Shown here: positions 1-64,000 of the stretch, piece by piece | How positions within the stretch are numbered: position 1 is the first letter of the stretch | Layout of the letters: each line of letters begins with the position of its first letter | Source of the DNA: Mesostigma viride | Lineage: Eukaryota; Streptophyta; Mesostigmatophyceae; Mesostigmatales; Mesostigmataceae | Length of the DNA: 64,000 nt | Direction of reading: 5' to 3' | Assembly: GCA_009746045.1 (NCBI GenBank) | Contig: RPFO01001181.1 | Location: 1 to 64,000, forward strand | Notes under the pieces: generated by a model | The model's input: only the letters and a program-made list of their open reading frames with translations | What the model was told of the DNA's origin: nothing | Databases searched by the model: none | Position numbers and translations under genes: made by a program

Positions 1-7
1 AAGAGAT

Positions 8-1470
8 AAGCATTAGCTGCCATTGCCTGCACATCCCAACAATTAGGCAAGCACCCTTGTAAATTTGTAGGTGGGTTTTTATATGTGCAGATAGCAGATT
101 CTCCCCTCAATGGCGCCTGTATGTCCCTCCTATCTGTCGCTCCTCCTTGCTCTTTTGAGTTGCATAACTTAGCTGCTCATCAGGGTGGTAAACGGGTACG
201 GGACCTAGTAGCCCGCTCTTATACTGGCCTTCCCTTTATAAGGATGTGGATGAGTATGTTAGAACTTGTCAATCTTGCCAGGAAATGAAACCCAATAATG
301 TAGGACAGATAGCAGAACCTAGGACCTTGCCTGACCCTATCATGCCTTGGGATTCTATCATGATGGATTTTGTAGGACCTTTTAGAAAGAATGATAGGGC
401 AATGCCCAAATCCTTGTGTTCATAGATCGTTTTACTCGTATGTGCCATCTTGTGCCGTGTCCTTTAGAACTCACCGCACGTGATTGCGCACGCCTATACC
501 TCAATAATGTATATAGATATCATGGATTGAGTAGGCAGTTTATAGTGATAAGGATAAATTATTTACCTCAGATTTTTGGCAGCAGTTTTTCGCTGCCATC
601 GTATCAAGGTTACCTACGGTACTGCCTACCACTCCTCCTCCTCTCATTTAGTAGAGCGTCTTAATAGAGTAGTAGAAGAAGCGCTTAGGCACTATGTTAA
701 TGTCTCGGGTAGTGATTGGAGGATTATTTATGTTTGGTAGAGTTCTCCCTCAACAATTGTCCCCAAGCTGCGCATGGATATACGCCCTTCTTCTTAGATA
801 CGGTAGACAGCCCCTTACCCCTACCTCTCTCTTAGCTAGTCCTCTACGGGACAAGGATGATGTGTCCCGAGATACTGTAGAAGGTGTACAGTCCTTACTA
901 GATAGAATGAAAACTGCTCATGACCACGCGATCTCAGGGTATCAAAAAGCTCAGGCTAAGTACCTTGCTAGGTTGCGTGCCTCCTTAGATAGACGAGCAC
1001 CTGAGATAGAAGTAGGAGATCTAGTATTAGTAGAAGGCCCCGTGTTGGCCGTTTTGCTCATAAGTTTGAAGCAGAACTGAAGGTCAAACTTAGGCCTGCC
1101 TTCTTAGGACCCTTCCATGTGTTGTCTAGGGTAGGAAATTTCTTGTATAAAGTCGATATCCCTACCTCTTGCAAACGCATTCAAACACCTTCCATAGGAG
1201 CCAGCTTAAACTGTACCACCCTAGTACGTTCGCTGGCAGGGAGTTAGCGCCTGCCCCTTTAGAGCATAATCCTGACACTGGGGAAGTAGAAGACGAAGTA
1301 GAAAGCATCGTGGCCCATCGAGATATCAAAAAGGGCCGCGGTACCCAGCGTCAGTATAAAGTGAAGTGGATGTATGCTCGTAGTGAAGTAGATAAGGTTT
1401 GGTATACGGGAGTGAGCTAGATGGGTGTAGTCGCCTGCTGCAGGAATATAAAACCCTGCACAAGCTCTAG
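8..1470 (+). pseudogene. Ty3/gypsy integrase, broken left-arm copy
   Basis: Mirror copy of the integrase/chromodomain gene at 23537-25063. The zinc-binding region (about 160-290), the DDE core (about 360-670), the GPF-type region and the chromodomain (about 1300-1470) can all be read, but in changing frames. At least six small deletions relative to the right arm interrupt it, for example TTATTACTGG to TTATACTGG near 222. Since the other arm is open, the breaks are either sequencing errors or decay after duplication. Confidence 0.85.
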
Positions 1471-3841
1471 TCGTATGCCTTCTCCTCTCTTATGTTATGT
1501 CTGCTGTCGACGGGTGGTTGGTTGTCCCCTCCCCTCCGCAGCCGTCATGACAGAGCCTACCCCTCCGGCTGAGAGCCCGCTGCCGTCCCTGCCCCTACCG
1601 GACCCTGAGCTGTATTTCGAGGCCCTTCCGGGCCGCTGGGTGTCGCGATCATGTTACCAGGTGGCGTTGTGCAGCCGGCCCTTCAGGCCCAACATGCGAG
1701 CTTAGTCAGGGCGGCCCTTTCGGGGTCACGTGGTATGGTCCTTCCCCTAATGAGCCGCACCAGCTTGTCCTGCACGGGTTCGACGATGCCGGACACTGTT
1801 TGTTGGGTGTGGTTCCAGCTGTCCCGCCTTGGGCAGATAGATGCTGTTCTCCGGTGTTGCCGTGTGTTCTCCTACCTCTCCACTCCTGTGGCCGTACCTG
1901 CCTACGGGAGGTGTTCCCTTGGCTTCCAGCTGAGGGTGATGCTGTGGTAGACGAGAACCCTGCGACCTTTACGGGCCGTAGAGTTCATGGAGTTAGCTGA
2001 TCAGTCGGCGGGACTGCGTTAGTGGTCCTGCCCCTTCGGGCGCCCCAGCCGAGGTACATTATACTCCAGATTATTCTGCCTCGAGCGCTGCGTCCGTCTC
2101 CTCGGCGTCTGTTCTCCCTCTCCGGTCCCGTCGCCCCTCGGTCGACCCGGGGTGTTGCAGTAGAGCCTACCCCTTCGGTTTTGCCTGATCCGCTTTCGGC
2201 GACGGTCTCGGCTATGCAGGCTCAGATCCAGTCCCTGACCACGGCGTTCGGGGCCTTCCTGGCGGCCCAAGCGCAGACTCCGGCCACGCCAGGTGGGGTG
2301 TCTGTGGTGTCCGCGCCCCCTACCCCTTCGGTTTCTCTGCACCTGTGGGTTCGCCGGCGCCCCCTACCCCTTCGGTTGCTGCGGTTCCGACACCTCCGGT
2401 TGCCTCTGTGCCTGCGGCCGACGTTCCGCGCCTCGGCGCGAGCCTTCAGCCCCTTCGGCTGTGCCCGTCGTCGCCCCCTCTGGGCCGTCCGCTGCGCCCT
2501 CACAGCCAGTTCGTGGCTTCTTCAGCGACACGGGCGATCATCCCAGGCTTTGGGAGGGTGGTCCCCCGCAGAGGATCCCGGTGCCCGACTGGAGTTTGGA
2601 TGGTAACCAATCCTATGCCGGTCTTCCTGTCCCTACGGGCCCTATCTTCAATATGTGGCCTGAGGGTGCACCGGCAACGGAGACCGGCGCGCCTGCGTCG
2701 ATGGCGGGTCCGTCACGGCCCTCTCTGGCTTCGGGTCCGGCGCGACCTCCTGTTTTACCAGTGCCCCCTGCGTCGGTGTCGGCTCCTGCCCCTGCGTCGG
2801 CCCCTGCTCCGGTCCCTCCTCCTTCGGCCTCGCGGTCTTTGGCCGCGGTTGTTCGGTCCACCGGTCAGGATCCTCGCGCCACCCGCGCTGCCGATTCCCT
2901 CAGGAGTTGTCCCAGGGTGATCGGGACAGGGCTCCTTCCGTGGTGCACGCGACGCCGGAGTCGCGTGACACGCCCATTCCGGGGTATGGTATGTCCGCAC
3001 TCGCCTGCCGACAGTGTGACCTGCCGCGCGCCTCTGCTGAGCTTGCCATCTCTCCCATGTCCTACGGGTTCTCCCAGGTGTGTCGGGCGCCCCGGGATCG
3101 TGGCCTACCCATTGAGACTGATCGGCCTCCGTTCGACATGGTTATTTTAGCTGATCCGGTGTTCGAGGGTGAGATCCTGGTTCGGCGCGTCCTGTATCGC
3201 TGGGCGAGGCGCCACAACGACTTAGACACCTACGGTGGTTCCAGTGGGCTTACCCTCCCCCTCTGGGCATTATGGCTTCGGATGCCCTTACAGTAGAGTT
3301 TCCTGCGGTGCCGGGTGCGGCGTACACTACGGTCCTCCAGCCCATCCTTGAGTGGGATGCCCGCCGCCCGGCGCCTATCCCGGGCCAGGGTCTAGACTCC
3401 CGTGGTCCACCTCCTCCTCGGGACAGCGACTACCTAGAGACATTCGGGTCGCGACAGTGTGTTCGTCGGTGGCGCTCCCGCGAGGTGCGGCACATCCGGT
3501 TGTGGCCGTCCAACGTGGAGCCCCTGGTGGACCTGTTCTTCCCGACGGGTATGGCCCTCGGATCCGGTACCATCGCCTCCTCCTGCGGGCCCTTTGCCTG
3601 ATCGCGGTAGAGCCTTTCATTCGCCTCTTTGCCTGTGGCTTTTTGGACTGGGCCCGTGGCCAGGTCGTCCTCACGCAGCATAGGTATTACTGGGCCTTCC
3701 TGGGCCTCTTTCCTGACGGCGTGTGGCCGATGTTTCCCTCACCGTAGATAGGCATGACAATGTTGAGGATGTGGCCCATTACCAGGCCTACCTGGATGTC
3801 CTGCTGGCCTCCCGCGGTACCTACCAGACGGATGGCATTAG
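1421..3841 (+). pseudogene. gypsy extra ORF (ORF3), broken left-arm copy
   Basis: Mirror copy of the 812-codon ORF at 21148-23586. The same Pro/Ala-rich middle and conserved C-terminal half are recognisable, but single-base deletions scatter them over all three frames. As in the intact copy, it begins overlapping the end of integrase and its composition is clearly more GC-rich than the flanking pol sequence. No product is expected from this copy as written. Confidence 0.8.
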
Positions 3842-4209
3842 ATAGAGGCCTTAGGCCCGACCTGAGGGTGTTGTCCCTCCGGTATGTAGAGCCGCCCTCA
3901 TGTTCTGGCCAGTTGACTGGTCGTTCTTGGTCCTTGGTGCTGATTGGTTTACTCTGTGTGTCCTGCCCAGTGCCGTTCCCCCCCGGCAAGGACTTTGTTC
4001 CAGGCAGTTAGGGGAACCTACCACCAGGCTTGGTGCTGGCTAACCCTACACCTCCAGGCGTGGTGGTGGAGACCGTGTGAACTATTGGTGCCTTGTATCT
4101 TGGATGGCCTGCTGACTGTGTTAGTGTGTGCTGGGTGCATTAGGTTTCCTACCCCTTGTTTTCCTCCCTGTACGTAGGGAGAGGCTCCCTACCTTTGTGG
4201 GGGGGGAGG
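3842..4209 (+). other. gypsy 3' untranslated region and polypurine tract (left arm)
   Basis: Non-coding stretch between the extra ORF and the 3' LTR. It ends with a G-rich polypurine tract (about 4199-4209) directly abutting the LTR, the expected primer site for plus-strand DNA synthesis. Nothing else is recognised. Confidence 0.65.
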
Positions 4210-4778
4210 TGTACGTCGCGTAACAATTCGTTGTAGTTACGGACGTAAATTAGGTCTTTTGCCTCGGTTGTCCCTAGGTTTACGTTTAGGCTCCTACCGG
4301 GACATTATTGTCCTCGTAACAGTACTGTGGTACATTGGGTGCTGTTGGGCGCCGCGCCGCGTACTTTACTAGTGGTCCTTATCTGTGGTAGAATGTAGTG
4401 GACCAGCGTGCATCAGTAGATGTAGTGGTCTAGCGTGCATCTGTAGGCGAGGGCCATGTCGGCCCGAGCGTGTTGGACCGTTGGTGACCATTTATGCGCG
4501 TCCTACCTTTTGTGTGTGCACTCGGCGTGTGTTAAATGAATTAACACATATAGGCTTGGGTCACGGCAGTGTAGTTGTGTTTCCTTCCTCTATTCCTGGA
4601 GTAAACGGGTTTTGATAAATGGTTGTATGGCGTATTATAGTAACACTTACGTTAATGCATTGAGATCAGCTCCGTCACGTTCGTCTTTCGCCAGAGGGTT
4701 AAGTAGAGAGGCCTGACCAGTTTAGGTAGTATCAGGCCCATTAAGGTAGAGGTGGAGGTAGATATCCGCGGCGTAACA
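4210..4778 (+). repeat. Ty3/gypsy LTR (3' LTR, left arm)
   Basis: Mirror of the LTR at 20206-20778, ending CGTAACA / starting TGTTACG in element orientation, with one T missing near its first bases. The next five bases (4779-4783, GGAGC) are the reverse complement of the GCTCC duplication flanking the complete gypsy element, so this edge is the real insertion boundary. Confidence 0.9.
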
Positions 4779-4783
4779 GGAGC

Positions 4784-5207
4784 TAGGTGGGCTGCGCGCT
4801 GTGTGTGCTACTCTCGTGTTTTTTCTGTGGCACTTGAGAGACTAACCAAGGATCGGCCCCCCACACGGCAATATCAGCCTTTGCTTCTGTTTACCCTCCC
4901 ATATCTCATTACAAACGCCAAAAAAACACAAAGGCAGGAGCACGGTGACTCATCTGGAACATGAAGAAGGGAAATCTTTTCGTTACAGGAAAGAGGTGTC
5001 AAGTATGACAATTGGAAGGCCCCCCACTGGGAATCCACATGTTCCGAGTCCATTCAGCTGTGTTGTTAGCCACATCCTGCCCCGGGGAGATGCATCATGG
5101 ACCACCGCTATCGCGTAACGGGTGTTACGCAATGAATATTGACTTACCTCAATATGCTCCGCTCTGGTTCTGTTTGATGTCTTAGCTCTCAGTGCATCTG
5201 AATCATC
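4784..5207. other. unassigned stretch between gypsy LTR and Penelope ORF (left arm)
   Basis: About 420 bp mirrored at 19774-20200. It should include the target site of the gypsy insertion and the 5' flank of the Penelope-like element. A short inverted motif around 5118-5135 (CGTAACGGGTGTTACG) is the only structure I see. No gene is recognised. Confidence 0.6.
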
Positions 5208-8200
5208 ATGAAACACCTTATGACTTTCTGGCATGCTCTTACCCTCCACAGAATACGGCAATCCAGTGGCATTGATTACCGGAAGTACACTGCTATTCTC
5301 GGCAGTTCCCCTATCGTATCTCCTCACAGGCATGGCGGAAGCGTTGTCGCATCAACACGCGCCATAACCATCACTGCAAGGATGACCATACTCTACGTCG
5401 CCTCCGGCGCTTACAGCGCACGCATTTGTCGCTTACCAACTCCACTCGCCCACACCCCGTAAGCACCCATCGCGTCATTTATGCCATTTACAACCGCAGG
5501 TACCCTCAGCGTATCTACGTTGGCCAGACGCAACGGGATGCCTGGACGCGTTTTCAGGAACATGTCCGAGCGGCACGCCGCCTTCATATTGGCCGCCCTG
5601 CCGCCAACGACGACACCCCCTACATGGCGCCATGGCCCAATACGGGTGGTGGGATTGGCGAGTCGTCCCCTTGGAACATATCCCCGGCACCTTTACCGGC
5701 GCCGCTTTTCGCAAAGCCGCAGGGCATCGGGAAACGTTTTGGAAACGAATGTTACATGCATTTCTGCCCACGGTTTTTGCATTGAAGGCAAGAGTTTCAA
5801 AGCTCGGTCTCGCCGCCGCCCGCCTCCCCTCCGTCCCCGCCCTCTTATGTTCATCCGTGCCTGGCGTCTGAGCACAATCTCCACCCATATCGCCCCTATC
5901 CCCCAGCGTCACCCCGGCCCCTCCACTTCCACACATGCGTCCACCGATCCTTCCCTTTACTCCACCAGTCTCCGCTGCTTACGTCACATGTCTCGGCTTA
6001 TGCACGCGGCAACTTTCATGCATCCTATCTCGAAGCATGCAGCTTGAAGAAGCTTACCAGCTTACACATTGCCGTCGGGTCGTGCTCCCCAGCTGATCTG
6101 CAAGTCCCCCGCTCCCATGCCACTAGTCCCGAGGCTTCTCTCACGTATCTATCGGCACCGTGTCAATGGGAATGCAGATGCACTGCGTCCGCGCCGTTTG
6201 CTGATCTCACCTTTCATTCATGCTGCGATGGATGAGCTGGTTTGCCACACATTCTGCATTTGCCGCAAGTGCAGGCTGCGATGCCGCTCGTGGTGCGCAA
6301 CACTTTCGGCACTCCCATTGCCGCCTGGCATTACTCTCCCACCTTGGGACAAATGGTTTTCAGCAACGGGAAGGTCAGCCGCGATACAACGCCCACCGAG
6401 CTGGCCACCATCTTGGCAGGGCCCTGCCCCTGCCAACAACAACGGTATTTCAAGTACCTTGATCCCACCTCACAGCACGTCATGACCGCTGACCTCAGCA
6501 TCCTGCCGAGCCACACGCTTGTAGACCTTTTTGCCAAAGGCACCAAGTTTCGGCCGTGGGTCCAGCGCACGTGCCAAAGAGGTGAATGCACTGCTCTCCA
6601 CATCACTGCGCAAATTCTGCAATGCCATGAGCACGGACCTACAGCTTGCTCCCCTTGCCATGGAACCGTGGTTTCGCGCCGTCATTCACGAATGCAATGC
6701 ACGTCTCACCAGGCTTGATTACCGTCTCCAGCAGGTCCACCGCACCACCTGGCTCAACACCACAGATAAAGCACTTCTGGACCACTTCAAGCAGGACTTT
6801 ATCATCACGTGTGTTGACAAGAGTGCCAACAACTTTGCTTTCATATGCAAGAAGCACTACCTTGCTACTTTGCAACACGAGTTGCGTCCAGCCCTACCTA
6901 TGTTCAGCGTGCACAGTCCACCGCCAGTATCACTGCTGCTCATCGGGCTTTTCTGCACAGCCAAAACATTTTTGCTCGGGCATTCCTTAAGCGGCAGCGA
7001 CGCGCCACCACCACTACGTTCCCATATCTGTATCTCACTCTTAAGCTGCACAAAACTCCTGTTGCTTTGCGCACCATTGCTGCGTCGCATTCAGCCCCAC
7101 TGATGCCTCTCTCGAAACTCATCTGCCATGCTTTGAATGCTCTTCTCCCCGAAGCCAATGCATATGGGTGGAGGTGCTGTCGAATGCCGGGTATGAATGC
7201 GCTGGTAGTTGGATCGTCATAGACTCAGCCCAAGTACGCCTACGCCTTGCCGCCCTTAGCCGTTCTAAGACAGCAGCAAGAAACGTATACCTATGCCCAT
7301 AGCACCTATGATTTCACCACTCTATATACCACACTAGATTTGCACGATTTGAAAAGCTCGTTTAGATAGCCTCCTTACTCGTCTGTATGCACGTAGGCCT
7401 CACGGGCGCAACCACCTGCACGTGCGTGTTTCTCAGACCAAGCCCACGGCAACGTGGCTCTCAGGGATCGCGGCAGGTGCTATCGTGCGGGATGGTTATA
7501 ATTATATTATCACGAAGGCTGACCTTGTCCATTGGATCTCTTATCTTGTTGATAACACCTTCATCTGTTTTGCGGGCAATGTATACCAACAAGCTATCGG
7601 CATCCCGCTATGGGCACTAACTGTGCCGGGCTCCTTGCAAACCTCTATCTATACACTTATGAGCTTGCATTCATGGAGAATCTCATTGCCTCAAACGATG
7701 ATGTTCTCATCAGGCGTTTTATCCATACATGTCGATACATTGATGATGTCATCGCTTTCGACAACCCTGATTTCGCAACCCATTTGTATATCACCGCTGG
7801 TCTGCCTGGCATCTACCCGCAAGCGTCCCTCACATTAAAGCTCACGTCGGAGGATACTCATTGCAATTACCTCGATCTTAACATTACCCATAACAAGAAG
7901 GGCTGGCGTACGGCTGTCTATGATAAGCGCAAGGATCCTAAATACCAGCTAATCCTTTTATTCGTTACCCCGATATTCACAGTCTCCTTTCCCACACAGC
8001 AAAATATGGTGTTGTTCTTTCTCAGTTACATCGTTTTTCCCGTCTTTGTTCTTATCGTGTTGATTTCATCACGACTCTTGTTGAACTCTTGCAGCGTTTA
8101 CTGGTCAAAGACTATGACCGAGCCATTATGCTCCGTCAAGTCCGATGTTTTTTGCAACGTCACCCACATCTGTTCGGTGCTGCCCCTTGGCACAAGCTCT

Positions 8201-8250
8201 ACAAACAGGTCGTGGACCGGCTGGATCGCATAGTATCTCCGCACATCTGA
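5208..8250 (+). pseudogene. Penelope-like element ORF, broken left-arm copy
   Basis: Mirror copy of 16715-19773. The GIY-YIG endonuclease region lies at about 5480-5760 and the reverse transcriptase, including the RYIDD catalytic motif, at about 7610-7760. Many single-base indels absent from the right arm put the pieces in different frames. The frame change just before the RT PMG-type motif (7605-7615) is present in both arms, so it predates the duplication or is real in the template molecule. Confidence 0.85.
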
Positions 8251-8825
8251 ACCCTGTGATGCCAGATCTCCTTTGCGGCCGTTCCGAGCTTGGCACTGGA
8301 TTCGTTTTTCACAATCGTAGTGTCGCTGCCGCAACACGATGTTTTCTGGCATCCGCGGGCTTTTGGTTCCCGCCGCACATTTGAAAGTGCTGTCCTCCGG
8401 CTTTTTGCCTTTGCACCGTGTGCAGTTCTTGGACGTTTGGAATCATGGCATGGCTAACGTGATGACTGACTAGCTAGACCTTTTCAGTGGTTTTCCATTT
8501 GCGGGTATTTCCTGTAAATGGTGGGAGAGCGATCGCAGCAATGGTGCTCACCACTAGACACTCCCGGCCAGTTAGGCTAGAAACACACGCCCTGATCAAG
8601 CATGCTGTTTCCGGCCCCACCGTCTAGGTCATCTAGTCGCTCCACACGTAAGCCAGCCATAATTTCAATGCACAAGGATACACATTTCCATCACCATTCA
8701 TCTTCATCATCCTGAACGACTCGAAAACGCGGAAAAGATAACGGCAGGCGAGCTACCATGGTCCGGATTCTCCCGATTTCTGGCCTGCGCTGGTTGTCTC
8801 TTTGATACGGGAACTGAAGCACGCC
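8251..8825. other. Penelope 3' flank, no gene recognised (left arm)
   Basis: Downstream of the Penelope stop codon and mirrored in the right arm. It is probably the 3' untranslated part of the element. I see no motif, repeat or ORF that I would defend. Confidence 0.5.
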
Positions 8826-8965
8826 ACATATGAGGTCCCCTAGGGTAGCGAGCTTAGGCTAGTTGGCTTTTGATATTGTCGATAGATGTTGTCGATAGCT
8901 GTTGTGGATAGATTAGACCGGTAGGACTGTTTGCATCCCGGCATCCATCCATCGGGCCCCGGGTT
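8826..8965 (+). mobile_element. short LINE-like 3' tail (left arm)
   Basis: This stretch carries repeated GATGTTGT-type steps, the segment GATAGATTAGACCGGTAGGA, and a CATCCATCCATCGGG end. The same order and wording occur at the 3' end of the LINE at about 40230-40352. A 5'-truncated LINE copy with a microsatellite-like tail explains this best. The length is too short to name a family. Confidence 0.6.
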
Positions 8966-9149
8966 TCATAATTAATGCTCCGTGACGGCTCCCCAACGGG
9001 AGCACAAGTCTAATTAATTAATTAAGTAGCTTCCATCATCATTCCGTCATCATTCCGTCATCGCGACTAGGAGAAGTGCACCACCCTTATGCTGGCATCT
9101 GCCACCCCTATAGTGACCCTATAGTGACCGCGGCCTAGGATGGGTCTCA

Positions 9150-9180
9150 CCCTAAACCCTAAACCCTAAAACCCTAAACC
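9150..9180. repeat. interstitial telomere-like tract, CCCTAAA type (left arm)
   Basis: Four consecutive CCCTAAA-type units, one with an extra A. Orientation is that of a left chromosome end whose chromosome lies to the right. The mirror tract at 15783-15814 reads TTTAGGG, so the two tracts face outwards around the 6.6 kb between them. This unit is typical of land plants, many green algae and several protist groups. Confidence 0.85.
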
Positions 9181-9291
9181 ACTTGCAAAAACAGAAGTGC
9201 CCGCCTGCCACCACTGCTCACCAGGTTGTGACATTTAGGCTGGCATCTGTCACCACCCCGGCAGTTGTGAGGGGTTGGGGTGTGACAAGGA

Positions 9292-9660
9292 TGGCGAAAA
9301 ATTGCACGTACTTACTCTTATATAAAGAACGCCCAATTTTTCGCCACCCTGCCACCCCTTGGCGCGGGTCATAGGAGGTGTTTGTCAAGGTGTGAGAGTG
9401 ATGGCGAAAAATTGCACGTACTTACTCTTATATAAAGAACGCCCAATTTTGCCACCTGCCACCCTTGGCGCGGGGTATAGGAGGTGTTTGTCAAGGTGTG
9501 AGAGTGATGGCGAAAAATTGCACGTACTTACTCTTATATAAAGAACGCCCAATTTTTCGCCACTTCCCCCACTGGCCGCGCTGAGGTGGCGTGGGTTGTT
9601 GGATGTGGCGAAAAATTGCACGTACTTACTCTTAAGAAAAGACCGCCCAATTTTTCGCCA
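9292..9660. repeat. tandem array of ~55-bp hairpin units carrying TATA motifs (left arm)
   Basis: Four units start at 9292, 9402, 9508 and 9606. Each begins TGGCGAAAAATTG and ends CAATTTTTCGCCA, so each can fold into a hairpin with a 13-bp stem. The loop contains CACGTACTTACTCTTATATAAAG in the first three units; the fourth has lost the TATATAA core. Units alternate with a second shared segment (about 45-55 bp, containing GGAGGTGTTTGTCAAGG), giving a period of about 100-110 bp. Function unknown. Confidence 0.85.
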
Positions 9661-9976
9661 TGGCCTCGCAGGGTGAGGGAGCCGGCGAGGGCCGCGCGGC
9701 GGGTGTGCAGAGTGTTAGGGTTTATTAATCTGAAAACTCAGACGACCTATGCAAGAATCCCATACGACCTGCGTCGATGCATGAGAGGTTTACTCTACTT
9801 TTTTAAACCCGCAGTTAGAACTGCAATTCGAGACGAAATGAAAATTGTTTTCAGCATATATTGACGCGTTTTATACTGCATAAACGAATTCATTAAAATA
9901 TAACACGTTTACATTCGTTATCAGTCGACAAGAGCGAAAATGGCAAGCTCGTTGCCGTCGTCAACAAGATGACAAT

Positions 9977-10549
9977 CTACTCCTTGTCCTTGGAGTGTCC
10001 AGTCAGGCTCTTCACGTACGAGGCGGAGTTCTTCTTGTCGCCATGGCCGTGGGAGCTTGACGCTCCCTCGCGGCTCCTCTTCCTGCCATTGGAAGTGGCG
10101 GTCTTTGCGTCCTCGAAACCCTTCTTTACCTCCTCCCATGCCCTGTAGAGCGCAATGGGGGAAATGCCTGGCTGGCGCTTGGACTTGGAGAAGCCATTGA
10201 GGAAATCGTCAACCATCTTAACGCACCCGTCGGCTTGGTCGAGGCGAATCCACTCGCAGCGGTCCTCGACCTTCCTCGGCTTTGCCGCATTCTTCTCGTA
10301 GACCCACTCGACGCAAATTTTTGGCGTCTTGCGGTCGACATCGTCATATCCGGCGTCGTGAATCTTGAAGACCTCGCAGGTAGGTCCGGTGCCTCCAACA
10401 GCACCTTCGTTTCCGGAAAGAAGGGAGACCTTGTGCGTCAGGTGTGCGAGCTGGTCAGATATCTTTGTCTGGCCGTCCTCGAGACCATTGAGGATTTTTC
10501 CAAGCATTGCCAGCGCTTTCTCGCAAGGCCCTGCGTTTCGGGAAGCCAT
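9977..10549 (-). CDS. hypothetical protein, 190 aa
   Basis: Open frame read away from the palindrome centre. Residues about 1-50 are amphipathic with regular hydrophobic spacing and could form a short coiled coil. The middle (about 65-160) is charged with several Trp residues. The tail (about 165-190) is Lys/Arg/Ser/His-rich and looks disordered or nucleic-acid binding. No catalytic motif, signal peptide or membrane segment is visible. It is the last of three genes transcribed outwards and lies just inside the hairpin array. The mirror copy at 14413-14976 is frameshifted. I do not recognise the family; a viral or mobile-element origin is possible but unproven. Confidence 0.55.
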   Translation of the reverse strand: MASRNAGPCEKALAMLGKILNGLEDGQTKISDQLAHLTHKVSLLSGNEGAVGGTGPTCEVFKIHDAGYDDVDRKTPKICVEWVYEKNAAKPRKVEDRCEWIRLDQADGCVKMVDDFLNGFSKSKRQPGISPIALYRAWEEVKKGFEDAKTATSNGRKRSREGASSSHGHGDKKNSASYVKSLTGHSKDKE

Positions 10550-10805
10550 GGCTACCGGCAGAGAGCTTGCAACGTGAGATGCGTGACTTGCACGTGATTT
10601 TGCCTATTTGTGCACAATGTGCCAAGGTCCGTTACGTCTGCTGGCACGGCCTGGACAGGACGCGAAGGTGGCTGGACTTGTACACAGTGTCGAACTTGGC
10701 TAAATTTCGGAGCGATGCAAGTCTAAGGTGGCCTCTACCACGTGGCGAGTTCTGGGACGTGAATTTAGGTAAAAAGACTCGTAAGCGTGCGAGTAGTCAA
10801 CTGGG

Positions 10806-11398
10806 TCACTTGTCAAGCGCCTGAACGAAGATTCTAGAGTGTCCACGAGAGTGAATTTTCCGAAGCAACCACCCTATTGATGCGCAGAAATTACTTGCCA
10901 TGACATTTGCATTTATTAAAACTCGCACCCTCTCAAATTGTAACACGCAGACGAAAGAATCGTATGCAGCAACGTTTTGATATTCCGTGTCTCCTACGTC
11001 CCTATCTATGTGGGCCAACTTATCTCCAGAATGCCCCCGTTCCTAGAGAATGTGGATTCCTCAAATTGAAATATGCGTGATCATTGATCAAAGAATAGTC
11101 GAAAGTGTCGTTGTTGCTGTTGCTTTTTTGCATATTTCTGATCCCAACACAACCCCCTGGTCCAAATTGTGCTCACCACCCAAGAAACTGGGGGATACCA
11201 AGCCAATGAGCACGTGAGGGGGGGTGCTTTCGTTCCTGCAATGGACGCAAAGTGAAGCCCGCCTCTCCAATCCCCGTCAATGATGGGAGCACTTGGATCT
11301 GGTTTAATTTTAAAACGAAATGCCGCATTGTCAACGTCACTGTCACTCGATGAAGCCTCGCTGTCAAGTACTATCTGGTAATAATTTGGATAGTCCAT
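10806..11398 (-). pseudogene. hypothetical protein, frameshifted (~195 codons)
   Basis: It starts at a clear ATG (11398). The first ~60 residues read as a soluble, acidic, beta-rich-looking protein with a Ser/Asp stretch around residues 16-24. The frame changes near 11200 and again before the C-terminal ~70 residues (10806-11018). The mirror copy (13537-14148) can be followed over the same length with different breaks, so a single gene is likely and the breaks are probably sequence errors. The N-terminal wording loosely resembles structural proteins of large DNA viruses, a weak impression only. No enzyme motif is visible. Confidence 0.45.
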
Positions 11399-11436
11399 TG
11401 CTTACATGATATGGATAGATATTTAGTTATAGAGGC

Positions 11437-12474
11437 CTACGCTGGAGGAGTTAACGGTGCCCCCACCTTGGCTGCGAGGTAGCCGCGTATCAGCTCAAGC
11501 TCCGCTGACGTTTTGGCGGTGTTGTAGATAAGGATCTCGCCAATCCACCCATCAAAAGCGCGATCGTGTTGGACGAGTCTCCTCCAATAGAAAGATTCCC
11601 TGAACCAAGTATAGGATCCGATCCCACTCTGTCATAGCCAGCTCGTCCGTCGAAGCGGGTGAGAAAGGCGTTTGTACTGCTGTTGCATGAAAGCGCCAGA
11701 ACGTGTGTATTATTATCAAAGAACTGAGCCCTGGTGCTCACGGTGTCGCGTATAGCACCGGGAGTAAAGAGGAGAACGATCATGTTCTCTGACTGATAAG
11801 ACATGAGGTAACAATCGCCGTTCGACGATCCAAGCATATATCCTCGGATACCCGTAGCACCCCCTAATTGTGGATACGTTGCAGTCGTTAGTTGTTTTGC
11901 GACTAGAAAAACACTCGCACTTGCCCGATCGCATTCCAGAAATTGTTCACGGACTCTAACAAGCCAGACGCGAGTTGAAAAGCGGAGGGATTGTTTCGAG
12001 TTTAGTTCCGTCGTGTCCAGCGTAGGACACTTGGAGGAAGTGGCCTGCGTCACGTGGTACCCGTTCGGCCCTTGTCGTTCACTCGCATCACGTTCCCACC
12101 TGTCGTGTTTTGCTGGGTTGTGCCAGTGGTGTTGCTGAACACCGTGGCTGTGTCGGACGGATCGTACCACGCGAACAAATTGGGTCTGTTGCGGGGTTGT
12201 AAACTGGCGTATACGTAAAAGTAAGCGGGTTAGACGCCGAGTTCCCATGGCCCGACACGGAGTCTGTCGCCGCGTTGGCACCCACGCTGACGGTCGTCAG
12301 TGTGTTCGAGGTTCCTGACACGTCGAACGTGTAAAACGCCGCGTTTACCTGCACCAAGTTGGACGCCGTCCCGTTGGTAACGACGATGTCCCCGAGCGCA
12401 AAACCAGTGACTGACCGCGCTGAAGGTAGCCGTCACGCCGACTGGGCTCGCGGACGGTGTTGCCCGGCCGAAGT
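11437..12474 (-). pseudogene. Ig-like (Big-type) plus concanavalin-A-like lectin protein, 5'-truncated
   Basis: Read outwards from the palindrome centre. The first part matches the pattern of bacterial-type Ig-like repeats: GDIVVTNGT, then a beta stretch, then GANAATDSVSG. It is followed by a concanavalin-A-like/laminin-G-3 domain, with an NDKGPNGYHVTQ-type entry, a central IRDTVSTRAQFFDNN stretch, and a C-terminal module ending at the TAG at 11437. Such proteins usually mediate carbohydrate binding or surface attachment and are common in bacteria, phages and giant viruses. The frame changes several times and differently in the two arms. The N-terminus is missing because the palindrome turns inside the Ig-like domain. 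Confidence 0.6.
12418..12474. other. spacer at centre of inverted repeat
   Basis: These 57 bp separate the two arms and are not part of the inverted match. Read on the minus strand they continue upstream into the Ig-like coding sequence of the left arm. The centre therefore lies inside a gene, as expected if the turn point was a breakpoint or a polymerase switch rather than a functional boundary. Confidence 0.85.
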
Positions 12475-13499
12475 CGGTCAGTCACTGGTTTTTGCGGCTC
12501 GGGGAACATCGTCGTTACCAACGGGAGCGGCGTCCAACTTGGTGCAGTAAACAGCGGCGTTTTACACGTTCGACGTGTCCAGGAACCTCGAACACACGAC
12601 GACCGTCAGCGTGGGTGCCAACAGCGGCGACAGACTCCGTGTCGGGCCATGGGAACTCGGCCCCCGGTTCCTAAACCCGCTTAAACTTTTACGTATACGC
12701 CAGTTTAAACAACCCCGCACAGACCCCAATTTGTTCGCGTGGTACGATCCGTCCGACAGCGGCCAAACGGTGTTGCAGCAACACCACTGGCACAACCCAG
12801 CAAAACACGACAGTGGGAACGTGATGCGAGTGAACGACCAACGGGGCCGAACGGGTACCACGTGGAACGCAAGGCCCACTTCCTCCAAGGTGTCCTACGC
12901 TGGACCCGACGGAACTAAACTCGAAACAATCCTCCCCGCTTTTTATCAACTCGCGGTCTGGCTTGTTAGAGTCCATGAACAATTTCTGGAAAATGCGATC
13001 GGGGCAAGTGCGAGTGTTTTTCTAGTCCGCAAAACAACTACGACTGCAACGTATCCACAATTAGGGGGTGGCTACGGGTATAACGAGGATATATGCTGGA
13101 TCGTCGAAACGGCGATTGTTACCTCATGTCTTATCAGTCAGAGACATGATCGTTCTCGCCTTTACTCCCGGTGCTATACGCGACACCGGAGCACCGGGCC
13201 TCCAGTTCTTTTGATAATAATACACCGTTCTGGCGCTTTCCATGCAACAGCAGTACAAACGCCTTTCTCACGCCGCTTCGACGGACGAGCTGGCTATGAC
13301 AGGTGGGAATCGGAATCCTAATACTTGGTTCAGGGAATTTTCTATTGGAGGAGACTCGTCCAACACGAGTCGCGCTTTTGATGGGTGGGATTGGCGAGAT
13401 CCTATATCTACACACCGCCAAAAACGTCAGCGGAGCTTGAGCTGATTACGCGGCTACCCTCGCAGCCCAATGGGGGCACCGTTAACTCCTCCAGCGTGG
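12475..13499 (+). pseudogene. Ig-like plus concanavalin-A-like lectin protein, right-arm copy
   Basis: Mirror of 11437-12474. The same order of Ig-like then lectin-like domain is visible, with several small indels at positions other than those in the left arm. The final TAG has lost its A here (13495-13499 region). Comparing the two arms would let a consensus frame be inferred, since most breaks are private to one arm. Confidence 0.55.
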
Positions 13500-13536
13500 C
13501 CTCTATAAACTAAATATCTACCATATCATGTAAGCA

Positions 13537-14148
13537 ATGGACTAATCCAAATTATTTACCAGATTAGTACTTGACAGCGAGGCTTCATCGAGTGACAGTG
13601 ACGTTGACAAATGCGGCATTTCGTTTAAAATTAAACCAGATCCAAGTGCCTCCATCATTGACGGGGGATTGGAGAGGCGGGCTTCACTTTGCGTCCATTG
13701 CAAGGAATCGAAAGCACCCCCCCTCACGTCTCAATTGGCTTGGTATCCCCAGTTTCTTGGGTGGTGAGCAACATTGGACCAGGGGGTTGTGTTTGGATCA
13801 GAAATATGCAAAAAAGCAACAGCAACAACGACCACTTTCGACTATTCCTTTGATCAAATGATCACGCATATTTCAATTTGAGGATCCACATCTCTTTAGG
13901 AACGGGGGCATTCTGGAGATAAGGTTTGGCCAACATAGATAGGGACGTAGGAGACACGGATATTCAAAACGTTGCTGCATACGATTCCTTTCTCTGCGTG
14001 TTACAATTTGAGAGGGTGCGGAGGTTTTAATAAATGCAAAATGTCATGGCAAGGTAATTTTCTGCGCATCATATATGGGTGGTTGCTTCGGAAAAATTCA
14101 CTCTCAGTGGACACTCTAGAAATCTTCGTTCAGGCGCTTGACAAGTGA
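13537..14148 (+). pseudogene. hypothetical protein, right-arm copy (frameshifted)
   Basis: Mirror of 10806-11398, from the ATG at 13537 to a TGA at 14146-14148. The first codons are already shifted relative to the left arm, where the start region is open. It is kept as a broken copy because all segments of the other arm's protein can be found in order in changing frames. Confidence 0.45.
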
Positions 14149-14412
14149 CCCAGTTGACTACTCTGCACGCTTACGGGTCTTTTTACCTAATTCACGTCCC
14201 ACAACTCGCCACGTGGTAAGAGGCCACCTTAGACTTGCAATCGCTCCGAAATTTAGCCAAGTTCGACACTTGTACAACGTCAGCCACCTTCGCGTCCTGT
14301 CCCCAGGCCGTGCCATCAGACGTAAGGACCCTTGGCAACATTGTGCACAAATAGGCCAAAATCACGTTTTGCAAGTCACGCATCTCACGTTGCAAGCTCT
14401 CTGCCGGTAGCC

Positions 14413-14976
14413 ATGGCTTCCCGAAACGCAGGGCCTTGCGAGAAGCGCTGGCAATAGCTTGGAAAATCCTAATGGTCTCGACGGACGGGCCAGACAAAGA
14501 TATCTGACCAGCTCGCACACCTGAAGCAAAGCAAGGTCTCCCTTCTTTCCGGAAACGAAGTGCTGTTTGAGGCACCGGGACCTACCTGCGAGGTCTTCAG
14601 ATTCCACGACGCCGAATATGAACGATGTCGACCGGCAAGACGCCAAATTTGCCGTCGGTGGGTCTAACGAGAAGAATGCGGCAGGTCGAGGACCGCTGCG
14701 AGTGGATTCGCCTCGACCAAGCCGACGGTGCGTTAAGATGGTTGACGATTTCCTCAATGGCTTCTCCAAGTCCAAGCGCCAGCCAGGCATTTCCCCCATT
14801 GCGCTCTACAGGGCATGGGAGGAGGTAAAGAAGGGTTTCGAGGACGCAAAGACCGCCACTTCCAATGGCAAAGAGGAAGCCGCGAGGGAGCGTCAAGCTC
14901 CCACGGCCATGGCGACAAGAAGAACTCCGCCTCGTACGTGAAGAGCCTGACTGGACACTCCAAGGACAAGGAGTAG
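14413..14976 (+). pseudogene. hypothetical 190-aa protein, right-arm copy (frameshifted)
   Basis: Mirror of the open gene at 9977-10549. The start (ATGGCTTCCCG, 14413) and the C-terminal two fifths (about 14740-14976) are preserved, but small indels between about 14450 and 14700 break the frame. The intact copy lies in the left arm here, the opposite of the situation in the outer arms. Confidence 0.6.
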
Positions 14977-15295
14977 ATTGTCATCTTGTTGACGACGGCA
15001 ACGAGCTTGCCATTTTCGCTCTTGTCGAGCTGATAACGAATGTAAACGTGTTATATTTTTTAATGAATTCGTTTATGCAGTATAAAACGCGTCAATATAT
15101 GCTGAAAACAATTTTCATTTCGTCTCGAATTGCAGTTCTAACTGCGGGTTTAAAAAAGTAGAGTAAACCTCTCATGCATCGACGCAGGTCGTATGGGATT
15201 CTTGCATAGGTCGTCTGAGTTTTCAGATTAATAAACCCTAACACTCTGCACACCCGCCGCGCGGCCCTCGCCGGCTCCCTCACCCTGCGAGGCCA

Positions 15296-15670
15296 TGGCG
15301 AAAAATTGGGCGGTCTTTTCTTAAGAGTAAGTACGTGCAATTTTTCGCCACATCCAACAACCCACGCCACCTCAGCGCCGGCCAGTGGGGGAAGGTGGCG
15401 AAAAATTGGGCGTTCTTTATATAAGAGTAAGTACGTGCAATTTTTCGCCATCACTCTCACACCTTGACAAACACCTCCTATACCCCGCGCCAAGGGGTGG
15501 CAGGGTGGCGAAAAATTGGGCGTTCTTTATATAAGAGTAAGTACGTGCAATTTTTCGCCATCACTCTCACACCTTGACAAACACCTCCTATGACCCGCGC
15601 CAAGGGGTGGCAGGGTGGCGAAAAATTGGGCGTTCTTTATATAAGAGTAAGTACGTGCAATTTTTCGCCA
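15296..15670. repeat. tandem hairpin/TATA array (right arm)
   Basis: Mirror of 9292-9660, again four hairpin units with TGGCGAAAAATTG/CAATTTTTCGCCA ends. All four have full stems here, whereas unit 2 of the left arm has lost bases in its 3' stem. The outermost three keep the TATATAA core in the loop. Confidence 0.85.
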
Positions 15671-15782
15671 TCCTTGTCACACCCCAACCCCTCACAACTG
15701 CCGGGTGGTGACAGATGCCAGCCTAAATGTCACAACCTGGTGAGCAGTGGTGGCAGGCGGGCACTTCTGTTTTTTGCAAGTG

Positions 15783-15814
15783 GTTTAGGGTTTTTAGGGT
15801 TTAGGGTTTAGGGT
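15783..15814. repeat. interstitial telomere-like tract, TTTAGGG type (right arm)
   Basis: Four TTTAGGG-type units (one with extra T), oriented as a right chromosome end for sequence lying to its left. Mirror of 9150-9180. Confidence 0.85.
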
Positions 15815-16005
15815 GAGACCCATCCTAGGCCGCGGTCACTATAGGGTCACTATAGGGTGGCAGATGCCAGCATAAGGGTGGTGCACTTCTCCTAGTCGCG
15901 ATGACGGAATGATGACGGAATGATGATGGAAGCTACTTAATTAATTAATTAGACTTGTGCTCCCGTTGGGGAGCCGTCACGGAGCATTAATTATGAACCC
16001 CGGGG
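15815..16005. other. short direct repeats beside telomere tract
   Basis: Contains two copies of CACTATAGGGT, two of GATGACGGAAT and a TTAATTAATTAATTA run, mirrored at 8970-9149. No gene is recognised. Confidence 0.6.
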
Positions 16006-16110
16006 CCCGATGGATGGATGCCGGGATGCAAACAGTCCTACCGGTCTAATCTATCCACAACAGCTATCGACAACATCTATCGACAATATCAAAAGCCAAC
16101 TAGCCTAAGC
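16006..16110 (-). mobile_element. short LINE-like 3' tail (right arm)
   Basis: Mirror of 8826-8965. The GATGGATGGATG end and the TCCTACCGGTCTAATC core match the LINE 3' end at about 40300-40352 in reverse complement. Confidence 0.6.
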
Positions 16111-16714
16111 TCGCTACCCTAGGGGACCTCATATGTGGCGTGCTTCAGTTCCCGTATCAAAGAGACAACCAGCGCAGGCCAGAAATCGGGAGAATCCGGA
16201 CCATGGTAGCTCGAGCCTGCCGTTATCTTTTCCGCGTTTTCGAGTCGTTCAGGATGATGAAGATGAATGGTGATGGAAATGTGTATCCTTGTGCATTGAA
16301 ATTATGGCTGGCTTACGTGTGGAGCGACTAGATGACCTAGACGGTGGGGCCGGAAACAGCATGCTTGATCAGGGCGTGTGTTTCTAGCCTAACTGGCCGG
16401 GAGTGTCTAGTGGTGAGCACCATTGCTGCGATCGCTCTCCCACCATTTACGAGGAAATACCCGCAAATGGAAAACCACTGAAAAGGTCTAGCTAGTCAGT
16501 CATCACGTTAGCCATGCCATGATTCCAAACGTCCAAGAACTGCACACGGTGCAAAGGCAAAAAGCCGGAGGACAGCACTTTCAAATGTGCGGCGGGAACC
16601 AAAAGCCCGCGGATGCCAGAAAACATCGTGTTGCGGCAGCGACACTACGATGTGGAAAAACGAATCCAGTGCCAAGCTCGGAACGGCCGCAAAGGAGATC
16701 TGGCATCACAGGGT
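16111..16714. other. Penelope 3' flank, no gene recognised (right arm)
   Basis: Mirror of 8251-8825. Lies after the Penelope stop codon; nothing further recognised. Confidence 0.5.
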
Positions 16715-19700
16715 TCAGATGTGCGGAGATACTATGCGATCCAGCCGGTCCACGACCTGTTTGTAGAGCTTGTGCCAAGGGGCAGCACCGAACAGATGTG
16801 GGTGACGTTGCAAAAAACATCGGACTTGACGGAGCATAATGGCTCGGTCATAGTCTTTGACCAGTAAACGCTGCAAGAGTTCAACAAGAGTCGTGATGAA
16901 ATCAACACGATAAGAACAAAGACGGGAAAAACGATGTAACTGAGAAAGAACAACACCATATTTTGCTGTGTGGGAAAGGAGACTGTGAATATCGGGGTAA
17001 CGAATAAAAGGAATTAGCTGGTATTTAGGATCCTTGCGCTTATCATAGACAGCCGTACGCCAGCCCTTCTTGTTATGGGTAATGTTAAGATCGAGGTAAT
17101 TGCAATGAGTATCCTCCGACGTGAGCTTTAATGTGAGGGACGCTTGCGGGTAGATGCCAGGCAGACCAGCGGTGATATACAAATGGGTTGCGAAATCAGG
17201 GTTGTCGAAAGCGATGACATCATCAATGTATCGACATGTATGGATAAAACGCCTGATGAGAACATCATCGTTTGAGGCAATGAGATTCTCCATGAATGCA
17301 AGCTCATAAGTGTATAGATAGAGGTTTGCAAGGAGCCCGGCACAGTTAGTGCCCATAGCGGGATGCCGATAGCTTGTTGGTATACATTGCCCGCAAAACA
17401 GATGAAGGTGTTATCAACAAGATAAGAGATCCAATGGACAAGGTCAGCCTTCGTGATAATATAATTATAACCATCCCGCACGATAGCACCTGCCGCGATC
17501 CCTGAGAGCCACGTTGCCGTGGGCTTGGTCTGAGAAACACGCACGTGCAGGTGGTTGCGCCCGTGAGGCCTACGTGCATACAGACGAGTAAGGAGGCTAT
17601 CTAAACGAGCTTTCAAATCGTGCAAATCTAGTGTGGTATATAGAGTGGTGAAATCATAGGTGGCTATGGGCATAGGTATACGTTTCTCTGCTGCTGTCTT
17701 AGAACGGCTAAGGGCGGCAAGGCGTAGGCGTACTTGGGCTGAGTCTATGACGATCCAACTACCAGCGCATTCATACCCGGCATTCGACAGCACCTCCACC
17801 CATAATGCATTGGCTTCGGGGAGAAGAGCATTCAAAGCATGGCAGATGAGTTTCGAGAGAGGCATCAGTGGGGCTGAATGCGACGCAGCAATGGTGCGCA
17901 AAGCAACAGGAGTTTTGTGCAGCTTAAGAGTGAGATACAGATATGGGAACGTAGTGGTGGTGGCGCGTCGCTGCCGCTTAAGGAATGCCCGAGCAAAAAT
18001 GTTTTGGCTGTGCAGAAAAGCCCGATGAGCAGCAGTGATACTGGCGGTGGACTGTGCACGCTGAACATAGGTAGGGCTGGACGCCAACTCGTGTTGCAAA
18101 GTAGCAAGGTAGTGCTTCTTGCATATGAAAGCAAAGTTGTTGGCACTCTTGTCAACACACGTGATGATAAAGTCCTGCTTGAAGTGGTCCAGAAGTGCTT
18201 TATCTGTGGTGTTGAGCCAGGTGGTGCGGTGGACCTGCTGGAGACGGTAATCAAGCCTGGTGAGACGTGCATTGCATTCGTGAATGACGGCGCGAAACCA
18301 CGGTTCCATGGCAAGGGGAGCAAGCTGTAGGTCCGTGCTCATGGCATTGCAGAATTTGCGCAGTGATGTGGAGAGCAGTGCATTCACCTCTTTGGCACAC
18401 GTGCGCTGGACCCACGGCCGAAACTTGGTGCCTTTGGCAAAAAGGTCTACAAGCGTGTGGCTCGGCAGGATGCTGAGGTCAGCGGTCATGACGTGCTGTG
18501 AGGTGGGATCAAGGTACTTGAAATACCGTTGTTGTTGGCAGGGGCAGGGCCCTGCCAAGATGGTGGCCAGCTCGGTGGGCGTTGTATCGCGGCTGACCTT
18601 CCCGTTGCTGAAAACCATTTGTCCCAAGGTGGGAGAGTAATGCCAGGCGGCAATGGGAGTGCCGAAAGTGTTGCGCACCACGAGCGGCATCGCAGCCTGC
18701 ACTTGCGGCAAATGCAGAATGTGTGGCAAACACAGCTCATCCATCGCAGCATGAATGAAAGGTGAGATCAGCAAACGGCGCGGACGCAGTGCATCTGCAT
18801 TCCCATTGACACGGTGCCGAATGATACGTGAGAGAAGGCCTCGCAGACTAGTGGCATGGGAGCGGGGGACTTGCAGATCAGCTGGGGAGCACGACCCGAC
18901 GGCAATGTGTAAGCTGGTAAGCTTCTTCAAGCTGCATGCTTCGAGATAGGATGCATGAAAGTTGCCGCGTTGCATAAGCCGAGACATGTGACGTAAGCAG
19001 CGGAGACTGGTGGAGTAAAGGGAAGGATCGGTGGACGCATGTGTGGAAGGTGGAGGGGCCGGGGTGACGCTGGGGGGATAGGGGCGATATGGGTGGAGAT
19101 TGTGCTTCAGACGCCAGGCACGGATGAACATAAGAGGGCGGGGACGGAGGGGAGGCGGGCGGCGGCGAGACCGAGCTTTGAAACTCTTGCCTTCAATGCA
19201 AAAACCGTGGGGCAGAAATGCATGTAACATTCGTTTCCAAAACGTTTCCCGATGCCCTGCGGCTTTGCGAAAAGCGGCGCCGGTAAAGGTGCCGGGGATA
19301 TGTTCCAAGGGGACGACTCGCCAATCCCACCACCCGTATTGGGCCATGGCGCCATGTAGGGGGGTGTCGTCGTTGGCGGCAGGGCGGCCAATATGAAGGC
19401 GGCGTGCCGCTCGGACATGTTCCTGAAAACGCGTCCAGGCATCCCGTTGCGTCTGGCCAACGTAGATACGCTGAGGGTACCTGCGGTTGTAAATGGCATA
19501 AATGACGCGATGGGTGCTTACGGGGTGTGGGCGAGTGGAGTTGGTAAGCGACAAATGCGTGCGCTGTAAGCGCCGGAGGCGACGTAGAGTATGGTCATCC
19601 TTGCAGTGATGGTTATGGCGCGTGTTGATGCGACAACGCTTCCGCCATGCCTGTGAGGAGATACGATAGGGGAACTGCCGAGAAATAGCAGTGTACTTCC

Positions 19701-19773
19701 GGTAATCAATGCCACTGGATTGCCGTATTCTGTGGAGGGTAAGAGCATGCCAGAAAGTCATAAGGTGTTTCAT
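16715..19773 (-). pseudogene. Penelope-like retroelement ORF with N-terminal GIY-YIG endonuclease
   Basis: It starts at ATG 19773. An 881-codon frame (to 17128) overlaps a second frame (17356-16715, 213 codons), and together they give one RT protein. Residues about 87-185 form a GIY-YIG nuclease: IYAIYNRRYPQRIYVGQT, an Arg a few residues on, and a later Glu in the RETFW stretch. About residues 400-440 hold a Cys-x-Cys pair and a KGTKF motif like the DKG region of Penelope elements. The RT palm follows, with YDFTTLYT and, in the second frame, the RYIDD catalytic motif. The endonuclease lies before the RT, as in the permuted Naiad/Chlamys-type Penelope clade, whereas canonical members carry it at the C-terminus. 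A two-base excess just before the MGTNCA motif (about 17357) breaks the frame in both arms, so this copy is probably inactive. Confidence 0.85.
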
Positions 19774-20200
19774 GATGATTCAGATGCACTGAGAGCTAAG
19801 ACATCAAACAGAACCAGAGCGGAGCATATTGAGGTAAGTCAATATTCATTGCGTAACACCCGTTACGCGATAGCGGTGGTCCATGATGCATCTCCCCGGG
19901 GCAGGATGTGGCTAACAACACAGCTGAATGGACTCGGAACATGTGGATTCCCAGTGGGGGGGCCTTCCAATTGTCATACTTGACACCTCTTTCCTGTAAC
20001 GAAAAGATTTCCCTTCTTCATGTTCCAGATGAGTCACCGTGCTCCTGCCTTTGTGTTTTTTTGGCGTTTGTAATGAGATATGGGAGGGTAAACAGAAGCA
20101 AAGGCTGATATTGCCGTGTGGGGGGCCCGATCCTTGGTTAGTCTCTCAAGTGCCCACAGAAAAACACGAGAGTAGCACACACAGCGCGCAGCCCAGCCTA
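19774..20200. other. unassigned stretch between Penelope ORF and gypsy LTR (right arm)
   Basis: Mirror of 4784-5207. It is the target DNA of the gypsy insertion and the 5' flank of the Penelope-like element. No gene is recognised. Confidence 0.6.
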
Positions 20201-20205
20201 GCTCC

Positions 20206-20778
20206 TGTTACGCCGCGGATATCTACCTCCACCTCTACCTCTAATGGGCCTGATACTACCTAAACTGGTCAGGCCTCCTCTACTTAACCCTCTGGCGAAA
20301 GACGAACGTGACGGAGCTGATCTCAATGCATTAACGTAAGTGTTACTATAATACGCCATACAACCATTTATCAAAACCCGTTTACTCCAGGAATAGAGGA
20401 AGGAAACACAACTACACTGCCGTGACCCAAGCCTATATGTGTTAATTCATTTAACACACGCCGAGTGCACACACAAAAGGTAGGACGCGCATAAATGGTC
20501 ACCAACGGTCCAACACGCTCGGGCCGACATGGCCCTCGCCTACAGATGCACGCTAGACCACTACATCTACTGATGCACGCTGGTCCACTACATTCTACCA
20601 CAGGATAAGGACCACTAGTAAAGTACGCGGCGCGGCGCCCAACAGCACCCAATGTACCACAGTACTGTTACGAGGACAATAATGTCCCGGTAGGAGCCTA
20701 AACGTAAACCTAGGGACAACCGAGGCAAAAGACCTAATTTACGTCCGTAACTACAACGAATTGTTACGCGACGTAACA
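20206..20778 (-). repeat. gypsy 3' LTR
   Basis: 573 bp, bounded by TGTTACG and CGTAACA and by the GCTCC target duplication on its outer side (20201-20205). Inner side abuts a polypurine tract. No difference from the 5' LTR seen by eye. Confidence 0.95.
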
Positions 20779-20791
20779 CCTCCCCCCCCAC
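20779..20791 (-). other. gypsy polypurine tract
   Basis: On the minus strand this reads as a run of eight G followed by AGGTG, immediately 5' of the 3' LTR, the usual plus-strand primer position. Confidence 0.75.
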
Positions 20792-21147
20792 AAAGGTAGG
20801 GAGCCCTCTCCCTACGTACAGGGAGGAAAACAAGGGGTAGGAAACCTAATGCACCCAGCACACACTAACACAGTCAGCAGGCCATCCAAGATACAAGGCA
20901 CCAATAGTTCACACGGTCTCCACCACCACGCCTGGAGGTGTAGGGTTAGCCAGCACCAAGCCTGGTGGTAGGTTCCCCTAACTGCCTGGAACAAAGTCCT
21001 TGCCGGGGGGAACGGCACTGGGCAGGACACACAGAGTAAACCAATCAGCACCAAGGACCAAGAACGACCAGTCAACTGGCCAGAACATGAGGGCGACTCT
21101 ACATACCGGAGGGACAACACCCTCAGGTCGGGCCTAAGGCCCTCTAT
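20792..21147 (-). other. gypsy 3' untranslated region
   Basis: About 355 bp between the stop of the extra ORF and the polypurine tract. Also present in the second gypsy copy (59823-60183). No ORF recognised. Confidence 0.6.
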
Positions 21148-23586
21148 CTAATGGCCATCCGTCTGGTAGGTACCGCGGGAGGCCAGCAGGACATCCAGGT
21201 AGGCCTGGTAATGGGCCACATCCTCAACATTGTCATGCCTATCTACGGTGAGGAAAACATCGGCCCACACGCCGTCAGGAAAGAGGCCCAGGAAGGCCCA
21301 GTAATACCTATGCTGCGTGAGGACGACCTGGCCACGGGCCCAGTCCAAAAAGCCACAGGCAAAGAGGCGAATGAAAGGCTCTACCGCGATCAGGCAAAGG
21401 GCCCGCAGGAGGAGGCGATGGTACCGGATCCGAGGGCGCATACCCGTCGGGAAGAACAGGTCCACCAGGGGCTCCACGTTGGACGGCCACAACCGGATGT
21501 GCCGCACCTCGCGGGAGCGCCACCGACGAACACACTGTCGCGACCCGAATGTCTCTAGGTAGTCGCTGTCCCGAGGAGGAGGGTGACCACGGGAGTCTAG
21601 ACCCTGGCCCGGGATAGGCGCCGGGCGGCGGGCATCCCACTCAAGGATGGGCTGGAGGACCGTAGTGTACGCCGCACCCGGCACCGCAGGAAACTCTACT
21701 GTAAGGGCATCCGAAGCCATAATGCCCAGAGGGGGAGGGTAAGCCCACTGGAACCCACCGTAGGTGTCTAAGTCGTTGTGGCGCCTCGCCCAGCGATACA
21801 GGACGCGCCGAACCAGGATCTCACCCTCGAACACCGGATCAGCTAAAATAACCATGTCGAACGGAGGCCGATCAGTCTCAATGGGTAGGCCACGATCCCG
21901 GGGCGCCCGACACACCTGGGAGAACCCGTAGGACATGGGAGAGATGGCAAGCTCAGCAGAGGCGCGCGGCAGGTCACACTGTCGGCAGGCGAGTGCGGAC
22001 ATACCATACCCCGGAATGGGCGTGTCACGCGACTCCGGCGTCGCGTGCACCACGGAAGGAGCCCTGTCCCGATCACCCTGGGACAACTCCCTGAGGGAAT
22101 CGGCAGCGCGGGTGGCGCGAGGATCCTGACCGGTGGACCGAACAACCGCGGCCAAAGACCGCGAGGCCGAAGGAGGAGGGACCGGAGCAGGGGCCGACGC
22201 AGGGGCAGGAGCCGACACCGACGCAGGGGGCACTGGTAAAACAGGAGGTCGCGCCGGACCCGAAGCCAGAGAGGGCCGTGACGGACCCGCCATCGACGCA
22301 GGCGCGCCGGTCTCCGTTGCCGGTGCACCCTCAGGCCACATATTGAAGATAGGGCCCGTAGGGACAGGAAGACCGGCATAGGATTGGTTACCATCCAAAC
22401 TCCAGTCGGGCACCGGGATCCTCTGCGGGGGACCACCCTCCCAAAGCCTGGGATGATCGCCCGTGTCGCTGAAGAAGCCACGAACTGGCTGTGAGGGCGC
22501 AGCGGACGGCCCAGAGGGGGCGACGACGGGCACAGCCGAAGGGGCTGAAGGCTCGCGCCGAGGCGCGGGAACGTCGGCCGCAGGCACAGAGGCAACCGGA
22601 GGTGTCGGAACCGCAGCAACCGAAGGGGTAGGGGGCGCCGGCGAACCCACAGGTGCAGAAGAAACCGAAGGGGTAGGGGGCGCGGACACCACAGACACCC
22701 CACCTGGCGTGGCCGGAGTCTGCGCTTGGGCCGCCAGGAAGGCCCCGAACGCCGTGGTCAGGGACTGGATCTGAGCCTGCATAGCCGAGACCGTCGCCGA
22801 AAGCGGATCAGGCAAACCCGAAGGGGTAGGCTCTACTGCAACACCCCGGGTCGACCGAGGGGACGACGGGACCGGAGAGGGAGGAACAGACGCCGAGGAG
22901 ACGGACGCAGCGCTCGAGGCAGAATAATCTGGAGTATAATGTACCTCGGCTGGGGCGCCCGAAGGGGCAGGACCACTAACCGCTAGTCCCGCCGACTGAT
23001 CAGCTAACTCCATGAACTCTACGGCCCGTAAAAGGTCGCAGGGGTTCTCGTCTACCACAGCATCACCCTCAGCTGGAAGCCAAGGGAACACCTCCCGTAG
23101 GCAGGTACGGCCCACAGGAGTGGAGAGGTAGGAGAACACACGGCAACACCGGAGAACAGCATCTATCTGCCCCAAGGCGGGACAGCTGGAACCACACCCC
23201 AACAAACAGTGTCCGGCATCGTCGAACCCGTGCAGGACAAGCTGGTGCGGCTCATTAGGGGAAGGACCATACCACGTGACCCCGAAGAGGGCCGCCCTGA
23301 CTAAGCTCGCATGTTGGGCCTGAAGGGCCGGCTGCACAACGCCACCCTGGTAACATGATCGCGACACCCAGCGGCCCGGAAGGGCCTCGAAATACAGCTC
23401 AGGGTCCGGTAGGGGCAGGGACGGCAGCGGGCTCTCAGCCGGAGGGGTAGGCTCTGTCATGACGGCTGCGGAGGGGAGGGGACAACCAACCACCCGTCGA
23501 CAGCAGACATAACATAAGAGAGGAGAAGGCATACGACTAGAGCTTGTGCAGGGTTTTATATTCCTGCAGCAGGCGACTACACCCAT
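21148..23586 (-). CDS. extra gypsy ORF after integrase (ORF3), unknown function
   Basis: Open for 812 codons, overlapping the end of integrase. A likelier start is the ATG at 23532, four bases after the integrase stop, a position suited to termination-reinitiation. Residues about 45-200 are globular with many Cys and Trp. About 200-490 are a low-complexity Pro/Ala/Ser region rich in TPSV-type repeats. About 500-812 are again globular, with many Arg, Trp and aromatic residues. No transmembrane segment or signal peptide is visible, so it is not a typical env. No enzyme motif is recognised. The region is much more GC-rich than gag or pol. The second gypsy copy differs in a 285-bp stretch by ten substitutions, all silent, so the protein is under selection. 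Function unknown. Confidence 0.8.
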   Translation of the reverse strand: MGVVACCRNIKPCTSSSRMPSPLLCYVCCRRVVGCPLPSAAVMTEPTPPAESPLPSLPLPDPELYFEALPGRWVSRSCYQGGVVQPALQAQHASLVRAALFGVTWYGPSPNEPHQLVLHGFDDAGHCLLGCGSSCPALGQIDAVLRCCRVFSYLSTPVGRTCLREVFPWLPAEGDAVVDENPCDLLRAVEFMELADQSAGLAVSGPAPSGAPAEVHYTPDYSASSAASVSSASVPPSPVPSSPRSTRGVAVEPTPSGLPDPLSATVSAMQAQIQSLTTAFGAFLAAQAQTPATPGGVSVVSAPPTPSVSSAPVGSPAPPTPSVAAVPTPPVASVPAADVPAPRREPSAPSAVPVVAPSGPSAAPSQPVRGFFSDTGDHPRLWEGGPPQRIPVPDWSLDGNQSYAGLPVPTGPIFNMWPEGAPATETGAPASMAGPSRPSLASGPARPPVLPVPPASVSAPAPASAPAPVPPPSASRSLAAVVRSTGQDPRATRAADSLRELSQGDRDRAPSVVHATPESRDTPIPGYGMSALACRQCDLPRASAELAISPMSYGFSQVCRAPRDRGLPIETDRPPFDMVILADPVFEGEILVRRVLYRWARRHNDLDTYGGFQWAYPPPLGIMASDALTVEFPAVPGAAYTTVLQPILEWDARRPAPIPGQGLDSRGHPPPRDSDYLETFGSRQCVRRWRSREVRHIRLWPSNVEPLVDLFFPTGMRPRIRYHRLLLRALCLIAVEPFIRLFACGFLDWARGQVVLTQHRYYWAFLGLFPDGVWADVFLTVDRHDNVEDVAHYQAYLDVLLASRGTYQTDGH

Positions 23587-25063
23587 CTAGCTCACTCTCC
23601 GTATACCAAACCTTATCTACTTCACTACGAGCATACATCCACTTCACTTTATACTGACGCTGGGTACCGCGGCCCTTTTTGATATCTCGATGGGCCACGA
23701 TGCTTTCTACTTCGTCTTCTACTTCCCCAGTGTCAGGATTATGCTCTAAAGGGGCAGGCGCTAACTCCCTGCCAGCGAACGTACTAGGGTGGTACAGTTT
23801 AAGCTGGCTCCTATGGAAGGTGTTTGAATGCGTTTGCCAAGAGGTAGGGATATCGACTTTATACAAGAAATTTCCTACCCTAGACAACACATGGAAGGGT
23901 CCTAAGAAGGCAGGCCTAAGTTTGACCTTCAGTTCTGCTTCAAACTTATGAGCAAAACGGCCAACACGGGGGCCTTCTACTAATACTAGATCTCCTACTT
24001 CTATCTCAGGTGCTCGTCTATCTAAGGAGGCACGCAACCTAGCAAGGTACTTAGCCTGAGCTTTTTGATACCCTGAGATCGCGTGGTCATGAGCAGTTTT
24101 CATTCTATCTAGTAAGGACTGTACACCTTCTACAGTATCTCGGGACACATCATCCTTGTCCCGTAGAGGACTAGCTAAGAGAGAGGTAGGGGTAAGGGGC
24201 TGTCTACCAGTATCTAAGAAGAAGGGCGTATATCCATGCGCAGCTTGGGGACAATTGTTGAGGGAGAACTCTACCAAACATAAATAATCCTCCCAATCAC
24301 TACCCGAGACATTAACATAGTGCCTAAGCGCTTCTTCTACTACTCTATTAAGACGCTCTACTAAATGAGAGGAGGAGGAGTGGTAGGCAGTACCGTAGGT
24401 AACCTTGATACCGATGGCAGCGAAAAACTGCTGCCAAAAATCTGAGGTAAATAATTTATCCTTATCACTAATAAACTGCCTACTCAATCCATGATATCTA
24501 TATACATTATTGAGGTATAGGCGTGCGCAATCACGTGCGGTGAGTTCTAAAGGACACGGCACAAGATGGCACATACGAGTAAAACGATCTATGAACACAA
24601 GGATTTGGGCATTGCCCCTATCATTCTTTCTAAAAGGTCCTACAAAATCCATCATGATAGAATCCCAAGGCATGATAGGGTCAGGCAAGGTCCTAGGTTC
24701 TGCTATCTGTCCTACATTATTGGGTTTCATTTCCTGGCAAGATTGACAAGTTCTAACATACTCATCCACATCCTTATAAAGGGAAGGCCAGTAATAAGAG
24801 CGGGCTACTAGGTCCCGTACCCGTTTACCACCCTGATGAGCAGCTAAGTCATGCAACTCAAAGAGCAAGGAGGAGCGACAGATAGGAGGGACATACAGGC
24901 GCCATTGAGGGGGAGAATCTGCTATCTGCACATATAAAAACCCACCTACAAATTTACAAGGGTGCTTGCCTAATTGTTGGGGATGTGCAGCAATGGCAGC
25001 TAATGCTTCCGGCTCAGTGGCCGTAAATCTACTAATAAGGCGTTCAAGATCAGAGGTAGGCAT
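23537..25063 (-). CDS. Ty3/gypsy integrase with chromodomain
   Basis: 508 codons from the first ATG, though the frame is open a little further upstream. HHCC zinc finger: HDLAAH and CQSC at about residues 78-115. Catalytic DDE core: D in MMDFVGPF (about 139), D in FISDKDK (about 198), E in LVERLN (about 233). A GPF-type module sits at about 385. A chromodomain lies at about 445-495 (VESIVAHRDI...YKVKWMYARSE...WYTESEL) and places the element among chromoviruses, which use this domain to target chromatin. Its frame is offset from the RNase H part that ends at 25132, so one indel or frameshift lies around 25100-25140. Confidence 0.92.
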   Translation of the reverse strand: MPTSDLERLISRFTATEPEALAAIAAHPQQLGKHPCKFVGGFLYVQIADSPPQWRLYVPPICRSSLLFELHDLAAHQGGKRVRDLVARSYYWPSLYKDVDEYVRTCQSCQEMKPNNVGQIAEPRTLPDPIMPWDSIMMDFVGPFRKNDRGNAQILVFIDRFTRMCHLVPCPLELTARDCARLYLNNVYRYHGLSRQFISDKDKLFTSDFWQQFFAAIGIKVTYGTAYHSSSSHLVERLNRVVEEALRHYVNVSGSDWEDYLCLVEFSLNNCPQAAHGYTPFFLDTGRQPLTPTSLLASPLRDKDDVSRDTVEGVQSLLDRMKTAHDHAISGYQKAQAKYLARLRASLDRRAPEIEVGDLVLVEGPRVGRFAHKFEAELKVKLRPAFLGPFHVLSRVGNFLYKVDIPTSWQTHSNTFHRSQLKLYHPSTFAGRELAPAPLEHNPDTGEVEDEVESIVAHRDIKKGRGTQRQYKVKWMYARSEVDKVWYTESELDGCSRLLQEYKTLHKL

Positions 25064-25131
25064 CGCTACAGAAGTATCCAGAACAGGTTTAAAGAGATCT
25101 CCTACCGCCTTGCCGAAGAGAAGGGGAGGTC

Positions 25132-25617
25132 CTAGGGGACTACGTTTTCATAAGACTTTCCTGACCTAGTCGCTATATGGCTAAGCGGTATAGAAATTTT
25201 ATTTTTCCCCTCCCCCCCCACCGAGGCCACAGGAAGGGCCTCGCACGGGAGAGAGAGTCCTACGTGAGAAAGGAGATCAGGCATGCGAACAGCTGTATGA
25301 AAAAGGTAGGCATAGGAATCATCATCAGGTAGTTCACCATAAGGGGTTACACCCATAGTAGTAGGAACTAGAGTAGTATTGAGAACATCAAGGTCCTCGA
25401 AGAAGGAATAGTCTGCACGACGAGAGAGTGCATCTGGTACTATGTTATCTACACCCTTGACATACTGAAGTTTAAAAGGGGAAAACTGTGCTAAAAATTC
25501 CATCCAGCGCGCTTGCCGAGGGGTAAGGTTGGGTTGGGAGAGAAGATGGGTAAGGGGACGATGATCCGTTTGGATCACTAACCTATAAGGATCTAGCTCA
25601 CAGGGTTCATTCAGGCA
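25132..25617 (-). CDS. Ty3/gypsy pol: RNase H C-terminal part and linker
   Basis: Carries IQTDHRPLTHLL, then ARWMEFLAQFSPFKLQYVKG and PDALSRR, the usual end of gypsy RNase H. It is the continuation of the pol half at 31776-33713: subtracting 6158 bp (copia-like element plus TSD copy) leaves both halves in one frame. It stops at 25132, before integrase, which is in another frame; integrase is normally part of the same polyprotein. Confidence 0.88.
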   Translation of the reverse strand, partial: CLNEPCELDPYRLVIQTDHRPLTHLLSQPNLTPRQARWMEFLAQFSPFKLQYVKGVDNIVPDALSRRADYSFFEDLDVLNTTLVPTTMGVTPYGELPDDDSYAYLFHTAVRMPDLLSHVGLSLPCEALPVASVGGEGKNKISIPLSHIATRSGKSYENVVP

Positions 25618-25622
25618 GACAT

Positions 25623-25967
25623 AGTTGAGTAACTCTAGAGCCCTAGGATCTGGCTCTGAGTTCCCCATGTCCGTCCGCACGCCATCCGCTAGCGTCCGCT
25701 CAGCCGCCGGCTATAATCCGGCGGTCCGATGCGGGCGACCGGTCTAAGGGCGGCGCCTAGGGCCGGCGCCACCTAGGCCCCAGTCCGGGGCCTTATCCGG
25801 GTCAGTACGGACGGCTAGCTTGTCCCACGGTTACGGCTAACCGGATAGGGTTTGCTGGCTAAGACATAAACCAGTGGTGGGCCAGCTCCGACAGTAGTTC
25901 TCTGTGTTCACCTTATCCCAAGCTCAACGTGACCGACCGCCATAGCTGAGCCGGTCGGGCTTTAACT
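25623..25967 (+). repeat. family A 5' LTR
   Basis: 345 bp, AGTTGAG to TTTAACT. Contains a 7-bp stem (CCGCCGG/CCGGCGG) with the loop CTATAAT, a possible TATA element, near 25694-25714. Confidence 0.92.
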
Positions 25968-25979
25968 TGTATTCATAAA
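25968..25979 (+). promoter_or_regulatory. primer-site region complementary to 3' UTR (family A)
   Basis: TGTATTCATAAA begins at the first base after the 5' LTR, where a tRNA primer site (usually starting TGG) is expected. Its exact reverse complement lies at 31080-31091, 27 nt after the pol stop. It could serve RNA cyclisation or priming. Confidence 0.55.
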
Positions 25980-25986
25980 AATCCCG

Positions 25987-26826
25987 ATGGCTTCCGGTAC
26001 ACGGAGCCGCACGGGCGAACACACAGATACGCCAAGTGGCGAGGCCGCAGGGTCCGTCCTGCCACGCTTTAGTGCGGACGAGGCCACGAGGTTGATGCAA
26101 ACCCTCGTGGCGCAACCTGAACTGGCCAAGCAGTTCAAGCATCTCATGCTGGCTGCTGACGATGCACTAAATCGCGGCCCTCTCAAGCAAACGGAGGTGC
26201 CCGCAGATCTACCGGCCGACTATACGGCGGACGACGCAGCAGATTTTCTAGCTGCTCTCAAGCGTCTGCGCGATGGACGCGCAGACAAAGATTCGGAGCT
26301 GATTGGCAAGTTCCGTGCAGTATTCTGCAGTACAACAAAGCACCCAAACATTGCCAATCTAGTTCGCATTGCGGACGACAACAAACAAACCTGGGAAGTT
26401 TTTTACAACGGTCTAGATGCCCACTTGTCGCGGTCTAAGGAAGAGGCCGACGAGCAAGCCTTCAACGACTTCGAGGGCTATGCAGTTAATAAGGCAAATT
26501 TGCCCGGGGCTGCACGTGATTTCCAGGTCTTCGTGCACAAGCACAAGCTGCTAGATACTCTCAAGCCCATTTTCCTGTGCAATCGATTTCTCAAGAAATG
26601 CGACCTGTCGTCGGATGTGCATCTGACCATAGCGACGGAACTCAAAAAGAAGAGTGCCGTCAGTTTCGACGAGGGCATGCTGTATTTGATTCATGCTTCA
26701 AGAGTGCGCAGTCCAAGCCGGCTGCCTCGGCTGCTCTGCCATCCCTGCGCAAGGTGGATGCCGGCGCGTCTTCTTCTTCAGGCGCAGAGGCTCCAATTAC
26801 GCGGTCGGAGCTTACGGCCATCCTGA
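25987..26826 (+). CDS. family A gag, N-terminal part
   Basis: First ATG after the LTR, 20 nt into the internal region. The true gag reading runs to about residue 236, where the frame changes into 26577-28016; the last ~40 codons of this frame are probably not native. Helical, charged, with no catalytic motif. It resembles the capsid-type gag of retrotransposons in position and composition. Confidence 0.7.
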   Translation: MASGTRSRTGEHTDTPSGEAAGSVLPRFSADEATRLMQTLVAQPELAKQFKHLMLAADDALNRGPLKQTEVPADLPADYTADDAADFLAALKRLRDGRADKDSELIGKFRAVFCSTTKHPNIANLVRIADDNKQTWEVFYNGLDAHLSRSKEEADEQAFNDFEGYAVNKANLPGAARDFQVFVHKHKLLDTLKPIFLCNRFLKKCDLSSDVHLTIATELKKKSAVSFDEGMLYLIHASRVRSPSRLPRLLCHPCARWMPARLLLQAQRLQLRGRSLRPS

Positions 26827-28016
26827 AAAAGGTCGTCGGCCACGGCAACAACGGGGGCCAGCGAGGGCGCAAGCGCGGGCATGGTGGCGACGCCAAGCAG
26901 GGTGATAATCCCCCGGCCAAGCGGCAGCAGGGGGCGTCTACTGACCGCAAGCAACGCTGTGAGCGCTGCTTCGGACGTCGCCATGTCCGGGATGACTGCC
27001 GAGTTCGCCCGGACCTGGAGCTCGAGGACAACCTTTGCCGCAAGTGCCACGACGTTCTGCGTGGTCACAGCGTGGAGGCGTGCAAGGCCAAGCGCATCGT
27101 CGTCCACGGCACACGCGAGGAGTGGGCAGAGCGACGGGCAGCACGAAAGTCAGGTGAGAGCACGCTCGATACCCCTTCTTTTGCTCAATGCGTCACGCTG
27201 AACCGGGCCGTCGTAGAGCCTGACGTCGTTCCTAAAAGCAACGTGACTGCATCCTCTGTCTCATTCCGTGATGTGCTCACGCAATCCGTTGATGCTGCTC
27301 TGGCTCTGTCGCGCCAGGATCACGTGCTTCCTGAGCACGGGTCTACAATGCGTGACCTAAGCAATGTGGTGTCTTCTAGGTCGGGTGTGTACAACGCCGA
27401 GCGACCAAGCACTACTGCAGCACCCCAGCTAGATACTGGGGCGGTTGGGCCTATGAGGAATGTTGTGACAGTGCAAGAGAATGCTGGGCGGGCAGATGTT
27501 CTCGGTACACACCACCCTAGTGTGGATCTTCACATTGGCAAGGTGCTCACACGGGCGGCCTTTCGTGCAGCCTCTGAAGCTGCCCAGTTAGCCAATGTCA
27601 CTACCCCAGTAGTCACCCCACCTGTTGAGAATCCTGACAATGCCACTGCACCTCAGGCTGTCACCCTGAAACTGTTAGCATACCAGATGCACCGTGCATA
27701 CGGGCATGAGGCCCAAGCCGAGGTAGAGGGGGCACACATGTTGGGGGCACCTTTATACAACGAGCTGAAGAATGTGCGTGCTCAGTGTCCTGCCTGCATC
27801 AAGATCAGGAAGAAGTCGCGTAGGCGGCATGCCAAGACTCCACCCTTGGAGCGAGGGTACCTTGTGGGGGATGTCATGCACATGGAAGGGGGGGACACCT
27901 ATTTCATAGTCAAGGATAGGTTCAGCAAGGCCACCTACATTGAGCCGCTGCCCACATGTTTGAGGCTGACCTGCACAGGGCTATCAAGATCAGCCTGGCT
28001 TTCTTTCATCCCGTAG
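26690..28016 (+). CDS. family A gag C-terminus, zinc-binding region and integrase N-terminus
   Basis: The open frame begins earlier (26577), but native reading starts near 26695. A Gly/Lys/Arg-rich stretch (26840-26930) is followed by Cys pairs (CERCFGRRHVRDDC, then CRKCHDVLRGHSVEAC), a likely zinc-binding nucleic-acid module. Integrase starts with HRAYGH and CPACIK, an HHCC finger, then GDVMHMEGGDTYFIVKDRF with the first catalytic Asp. The frame changes at about 27954. No protease precedes the integrase here, unlike standard copia order. Confidence 0.75.
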
Positions 28017-28768
28017 TGGAGCTCATGCTAGACCAGCAGTTCCGCTGTGTGCAAGGTTTGCCGGGGATGGAGGCCGTGGTCATCGTGGGGCGTGAGGATC
28101 ACGGCAATATGGGCATGATAGATCGCACTGTAAGCTATGTCAAGACTGTGGCAGCCAAGCGACAGGATAACCCACATGGCAAATCCTACGCGGTCAAGAC
28201 GGCGTGGTGCAAGGAGCTCATGCATGTGTGCAACCATAGGCACGTGCTTGATGTCAAGGGCTTTGGGCTAGTCACGCCTCGGGGGCTGTCAGCGGGCACC
28301 TACTCACCCGAGGTAGTAGAGGCATACCAACAGCATCTACAGGATACCGCCGCCAAGCTGCGGCTCAAGGATGCCACGCTGCCTGATTTGTCTAGCGCTT
28401 TTGAGGTCGGGCAGTTGGTCATGTTCCACAAGGAGAGCTCGCCCAGCGGCAAACGGGGCACCATGCAGGGGCCTGGGGCCATCACAAAGTTAGACTGGCC
28501 GCTGCGGGTCATAGACATAGAGTGGAATGATCGGGTGTATAGGGTACCATGGGCATCGGTGGCAGGCTATAAGCAAGGGGATAGCATGGAGAGTGAGCTG
28601 GCAGCCAACAGGGCACTGGGGTGGGTAGTGAAGGATAATGCGCCTGTCGTAGCATCTGAGGTGGTACCCCACGGGTCGCTCCCAGGGGCAGACACAGCTA
28701 CACCCCCCCCTCCCCTGGGCCCCAATATGACCCCGTGGATGGGTGGGATGAGGATGGGGTGGGTTTGA
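27956..28768 (+). CDS. family A integrase core and C-terminal domain
   Basis: Carries the second catalytic Asp in LMLDQQF. The third site reads GMIDRTV, with Asp where families B and C have Glu (GVIERT, GVVERA). An SH3-like module follows (FEVGQLVMFHKE ... GKRGTMQGPGAITK ... VYRVPW), similar in layout to the GPY/F region of gypsy integrases. An Asp-for-Glu change in a DDE integrase would be expected to reduce or alter activity. Confidence 0.75.
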   Translation: MFEADLHRAIKISLAFFHPVVELMLDQQFRCVQGLPGMEAVVIVGREDHGNMGMIDRTVSYVKTVAAKRQDNPHGKSYAVKTAWCKELMHVCNHRHVLDVKGFGLVTPRGLSAGTYSPEVVEAYQQHLQDTAAKLRLKDATLPDLSSAFEVGQLVMFHKESSPSGKRGTMQGPGAITKLDWPLRVIDIEWNDRVYRVPWASVAGYKQGDSMESELAANRALGWVVKDNAPVVASEVVPHGSLPGADTATPPPPLGPNMTPWMGGMRMGWV

Positions 28769-31053
28769 CGGGACCTAGTGCACGTAGTGACTCACCTCCT
28801 GTGCTAGCCACGGATAATGTGGGAGGCCCGCCTAGCGTGGCCTCGCCGGAGGGTCAGGGTCCTGCCCATGCGCCTCGCCCACCTAGGGACCTGGCTTCAA
28901 CGGTCACGGCCTTGTGGCGTGCTCAGGCGCTTAAAGCGAAAGCTGCATCAGGGGTGGCTCAGGTCAAAACTCTCTCACAGGGGGTCAGGCCGGTTAAGTC
29001 AGCCTTGTTTCCTACGTGTAGACCGTGGCAGCTGGTGGCTGTGGACACGCAAGCATCCGTGTCTATTATCTCTCGTCGGGCAGCCACCCTGTATCCAGTG
29101 CTAGAGTCGCCGTACAAATCGGTGACCGACTTTGCAGGCACTTCGGCATATCAAGTTACCGGGATGGTGGTGCTGCCGGTGTTGGGCATTGACACGCCGT
29201 TTCACGTCGTGGATGGCTACGAGGATGTGGCCTTGCTGGGCGAACCTTTCGTATCATACCCGGGGTTCTCAGTGTCCGCTGACTTGCTGTCAGTCGCGGG
29301 GGTGGGCAGCATCCCGCTTCGCGAGTACCACGCTCCATTGGGGGTGGTGGTCGGGCAGCCCGGCGTCGTGCGGCGCTTACCGATGGCGGCGTTTTCCACA
29401 CCGCCGCTCGTCCAGTCCATCATTCAGCCTCAGGATTGGCACCCGCGCAGCTTCGGCCTCCACTCACACTCACTGGCGGCGGATAGCCCTGTGACGTGGG
29501 AGCAACTTGTCCTGGACTGTCAAGATCCTCTCAAGTTTGCTTTGTGGCGCGACGCGTTCATTCGAGCCAAGGAGCAGTGGCGAGAGCGCGAGGTCTACCG
29601 AGGATTGGAGAGTGTGCCAGCCGGGGCCACGCGGTTGCGGTTGAAGTTCGTGCTCACCTACAAGCCGGACGAGACCAACTCTTCGGTGGTGTTCCGGGTA
29701 AGGCCCGTGGTCACGGAGACGAAGGGGTCCTCCCCGCTGGATGCCAAGGATCTTTATACCCCTGGGCTCAACCATGTTTCGCATCGGCTACTGACGGTCA
29801 TCTACTTGGGCAAGCGGAACGCGGGCAAGGACTACGGGATGTGGTGCGGTGACTTTCAGCGGGCATTCCTCCACAGCGACGCTGGGGTCGCGCAGCAAAC
29901 ATGGCAAGGCACCCGCTACGTGGTGAAGGTCCCGGTGGTCTGGCAGGATGGCACCATTGGCAGCGAGTATATCGAGCTGTTGACAGGGGTGGAGGGGCTG
30001 CAGAGCTCTCCCATCATCTTCCGCATTTCCGCGGAGGAGGTCTTGCAGAGCTTAGGGGCCACGTACCATCGCGCGGATCCTAACTTCTTTGTGGTCCCCA
30101 CCGGCGTCCCTGGCGAGCCAGCCCTCTTCGTGTGGCATGGCGATGACTTCAAGCTGGTGGCACCTCGCACCTTTGCTACCCAGTTTCTTGCTGCAGTGGC
30201 GGCTAAGTTTCCCCTGGGCAGGGCGGTGGATCATGAGGAGGGTAAACCCGTGGTGTTTTGCGGCGTGCAGTCTACGTTGCAGCGGGATTCGCGTTCTGGC
30301 GAATGGGTCATGCACATGCAGGATAGCCGCAACTATGTGGTTGACCTGCTGGCCGACCTCCCGTCCCCGCTGTTGGCAACCCATGGGCCCTCGGTTAAGG
30401 GCAAGCTCGGGTGGTTGGCGGACACGGTGGCACCTGATTTGGCAGTGCTCGCTCGCCTGCCCGATGATGTGCTGGAAGGACTAGGGTCCATTCATGTTCG
30501 GCGGCAGCTGGCCATGACGCCCGGCATTGTGCTTCGTGGGCTCGATTGCTCACAGCCGGTGCACCTCGAGATAGTGACGGATGCTAATCTAGAGACGCGC
30601 ACAGTCAGCCAAGTGCGGGCCCGCATGGGGGCACTGTTCTTTATCAGCAATGAGGGCCAGCCTGGCATGTTGTTAGATTGGTACTCGCGCTTGCACAGCC
30701 GCATTGCCACTAGCCCCAACACGGCTGAATGCCGGGGCATTGTTTCAGCTATCTCACATGGCATGTGGCTGCGGTACTTGCTGGGTTGGGTATTTGGCTC
30801 GTGTGGGTTCACTCTTCACTGGACTAGCACGGTGCACACTGACTCACAAAGTTGTTTGGCCTTCCTTGACAATCCCTATGCGCGGTCACAGGACGTTGAT
30901 TACCTCGTACTCGCTGAGGCGGCCTCCTGCGTCACGCGTCTCCAGCACATCGCGGATGAACTCAATCCCGCGGATGCACTCACCAAGGAGGCGCGGGAGG
31001 CTGCCCCGCAGTACGCAGTGTTGCGCAAGCGCATGACGATGCAACACCCGTGA
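28735..31053 (+). CDS. family A protease, reverse transcriptase and RNase H
   Basis: 772 codons. Retropepsin-like domain: VDTQASVSII at about residues 101-110 and ALLGEPF at about 165. RT: KFVLTYKP and RVRPVV, GDFQRAFLHSD (about 373), GVEGLQSSPIIF, then VWHGDDF (about 468) in place of the copia YVDD box. RNase H: VTDANLETR (about 614), WYSRLHSR, AECRGIVSA, TDSQSCL (about 702) and a final NPADALTKE. Protease follows integrase, contrary to the copia order PR-IN-RT-RH. Confidence 0.88.
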   Translation: MDGWDEDGVGLTGPSARSDSPPVLATDNVGGPPSVASPEGQGPAHAPRPPRDLASTVTALWRAQALKAKAASGVAQVKTLSQGVRPVKSALFPTCRPWQLVAVDTQASVSIISRRAATLYPVLESPYKSVTDFAGTSAYQVTGMVVLPVLGIDTPFHVVDGYEDVALLGEPFVSYPGFSVSADLLSVAGVGSIPLREYHAPLGVVVGQPGVVRRLPMAAFSTPPLVQSIIQPQDWHPRSFGLHSHSLAADSPVTWEQLVLDCQDPLKFALWRDAFIRAKEQWREREVYRGLESVPAGATRLRLKFVLTYKPDETNSSVVFRVRPVVTETKGSSPLDAKDLYTPGLNHVSHRLLTVIYLGKRNAGKDYGMWCGDFQRAFLHSDAGVAQQTWQGTRYVVKVPVVWQDGTIGSEYIELLTGVEGLQSSPIIFRISAEEVLQSLGATYHRADPNFFVVPTGVPGEPALFVWHGDDFKLVAPRTFATQFLAAVAAKFPLGRAVDHEEGKPVVFCGVQSTLQRDSRSGEWVMHMQDSRNYVVDLLADLPSPLLATHGPSVKGKLGWLADTVAPDLAVLARLPDDVLEGLGSIHVRRQLAMTPGIVLRGLDCSQPVHLEIVTDANLETRTVSQVRARMGALFFISNEGQPGMLLDWYSRLHSRIATSPNTAECRGIVSAISHGMWLRYLLGWVFGSCGFTLHWTSTVHTDSQSCLAFLDNPYARSQDVDYLVLAEAASCVTRLQHIADELNPADALTKEAREAAPQYAVLRKRMTMQHP

Positions 31054-31079
31054 GCCACACAGGGTTACGGCTCGGGCGC

Positions 31080-31091
31080 TTTATGAATACA
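31080..31091 (+). promoter_or_regulatory. 3' UTR site complementary to primer-site region (family A)
   Basis: TTTATGAATACA is the exact reverse complement of 25968-25979. It lies 27 nt after the pol stop and 339 nt before the 3' LTR. Confidence 0.55.
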
Positions 31092-31430
31092 GCCATAACT
31101 CACCCTGTGTTGCTAGCATTCACGAATATCATGGTGGTAGTTTTTTTGCTTGTCCTGACCATACCCTAGCCACGTTGGACGGTGCCTTGGGCCCGTCGGC
31201 GGGTCACTGGTCCTAATAAATGGGTCACCTTTTGTCTGGTGGCATAGTTGTTTTTTTCTCGCTACTTATTACATCACTATTCATGTGTGATCACAAGGGC
31301 GCGGGTCGATACCGTGGTGATTTTGACGGCCTTGAGGCCCCCTTGAGTTCCCTACCTTAGAGGGTTTTGTATGGTCTGCATTTGATGTAATTATTTTGAT
31401 AATTAATCAAAGAACAAAAGAGTATGTCGG
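31092..31430 (+). other. family A 3' untranslated region
   Basis: Non-coding. No strong polypurine tract precedes the 3' LTR; AAAGAGTATGTCGG is the best candidate. Confidence 0.5.
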
Positions 31431-31775
31431 AGTTGAGTAACTCTAGAGCCCTAGGATCTGGCTCTAAGTTCCCCATGTCCGTCCGCACGCCTTCCGCTAG
31501 CGTCCGCTCAGCCGCCGGCTATAATCCGGCGGTCCGATGCGGGCGACCGGTCTAAGGGCGGCGCCTAGGGCCGGCGCCACCTAGGCCCCAGTCCGGGGCC
31601 TTATCCGGGTCAGTACGGACGGCTAGCTTGTCCCACGGTTACGGCTAACCGGATAGGGTTTGCTGGCTAAGACATAAACCAGTGGTGGGCCAGCTCCGAC
31701 AGTAGTTCTCTGTGTTCACCTTATCCCAAGCTCAACGTGACCGACCGCCATAGCTGAGCCGGTCGGGCTTTAACT
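31431..31775 (+). repeat. family A 3' LTR
   Basis: 345 bp, two substitutions from the 5' LTR (G/A and A/T within the first 60 bp). Followed by the GACAT duplication. Confidence 0.92.
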
Positions 31776-33713
31776 GACATCAAATTGAGCACCTTTAAGG
31801 AAGTGCTGCCACGCGTGGCAACAATACACCACAGCTAAGAGTTCCTGCTGGTGGACGGGATAGTTACGCTCCGCAGGGAGCATTGTCCTAGAGATATACT
31901 CAATTGGCTGTAAGCCCTGACCCTGATCCTGGAGAAGGACACCACCTATAGCTACTTTACTAGCATCTGTAGCCACAACAAAGGGTTTAGTAGTATCCGG
32001 TAGGATGAGTACAGGAGGGGAAAGGAGTAGGGATTTTAGGCACTGAAACGCCGACTGACACTCACTACTCCAAACAAAGGGGATATCCTTCTTTAATAAA
32101 TGATTAATAGGGGCTGCTATAGTTGCGAAACGCGGGATAAAACGCCTATAGTAAGAAGCAATTCCTAGGAAACTACGTACACCTTTAACGTCGGTAGGAG
32201 TAGGCCATTCCTGAATTGACTTAGTTTTATCCGGGTCGGTAGCGACCCCGGCATCTGACAGAACGTGCCCTAAAAATGGGACACTCCTACCCGAACGCAC
32301 TTTAGCACGGCGCGCCCACAAAGAATTTTCAGCCATTATTTCTAATACTTTCTTTAAATCACGTAGGTGTGTTTCAAAATCAGGAGAGTAAATAAGAATA
32401 TCATCTAAGTAAGCTTGAGCACAAGAACGGTCATGCTCAGATAAAGAAACAGAGGAGAAGGAGGGATCCTTTAGATCAGAGGACACCTGAGGAAGATGAG
32501 AATTTCCCATAAGAGGTCTAAGCACTTCATTCATTAACATTTGAAAAGAGGCAGGCGAGTTACAGAGTCCCATAGCCGCTACTCTAAACTGGTAATGACC
32601 AAAAGGGGTAGCAAAGGCGGTTTTATGGCAATCCTCAGGAGCTATCCGCAACTGCCAAAAACCATCCGCACAATCCAGTACTGTGAAACAAGTGGAACCT
32701 TTAACCTTATTAAATATATCATCAATACGAGGTAGAGGGTATTTAGATTTCACAGTAATATCATTCAACTTCCTATAATCAGTAACTAGGCGAAACTTGC
32801 CATTTGGCTTAGGAACTAACAGGACACCAGCTGAGTAGGGGGAGTTACTAGGCTCTATCAATCCTGCTTCTAATAATGACACTAAAATCTGTTTTAGTTC
32901 CTTTAACTCGGTAGGGCCCATTCTATACATCGGAGAGTGCGTAGGAACTGCACCGTCCTTGATAACTACACGGTGTAAAACAGAACGAGGAGGAGGATAA
33001 GAAGGAGTCTTTTCTTCAAATACTTTTGAGGAATCTATCACAGCCATGTATCTTACTATTTCATTTTCAGTAAATCCTACTCCTATTGTATCCACTGTAT
33101 TTACATCTATATCCACACTATTATTAGTGATAGGTATCTCTTGTACTTCTAACTGAAGGAACATACATAATAGGTATCCATTTTGCTTTAATTCAGAACG
33201 TAATTCGTCATTTGACATTAATACTTCAGGTATAGGTCTTACAGGAGGATCAACAGGTGTAGGAGGAGTAATATCTACCAAGGATAAATTTTCCAATCTA
33301 TAATGACGTTCAGGTACCCAGTAAGAGCTATCTGGAAACCAAATGACCATGGTATCATAATTAATAGTAATCTTATTATCCTGGTGCCAATCTAATCCTA
33401 GTAATACATCAGCGGTAGTGATAGGGCCTATAGTGGCCGTCAGGTTGACAGTACGTCCTTGTATAACCATGGGAAGGGACACCGTACCCGGGGAATGACT
33501 GGTGCGACCATCAGCATAATGAACAGTAACGGGTTTGGTGTGAGGGGTAGGGACTAGTCCTAAACGCCTAACTAGGGCCTCGCTCACAAAGGAGCTAGCC
33601 GCACCGCTATCTACCAACACAGAGACATTCAAGAGTTCATCAGCATGCAAGAAGGGGTCTACAACAGTGTGAGGGACGGTTAAACCACCATTCAAGAACA
33701 TAAGAGGACGCAC
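31776..33713 (-). CDS. Ty3/gypsy pol: protease, reverse transcriptase, RNase H N-terminal part
   Basis: Protease: LVDSGAASSFVS at about residue 32 and VLLGLDW at about 103. RT: the VPKPNGKFRLVTDYRKLN stretch, FTVLDCADGFWQ, then the catalytic AYLDDILIY at about 432. The RNase H start, VATDASKVAIGG, is at about 580. The frame runs into the family A element after GAQFDV; the rest is at 25132-25617. The open frame extends upstream of the ATG to the end of gag, so expression by a -1 frameshift is likely. RT and protease catalytic residues are all present. Confidence 0.93.
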
Positions 33714-33826
33714 ACGTAGTGGTAGGGAAGATTCAGCTCCTACAGAGGTTATAAAAACAGGCAGGCAAAAATTTTTATCTGGGGTACTATCTAAGGACCT
33801 GTCCAGGTTACCCCCGGCTGACAGGC

Positions 33827-35563
33827 CTACTGTTCCCCCTCCCCCCCCAAATCCATAGGAACTAACCCCGAAGAAGACCCTGGCGAAAAAGCCACTGCTG
33901 GAGGGTCACGAGGGAGCGAAGAGGGTGCGGGAGCCTGATTATCATAGGGGAACCCTGGGGATCCTGTCTGCACAGCATTCAGCCTACTAGGGGTAGCTGA
34001 AGGGATGCGTCCTGAAGTAGGACGAATAGGAGCACGCTGAGGGGTACGAGGAGGGCGAGCGTCGGGATGAGGGGGAGCACCCGAAAGGAACTTGGGGCAC
34101 TCACGTTTAAGATGACCTACTTCCTTACAATGATAGCATGTGATATGAGAGACATCAAGGGCTGAAAGGTCAGTAACACAGATATCTAATTCTTCTACAT
34201 AGGAGTTCTCCTCCTCAGGGGTAAGGATAATATTATTAATACGGGAACGGGTAGGAAGAGAAGGGGTGGTGAAGAAATCTGCTACACGCAAGAGATGCTG
34301 GCGCACATGCTTGAGGGGCAGATCAGTAAAACGGTAGGCAGAGAACTGGCGCTTGACTTCACGTAATAAGGGTCTACTGAGGCCTTGGAGGAAGCGAGCA
34401 CGTACTTCTGCACCCGACAAATCCCTAATTCGTACCATCTGAGCATCAAACTCTTTCATATACTCCTTAAATGATTTAGTACCCTGCTGCAAGGTACCAA
34501 AGGCTAATCTATCCTGCCAATCTGAATCAGGAGGGACTAAATGGTTCTCTAAACGCTTAAACAATTCTGCTACAGAGTTAGGGTAGGCATGAGAGGCCAA
34601 AGACTCACACTGAATGAGGTTAGCAAGCTCAGGAGTAATACAGGTTGTGAGATAGTGAGGAACTAATACAGCATCAGAAAGACGCCACCTATTATGATTC
34701 TGCCACGACTCTGTGTTCTGGGTAAGCAACATAATAAAGGTGAAAAACTGTTGAGGGGTAGACTTGACATCCAGCTTGGGAAGGTTAGCAAAGAGGGGAA
34801 GAGCAGGGGGCTTAGGGGGATTAGAAGAGTCAGTTTTTCCCATAGGGCCACTATCTTCCACTGCTACATAAGCGGGATAGAAGGAAGGAAGAGGAAAAGT
34901 CTTGGGTAGGGGTCTAGACGGGGCCACCGTTTCAGGCTGGTGCCCATAAGAGAAGGGGACAGTATATTGCTCACGAAGAGAGGAATAGGCAAAATGATCA
35001 TAATTTCTGTCATCTAAGGGCATGGTACTGAAATCACTATTAACTTCTAAATCAGCCACACGGGTAGGGACCTGGGCTGCCTCATAGGCCGTCTCAGGGT
35101 AGGACCAGGAAGCAGGTGGGTAAAAGGGAACTGCACTAGGGCGCCCAGAAGGACCGACAGGGGCAGAGGCACGACCCGTGTTAAGAGCAGGCATGGAAGG
35201 AACAGGGTGGGAAGGAGGCCTAAAAACATTGTTAGTTAGTGAGGACCTGCTGGAGGGTTGAGCCAAGGTTGCAGGAGGGGCAGGGGCCTGGTTCAGGGTA
35301 AGGGAAGGGTCATCACTAAATCTGACTTGCATACGTTGACGTTGTTCATAGGTAGGAGGGGTAAGTGAGGGACGACGGCGACCATCAGCAAGAGGAGAAG
35401 GAGGTGAGGCACGAAGATTACCTTGAGGAGTGAGATGGTGTACCGTTTCAAGTGAGTCCCGTCGGTTAACCCGATTGTTGTTATGGTTGTTATTATTATT
35501 ATTATTATTCATAGTAGGAGTATTGGTAGGTATAGGCGACAGGTTACCACCCACTGGATCCAT
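33827..35563 (-). CDS. Ty3/gypsy gag with zinc knuckle
   Basis: 578 codons. An Asn run (about residues 19-31) and a long Pro/Ser/Arg-rich N-terminal part (about 35-250) precede the capsid-like region (about 260-430, with WQDRLAFGTLQQGTKSFKEY and RFLQGLSRPLLREVKR). A CCHC knuckle CYHCKEVGHLKREC lies at about 480. It forms the particle and binds element RNA. The start ATG follows a short leader after the hybrid-binding ORF; gag ends at the candidate frameshift site. Confidence 0.9.
   Translation of the reverse strand: MDPVGGNLSPIPTNTPTMNNNNNNNNHNNNRVNRRDSLETVHHLTPQGNLRASPPSPLADGRRRPSLTPPTYEQRQRMQVRFSDDPSLTLNQAPAPPATLAQPSSRSSLTNNVFRPPSHPVPSMPALNTGRASAPVGPSGRPSAVPFYPPASWSYPETAYEAAQVPTRVADLEVNSDFSTMPLDDRNYDHFAYSSLREQYTVPFSYGHQPETVAPSRPLPKTFPLPSFYPAYVAVEDSGPMGKTDSSNPPKPPALPLFANLPKLDVKSTPQQFFTFIMLLTQNTESWQNHNRWRLSDAVLVPHYLTTCITPELANLIQCESLASHAYPNSVAELFKRLENHLVPPDSDWQDRLAFGTLQQGTKSFKEYMKEFDAQMVRIRDLSGAEVRARFLQGLSRPLLREVKRQFSAYRFTDLPLKHVRQHLLRVADFFTTPSLPTRSRINNIILTPEEENSYVEELDICVTDLSALDVSHITCYHCKEVGHLKRECPKFLSGAPPHPDARPPRTPQRAPIRPTSGRIPSATPSRLNAVQTGSPGFPYDNQAPAPSSLPRDPPAVAFSPGSSSGLVPMDLGGEGEQ
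33838..33852 (-). promoter_or_regulatory. candidate -1 ribosomal frameshift site between gypsy gag and pol
   Basis: On the minus strand the end of gag reads GAT TTG GGG GGG GAG, so G_GGG_GGG lies in the gag frame eight codons before the gag stop. A -1 shift there enters a frame that is open into pol. The G8 run is at 33841-33848. Homopolymeric X_XXX_XXX heptamers are known slippery sequences; no downstream pseudoknot was modelled. Confidence 0.5.
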
Positions 35564-35687
35564 TTTTGTTTAAGTAAATGATCAAAAATCTAACTGAAAG
35601 CAACAAGGATGAAGGACAAGGCCTAATATAAGGCAAGGAAAGAAAAGGAAAAGATTTTAATGGCTTAAAAGAAAGGGACAATTTAAA

Positions 35688-36080
35688 TCAGTCCTTTTTA
35701 ACAACAGTAATGGATAGGGAACCGAATTCCAAGGTGAGAGGAGTATCTAAGCTAGATGAGGATGCAGCCCTCTTAGGGGGAGACGAAGGAGGAGTAGCAA
35801 AATCTAGAGCTTCTACAGGAGGGCGACCATGAGGAGTAGAACGTACGTGTAGGCCTAGATCTGATACGCTATGGTCTATAAGGAATTGTTGAGCTTCCTC
35901 GAAGGTAACAAATTTCTTATACCTAATTACATTATATGTACGGTTTTGCACTATCTTCCTAGCATCTGACCAAGAGAGGAAAATGGCTGACCATTGAGGG
36001 GTAATAACTACGTAATACTTAGCTAAACTATTATCACTAGATGAATGGGAAGGCGCAGTAAAAACACGACGTTGACTCAT
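35688..36080 (-). CDS. gypsy ORF0: RNase H1 N-terminal/viroplasmin-like hybrid-binding domain
   Basis: 130 codons, first ORF after the 5' LTR. Residues about 21-70 match the RNA-DNA hybrid-binding domain of eukaryotic RNase H1 and caulimovirus viroplasmin (the Pfam Cauli_VI type): KYYVV, then IFLSWSDARKIV, RYKKFVTFEEAQQFL. The C-terminal half is Ser/Pro-rich and looks disordered. In RNase H1 this domain binds RNA-DNA hybrids. In a retrotransposon it could bind reverse transcription intermediates or work in trans with the pol RNase H. A separate ORF for it upstream of gag is not part of the standard gypsy layout. Confidence 0.8.
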   Translation of the reverse strand: MSQRRVFTAPSHSSSDNSLAKYYVVITPQWSAIFLSWSDARKIVQNRTYNVIRYKKFVTFEEAQQFLIDHSVSDLGLHVRSTPHGRPPVEALDFATPPSSPPKRAASSSSLDTPLTLEFGSLSITVVKKD

Positions 36081-36611
36081 GATAACTCACCTGGCGTGTC
36101 TTGTGATGTCAAGCTAGACGAGGTAGGGGTAGGCGACTTAGCTTGACGATCTGGATCACCGAAAGAAGAAGGAGGGCGGGAGTTTCCAGCTCTCGTCCTA
36201 AGTCAGCGGCCGGATATCCCAGCGCTCGTCCTAACACAGCGCCCCGTAACTCTGCGGGTGCGGCCGTCTAATAAAGCAGCAGCACAAGGAAAAAGGTGTA
36301 GGTACTGCGACGCTAATCGTCTCCGAACAGTAATACTCCCCTATCTAATGCAGGAAACAACCGTAAGCAGGAAAACAAGGCGAAGGACAGGCTAACTACG
36401 AAAGGATTTATCCGCTGTGAGCAGGTCTAGCTTCTAGGTAAAGCGTGTCCCGAAACGGGCAGCACGACGCTCCTAGCTTGAAGGCGACCCGCCCATTACC
36501 TATCAAGGAAGTGTCGACTTCTTGTTCCTGGACGCGGAAGGGGTCTTGAAAAGGTGTATGTGGCAAGGGATAGTCGTCTCGTTCACTACCTACTGAAGTT
36601 CCTCCGGAACC
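36081..36611 (-). other. gypsy 5' leader
   Basis: About 530 bp between ORF0 and the primer-binding region. It holds short repeated AGCGGC/CCAGCGCTCG-type words near 36190-36240 but no convincing ORF. Confidence 0.55.
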
Positions 36612-36613
36612 AT
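36600..36613 (-). other. gypsy candidate primer-binding site
   Basis: One base after the 5' LTR the minus strand reads TGGTTCCGGAGG. Its complement ends in CCA, as expected for pairing with a tRNA 3' end. The tRNA is not identified. Confidence 0.5.
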
Positions 36614-37186
36614 TGTTACGCCGCGGATATCTACCTCCACCTCTACCTCTAATGGGCCTGATACTACCTAAACTGGTCAGGCCTCCTCTACTTAACCCTC
36701 TGGCGAAAGACGAACGTGACGGAGCTGATCTCAATGCATTAACGTAAGTGTTACTATAATACGCCATACAACCATTTATCAAAACCCGTTTACTCCAGGA
36801 ATAGAGGAAGGAAACACAACTACACTGCCGTGACCCAAGCCTATATGTGTTAATTCATTTAACACACGCCGAGTGCACACACAAAAGGTAGGACGCGCAT
36901 AAATGGTCACCAACGGTCCAACACGCTCGGGCCGACATGGCCCTCGCCTACAGATGCACGCTAGACCACTACATCTACTGATGCACGCTGGTCCACTACA
37001 TTCTACCACAGGATAAGGACCACTAGTAAAGTACGCGGCGCGGCGCCCAACAGCACCCAATGTACCACAGTACTGTTACGAGGACAATAATGTCCCGGTA
37101 GGAGCCTAAACGTAAACCTAGGGACAACCGAGGCAAAAGACCTAATTTACGTCCGTAACTACAACGAATTGTTACGCGACGTAACA
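36614..37186 (-). repeat. gypsy 5' LTR
   Basis: 573 bp, same length and apparently same sequence as 20206-20778, followed outside by GCTCC (37187-37191). Confidence 0.95.
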
Positions 37187-37191
37187 GCTCC

Positions 37192-37860
37192 CTCAGTAAA
37201 AGTAAAAGAAAAAGGACAAGAACAGCAAAACAAACGAGAACAAGAAAAAGAACAAAACACAGACACGTAGTGCAATGTGAGCGGAATGATGGAGGAAGGT
37301 GAGAGGGGGACATCGTATTGAATGTGTAGGCATTGAGGCAGCCGAAGCGTCCCATCCCCGGGTACATTCGTGGCTTTCAAAAAAGCCACAACCTGCGTGG
37401 AAGAGGAAAATGCAGGAACGATGAGTATGATCCTGAAAACGAGGTTGAGGAAACGCGGAGAGGAAATGCCGGCCGCTGAAAAGATTCCGATGGAACTATG
37501 GGTTTCGCCGACATGAGGCGGTGCAGCTGACTATCTCTATGGTGTCGTGTGTGACCGGGAGTGCCGGTTCACGTGCGCACTCGTCGGACTAGCCCGACGA
37601 CATGTGTGCTTGGTTGCCCACGGCTGAAATCCTCTTGCCCGTCATGCAAAGGCCACGCCTCCTAGCCGAAAACGAACTATATTCAACCACACGCGGGCGC
37701 TTCCCCACGGGAGGGGGTTCGTTGTCCTCTATGACCTGGGCCCACTTGGCCTTGTCCATCATCTATGTCGCCGCCCAGGCCGGCCCCGCTGGGCCCCCGG
37801 CCCCGCCTAGGTCAGCGGCGGAATACCTAGTCCCCGGCCCCGCTGATCGGCCCACTTGGC
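37192..37860. other. unassigned flank between gypsy and LINE
   Basis: Begins with an A/AG-rich stretch (37192-37260). Contains a perfect 8-bp stem, 4-nt loop hairpin GTGGCTTT/AAAGCCAC at 37369-37388. No gene is recognised; the right end may be the decayed 5' part of the LINE. Confidence 0.45.
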
Positions 37861-39050
37861 GACCCGTCAGACATGCATCCTTTCACCTCTCGCGAGGTCA
37901 CGGAGCTAGGCGGTCCAGCGCCTGCGTTATGACGCAGCCACCGGCTCCGACGAGATTCCTGCCGGCCGCAATTGTGAAACTTGCAGCCGAATTTGAGGAC
38001 ACCGGTGTTATGCTGCTCTTCCGGGACATCTGCAACCGCCTTCTGCTGTCGTCGCAACCACCTCCAGCAGCCTGGCAACACAGTTTTCGCACGATGCTGT
38101 ACAAGAACAAGGGGTCGCCAGCCGACCCCGGCAACTACAGAGGGGTGTGCATTCAAAGCGCCCCCCTCAAGCTTCTTATGCGGCTCATCCTGAACCGTCT
38201 GTGCATGCACAGCCCTGGACGGTCACCTCAGCGAGACTCAGCACGGCTTCCGTTCAGGTCGCAACACAGTACATGCGCTCTTCGCTACTCGCCGACTGGT
38301 GGAGGAACTGCAACGCCTTCAGCCTGGTGAGTCCCCTTTGCACCTTGTGCTGGTGGACTTCATCAAAGCCTTCGATTCGGTTTTCTGGCCTGCGCTTGGG
38401 ACATCCTCGAGCTGTTCCGGATCCCCCGCCCCCTTATTGCTGTCATCCTCAACCTGTCCCGGTATGAAGGGTCCACCACTTTGGTGCGCACTTCTTACGG
38501 GACCACGCCACCATGCCCTTTACAGAAGGGTGTATGGCAGGGCTGCGTGCTGTCGCCCTACCTGTTCATTATTGTGGTGGAATACGTAATGATTCAGGCG
38601 CGCAAGCGATTTGCACGCATCGTGGGCCGGTAGGGAACCAGGTGCACCTGCAGGTTGCTAACAAATTCTGGCATGGCGGAGCGGACACGGAGATTCGGCT
38701 GGCGGACATCATTTACGCAGACGACACCACCCTCTTCGAGGACACTGGGCACGTGCAGACTTGGCTTGACTGCCTGGCTATCGGAGGCCCGTGCAGTGGG
38801 GCTTGAGGTCAGCAAGAAGACAGACAGAGGGCCGCCCTGGCGGTTGGGCTCACCCACTCACCGCCACCCCGCTATCTCCTAGACGGCTCTCGAGTCCTGT
38901 ATCGGGACCGCGTCAAGCTGCTGGGCCGCAGCCTGCTTCCCAGCTGCGAGGTTGATGTGGTCCATCGCATCTCCCTCGCCTGGCACGCTTTACGCCAGTA
39001 CCGGGCCCTGTGGCGCAAGCCCCTGGGCAAGATCGAGAAACAGGACCTGT
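37861..39050 (+). pseudogene. LINE reverse transcriptase, N-terminal and palm part, decayed
   Basis: Recognisable non-LTR RT motifs in changing frames: FRTMLYKNKGSPADPGNYRG (about 38080), LVDFIKAFDSVFW (about 38345-38385), KGVWQGCVLSPYLF (about 38525-38570) and LADIIYADDTTLF (about 38700-38735, catalytic YADD). At least four frameshifts. No apurinic endonuclease was identified upstream. The reading continues after the TTAA element at 39712. Confidence 0.8.
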
Positions 39051-39054
39051 TTAA

Positions 39055-39707
39055 GGGGACTCGTCACCAAAACACCAAAAAATCAATAAAAATTCAAAAC
39101 TCGCATTAAACCCATGCAAACAGTGCCCAAAAGTGATTGGGGACACAAAGTAGCATTTATGACGATTTGTCGTGCACTTACTAGGGGTACTACCCCTGGC
39201 ATGTGGCTAAAAATAGCACAAGACGCTAAACCGTTCTTGCCGCCCAACGGTCAATAGGAGCATCTGTTTGACCTGCCCATACATTCCAAACGAGTTCCCC
39301 CTCTCCTCGACCGTTTGAGCTACTAACATGGGTCGGCGGGGCAGGTTTGTGAGAGTTATTAATTTTCCCGCCAAAATACGGTCTTTTTTCGCGGGAAAAT
39401 TAATAACTCTCACAAACCTGACCCGCTGAACCATGTTAGTAACTCAAACGGTCGAGGAGAGGGGGAACTTGTTTGGAATGTATGGGCAGGTCAATCAGAT
39501 GCTCCTATTGACCGTGGCGTGGCAAAAACGGTTTAGCGTCTTGTGCTATTTTTAGCCAAATGCCGGGGGTAATACCCCAAGTAAGTGCACGACAAATCGT
39601 CATAAATGCTACTTTGGGTCCCCAAACCCATTTGGGCATTGTTCGCATAGGTTTAATGTGAGTTTTGAATTTTTATTGATTTTTTGGTGTTTTGGTGACG
39701 AGTCCCC
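39055..39707. mobile_element. palindromic TTAA-flanked DNA element (fold-back MITE)
   Basis: 653 bp, starting GGGGACTCGTCACC and ending with its reverse complement, flanked by TTAA on both sides (39051-39054 and 39708-39711). The two halves are near-perfect inverted copies, so the element folds on itself. No ORF. TTAA target duplication suggests mobilisation by a piggyBac- or Kolobok-type transposase. Related to 51486-53396. Carries E2F-like sites at its centre. Confidence 0.85.
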
Positions 39708-40352
39708 TTAAGGTCCTCGTCCTTCCTGTTCTCACGTATGGGGCCGAGACATGGACCCTCACCGCCGACCCGGCCCGCAAGCTGGAGGGCGCGGTCACCA
39801 ACATGCTGCGCTCCATTTTCAGAGTAGGATATGCTGCTCATGTCCGCAACGAGGACCTGTACCAGGGCATGCCATATATCACCAGCACCATTAAGCAGCG
39901 GCGCCTGCAGCTTGTAGAGTAGGGCACCTAGCTCGCACCAACCAGGTAGACACCTCGATCACGTGGCCCCCCCGCGGGACTGCGACCAGCTCAGCCTGGC
40001 CGGCACCTCCTGAGGTGGGCCGGGCCCCGTGATGTTAGACGCCGCAAGGCCCGCACCTTCAAAGAACAGCTAGTAGAGGACATGGGGGGCCTAGGCCTCT
40101 CCGTGATTTGGAAGAAGATGATGGACAAGGCCAAGTGGGCCCAGCTAGGTCATAGAGGACAACGAGCCCCCCCCTGTGGGGAAGCGCCCGCGTGTGCAAA
40201 CCCGCGGGAGGCACGCCAGACAGCTCCCCTAGGGCAGCGTGATGCTGTTTAGATAGATGCTGTAGTTAGTGATGCTGTTAGCTAGATGTTGTAGGTCGCT
40301 GATGTAGATAGATTAGACCGGTAGGACTGTTTGCACCCATCCATCCATCGGG
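39708..40352 (+). pseudogene. LINE C-terminal part and 3' tail
   Basis: After the MITE the LINE reading resumes: VLPVLTYGAETWTLT, then NMLRSIFRVGYAAH, and in another frame FKEQLVEDMGGLGLSVIWKK. The stretch 40230-40352 is a non-coding tail of GATGCTGT/GATGTTGT-type steps ending in CCATCCATCCATCGGGG, shared with 8826-8965. Family C is inserted directly after it. Confidence 0.75.
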
Positions 40353-40357
40353 GTTAA

Positions 40358-41055
40358 AGTTAATGTTCTTATGAAACGCAATGTGAAGGATATGGTTGCA
40401 ATGCAGCAATGTGTGAATATGGTTGGAAACGGAGCTTTGTTAAAATTGGATAATGTTACAGCGCTCACACACTTGAGGCTTGTACACGCGTTTGCCAAGT
40501 CAAGGCAACACACGTGAGGCGGGCTCGCAAGAGATGCCCAATTGGCACTGGCCTATTCTTTATATACTTGTGCACTGTGCTTGCTAGTCCTGAGCAGCCT
40601 AGGAGGCCTGCTCAGTAATAACACCCCCGGTACAGTATTCACTACCTGTACAGCGCCCAGTTCCTATACAGTAGGTCTGCCATACAGGCACAGTGACCAC
40701 AGAGTACAGTCACCACAGTGATTATTGCATCTGCACCTAGAAGTCCAGGACTAGGCCTGCGGTACCACCAGACCACAGGTTAAGGTTCCTATTTCCTGCG
40801 TACGACGTATTAACCCAATACCGTCGTAGGTTCAGCACCTAATTCCTGTCAGCCCAGGAATTACTGTCGACCCCATATGTCGTCGGCAAATATTCACGTC
40901 CGACTTAGAAGAACAGCCGGCTCGCGCTCGCGCGCGACCGGGAAGTCGGAACGCCATAACTTTCTTGATACTTGTCGGAATGAACTCGTTCCGGTGCCGC
41001 TGGAATCGCAGAGATATGCCGAATCAGGATCACGCCAATACGCTTGGCGTTAACT
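40358..41055 (-). repeat. family C 3' LTR
   Basis: 698 bp. Minus-strand start AGTTAACGCC and end CATTAACT. Positions 40358-40602 match 58992-59236 closely. A polypurine tract immediately precedes it (41056-41073). The TSD cannot be tested because the other end is outside the window. Confidence 0.8.
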
Positions 41056-41073
41056 CCAATCCTTTCTTTTCTT
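41056..41073 (-). other. family C polypurine tract
   Basis: On the minus strand AAGAAAAGAAAGGATTGG directly abuts the 3' LTR, the expected plus-strand primer. Confidence 0.75.
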
Positions 41074-41227
41074 GAGCTGTAGCAGCTCACACAAGTCTAC
41101 ATACAAACACACACAATGGGTACTGGACATCCTCCCTCGACTACAAGTCACAACCCGCTGGGCATGACAGTCAGCTTGGATTCCTTATTATATGTACATA
41201 GCACCCATACTGGCTCAGGAGCACAAA

Positions 41228-41237
41228 CAAATTACAA
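41228..41237 (-). promoter_or_regulatory. 3' UTR site complementary to primer-site region (family C)
   Basis: Plus strand CAAATTACAA; the sense (minus) strand here is the exact complement of the first ten bases after the 5' LTR (58982-58991). Third family with this arrangement. Confidence 0.45.
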
Positions 41238-41711
41238 TGAGTCCCTATCCCTTCACGGGAGGCTCGTTGTGTTACCCATGTACAAGAGGTTGGCCAACTG
41301 TGGCAGCCCATAGGTGTTCAGCTAAGAACTTGAGAAGTATGTACAACCTTCAGGACCTTAGGCGAAACCCCACAGATCACCCACAACAGCTCATCAGAAA
41401 ACATTGCTGACCCCCAGACGGGAGTCGGCGCCGGTCTGCTGCCCCTTATCGAACCAGACACAACATCTACGCGAAGCACATGCAAAACACAAGCTCCCAT
41501 ACTCGTTCCAACCGTGGAAAATCAGGGGACCTGTCGCCACCTCACCAGCATGGTGGATGGGTCAGCCAGTCCGTGAAACTCCGCCTTAAGACGGCACCAG
41601 GGAATCGAACCCCGCCCACAAACCACAGATCTGGGGAAACCTCAGACTGAGATGAAAACCCCAGATAGACATTTCTCCATCAGAGATAATGTCAGACATT
41701 CCCACACCAGA

Positions 41712-43485
41712 GACATGTTGTCTAATCACCAAGAAAATGTCCTCAAATGAAGACATATTTTAGCATGGATACCATTTGTAATAACTAACACATGTCAACA
41801 CATCCATGGGTACGGTATGGAACCATGTTCATTTATGATATGTTCAAGAGTTGCAATGCTTAACATCCATGAAATATGCTCATTGTATAATTGTTTACGA
41901 TTTATGAATGCAGGGGGGTCGCCACGCGAGTGACCAAATAGCACTCAAGTCAACAATATGCCAAGAAAGAAGGCATGGCCAGGTCATGGCTGGTCCTGAA
42001 AATGCACCCAGGGTGCCCACAACATGTCTATGTTACACCCTCGCAGTCCTAGACCCTGCAGCCTGCCAGGGGGGGGCACAAAATGTAACTGGCAGCCAGG
42101 GACCATGGTGGAGGCCAAACAGCAGGTGTAAATTAGCTAGCTCAGTCCAAAGAGTGAAATATGAAGCAAATACTTGCCAAGGTTAGGTCCATGATCGTTA
42201 GTAGAGGCTCGGCTGCCACCACGGTGCTAAACCATGATGCTGAACCCTTACGTTGTATATGAAACATATACTGCAAAGAGGCACAAGTTGTAGCACAATG
42301 TAAACGTGACAAGCTCAAGTTTCCAAGCCAGTCTTGATCACTTGGACATGAGTTGAAGCATTAGAAACACATGGGCAACATACCAGCAAGCCTTGAAAAA
42401 CTTCTCAGCAACAAGGCAGTATATGTGTTGAATCAAACTACCACATCGCAATTAAGCACAGCGACTTCTACTTGCTGCTGTTTTGATGACGCATGGCCGT
42501 TTACCTTTTCAGTGACGCAACGGGAAAAGAAAGTACCGCCCAGCAAACTTCCGTTATTCCCCGGACATAAACGTAAACAAAACCACGAAGTTGGGCATTG
42601 AAAGCAACCGGAATTATCAGGTCTGCGGGAGTTATAGGTTACAATCCGCTTAACACGCTTACTTAGAACGATGCGGTTGAGAATGACAGTCGGAACCTTG
42701 TTCTTGACGTGCGCCCAGGCCGCCAGCTGCGCGGGCCAGCTCAAGAAATATATATTAAAGGACGGTGACGCGTGGGAAGCACCCAGCCTTGCGGCAAAAG
42801 AAAAATATGGCTCGCACTCGCCCTGGTTTTCGCCAGGCGCGACTGCGACATCACGACGAAAAAATAGAGACTCTTTGACGCATGCAACTGCCCAGGTCCC
42901 TCTTCTCCCCATGTCGCCCATAAGCCCAGAAGCGTACCATAACCCATACTCGCGATATCCGCAGCGCCTGGGCGGAAAAAGAAATTGTAAAACCGAACTG
43001 CGAACTGAGCTATCATGCGATCTACGTAGCTCTCAGATTTTCTTCAACAATGCCAAAATCCGTTCATGGACAAAATTTTCGACATATACAAAGCACCTGC
43101 ACGTGAAGAATAGCATCTTCGGAATCACTAGATAACGATCTAAAATGCTGTCTTCGTCCGGGGCAAAATAATGCCCTATAACATTCAGGCAAGCCTCGGA
43201 ACTGGCACGACCCCATAGCCGCCACTCGACAAAACACTCGATTGCATTGCGATGTTCTTGCTATTGTAGGTACTTTTCGTCGCCTCATATTTTCCAGGTA
43301 CGGTCGACCCCTGTCGACCCCAGGGGCTTGGCGCGCTCAGTACCTATCCCAGTTTCGCGCCAAAACCCACCAAGTGACTCTATGACCAAATTTGGCGCCA
43401 AAACCGCGCCCCTGACCCCCCCCGTCTCAAATGAGGACTATGTCCTCAAATGAGGACATTTGGTTTTTGGACAATGTCTCACCCC
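41712..43485. other. possible DNA-type insertion in family C 3' UTR
   Basis: The ends are imperfect inverted copies: GAGACATGTTGTC...ATGTCCTCAAATGAAGACATA at the left, and in reverse complement GAGACATTGTC...ATGTCCTCATTTGAGGACATA at the right. No target duplication could be fixed. No convincing ORF inside. Two E2F-like palindromic sites lie near the right end (43353-43365, 43391-43403). The family C 3' UTR would otherwise be unusually long (2.5 kb). Confidence 0.35.
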
Positions 43486-43562
43486 TCAAGGTGTGCTCAG
43501 GATTATGTACAATCAAGCTCCCAGCCTGATATCCAGAGACTTAAGCACCCAGCTCTCAGCTT

Positions 43563-43799
43563 TTAGACAGATAGACCGACTTGACAGTCAGCATTCATGA
43601 GCTTCCTCAGTACATTGTACTGGGCTGGGGCCTTGTGTGGCAGCTTTGTCAATGCATCAGCAGGGTTCTCCTCGCCAGGGATATGCTTCAAGTCAACCAA
43701 ACTGGCCAACTCCTTCAGCAACAAATAATCCAGGTCCCGGCTTCTGGCCAGCTGTTTGTGAACAAACTGGACCATACCCATGCTGTCTGTTAGCAACAA
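43563..43799 (-). CDS. family C RNase H, C-terminal part
   Basis: Reads LLTDSMGMVQFV, SRDLDYLLLKELA, then PGEENPADALTKLPHKAPAQYNVLRK, the RNase H end shared with families A and B (NPADALTK). It is the continuation of pol at 53401-56665, separated by family B and the TTAA element. Confidence 0.85.
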   Translation of the reverse strand: MLLTDSMGMVQFVHKQLARSRDLDYLLLKELASLVDLKHIPGEENPADALTKLPHKAPAQYNVLRKLMNADCQVGLSV

Positions 43800-43800
43800 C

Positions 43801-44281
43801 AGTTAGAATGCGGTGGGATATATTGCTTGAGAACACTGTAGCTAGGCTGTGAGCAATGAATTGCTTGGTTCATTAGAAAGTAGGTTTACCCTTTATCAAC
43901 GTTCCTCTCGCTGGCTGCGCCGCCAGTGACCGTTGGGTGCAGACCGTTGGCCCGAGCTAGGCCGCACGATGACAGGTAGCTGTCTAGTCACTGCATCGTG
44001 CGATCACAGATCAATGCACGCTGCAGTACGGTCCCTATCTAGGATACTCTAGTACCGTCCAATGACAGGACACTACGTATACTGGGTACTGACATCTGTC
44101 ACGTACCTCAGTACCCAAAGTACCTATCTAGGGAAACGTATGCGACTCGACTAGCATTCCTATCTGCATAGCCCACGTGGTATTTATATTCACATACCAA
44201 CGTAGGTTTACAAGGCTTATTCATACGTTGTATTCACAATGCCTTTGAGACTTAGTCTACAGCAAAGCATGGAGACTAACT
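43801..44281 (-). repeat. family B 3' LTR
   Basis: 481 bp. Differs from the 5' LTR by two insertions of the same four bases (GCTA at 43841-43844 and 43956-43959), each directly before GGC, and by a few substitutions. Confidence 0.93.
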
Positions 44282-44655
44282 CCAGTATTGTTTTATTATT
44301 TATTTCTTAATGCAGGTCTGCACCCCCAACATTATTGTTATTGTTTTTAAGTTGATTAGGGGTACAAAAGAGACATGGCTGGTTGAGCCAGGTTGGTTAC
44401 AGCTGGCTGTTCTGGCCAGGTGTTATATTGCACATTAAATAAGGTGTACACAGCTGGCTGGTTTGGCCAGTTACTGAAGCACACATTAAGTAAATGGATA
44501 CAAAGCTTGTGTCCTCAAGCTGCAAATGGATACAAATCTGACCTAGCCAGCACTCACACCCCACAACGAATGTGTTGAATTTTATGGCGCCCAGCAGCTA
44601 TCGCTGTGGTAAGGGGGTGTGGTGGTTGTGTACTGTGCTATGGCCAGTCATTTAT
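44282..44655 (-). other. family B 3' untranslated region
   Basis: Between the RNase H stop (about 44656) and the 3' LTR. Contains the site complementary to the primer region at 44575-44585 and repeated CAGCTGGCTG/GGCCAG words near 44380-44480. No ORF recognised. Confidence 0.55.
44575..44585 (-). promoter_or_regulatory. 3' UTR site complementary to primer-site region (family B)
   Basis: Plus strand TTGAATTTTAT; the sense strand is complementary to the last base of the 5' LTR plus the first ten internal bases (50948-50958). It lies about 70 nt after the pol stop. Confidence 0.5.
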
Positions 44656-45428
44656 TCAAACACTGACTCTGATATCATAGGGGTTCATGTTCTGAAAGAG
44701 GAGCTGGTACTGTTGGCCAGCAGCATCCCGCAGCTTCGTTAGAGCGTCTGCTGGGTTGTCCTCATCATCCACATGAGTCCAGCTGGAAAAATAGGTGGCC
44801 TCCTGTTTGAGGATCACCCAATCCAAGTCAGTGTGGACAGCAGCAGAACAGATTTCTTGGTTAGAAAACTGATCACAGATTGGCTGTCAGTATAGAGATG
44901 TGAGATGACATTGCATGTGCTGCCTGCCTGGGTTTGTAGCCAGGTGAGCATGTGCTGCAGGGAACGAGCATGCAATGCAGCAGACACCACAGCACGACAT
45001 TCAGCTGAGTTGCTGCTGCCAGGTTTTCTGCGGTGTAGCCTGCTGTACCAGGAAGTGAGGGACATGTAATCTGACCTGTTGGTGAGAAAAAACAGCCCTG
45101 ATTCCCGTGCCCCCATCTGATTGATTGTTCTGCTCTCCATGGAGCTGTCCATGACACATTGGATGTGGATGTCTTCCATCAGATTCAGGCCATGGAGGAT
45201 GAGGGGGGGACAGTCATTGACCAACTTCCTGATGTGACTGCATTTTATCTTGACTAGAACATCATGGGTGACCCTGCTGATGACAGCTAAGGGAGCCCCA
45301 CAGATGGCTGACCACCACCCCAGTTTGCCCTGAACAGTGGCACACATATGTAAGGGGAGGTAGTGTCCTGCAGCAGATCTAGACAATCTTGGATATATTC
45401 TGCAGGAGGGGAGAGAGAGCAGACCCAC
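44656..45428 (-). CDS. family B RNase H (frameshifted from pol)
   Basis: Follows the 1321-codon ORF in another frame: VMDSSMESRT, WYSRLHRRKPGSSNSAECRAVV, LYTDSQSV. One more frame change after about 44825 leads to the end DDEDNPADALTKL and a TGA at 44656-44658. RNase H removes the RNA strand during reverse transcription. The breaks suggest this copy is not fully functional. Confidence 0.8.
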
Positions 45429-48400
45429 TGATCTGGCTGCCTATGCAGCTGCAACATGATGCCACAGAACTGGATGGGGGTTGTGCTCAATTCCACCTGT
45501 TTGCCAATCTCATATGATTCCTGGACCTGCTGAATAAAGGTTTCCACCTCAGCTCTAGGCCCACAAATGAGTTGGTCATCTCCATGCCACACAAAGAACA
45601 GCAGTCCAGAGGGGGTGGGTACAACAAAAAAGCATGGGTCCAGGTCATCATACGTGGCCTTGAGCTTTTTGAATACTTCCTCTGCTGAGTCTCTGAAAAT
45701 TTTTGGGGCACTGACAAGCCCTTCCACCCCAATGTTGATGATAAGGTGGGGCTCATCAATGTAAGGTTTCCACACAGCTGGGGTGTCTACCACGTACACC
45801 TTCCCTTTCCACACAGATTCAGCCTTTTCTGGGTCCCCCCTGAGGAAGGCCCTTTTAATATCAGTGGCTTTGCAGACATAGTCTTGGCCTGCATTGAGGT
45901 TGTGGAGGAATAGGGAGAGCATGATCCTGAGTGAGGTTTGTTGCAGCCCAGGTGTGTATGTTTCCCCTTTTGGCAGTGTGGATGTCCCCTTTAATTCTGT
46001 GACACATGGTCTGGCATGGAAGATTGGGGAGCCCACTTTTTGTGGTTTTTGTTTGAGAACAAATTTTAATCTGAGCTTTTTGGCTCCCTCTGGCACGTCC
46101 CATGAAGGGGTGACAGGCGGTTTGTATTGAGGGTTTTTGGGGTTGGGCAGGACCCATTCCTGCCTGGCTTGGTGGACAATGGCCATCAGCCACTTGGTAA
46201 ACCCTTTTTGTGTTTTGCATTCTTGTATGACGTGGGAGATTTGGTGGGGTGAGTGCATGGCTATGTCCCACTTACCCAGCCCAAAGGCTGAGGGATGGAG
46301 GAACTGGCTGTGCACTAACTTGTCCAGATCAGGGATCTCCCCTGGTGCATACTGAGTGTTGACTGCCTTGATGACAGCATCCATACCAGGGACAATACTG
46401 GAGAGAGGGATTTTAAAGTGGTCCAGAGGAACTGCACCCACCCCTGTGACACTGAGCTCATTAGCTGAGATAAGCACCCCAGGATAGGATACAAAAGGTT
46501 CCCCCAACAAGGTGTTACCAGAGTACCCCTCCACCACCTGGAAGGGTGTCTGAATACCAAGTATAGGGAGCATCACTTGTCCCACTACATCCAGTGAGCT
46601 TTGGCCTGAGAAATCCTGCACCCGTGCCCAAAATGAAGGTGCAATCTCAAGACCAGGGATGGCTTGTGCACTGATCACACTGACCTGTGCCTGAGTGTCT
46701 ATTGCCAGGGTCCAGGGGTCCTGACTAGTGCACACAGCTGAGACTTTTGCCAACCCTGCGGCCACAGCAGCTTGTTGCTTATGTGACCTGTGTAATGCTT
46801 GCAAGGCGACTGCCAATCTTGACCTCAGAGCGGGAGGGTTGGCAGACAATTTGGTGCCTTGGGGCTGAGCTAATGCTTCCAACCCAGCTACCTCGTGCCT
46901 GGTTAAGCAATCCCCAGGTTGTGAAGTGGGCCTGGCTTCACTGAGGGTGGAAGGGTTCACAGAGGGTGCTGTGGTGCTGTCAACAGCAGTAATTGGTGGC
47001 TCAGAGCTACTGCTGGGCATGCTGGAGTTGCCAGATAGAAGTAGTGAGTCCATGCTTAAAGACTCTTCCCCAGGCACGTCTGCCATGGGAGAATAATACT
47101 TCTTAATTCTATGACAGCTCACCCTGTGACGCTTCCCATTGATATTGTGCTTGACCTCCACGGTCTTGCTGTTTTTGGTAAATCCACGGATGGTAACTGG
47201 ACCTAGCCAAGTTCCAACCTTACCAAAGCTGTTTTCCTTGTAATAGAGAACTTGATCACCTTTTTGGAATACTGGCCTGGAATGGGTTTTATCTTTTTCT
47301 GCCAGTTTTGCTGAGGTTTGTGCACGTGCAGTGTTGTACAGTGCTATCACCTCTGGGGGATATACACCTGCCTGCAGGCCTGCTGGGATTACTTCACCCC
47401 ACGTGGCATGCAAGACAGGTCTCATGTTTAGGGTTGTGCACATTTCATGACACCAGAGTGCCCTGTCACAATAGACCCCTGAAGTAGCATCCTTGGAAGG
47501 ATTTTTGGCTAGTAGGGTTTTGACAGATCTGATGGTTCTTTCAATGACCCCCTGACCCTCATGATCTTCCAGCCCAGCAATCTCTATTGCTTCACACCCT
47601 TCCAGGTCAGTCAGACAAGAAAATTGTTGATCAAGCAAAATTCTGTCAACTGGGTAGAATCTGGGTAAAGCAATCATGAGTGCAACACGTAGCTGCCCTG
47701 CAGACATGCCAGGTAGGGGTTCCATTACTGTGAACCTGGACCATGAGTCTTTTAGGATCAGGTAGGGTTGGACATCTTTGTTGATGTGCATCACATCCCC
47801 CACTATCATGCCCCTATTGGTGGAAGGAGTTGCAGTATGCCATTTTTGAGGTTTGGGGCTATTGAACTGACATTCTTGACAGTGTTGTCTAGCCAGTTTT
47901 ACTGCATTCCTGAGTTGTTTTCCCATGCTACTACCCCCCAGCCGTCTGGCCAGTTCCTCAGCCACTGTTTCATGACCCATGGCTAGGTGCAGCTGATGAG
48001 CAAGCTCCTTGATATCTATGGAGTTGTCAACAGTAGGGGTTAGTGCTTTTATGTAAGGTTCCAGAACAGGGTGTTGGGAGGACAGTAAGGTTGCTGCCTC
48101 AAAATCAATTATGCCCTGGTTGCCATCCCCAATGGTAATGAGATCATCATCCTCAGAGTACATAAGGTGAGTGAACTCACATTGATTTGGGTAGCGAGGC
48201 CTGTTGCAACGGCTGCCTGGAGGCCCCAGGGGATGACGTGCGTGCCAGCAGCCCGGGCAGAGATCCACCCCGTTGGCCAGGGAGTCGTTGTTGGGGCAGT
48301 TGTGCCGTGCGTGCCCTCGTTGGAAGCACCTCAGGCACCTTATGGACCCCCCAGGGTTGCCAGGCTGGTTGTTGTTGTTGTTGTTGTTGTTGTTTCCCTG

Positions 48401-49252
48401 CTGGGACCGGTTCTGGCCCTGCTGGGACCTGTTGTTGTTGTTGTTTTGGCCCTGTTGGGACCTGTTGTTATTGTTGCCCTGCTGGGACCTGTTGTTGTTA
48501 TTGTTGTTGTTGTTGTTGTTGGGGTTTCCATGCAGGGGCACACGGTGCCACGTGTTGCCACGCCCCTGAGAGCCACTGCCCCCTTGGTGGGAGGACTTGT
48601 GGGTCTTGGGTGCCCCCCCTGGCTGGCCTGCCCCTTGCGTTTGTGGCCTTGGACACCCTGGACCTTGGGGTCCTGGGCCTGGGTTGCCAGTACCCAGGGG
48701 GTCCACTGCCTCCTCGATATAGAGCATGGCAGCTCTGAAGTTGTCCCAGAGGGACTTGAGGCCTGTAAGCAGGGTAGCCAGGACAGAAGGTTGCAAATTA
48801 GCTTTTGTTAGCCAGGTGTGGATGAGATACCTTGGTTGGAGCTTGAGAAGCTCAAGGTCTTTCTCAATCATTACCCTGTATGTTTTTGCATCCCCAGAGA
48901 GGTTATTCTTGTTCACCTTATATGCAGCAAGCCAGTTGAAACGTTCTACTGCTTCCATGTGGTTATTGGTAAGCACTAGCTGTTTCAGATCAGTGATAAA
49001 GGTAGGCCACTGTTCAATGGCTGCTTCAGGTGTCAGGGTACGTTCCTGATAGGTTTGAATCAATGCTCTGATTGCAGGAGATGATTGATGGAATGTGGAG
49101 GAGGCCCTGAGAGCCTTAAACTGATGTCTAAGGTTAAGACCTTCCATCCCATACTCCAAGCAAAACAAATTGCTTAGCTTGTTCAACAGTGTGACCCTCA
49201 GGCAAGCCAGCAATATTGATTTTGGATTCCTTTTTATGAGGGTTAAACACAC
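45287..49252 (-). CDS. family B gag C-part, integrase, protease and reverse transcriptase
   Basis: 1321 codons. Gag-like helical region about residues 30-240; Gly/Asn/Gln low complexity about 240-300; zinc knuckle CLRCFQRGHARHNC about 305. Integrase: HLAMGH (about 419) and CQEC, first D in GDVMHI (about 481), second in LLDQQF (about 539), E in GVIERT (about 567), SH3-like module with GKVGTWLGPVTI (about 670). Protease: IDTQAQVSVIS (about 851) and LLGEPF (about 917). RT: TDIKRAFLRGD, then VWHGDDQL (about 1221). Integrase therefore precedes protease. The frame is lost just before RNase H. Confidence 0.9.
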   Translation of the reverse strand: MCLTLIKRNPKSILLACLRVTLLNKLSNLFCLEYGMEGLNLRHQFKALRASSTFHQSSPAIRALIQTYQERTLTPEAAIEQWPTFITDLKQLVLTNNHMEAVERFNWLAAYKVNKNNLSGDAKTYRVMIEKDLELLKLQPRYLIHTWLTKANLQPSVLATLLTGLKSLWDNFRAAMLYIEEAVDPLGTGNPGPGPQGPGCPRPQTQGAGQPGGAPKTHKSSHQGGSGSQGRGNTWHRVPLHGNPNNNNNNNNNNRSQQGNNNNRSQQGQNNNNNRSQQGQNRSQQGNNNNNNNNNQPGNPGGSIRCLRCFQRGHARHNCPNNDSLANGVDLCPGCWHARHPLGPPGSRCNRPRYPNQCEFTHLMYSEDDDLITIGDGNQGIIDFEAATLLSSQHPVLEPYIKALTPTVDNSIDIKELAHQLHLAMGHETVAEELARRLGGSSMGKQLRNAVKLARQHCQECQFNSPKPQKWHTATPSTNRGMIVGDVMHINKDVQPYLILKDSWSRFTVMEPLPGMSAGQLRVALMIALPRFYPVDRILLDQQFSCLTDLEGCEAIEIAGLEDHEGQGVIERTIRSVKTLLAKNPSKDATSGVYCDRALWCHEMCTTLNMRPVLHATWGEVIPAGLQAGVYPPEVIALYNTARAQTSAKLAEKDKTHSRPVFQKGDQVLYYKENSFGKVGTWLGPVTIRGFTKNSKTVEVKHNINGKRHRVSCHRIKKYYSPMADVPGEESLSMDSLLLSGNSSMPSSSSEPPITAVDSTTAPSVNPSTLSEARPTSQPGDCLTRHEVAGLEALAQPQGTKLSANPPALRSRLAVALQALHRSHKQQAAVAAGLAKVSAVCTSQDPWTLAIDTQAQVSVISAQAIPGLEIAPSFWARVQDFSGQSSLDVVGQVMLPILGIQTPFQVVEGYSGNTLLGEPFVSYPGVLISANELSVTGVGAVPLDHFKIPLSSIVPGMDAVIKAVNTQYAPGEIPDLDKLVHSQFLHPSAFGLGKWDIAMHSPHQISHVIQECKTQKGFTKWLMAIVHQARQEWVLPNPKNPQYKPPVTPSWDVPEGAKKLRLKFVLKQKPQKVGSPIFHARPCVTELKGTSTLPKGETYTPGLQQTSLRIMLSLFLHNLNAGQDYVCKATDIKRAFLRGDPEKAESVWKGKVYVVDTPAVWKPYIDEPHLIINIGVEGLVSAPKIFRDSAEEVFKKLKATYDDLDPCFFVVPTPSGLLFFVWHGDDQLICGPRAEVETFIQQVQESYEIGKQVELSTTPIQFCGIMLQLHRQPDQWVCSLSPPAEYIQDCLDLLQDTTSPYICVPLFRANWGGGQPSVGLP
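48366..48534 (-). repeat. Asn-run/RSQQG repeat in family B gag
   Basis: TTG/TTA triplet runs on the plus strand encode long Asn stretches separated by five RSQQG or RSQQGQ units. Low-complexity, Asn/Gln-rich, prion-like composition, directly before the zinc knuckle. Confidence 0.9.
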
Positions 49253-50939
49253 CTGTGAGAGGGGGGTTGGCCCTCAAGAAGCGTCGGTTGCTTGTTGCAG
49301 GCGGGTGGGGTCCAGGTTGATGGTCCCCCGCTCATACCGCGACATCAGGGCGCGCAGGCCCTCGACAGTTTGCAGCTGGTTAGCTGTTAACTGCTGATCT
49401 TGCAACGAGGCCAGCTGGCCTGGAGAATGGCGAGCTGTTCCAGGACATCCCCGCTCCTTGGGGGGGCCTCAGCAGGTTGGTGGGTGCCTGGGCACCTCTG
49501 CACCTCCCCCCAGGGCCTCCTGGGGTCCTGGCCACCCCCCCTGGTTTGGGAGGGGGCCCCAACCCACAGGGCGAACCTGGGGTGGTGGGGGAGGGGGAGG
49601 GGGGCCGTGGTGGCCCGGGGGAGCCCGGGGGGTCCGGGTAACCCCACTGGGTCCAGCCCCATCGGTGGAGGGGCGGGCAGGGGTGTCTGCCGCCGCTCTC
49701 CTCCTGGCCTCCTCCTGCATGAGACGCTTCATCTCCTTGCGTACCTCATGCTCCCGGAGGGCTGCCTGAAAGGCAGCCTCATCCTCGGGATGTCAGGGAG
49801 GGTTCCCATGATCATGGCCTTGACTGGACTCGCCTCTTGCCCTTCCTGGGCCAAGGCCAGCAGTCCCTCCTTGTACTGCAGGGTTGGGGGGAGAGGGTTT
49901 CTTGCTGGTGGTTTCCAGCGGGGGGGCTTCTTCAGCTACCACCCCATGTTTGGCCAAGATGGCCTCCGTGACCCTGGCTTGGGTTATGGAGGACATGGTT
50001 TTAAAATGTGCTGACCGAGCAAGCTCGGCCAGGTCTTGACCATCCGCATAGTCCATCGGATAGTCAGCATTTTTGAGGAGGTCACGTAACCGCTGGTGGC
50101 CTCGCGGTACGCGCCGCCATCGCCTGGTGGTGGCCAGGCGACGGGCGGCCTCCTCCTCATATTCTTGCCGCTTAGCGGCGAGCCGAAAAGCCGCCTCTCG
50201 GCGGACCTCCCGGTCCGCTGCCTCGCTCGGCGTTCTTCATTTGCCACCAGCGCGGCCTGCTCGACCGCCAGGAGCGCTGGGGTAAGATTGATCTCAGTCT
50301 CCCCATCGGGGAGACTGGCAGTGTCGGATACCTCATCGTCGGACATTGGTTGTCCTCCGATGGGTTCCACAGGTTTACGCACCACCCGTGCGAGTTTAAT
50401 GCTCTCCATGTCCTTCTTCTTGCGAAGAAGGGACGCGATGGTCGCCCAAACGTTAGCTCAATGTGATTGTGTCCCTGGGCGAAAGGGACATTAAGGTTTG
50501 ATGTGGCGGGACGAAAGGTAATCGTCCCGTCCGGCGCCACCGAGGCCGTCTGACGGGGCATACGCTCCCGAATAGATGGCAACGGGGGCCGAACTGTGGA
50601 GCCTCAGTGGGGTTTACCACCGAGGTCTCCGCAGCCATGGCCGCGCCAGCCGTGGTTGCGGCTGGGGCAGCCGCCGGAGTCGAGGGTAAGCCGGTCCCCG
50701 GGGGGAGCCGTCTCGGCCTCCGGCTTCTCAGGGGAGGGGGGTAGGTCGGTCGGCTTTGCAGCCGCCGTCCCCTCGTCCTGGCAAACATTGTGGGTCTTTT
50801 TGTTCTTTTTCTTTTTCTTGGAAATGGCCGCATCGCCAGCCGGCTTCTGGTTGTTGTCTTTGGGCATCCGCCGATCCTGCCCATCATCATCCTCGTTGAA
50901 GTTAAGCTTCTTAGCGACATACTTGTTCGTGATAGCCAT
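49253..50939 (-). pseudogene. family B gag, N-terminal part, frameshifted
   Basis: The likely start is ATG 50939, 19 nt after the 5' LTR. The first ~70 residues are Lys/Asp-rich (KKKKKNKKTHN), then the reading passes through at least four frames, including a MESIKLARVVRKPVEP segment (50409) and an Arg/Glu-rich helical segment around 50100-50250. Pro/Gly-rich coding at 49470-49730. Either decay or sequence error; it cannot be translated as one protein as written. Confidence 0.6.
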
Positions 50940-50947
50940 GGTAGCAA

Positions 50948-50957
50948 ATAAAATTCA
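50948..50957 (-). promoter_or_regulatory. primer-site region complementary to 3' UTR (family B)
   Basis: Sense strand TGAATTTTAT, first ten bases after the 5' LTR; complementary to 44576-44585. It does not begin with the TGG normally seen for a tRNA primer site. Confidence 0.5.
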
Positions 50958-51430
50958 AGTTAGAATGCGGTGGGATATATTGCTTGAGAACACTGTAGGC
51001 TGTGAGCAATGAATTGCTTGGTTCATTAGAAAATAGGTTTACCCTTTATCAACGTTCCTCTCGCTGGCTGCGCCGCCAGTGACCGTTGGGTGCAGACCGT
51101 TGGCCCGAGGCCGCACGATGACAGGTAGCTGTCTAGTCACTGCATCGTGCGATCACAGATCAATGCACGCTGCAGTACGGTCCCTATCTAGGATACTCTA
51201 GTACCGTCCAATGACAGGACACTACGTATACTGGGTACTGACATCTGTCACGTACCTCAGTACCCAAAGTACCTATCTAGGGAAACGTATGCGACTCGAC
51301 TAGCATTCCTATCTGCATAGCCCACGTGGTATTTATATTCACATACCAACGTAGGTTTACAAGGCTTATTCATACGTTGTATTCACAATGCCTTTGAGAC
51401 TTAGTCTACAGCAAAGCATGGAGACTAACT
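50958..51430 (-). repeat. family B 5' LTR
   Basis: 473 bp, AGTTAG/CTAACT termini, followed outside by ACAAC. Confidence 0.93.
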
Positions 51431-51485
51431 ACAACGTCTCCATCTGCAAGGTCCAAGGGGTAACTGAAGCCAGCTCCAGCATTAA

Positions 51486-53396
51486 GGGGACTCGCACGTC
51501 CAAAAGCCTGAAAAACAGACTTTAGTGAGTATCAGTTCCAATGCACATGGGAACCATCTAGTGATGATTGGGTACCATAAATATGATGTTTGGACATTCA
51601 TACCACCACTTGTTGGGGGTACTACCCCCAACCACGCACCGGTGGCGAGCTAAAAATAGAAAAAGACGCTATTTATGAGATATTTAGCCCAAGACAAACC
51701 ACTTGTCTAAATGACCTGCCCATACATACCTGCAAAGTTCCCCCACTTTTTTAAAAGCTGGGCTATTTACATGGCCAAAATGGTCACATTTGTTTGAGTT
51801 ATTAATTTTCCCGCAAAATGGGTACTTTTTTGAGCCAAAAAAAATAAATCAAATCATTAACACATCAGATTGGGTCATCCATACATGCGATATTCCACTG
51901 AGTAGGGGGAAACACAACCCCAAAGTTTGAGCTCATTCTGACAAGCGTAGCTCAACTTATTGATTTTCCTGTGATGCCACCTGGGTAGACGCTAAAAGAC
52001 AATTGAGCTAGTGCTGAGCCAAAATGACATCTGTTTTGCTACCCTAGACACCCAAAAACATGCCCACTTTGATCACGGAGTGTGAGGAGGATGTCCGGAG
52101 CGTCATACGCCCCACCCCTCCATCGGCACAGCCAGCCTTGTGAGTCTACCCTTAACAACAAGGCTGGTAGGACGACACGCCTGAGCAGCATATGTCATGC
52201 CTATCTCAGGCTAATAATGTGTGATTTTGTGCCAACAACCAAGTTGTTCCACCCAACAACACATTAAAAACCCTGTTCCAAAATGGCCAACAAGCCGGAC
52301 ATGTGGAGGACCACACACGCAGTATATAAAGAGAAAATAAGCTGACTTTTTATCCAGCCAACCTGTGGCTAGCTGCTCTGGTTAGCATGACAAAGGCTAT
52401 CATTTACTCAGTGGGAAAGGTGAAGAGACCATTGGAACAACCTACCTGACGCATGTGCCACCAAAGCATTGTGTCCCGCAAAATGCACACTGCCTCCTTT
52501 CTAACAAGCACGAGCCACTTTCTTTAGGAGACAGGTGCCAGCTCGTCAGTGTCTGGGGAAAATGATGCCGCTGCTTAGGAAGACCGCGTGAATTTCCTCG
52601 AACACAACTGTCTATAAAGCAAAAGAAATTTCAGAGAAGCATGGAAATAAAAGCATTACACCTTCCCGACAGGTTGTGGGCCACGCGCTGCAGCAAGCCA
52701 GCCGCGTCACAGACGAACATGCTAAAAAACATCCAGGAATCTAGCGATGCAGCGCCAGGACCCGCAAGTTCATGGCTGCATCTGGCCGGAAAGAAGGCAA
52801 AAAGCTTACGCTCAACGAGCTAAGAAAGCAGGAAAGCGCTATCTTAGGACGTTTAATACAAGAACGTACCATAACGGGCATTTATTCGTGCCCAGGCGCA
52901 CAAGAAAGGCCACCCTTTCATGGAGAGGTCGGGCGCGCATCGCGCAGGCCTAATGTTATCTTACCGCAAAATGACGGGAAAGGTAAAGACAGCAGCGGGA
53001 ATTTTTACGGCTTTAGAAACATCATTAAACTAGCTTCCATTAGGACCATCAAAACTGGCATGCAACAATCGACAATCACACGGGCAGGCATCCATTATAC
53101 TTTATTCATCCCGACAGAAATTCAGGCCGGACCCCCCCTGCCGATGGTAAAGAAAAAGAGCCCGCGACATTATAGATCGCAACTATCCCACCATAAATTA
53201 GAATCAGTCACTAATTTTCTCCAAGAATCGAGCATTTTTTCTGCTTTCCGTGAGCCAGATTTGTCACGTTTCGTCTAAAAGCAGTCGCCATGGCCACTTC
53301 CGCAAGGGGTGCGCGCACCGTGCACCCACTTCTCACGGTACGGAGGGTACCGCGGAATTTTTTTGGCGCGGAAAATATTCGCCGCGCCGAGTCCCC
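51486..53396. mobile_element. TTAA-type DNA element, 1.9 kb
   Basis: Starts GGGGACTCG and ends CGAGTCCCC. The left flank is TTAA (51482-51485), the right flank TTTA (53397-53400), so one TSD copy is probably mutated. Shares a long stretch with the palindromic element 39055-39707: GGGGTACTACCCC, GTGGC-AGCTAAAAATAG-type wording, GACCTGCCCATACAT and GAGTTATTAATTTTCCCGC. It is likely the non-palindromic relative of that MITE. No transposase recognised. Confidence 0.75.
52772..53278 (+). CDS. hypothetical ORF inside TTAA element (168 codons)
   Basis: Open frame of 168 codons, basic and hydrophilic, with no motif I recognise and no DDD/DDE triad evident. It could be a transposase remnant or a chance ORF. 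Low confidence. Confidence 0.25.
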   Translation: MAASGRKEGKKLTLNELRKQESAILGRLIQERTITGIYSCPGAQERPPFHGEVGRASRRPNVILPQNDGKGKDSSGNFYGFRNIIKLASIRTIKTGMQQSTITRAGIHYTLFIPTEIQAGPPLPMVKKKSPRHYRSQLSHHKLESVTNFLQESSIFSAFREPDLSRFV

Positions 53397-53400
53397 TTTA

Positions 53401-56400
53401 TGTACAGGCTGGACTGGATCCCCTCGCATATGGCCCTGCATTCTGCCACATCTGAACTGATACAGACCCTCTTCTGCAGTCTGCTGTACCAGCTGAACAA
53501 ACTTGCCCTGCTCTGATAAAAAGCAAACAGAGCAGCAGATCTCCCCCTGACCTTGGTAACCTGGCGAGCATCCATGGAACTGTCAACAAAGATCTCCAAG
53601 GTGATAGGCTGGGCAAAGTCAATCCCAGACAAAATCAGATCAGGGGTACTCTCCACCAACCGGGCTATGACTCGAGGCTTCTCATCCTCAAGCACCTCAT
53701 CAGGCATTCTGCTATGGACCGTCAAAGACGGACCACAGATGCTGGCAAACCAGGCCCACATGCCTCTCAACTCAGGTCCTGCAGCCTGGGTGATCTTCTC
53801 TGGCAAGGCCAGCTTCACAATGGTCTGTTTATAATCTCCTCCAGCCTGAAGCCTGATACTCCACTCCCCATCCCTCCTGAACAGGGTAGCCTGCATTCCA
53901 CAGAACACTACAGGCTTGTTGGGCTCCTGCCACAGCTCCTTGCCCAGTGAAAACTTGCCACTGATGACAGGAATAAACTTCTTCAGCCAGGTCGTGGGGG
54001 CTAGCAAATGCAGATCATCTCCATGCAAACTAGCATACACTGGCAGACCCTCCCATTGGGCCAGCAGCAAACAGGGATCAACTGAAGACACTCTCAAGCC
54101 ACACTCACTGATCAGAGCTTCCTGCAGCGTGAGTCTCCAGATGATTGGGCTCGACCTGAGTCCTTCCAGGCCCTTCAGAATAACCAGGAAATGTTGATGC
54201 AGCTCCAGCTTCCAGATAGCAGGCACCTCAACACAATAAGGCTCATCCTGCTTCCACACCCTCCTGGCCACTTCTGGATCAGATTTTAAAAATGCCCTCT
54301 TGAAGTCCAGCAGCACTGATGACATAGCTGCTCCCCTGTTCAGCAACCCCACGTAGAGACATAGCAAAATTCTCCATGTGTCGTGTAGCATCCCTGGCGT
54401 GTACAGCTCCTCTCCTGGCAGACTCCCCGTGCCGTGATACTCATTCAGGACAGGCCTGACATGGGGCACTGATACCTCATCCACAACCTTCCTCTTCAGC
54501 ACAAATCTCAAAGCAAGCTTCCTTGATGCTGGGGGACGTCTGTCTGTTGGTGCAGCACACTCAAACTGCAACCACTCCTCCAATGCCTTGGAGAAGGCGA
54601 GCTTCCAAGCCTCAAACAAAGTAGGCGAGCTCATCTCTTGGACTAGCTGGTCATATGTCAAAGGAGAGTGTGCAGCAAGGCTCCTGTGAGTTATGCCAAT
54701 ACTGCTGGGGTGCAACACAGCTGGAATCACCAAACTGGCTGCTGGGGGCACCTCCCCTTCATCCCATTTTACACCCTTGACCGGCTTGACCCTGCACCTG
54801 ATTGGAAATGTTGTCCTGAAATTTTCTAGGGGAATCATCCCCCAGCCATCTCTTTTCAGAGCTGTAGCTCTGATAGAAATCCCAGGATTGCCCAGAAAAT
54901 TCTGACCCAAAATCACAGGGCCATCATAGTCCTCTAGGACAAGGAAGGTCACATCCACACCCATGACAGGGGCAGTAACCTCTCCCAACACCCTTAGATG
55001 CGTCCTACCACTGAAATCAGACACCCAGGGGCAACTTGGTTCTCCGACCAGCAGTTCTCCTGTATGCTGAGGTCCCATGACAGAAACCTGTGCATTGGTA
55101 TCTATCTCCATGGCAGCTACCTCAGGTTCATCCAACTGGACAAGCTTGGACACCTTAGGCTCCTTCTTGGCTCTTTGCAAAGCCTGTACAATATCTGATA
55201 GACGCACACCCCTAGGCCTGGTGTCGGGCCGTTCCGGAGGTGCAGCCTGTCCGCCTGCTTGCCCAACCACCGTATGTGAAGGTACCCCAGGGGCCGGGCC
55301 AGGGTCACCCTGAGGGCTCGATACAGCTGTAGCACCCTGATCAGGAAGCTCCACGTCACCCCCGCCTTGTACACCAGCGGGCACCTGGAAGAGGTCTCCT
55401 TGATTACCTCCCCGGGGACGGATCTTTGACCAGGACAGACGGTGCACTGCTTGGGAGCCATCAATGGCCACCCAGCACTTATGGCCAGCGGCTTCTACTC
55501 GGGTCACCACCCCATCATGCCAGCTGCCACGTTTCCCTGGAAAGCTTGGTTCCTTCCACACAACAACCTGTTGTCCAACGTTAGGTTCTAGGACACTCCA
55601 GCCCTTGTCTTTCTGCCTCAGCTTGAGGAACTTGGCCTCTAGCTTCTCCTTCCATGCCTGCTCAGCATCAGCTGGCAGCATCCTGGTATGCAGCATAAGA
55701 GGATTGATGGCAATGTCACCAAAGAACATGGGAGTCCTGAGGTTCAGCCTATCCTCCACAGAACGTAGCCATGCAGATGTCACAATGGCAGATGACGTCC
55801 TTGGAATCCTCTCCACCAGCAGCACAGTCTTGATCTCTTGGATGGCTCTCTCCACCACCCCTTGCTGGCCGTGGCTCTCCCTGGGTGTAATCAGCAACTC
55901 TGGAAACTCTGGCAGGTTCTCACAGCACTCAAACTGAATGTCACACTGCAACAACTCCAACCCAGGGTACCTGCTCCTTGTCAACTTCAGAGCAGCAATT
56001 AATGTAGGCTTCTCCATGTCAGGCAGGATCTCTAGGGTCTTGTACTTGGTATATCTGTCCACTGCCACCAGCAGCTTCAAACCCCTGATTCTCTGAATAT
56101 CTACCTGCACATGGCCTGGCTGCAAAATAGGAGTCCTGGCATGAGACTGCTTGGGCTTTCTAGCAACTAGCCTGCACTTGCAAGCTTGAGCAACCTGTTG
56201 GCAGATGGAGTACAACTCACTTCCTCCCAGCCGTCTAGCAACTTGCAAAGACTGAGCTGCATGGCCAAACATGGTATGCAACCTTGAGGCAATGTCATAC
56301 AAGAGAGAAAATCTTTTATTGTCATTATTAGCACTCAAGGTATGTACAGATCCCTTATGTACAGGAGGCACCAGGGTCGTGCCTGTCAGACTGTCTCCAG

Positions 56401-56665
56401 CCCTATCCTCATCCTGACCATCCTGTGCCAGTCCTGCACGGTCAGAATGCTTCTGAGATCCACCTGGGTCCACATCACCAGGTCCTACCTCAGGCTCAGC
56501 ACCGCCATGGCGGGCACGTTGGCGAGTAACCACTGCAGCTACAGCTGGCATACTCTCTGTGGTAACCAAGCTTGCCCCATCGTGTCCAATAGGCTCTTTC
56601 ACTAGAGCATGGGGCTGCCCCTCACTGCCGTCACTAGCAGCTACATTACACACCCCTGGGGGCAC
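53401..56665 (-). CDS. family C pol: integrase, protease, reverse transcriptase, RNase H start
   Basis: Open from 56665 (and upstream to the TGA at 56699-56701) until the TTAA element; about 1090 native codons. Integrase: HTMFGH (about 130), CKC instead of CxxC, D in QVDIQR (about 188), D in QCDIQF (about 240), E in GVVERA (about 270), SH3-like module with GKRGSWHDGVV (about 390). Protease: IDTNAQVSVM (about 525) and VILGQNF (about 583). RT: LDFKRAFLKSD, GLRSSPIIW, then SLHGDDLH (about 882). RNase H start: IFVDSSMDARQ (about 1030), WYSRLQKR, AECRAI. The last ~20 codons to 53333 lie in the TTAA element and are not native. Confidence 0.9.
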
Positions 56666-56698
56666 CCTCCAGGGTTCAGGGATGTGTGCAGGCTCAAG

Positions 56699-57067
56699 TC
56701 AATGATCAGCAGCCTTGCCCTTGCCCTTGTCCTGGGATGGACCAGCCTTGTCCTTGCTGCCACCCTGAGCTGGCTTGCTCTGACCTTCCTGCCTCAGGTA
56801 CGAGGGACACTCATTCCTGAAGTGACCCTTCCCCTGGCAGAAATAACATTCCACCTGACTGATGTCCCGTGAGGTCCCACTGCTGGGCCCAGCCTTGGGA
56901 GGACCACCCACCCTCTTGAAGTCAAACTGGGACTGTGGATGTCCCGACTTCGGCGGGGTCCCCCGTCCAGCCCTTCTGTCACGCCCCCTCCTGGACCTTC
57001 CTCGACCCCTTGAAGAGGTCTCAGGCCCTCTCGAGGGCGCTGGGCCCCCGTGGCCCGATCCCCTCAT
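56699..57067 (-). CDS. family C gag C-terminal part with zinc knuckle
   Basis: Arg/Gly/Ser-rich basic segment followed by CYFCQGKGHFRNEC (about residue 75), a CCHC knuckle for RNA binding. It ends with a TGA followed by C (TGA CTT) in the same frame as pol, with an open frame directly after it. Its frame differs from the main gag by one shift near 57105. Confidence 0.8.
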   Translation of the reverse strand: MRGSGHGGPAPSRGPETSSRGRGRSRRGRDRRAGRGTPPKSGHPQSQFDFKRVGGPPKAGPSSGTSRDISQVECYFCQGKGHFRNECPSYLRQEGQSKPAQGGSKDKAGPSQDKGKGKAADH

Positions 57068-57083
57068 GGACTTAACCGCAGGT

Positions 57084-57875
57084 TCAGCGGCCTCCTCGTC
57101 CCCTGACGAGGGCGCTTACCACCACGTACTTGCCGCTGAAACACTCATACAACTGGTCCGTCATGGCTGCCCAGCCATGGACCTGTCGCATGTGGATGGT
57201 CACATTATCCATGGTGACCGGATCCAGCTGCAGCGACTTGAGAAAGTCGCCCATGGCCATCCGATCTGCGACGAAGAAGCCCTTGGCCATGGCGTCCTCC
57301 CTCAGCTTGACGAAGTCTTCAAAGGCGTGGACCACTAGCTGCCCCTTGATGGGCTTGTAGTCCAGGTATTCTTGCTTCAGGTGGGACCCATCTATGGTCC
57401 TCTTGTCACTCAGGAATACCCTGAGTCGCGTCATAAACGCCGCCCAGGTGTCCCCCGCCGCGTGTCGCTCCCGAACAAACTTGAACAGCCGCCTCGCCGA
57501 CTGCCTTATGTAGGCACTAGACGCCAGGATGCGAAGCTTGTCACCGGTGTATATCTCCGTGTACAAGTTCATGTCCTCTAACATCCTCTCAGCGTCCCGG
57601 GGCTGCCAATTGTCCTTGATGGACTGAAACTGGCCTAGCACCGCGTACCCCTCAGCCACGGTCGGTCGCTTAGGCGCCGCTTGATCTGCGGCTGGCGCGT
57701 TCTGACCGCCCTGCGATCCTTGGCTCTGATCATCTGGCAGCGCAGCCTGGTCTCCCAGCGCCTGGCCGTCCCCGCGTCCATCGCGTCCACCGCGTCCATC
57801 GCGTCCATCTATCCCAGCGCCGCGCCGCGCAAAGCCCATAAGGCGCGCGTGTTGGTCAATAGCACCCTCACTCAT
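57084..57875 (-). CDS. family C gag, capsid-like part
   Basis: 263 codons. Gly/Arg/Asp repeats (GRDGRGGRDGRGDG) near residue 22-38, then a helical region about 80-255 (LFKFVRERHAAGDTWAAF, FLKSLQLDPVT) typical of copia-type capsid. The real protein probably continues into the zinc-knuckle frame through a shift near 57105. Confidence 0.75.
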   Translation of the reverse strand: MSEGAIDQHARLMGFARRGAGIDGRDGRGGRDGRGDGQALGDQAALPDDQSQGSQGGQNAPAADQAAPKRPTVAEGYAVLGQFQSIKDNWQPRDAERMLEDMNLYTEIYTGDKLRILASSAYIRQSARRLFKFVRERHAAGDTWAAFMTRLRVFLSDKRTIDGSHLKQEYLDYKPIKGQLVVHAFEDFVKLREDAMAKGFFVADRMAMGDFLKSLQLDPVTMDNVTIHMRQVHGWAAMTDQLYECFSGKYVVVSALVRGRGGR

Positions 57876-57970
57876 GATGGCCTCTGTTCAGATCTGCTAC
57901 AGCCAGCCAAGTGGCCAAGCAGCAATTAAAGCAATATAAGCTACTGAACAAGAAAGGAAAGTGCCAAGTG

Positions 57971-58898
57971 TTACCACTCAGGCAAGACCACCACGGTCGC
58001 CCCAGGCGCGTCCTGGTTCTCCTTGTCGCTGTCGCTGTCGCTGTCGCTCACCACAATCAGCTCTGGCACCCTGCTACCCGCTGCGCCGTCGTCGACCCGC
58101 TGTCGGCCCGCGATGACAGAATCGTCACCGTTGGTATAGTAGAAAGGTGACCACCCGTCGTTGGCACCCCGCGGATTGTATCTTGGCACCTCGTGGTCGC
58201 CAAGTGCCTCGTCGCCTAGCCCAGCGACGCCCACTGCTCCCACCTCAAGGTCACTATCGTAACCAAGAGGGGCAAACTCTTCCCAACGCGTCACACGAAC
58301 GCGAAGGGGTTGGGGCAGTTCCTGAAAAGGAACCCTTGCTCGCTCCGGAAACCTGCCGACTCGTGCCGCACGCTGTCCTCCGGTGATGGCTTCCGCTGCC
58401 GCCCCGACCTCTGCAAGCCGCCTGTAGTGCTCCGCTCCGCGTCGTTCACGTCGAACTGGTCCCGCTGCAACACCCTCGTCGCCGATTACGCCTGCGAAAG
58501 TACTTGGTACACCCGCACCCGCTGCTGCCGGCACGAACTCGTGTCGCACTGCACCAGCTGCCTCCGCAGCCTCTCCTCGCCTAGCCGCCAACTCCGCCCG
58601 CACCCGCTCAGCTACTGCTGTAATCACCGTAGTGGATGCCGACCAAACCGTGAAGCTCTTGCTCGAGGTCGTCGATGCTCCGGTGCTCCGGAATGACGAT
58701 GGTTTGGACGTGCCGCAGAATTCGCTCCCAATCTTCGACCTGGTCGTCGACGAATTGCACGAAGCTGCGATTAACAGGCAGACGATCTGCAAGCAATAAA
58801 GATAAATCTCGAACGACACGACGCAATTCAGGCGAAATTGAACCCCCAGCAGACTGCCGAAACCGGAAATTCTGCTGCCGTTGTTCTTCCTGCACCAT
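57971..58898 (-). pseudogene. family C leader ORF upstream of gag, one frameshift
   Basis: It starts at ATG 58898. The first ~90 residues are helical with a VEDWERILRHVQTIVIPEH stretch. Near 58620 the frame changes to one that runs to 57971, Ala/Arg-rich and ending in an acidic tail (SDSDSDSDKENQ). No recognised domain. It may be an additional element protein or the N-terminal part of gag. Confidence 0.45.
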
Positions 58899-58981
58899 TC
58901 ACCACCGGACGAGCTCCTCGCGTCGTCAACGCTGCACACCGCAACCAGCAACGACCCTCCTGGCCGTTCCGCTGAGACTGT

Positions 58982-58991
58982 TTGTAATTTG
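58982..58991 (-). promoter_or_regulatory. primer-site region complementary to 3' UTR (family C)
   Basis: Sense strand CAAATTACAA, starting at the first base after the 5' LTR; complementary to 41228-41237. Confidence 0.45.
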
Positions 58992-59236
58992 AGTTAATGT
59001 TCTTATGAAACGCAATGTGAAGGATATGGTTGCAATGCAGCAACGTGTGAATATGGTTGGAAACGGAGCTTTGTTAAAATTGGATAATGTTACAGCGCTC
59101 ACACACTTGAGGCTTGTACACGCGTTTGCCAAGTCAAGGCAACACACGTGAGGCGGGCTCGCAAGAGATGCCCAATTGGCACTGGCCTATTCTTTATATA
59201 CTTGTGCACTGTGCTTGCTAGTCCTGAGCAGCCTAG
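58992..59236 (-). repeat. family C 5' LTR, truncated by gypsy insertion
   Basis: Matches 40358-40602 with few changes, then stops at the gypsy LTR. The rest should lie beyond the window, after the gypsy element. Confidence 0.85.
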
Positions 59237-59809
59237 TGTTACGCCGCGGATATCTACCTCCGCCTCTACCTCTAATGGGCCTGATACTACCTAAACTGGT
59301 CAGGCCTCCTCTACTCAAACCTCTGGCGAAAGACGAACGTGACGGAGCTGATCTCAATGCATTAACGTATGTGTTACTATAATACGCCATACAACCATTT
59401 ACCAAAACCCGTTTACTCCAGGAAAAGAGGAAGGAAACACAACTACACTGCCGTGACCCAAGCCTATATGTGTTAATTCATTTAACACACGCCGAGTGAC
59501 CACACACGGAGTGGAACGTGCATAAATGGTCACCAACGGTCCAACAGGCTCGGGCCGACCTGGCCCTCGCCTGCCGAGACACAGAAACACAGGCAGGTGC
59601 ACAGATGCACGCCGGTCCACTACATTCTACCGAAGGATAAGGACCACTAATAAAGTACGCGGCGCGGCGCCCAAAGGCACCCAATATACCACAGTACTGT
59701 TACGAGGACAATCATGTCCCAGCTAGAACTGCACGTAAACCTAAGAGCAGCCGAGGCCAAGGACCTAATTTACGTCCGTAACTACAACGAATTGTTACGC
59801 GACGTAACA
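59237..59809 (-). repeat. second gypsy copy 3' LTR
   Basis: 573 bp with the same TGTTACG/CGTAACA ends; preceded internally by the same G-rich polypurine tract (59810-59822). Confidence 0.92.
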
Positions 59810-60183
59810 CCTCCCCCCCCACAAAAGGTAGGGAGCCCCCTCCCTACGCAGAGAGAAGGAAACCAAAGGGGTAGGAAAAACCTAATGCACCCAGCACACA
59901 CCAACACAATCGATAGACCATCCCAGATACAAAGCACCAATAGTTCACACGGTCTCCACCACCACGCCGGGTGGTGTAGGGTTAGCCAGCACCAAGCCTG
60001 GTGGGAGGTTCCCCTAACTGCCTGGAACGGAGTCCTGGCCGGGGGGGACGGCACTGGGCAGGACACACAGAGTAAACACATCAGCGCTAAGGACCAAGAA
60101 CAGCCAACCAACTGGCCAGAATATGAGGGCGACTCTATATACCGGAGGGACAACACCCTCAGGTCGGGCCTAAGGCCCTCTAT

Positions 60184-62566
60184 CTAGTGGCCATCCGTCT
60201 GATAAGTGCCACGAGAGGCCAGCAGGACCTCCAGGTAGGCCTGGTAGTGGGCCACATCCTCGACATTGTCATGCCTATCTACAGTGAGGAAAACATCGGC
60301 CCACACGCCGTCAGGAAAGAGGCCCAGGAAGGCCCAGTAATACCTATGCTGCGTGAGGACGACCTGGCCACGGGCCCAGTCCAGAAAGCCACAGGCAAAG
60401 AGGCGAAGGAAAGGCTCTACCGCGATCAAGCAAAGGGCCCGCAGGAGGAGGCGATGGTACCGGATCCGAGGGCGCATACCCGTCGGGAAGAACAGGTCCA
60501 CCAGGGGCTCCACGTTGGACGGCCACAACCGGATGTGCCGAACCTCGCGGGAGCGCCACCGACGAACACACTGTCGCGACCCGAATGTCTCTAGGTAGTC
60601 GCTGGCCCGAGGAGGAGGGTGACCGCGGGAGTCTAGACCCTGGCCCGGGATAGGCGCCGGGCGACGGGCATCCCACTCAAGGATGGGCTGGAGGACCGTG
60701 TGTACGCAGCACCCGGTACCGCAGGAAACTCTACCGTAAGGGCATCCGAAGCCATAATGCCCAGAGGCGGAGGGTAAGCCCACTGGAACCCACCGTAGGT
60801 GTCCAAGTCGTTGTGGCGCCTAGCCCAGCGATACAGAACGCGCCGAACCAGGATCTCACCCTCGAACACCGGATCAGCTAAAATAACCATGTCGAAAGGA
60901 GGCCGATCAGTCTCAATGGGTAGGCCACGATCCCGAGGCGCCCGACACACCTGGGAGAACCCGTAGGACATGGGCGAGATGGCAAGCTCAGCAGAGGCGC
61001 GCGGCAGGTCACACTGTCGGCAGGCGAGTGCGGACATACCATACCCAGGAATGGGCGTGTCGCGCGACTCCGGCGTCGCATGCACCACAGAAGGGGCCCT
61101 GTCCCGATCACCCTGGGACAACTCCCGGAGGGAATCGGCAGCGCGGGTGGCACGAGGATCCTGACCGGTGGACCGAACAACCGCGCCAAAGACCGCGAGG
61201 CCGAAGGGGCAGGGGCCGAAGCAGGGGCCGACGCAGGGGCGGGAGCCGACACCGACGCCGGTGGCACTGGTACAACAGGAGGTCGCGCCGGACCCGAAGC
61301 CAGAGAGGGCCGTGACGGACCCGCCACCGCAGCTGGCGCGCCGGTCTCCGTTGCCGGCGCACCCTCAGGCCACATATTGAAAATAGGGCCCGTAGGGACA
61401 GGCAGTCCGGCATAAGATTGGTTGCCATCCAAGCTCCAGTCGGGCACCGGAATCCTCTGCGGGGGACCACCCTCCCAAAGCCTGGGATGATCGCCCGTGT
61501 CGCTGAAGAAACCCCGCACTGGCTGTGAGGGCGCAGCGGGCGGCCCAGAGGGGGCGACGGTGGGCACAGCCGAAGGGGCAGAAGACTCGCGTCGCGGCGC
61601 AGGAATGTCGGTCGCAGGCACGGAGGCAACCGGAGGTATCGGAGCCGCAGCAACCGAAGGGGTAGGGAGCGCCGGCGAAACCACAGGTGCCGAAACAACC
61701 GAAGGGGTAGGGGGCGCGGACACCACAGACACCCCACCTGGCGTGGCCGGAGTCTGCGCTTGGGCCGCCAGGAAGGCCCCGAACGCCGTGGTCAGGGACT
61801 GGATCTGAGCCTGCATAGCCGAGACCGTCGCCGAAAGAGGATCAGGCAAACCCGAAGGGGTAGGCTCCACTGCAACACCCGGGTCGACCGAGGGACGACG
61901 GGACCGGAGAGGGAGGAGCAGACGCCGAGGAGGAGGCGGACGCAGCGCTCGAGGCAGAATATTCTGGAGTATAATGTACCTCGGCTGGGGCGCCCGTAGG
62001 GGCAGGACCACAACTGCTATCCCGCCGACTGATCAGCTATCTCCATGAATTCTACGGCCCGTAGGAGGTCGCAGGGGTTCTCATCTACCTCTGCATCACC
62101 CTCAGCCGGAAGCCAGGGAACACCTCCCGTAGGCAGGTGCGGCCCACAGGGGTAGAAAGGTAGGAGAACACGGGAGCACTGGAGAACCGCAGCTATCTGT
62201 CCCAAGGCGGACAGCGGGAACCACACCCTAACAAACAGTGCCCGGCATCGTCGAACCCGTGCAAAACAAGCTGGTGCGGCTCATCAGGGGAAGGGCCGTA
62301 CCACGTGACCCCAAAGAGGGCAGCCCTGACTAAGCCCGCATGTTGGGCCTGGAGGGCCGGCTGCACAACGCCACCCGGGTAACTGACCGCGACACCCAGC
62401 GGCCCGGAAGGGCCTCGAAATACAGCTCAGGGTCCGGTGGGGGCGGGGACGGCAGCGAGCTCTCAGCCGGAGGGGTAGGCTCTGACATGACGGCTGCGGA
62501 GGGGAGGGGACAACCAACCACCCGTCGACAGCAGACATAACATAAGAGAGGAGAAGGTCTACAACT
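60184..62566 (-). pseudogene. gypsy extra ORF (ORF3), second copy, frameshifted
   Basis: Homologous to 21148-23586 throughout. The globular C-terminal half is almost unchanged in protein sequence; in the last ~110 codons I see only Ile/Leu and Asp/Glu exchanges. A one-base loss near 60698 and others near 61180, 61890, 62020 and 62215 split it. Silent differences dominate in the conserved half, so the gene was under selection before these breaks, or the breaks are sequence errors. Confidence 0.8.
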
Positions 62567-64000
62567 AGAGCTTATGCAGGGTTTTATACTCCTGCAGCAG
62601 GCGACTACACCCATCTAGCTCACTCTCCGTATACCAGACCTTATCTACCTCACTACGAGCATACATCCACTTCACCTTATACTGGCGCTGGGTACCGCGG
62701 CCCTTTTTGATATCTCTATGGGCCACGATACCCTCTACCTCATCCTCTACCTCACCAGTATCCGGGTTATGCTCTAAAGGGGCAGGGGCTAATTCTCTAC
62801 CAGCGAACGTGCTCTGATGATAGAGCTTCAGCTGGCTTCTATGAAAGGTGCGAGAGTGGGTCTGCCAAGAGGTAGGAATATCTATCTCATACAGGAAATT
62901 ACCTACTCTAGACAACACACGGAAGGGTCCTAAGAAGGCGGGCCTAAGTTTCACTTTCAGTTCAGCTTCGAACTTATGAGCGAAGCGGCCAACACGGGGG
63001 CCTTCTACTAAGACTAAATCTCCTATTTCTATCTCAGGTGCTCTTCTATCTAATGAGGCACGCAACCTAGCAAGGTATTTGGCCTGCGCCCTATGGTACC
63101 CTGCAATAGCGTTGTCGTGTGCATTCTTCATCTTATCTAATAACGCCTGCACACCTTCTACAGTATCCCGGGACACATCATCCTTGTCCCTTAAAGGACT
63201 AGCTAAGAGAGAGGTAGGGGTAAGAGGTTGTCTACCAGTATCTAGGAAGAAGGGCGTATAACCATGCGCAGCCTGAGGGCAGTTGGGGAAAACTCTACCA
63301 AACATAGATAATCCTCCCAATCACTCCCAGAGCCATTCACATAGTGCCGCAGAGCTTCTTCCACTACCCTATTCAAACGTTCTACTAAATGAGACGAGGA
63401 GGAGTGGTAGGCAGTACCGAAGGTGACCTTGGTACCGATAGCAGCGAAGAACTGCTGCCAAAAATCAGAAGTAAATAACTTATCCTTATCACTAATAAAC
63501 TGCCTACTCAAACCATGATATCTATATACGTTATTAAGGTATAGGCGTGCGCAATCGCGTGCGGTGAGTTCTAAGGGACACGGCACGAGATGACACATAC
63601 GAGTAAAACGATCTACAAAAACAAGGATCTGGGCGTTACCTCTATCATTCTTCCTAAAAGGTCCTACAAAATCCATCATATAGAATCCCACGGCATGATG
63701 GGATCAGGTAAGGTCCTAGGCTCTGCTATCTGTCCTACATTGTTGGGTTTCATCTCCTGGCAAGATTGACAGGTTCTAACATACTCATCTACATCCTTTA
63801 AAAGGGAAGGCCAGTAGTAAGAGCGGGCTACTAGGTCCCGTACCCGTTTACCACCCTGATGAGCAGCTAAGTCATGCAACTCAAAGAGCAAGGAGGAGCG
63901 ACAGATAGGAGGGACATACAGGCGCCATTGAGGGGGAGAATCTGCTATCTGCACATATAAAAATCCACCTACAAATTTACAAGGGTGCTTGCCTAATTGT
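62565..64000 (-). pseudogene. gypsy integrase, second copy, partial and frameshifted
   Basis: Readable in three consecutive pieces: zinc finger (63954-63676), catalytic core (63691-63242), and GPF region plus chromodomain (63320-62565). DDE residues and chromodomain are intact in sequence. Small deletions near 63680 and 63285 cause the breaks. The 5' end lies outside the window. Confidence 0.85.

Follow-up and report, generated by a model that had tools for sequence, protein, structure and literature searches.

Three nested families of LTR retrotransposon

We analyzed a 64-kb stretch of DNA from Mesostigma viride (hereafter, the window), an alga that one passage of PMC6947507 places at the base of the streptophytes. 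The window carries three families of real LTR elements (A, B, and C), nested in one another or in Ty3 elements. Integrase and reverse transcriptase (RT) were assigned by profile and fold searches, RNase H by motifs, and gag by position. The host-genome matches listed number at least 58 for A, at least 37 for B, and at least 38 that are C-like. Scanning the window with Rfam and for tRNA genes gave no match.

Family A lies on the forward strand (25623..31775) inside the first Ty3 element and has GACAT on both sides. Its 5′ LTR (25623..25967, 345 bp, AGTTGAGT...CTTTAACT) and 3′ LTR (31431..31775, 345 bp, preceded by GG) differ at 2 of 345 sites, in agreement with the initial annotation. The gag frame (25966..26826) is followed by a CCHC zinc knuckle recognized by its motif pattern (26958..26999) and by the integrase (27699..28126), with an H-x3-GH finger (27699-27710), the first two catalytic motifs D1 (27864-27875) and D2 (28028-28042), and the third acid as the D of GMIDR (28112-28126). 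A frame of 797 codons (28660..31053), in −1 relative to the integrase, encodes the protease-like domain (DTQA, 29044..29055; second motif LLGEPF, 29233-29250), RT (HGDD motif, 30136..30147), and RNase H.

The window copy of A is broken at three points. The break in gag is not found in copy L037, where gag and the zinc module form a single frame; the integrase break occurs in the window and L035 but not in L036; and all three copies read there carry the shift ahead of the protease-like domain. The 797-residue frame is kept in 58 of the 58 A matches listed, which exceeds chance and makes sequencing error an unlikely cause of this shift. These matches are 100% identical over 772 amino acids, bearing out the recent activity that had been proposed. 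The overlap of the two frames (28660-28768) contains a run of eight C, and the sole slippery heptamer found there, GGGTTTG, is out of register.

Family B is on the reverse strand (43801..51430), inserted in the RNase H region of C and flanked by ACAAC. In L031, a C copy that lacks B, the unfilled site has the same 5-bp overlap as the target duplication of B, and the 5-bp duplications first noted for A and B both hold. The LTRs of B span 43801..44281 (3′, 481 bp) and 50958..51430 (5′, 473 bp). One long frame (45287..49273) comprises part of gag, a zinc knuckle (48296-48337, motif pattern), the integrase (47537-47980), the SH3-like module, the protease-like domain (46385-46744; DTQA, 46688-46699), and RT (HGDD motif, 45575-45586); in the window copy RNase H (44814..45440) is in another frame. 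Frame breaks in the window copy lie ahead of residue 29 of the long frame and within RNase H; a single frame runs through to ADALTK, the end of RNase H, in 16 of 30 B loci.

Family C, also on the reverse strand (40358..59236), contains B and an insert of about 1.9 kb (51486-53394), and both break its frame. Its 3′ LTR (40358..41055) measures 698 bp (AGTTAACG...CATTAACT), and C copies in L034 have LTR ends like it. The 5′ LTR (58992..59236) is truncated. A second Ty3 element, whose LTR starts TGTTAC, cuts this outer LTR at 59236/59237, so the LTR of 245 bp given initially is only a piece, and the span of C had been misread as well. A gag-like frame, named by position (57084..57887), recurs in L033. 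The main frame (53333..56698) holds the integrase (55847-56269), the SH3-like module, the protease-like domain (54788-55147; DTNA, 55091-55102), RT (HGDD motif, 54014-54025), and the start of RNase H; the C-terminal part of RNase H with ADALTK (43561..43800), read directly from the sequence, lies beyond the B insertion and is continuous with the frame in L031. Two LTRs and a target duplication, the hallmarks of an LTR retrotransposon, are present in A and B; C has the LTRs, with a duplication that is not readable. The zinc module, initially assigned to all three families, stands for A and B, and the CCHC pattern is absent from two C frames. L032 contains nothing of C.

Domain order and comparison with copia and Ty3

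The order gag, integrase, SH3-like barrel, DT[Q/N/M]A retropepsin-like domain, RT with HGDD, and RNase H is shared from the integrase on by five of five families, namely A, B, C, a further family of the same genome (the P0003 family), and P0001, from ENA. That the integrase precedes the protease-like domain, as claimed at the outset for the window families, is thus confirmed in all three of these (integrase, DT[QN]A domain, RT), in the two additional families, and in open-frame genome copies. The ends AGTT...AACT in A, B, and C were also borne out, and all three have GG just before the 3′ LTR.

Kinship of the RT with copia was seen in the profile search, which gave E 1e-9 for a host copia RT and E 2.6 for a Ty3 RT; the profiles appear to link the group to copia and not to Ty3. 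Matches to RVT_2 at E up to 1 were found in two of seven members (B, 22.2 bits; P0001, 15.5 bits; cut-off 31.6). In a tree with few references (four host copia RTs, P0004, and one Ty3 RT) and long branches, the five families form one clade (98/99) apart from the four host copia, supporting the coherence initially ascribed to the group. The HGDD box is present in three of three window families, as reported, but its value as a marker did not hold. Judged from the proteins compared, it is neither diagnostic nor private to the group, because VVHGDD also occurs in P0004, an RVT_2 protein from ENA, and the FVHVDD of host copia likewise has H before the DD box.

The control set consisted of four conventional host copia ORFs (L041-L044; L045 was left out as a truncated copy of the family of L042). 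All four have the protease before the integrase, an evident Pol_BBD protease, FVHVDD, and RVT_2 matches of 146-173 bits. The new group resembles them in its copia-kind RT, in having the integrase before RT, and in a final RNase H with an ADxLTK-like end, but its protease-like domain follows the integrase. The Ty1/copia order gag-protease-integrase-RT-RNase H, given for 5410 elements in a part of PMC6317226, occurs in none of the five families, with a reserve for an upstream DTGA in A discussed below. One host copia has TG...CA ends, AAAAG on both sides, and a TGG primer site, TGGCATCGGAGT, behind the LTR, and in another the LTR start TG was seen. In contrast, TG...CA ends are found in none of A, B, and C, and no TGG-type primer site was seen directly behind the LTR (TGTATTCAT, TGAATTTTA, CAAATTACA). 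Self-priming was also considered; complementarity to the LTR in the first 20 bases after the 5′ LTR is no higher than in shuffled sequences.

In Ty3/gypsy elements and retroviruses the integrase is last in order, as it is in the Ty3 element of the window. The new group differs from the Ty3/gypsy plan of an RVT_1-kind RT with the integrase after RNase H in that its RT is not of Ty3 kind and its integrase comes first. It shares with Ty3/gypsy and retroviruses, foamy viruses included, a protease directly before RT, the second motif LLG/ILG, and, in the integrase, the core fold followed by an SH3-like end. In foamy virus, protease and RT stay fused, according to a section of PMC6669543.

These likenesses raise the question of a chimera, in which a copia-type RT and RNase H were joined to a Ty3-type or retroviral integrase and protease. 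The group integrase profile matched the window Ty3 integrase (E 0.015) and none of the four host copia integrases, hhalign gave E 0.0005 with the Ty3 integrase and 0.054 with that of copia, and the fold list consists mostly of retroviral integrases; moreover, the second protease motif is LLG/ILG, where copia usually has ILS in the portion of PMC2642776 that treats it. However, these integrase matches are weak, and searches in the reverse direction fail. The Ty3 integrase is also matched, at 1e-6, by the profile of the host copia integrases, so it may simply sit nearer the middle, and ILG is the general state and could be ancestral. We consider a chimera rather unlikely.

The domain between integrase and RT

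In the five families the active-site triplet reads DTQA, DTNA, or DTMA and the second motif LLG, ILG, or LIG. The D[TS]G of retropepsins (clan AA) is absent and the hydrophobic-hydrophobic-G motif is present: all families keep D, T, A, and the second-motif glycine, and have Q, N, or M in place of the triplet glycine. All 30 B loci examined keep DTQA, more than expected by chance. Among 28 pairs of eight B loci the domain shows no change, and neither does the integrase; in this dN/dS comparison, RNase H values were dropped for pairs with L001, which is out of frame there, and L012 has no RNase H value. From motif and position, we infer that the domain is a protease.

A less likely reading is that the domain is an inactive beta barrel, or one that is not a protease, with processing left to a protease of the host or of another element. 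The substitution of the triplet glycine in five of five families would suit this reading, as would the absence of significant matches to proteases, including no match for the protease profile against the PDB by sequence. Glycine changes in HIV-1 protease abolish activity. Nevertheless, the other motif residues are kept in all five families and the sequence is constant among the eight B loci compared, though equally so in the integrase. The glycine is likewise missing from three of four host copia proteases, which have DSAA, and the feline foamy virus protease reportedly reads DSQ. The predicted structure has a pLDDT of 50-69, and the fold list includes a row of 565 columns for 7sjx, a protease-RT, that may take in the domain; no protease chain is among the 50 fold-search rows listed, from which we draw no meaning.

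Another reading is that these are ordinary copia elements, evolving fast within a known clade, whose true protease, degenerate or spliced, was missed upstream of the integrase. The copia-type RT and the ADALTK end of RNase H speak for it, and family A does carry DTGA in the linker before its integrase (27432..27443) in all three copies covering the site (window, L035, and L036). However, when the 94-residue linker is set against protease profiles of copia, Ty3, and the new group, its scores fall among those of its own shuffled versions, and Pfam returned nothing at E up to 10 on the frame that holds it. The claim that no conventional protease lies upstream stands, apart from this motif in A, in the other sequences covered: none of the 30 B loci has D[TS]GA in any same-strand frame of at least 60 codons, nor does it occur in P0001, in the C frames examined, or in the roughly 70 codons before the integrase covered in the P0003 family. 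The plain Pol_BBD protease of all four host copia and the RVT_2 scores of the group below the cut-off also count against ordinary copia elements, which we regard as quite improbable.

Probable placement of the group and its proposed replication

Taken together with the young open copies, these observations make it probable that, in this streptophyte alga, A, B, and C represent a deep side lineage among LTR retrotransposons related to copia, one that has the protease directly before RT. Replication would follow the usual LTR route: a genomic RNA would be transcribed and gag and pol translated, after which RT and RNase H would copy the RNA into cDNA for the integrase to insert through a 5-bp staggered cut. 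The DT[QNM]A domain would act as the protease that releases the enzymes, and the integrase would be adapted to AGTT...AACT ends. In A, a frameshift between the integrase and protease parts seems likely, perhaps at the run of eight C, because the protease-RT-RNase H part is in the −1 frame behind the integrase in the copies read. Such a frameshift would mean that integrase is produced at the level of gag and that protease is confined to the longer product.

The chances are about even that the group is an undescribed lineage of superfamily rank, characterized by a retroviral-like integrase with a Tudor/SH3-like barrel, followed by RT and RNase H of copia kind, a glycine-less protease between integrase and RT, cDNA ends of its own, no tRNA-type primer site adjoining the LTR, and a frameshift in one family. 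If so, LTR elements can also shift or replace their protease, and the DTGA before the integrase of A could be a trace of its old place. The lineage is possibly undescribed, consistent with the literature searched, in which no report of this domain order was found. No relative was found in the viral contigs scanned or, with B alone as query, among 8000 scored protein candidates; sequence searches of the PDB returned five unrelated rows for B alone and one unrelated row (E 3.6) for the protease-RT-RNase H profile.

Domain-order swaps in LTR elements have a precedent. Goodwin and Poulter, in 2002, reportedly described, to go by the title, Ty3-like elements with a copia-like order, for which the name Gmr1 is used. 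The new group would be another such swap, but those elements have a Ty3-like RT, whereas here the RT is of copia kind and the integrase precedes the protease. Classification by domain order (protease, integrase, RT for copia) may thus have an exception. A plant survey, in a part of PMC6317226, discarded elements of unexpected order as likely wrong predictions; a young lineage with many copies and a different order would mean that order filters can discard real lineages. It would also provide a natural experiment on the protease residues and LTR ends that LTR elements can spare. Exceptions to TG...CA ends are already in print: TARE1 of tomato is, like the new group, a copia-like element with unusual LTR ends, but its LTRs start with TA, as described in a section of PMC3701649.

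Domain order in the new families and in conventional copia

Conventional copia elements of the same genome served as a control for the five new families (A, B and C in the window, P0003 from the same genome and P0001 from ENA). A genome search with RVT_2 gave 1981 candidates, the best 150 of which were scored and listed, all above the cut-off (148-178 bits). Four ORFs from this list (L041-L044) formed the control set; L045, a possible fifth, was dropped as a truncated copy of the L042 family. All four encode gag, protease, integrase, SH3 and a reverse transcriptase (RT) with FVHVDD, and Pfam recovered Pol_BBD, rve, SH3_retrovirus and RVT_2 in this order in 4/4, with the L044 rve domain under its cut-off. 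The L043 element has TG...CA LTRs, AAAAG on both sides and TGGCATCGGAGT behind the LTR; the LTR of the L042 element was seen at its start, which is likewise TG. Since the protease comes first in these four host elements, the elements of this genome do not generally place the integrase first. Their protease motif reads DSAA in three of the four (L041, L042, L044) and DTGA in the other. The catalytic glycine is thus also lost in those host proteases that read DSAA for D[TS]GA, and this loss may be general in the genome.

The five families probably represent a copia-related lineage with a protease-like domain located after the integrase. The first alternative is that these are ordinary copia elements whose true protease upstream of the integrase was overlooked. 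No D[TS]GA motif was found in family B, in any same-strand frame of at least 60 codons at 30/30 loci, or in the 1199 codons of one copy of the P0003 family, of which only about 70 precede the integrase. Family A does carry DTGA between the zinc module and the integrase (27432-27443), as do L035 and L036, making three of three copies that cover the region. This finding slightly lowers our confidence in a lineage with a protease-like domain after the integrase and slightly raises that in an overlooked upstream protease, which we still consider unlikely. The 94-residue linker containing the motif ranked among its own shuffles against the protease profiles of host copia (rank 125 of 282 rows), Ty3 (192 of 301) and the new group (72 of 286), and Pfam reported no family for the linker frame in the window at E values up to 10. 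We take the upstream DTGA to be either a chance occurrence or what is left of a former protease; the linker could also be a diverged protease.

Relationships of the reverse transcriptases

With a profile of the five new RTs, all four copia RTs of the host scored between E 1e-9 and 3.9e-7, and P0004, an RVT_2 protein of other origin (ENA), scored 4e-8, vs. E 2.6 for Ty3. The reverse profile gave 3.6e-10 for P0004, values below 1e-4 for P0001, C and B, 0.004 for P0003 and 0.019 for A, with 0.2 as the best of 1000 background shuffles. In a tree of 11 RT sequences the five families grouped together with support of 98/99, with program warnings about long branches and the composition of P0004. The initial annotation had listed the HGDD box among the features shared by families A, B and C; because P0004 also has it (VVHGDD), the box is not private to the group.

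A protein search that scored 8000 candidates (alignment A5) returned three rows at E <= 0.01: P0002 (jgi/Mesvir1), which is 100% to family A with 81% of the query covered, P0003 (jgi/Mesvir1; 46%) and P0004 (ENA; E 0.0098). We take Mesostigma viride as the host. Sections of the Mesostigma genome papers describe repeats as abundant (PMC6947507, PMC7027972) and LTR elements as numerous (PMC6947507); the word copia does not occur in either main text. Among the titles and abstract openings returned by searches of open-licence papers, none described such an integrase-first order or HGDD box.

Copies and reading frames across the genome

The genome (439.9 Mb, 2243 contigs) contains many copies of these families, and all counts for A, B, C-like and P0003 elements are lower bounds as only the best candidates were scored. 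Family A has at least 58 matches, each 100% over all 772 residues and with a 797-aa frame, and family B at least 37 in about 35 places, some rows being pieces. Using the longest motif-bearing frame of each of 30 fetched B loci, we found DTQA in 30/30, HGDD in 29/30 (it is not visible in the L016 frame) and ADALTK in 16/30; B frames reach 1767 codons. At least 38 C-like matches to P0001 all carry a 1196-aa frame, and L031, the single copy followed along its length, shares 99.4% identity with the window C element over 3442 bases. The P0003 family has at least 71 matches, some of them pieces, of which 13 have a 1249-aa frame; the one copy read has the order integrase, DTMA, HGDD, ADALTK.

Copies of B barely differ, and tests on single domains are therefore weak. 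Over the stretch that runs from integrase through RNase H, L003 differs from L007 by 12 silent and 0 amino-acid changes, from L008 by 10 and 2, and from L012 by 12 and 18, so not all B copies fit one pattern. Neither the protease-like domain nor the integrase differs in any of the 28 pairs of eight B loci.

In family A, L037 lacks the gag break seen in the window copy. The integrase region was read in two genome copies: the window's integrase break recurs in L035 and not in L036, and all three share the shift that separates the integrase part from the protease-RT part. The overlap of the two frames contains a run of eight C in 3/3 copies read, and we infer that this shift may be programmed.

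Nested elements and other repeats in the window

LTR elements are nested inside one another across the window. A Ty3 chromovirus, with LTRs starting TGTTAC at 20206 and 36614 and GCTCC on either side, contains family A (25623-31775, forward strand). The chromovirus also has an 812-aa frame with no Pfam match (21148-23586), situated between the chromodomain frame and the 3' LTR. A second Ty3 copy, from 59237, interrupts the outer LTR of family C (40358-59236, reverse strand) and has a shorter frame at the corresponding place (60878-62011). Family C contains family B (43801-51430, reverse strand) and one further insert, which is about 1.9 kb long, lies in the C RNase H region (51486-53394) and is missing in L031.

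The 5-bp target duplications proposed for A and B are present, and another genomic copy of C shows the B site unfilled, with the 5-bp overlap. The AGTT...AACT LTR ends hold in all three window families, each with GG preceding the 3' LTR; the C LTR, initially annotated as 245 bp, measures 698 bp. At L034:923-3001 two C elements of like orientation lie close to each other: a 3' LTR is followed by a second LTR with internal sequence.

The first 25 kb (8-25008) align to themselves in reverse complement at 97.7%, with 423 gaps and arms of about 12.5 kb each, and resemble a fold-back read artefact more than they do a biological palindrome. Each arm holds tandem units of about 110 bp (9246-9654 and 15289-15718). 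A near-palindrome of 660 bp (92%; 39051-39711) lies beside family C and is perhaps a foldback element.
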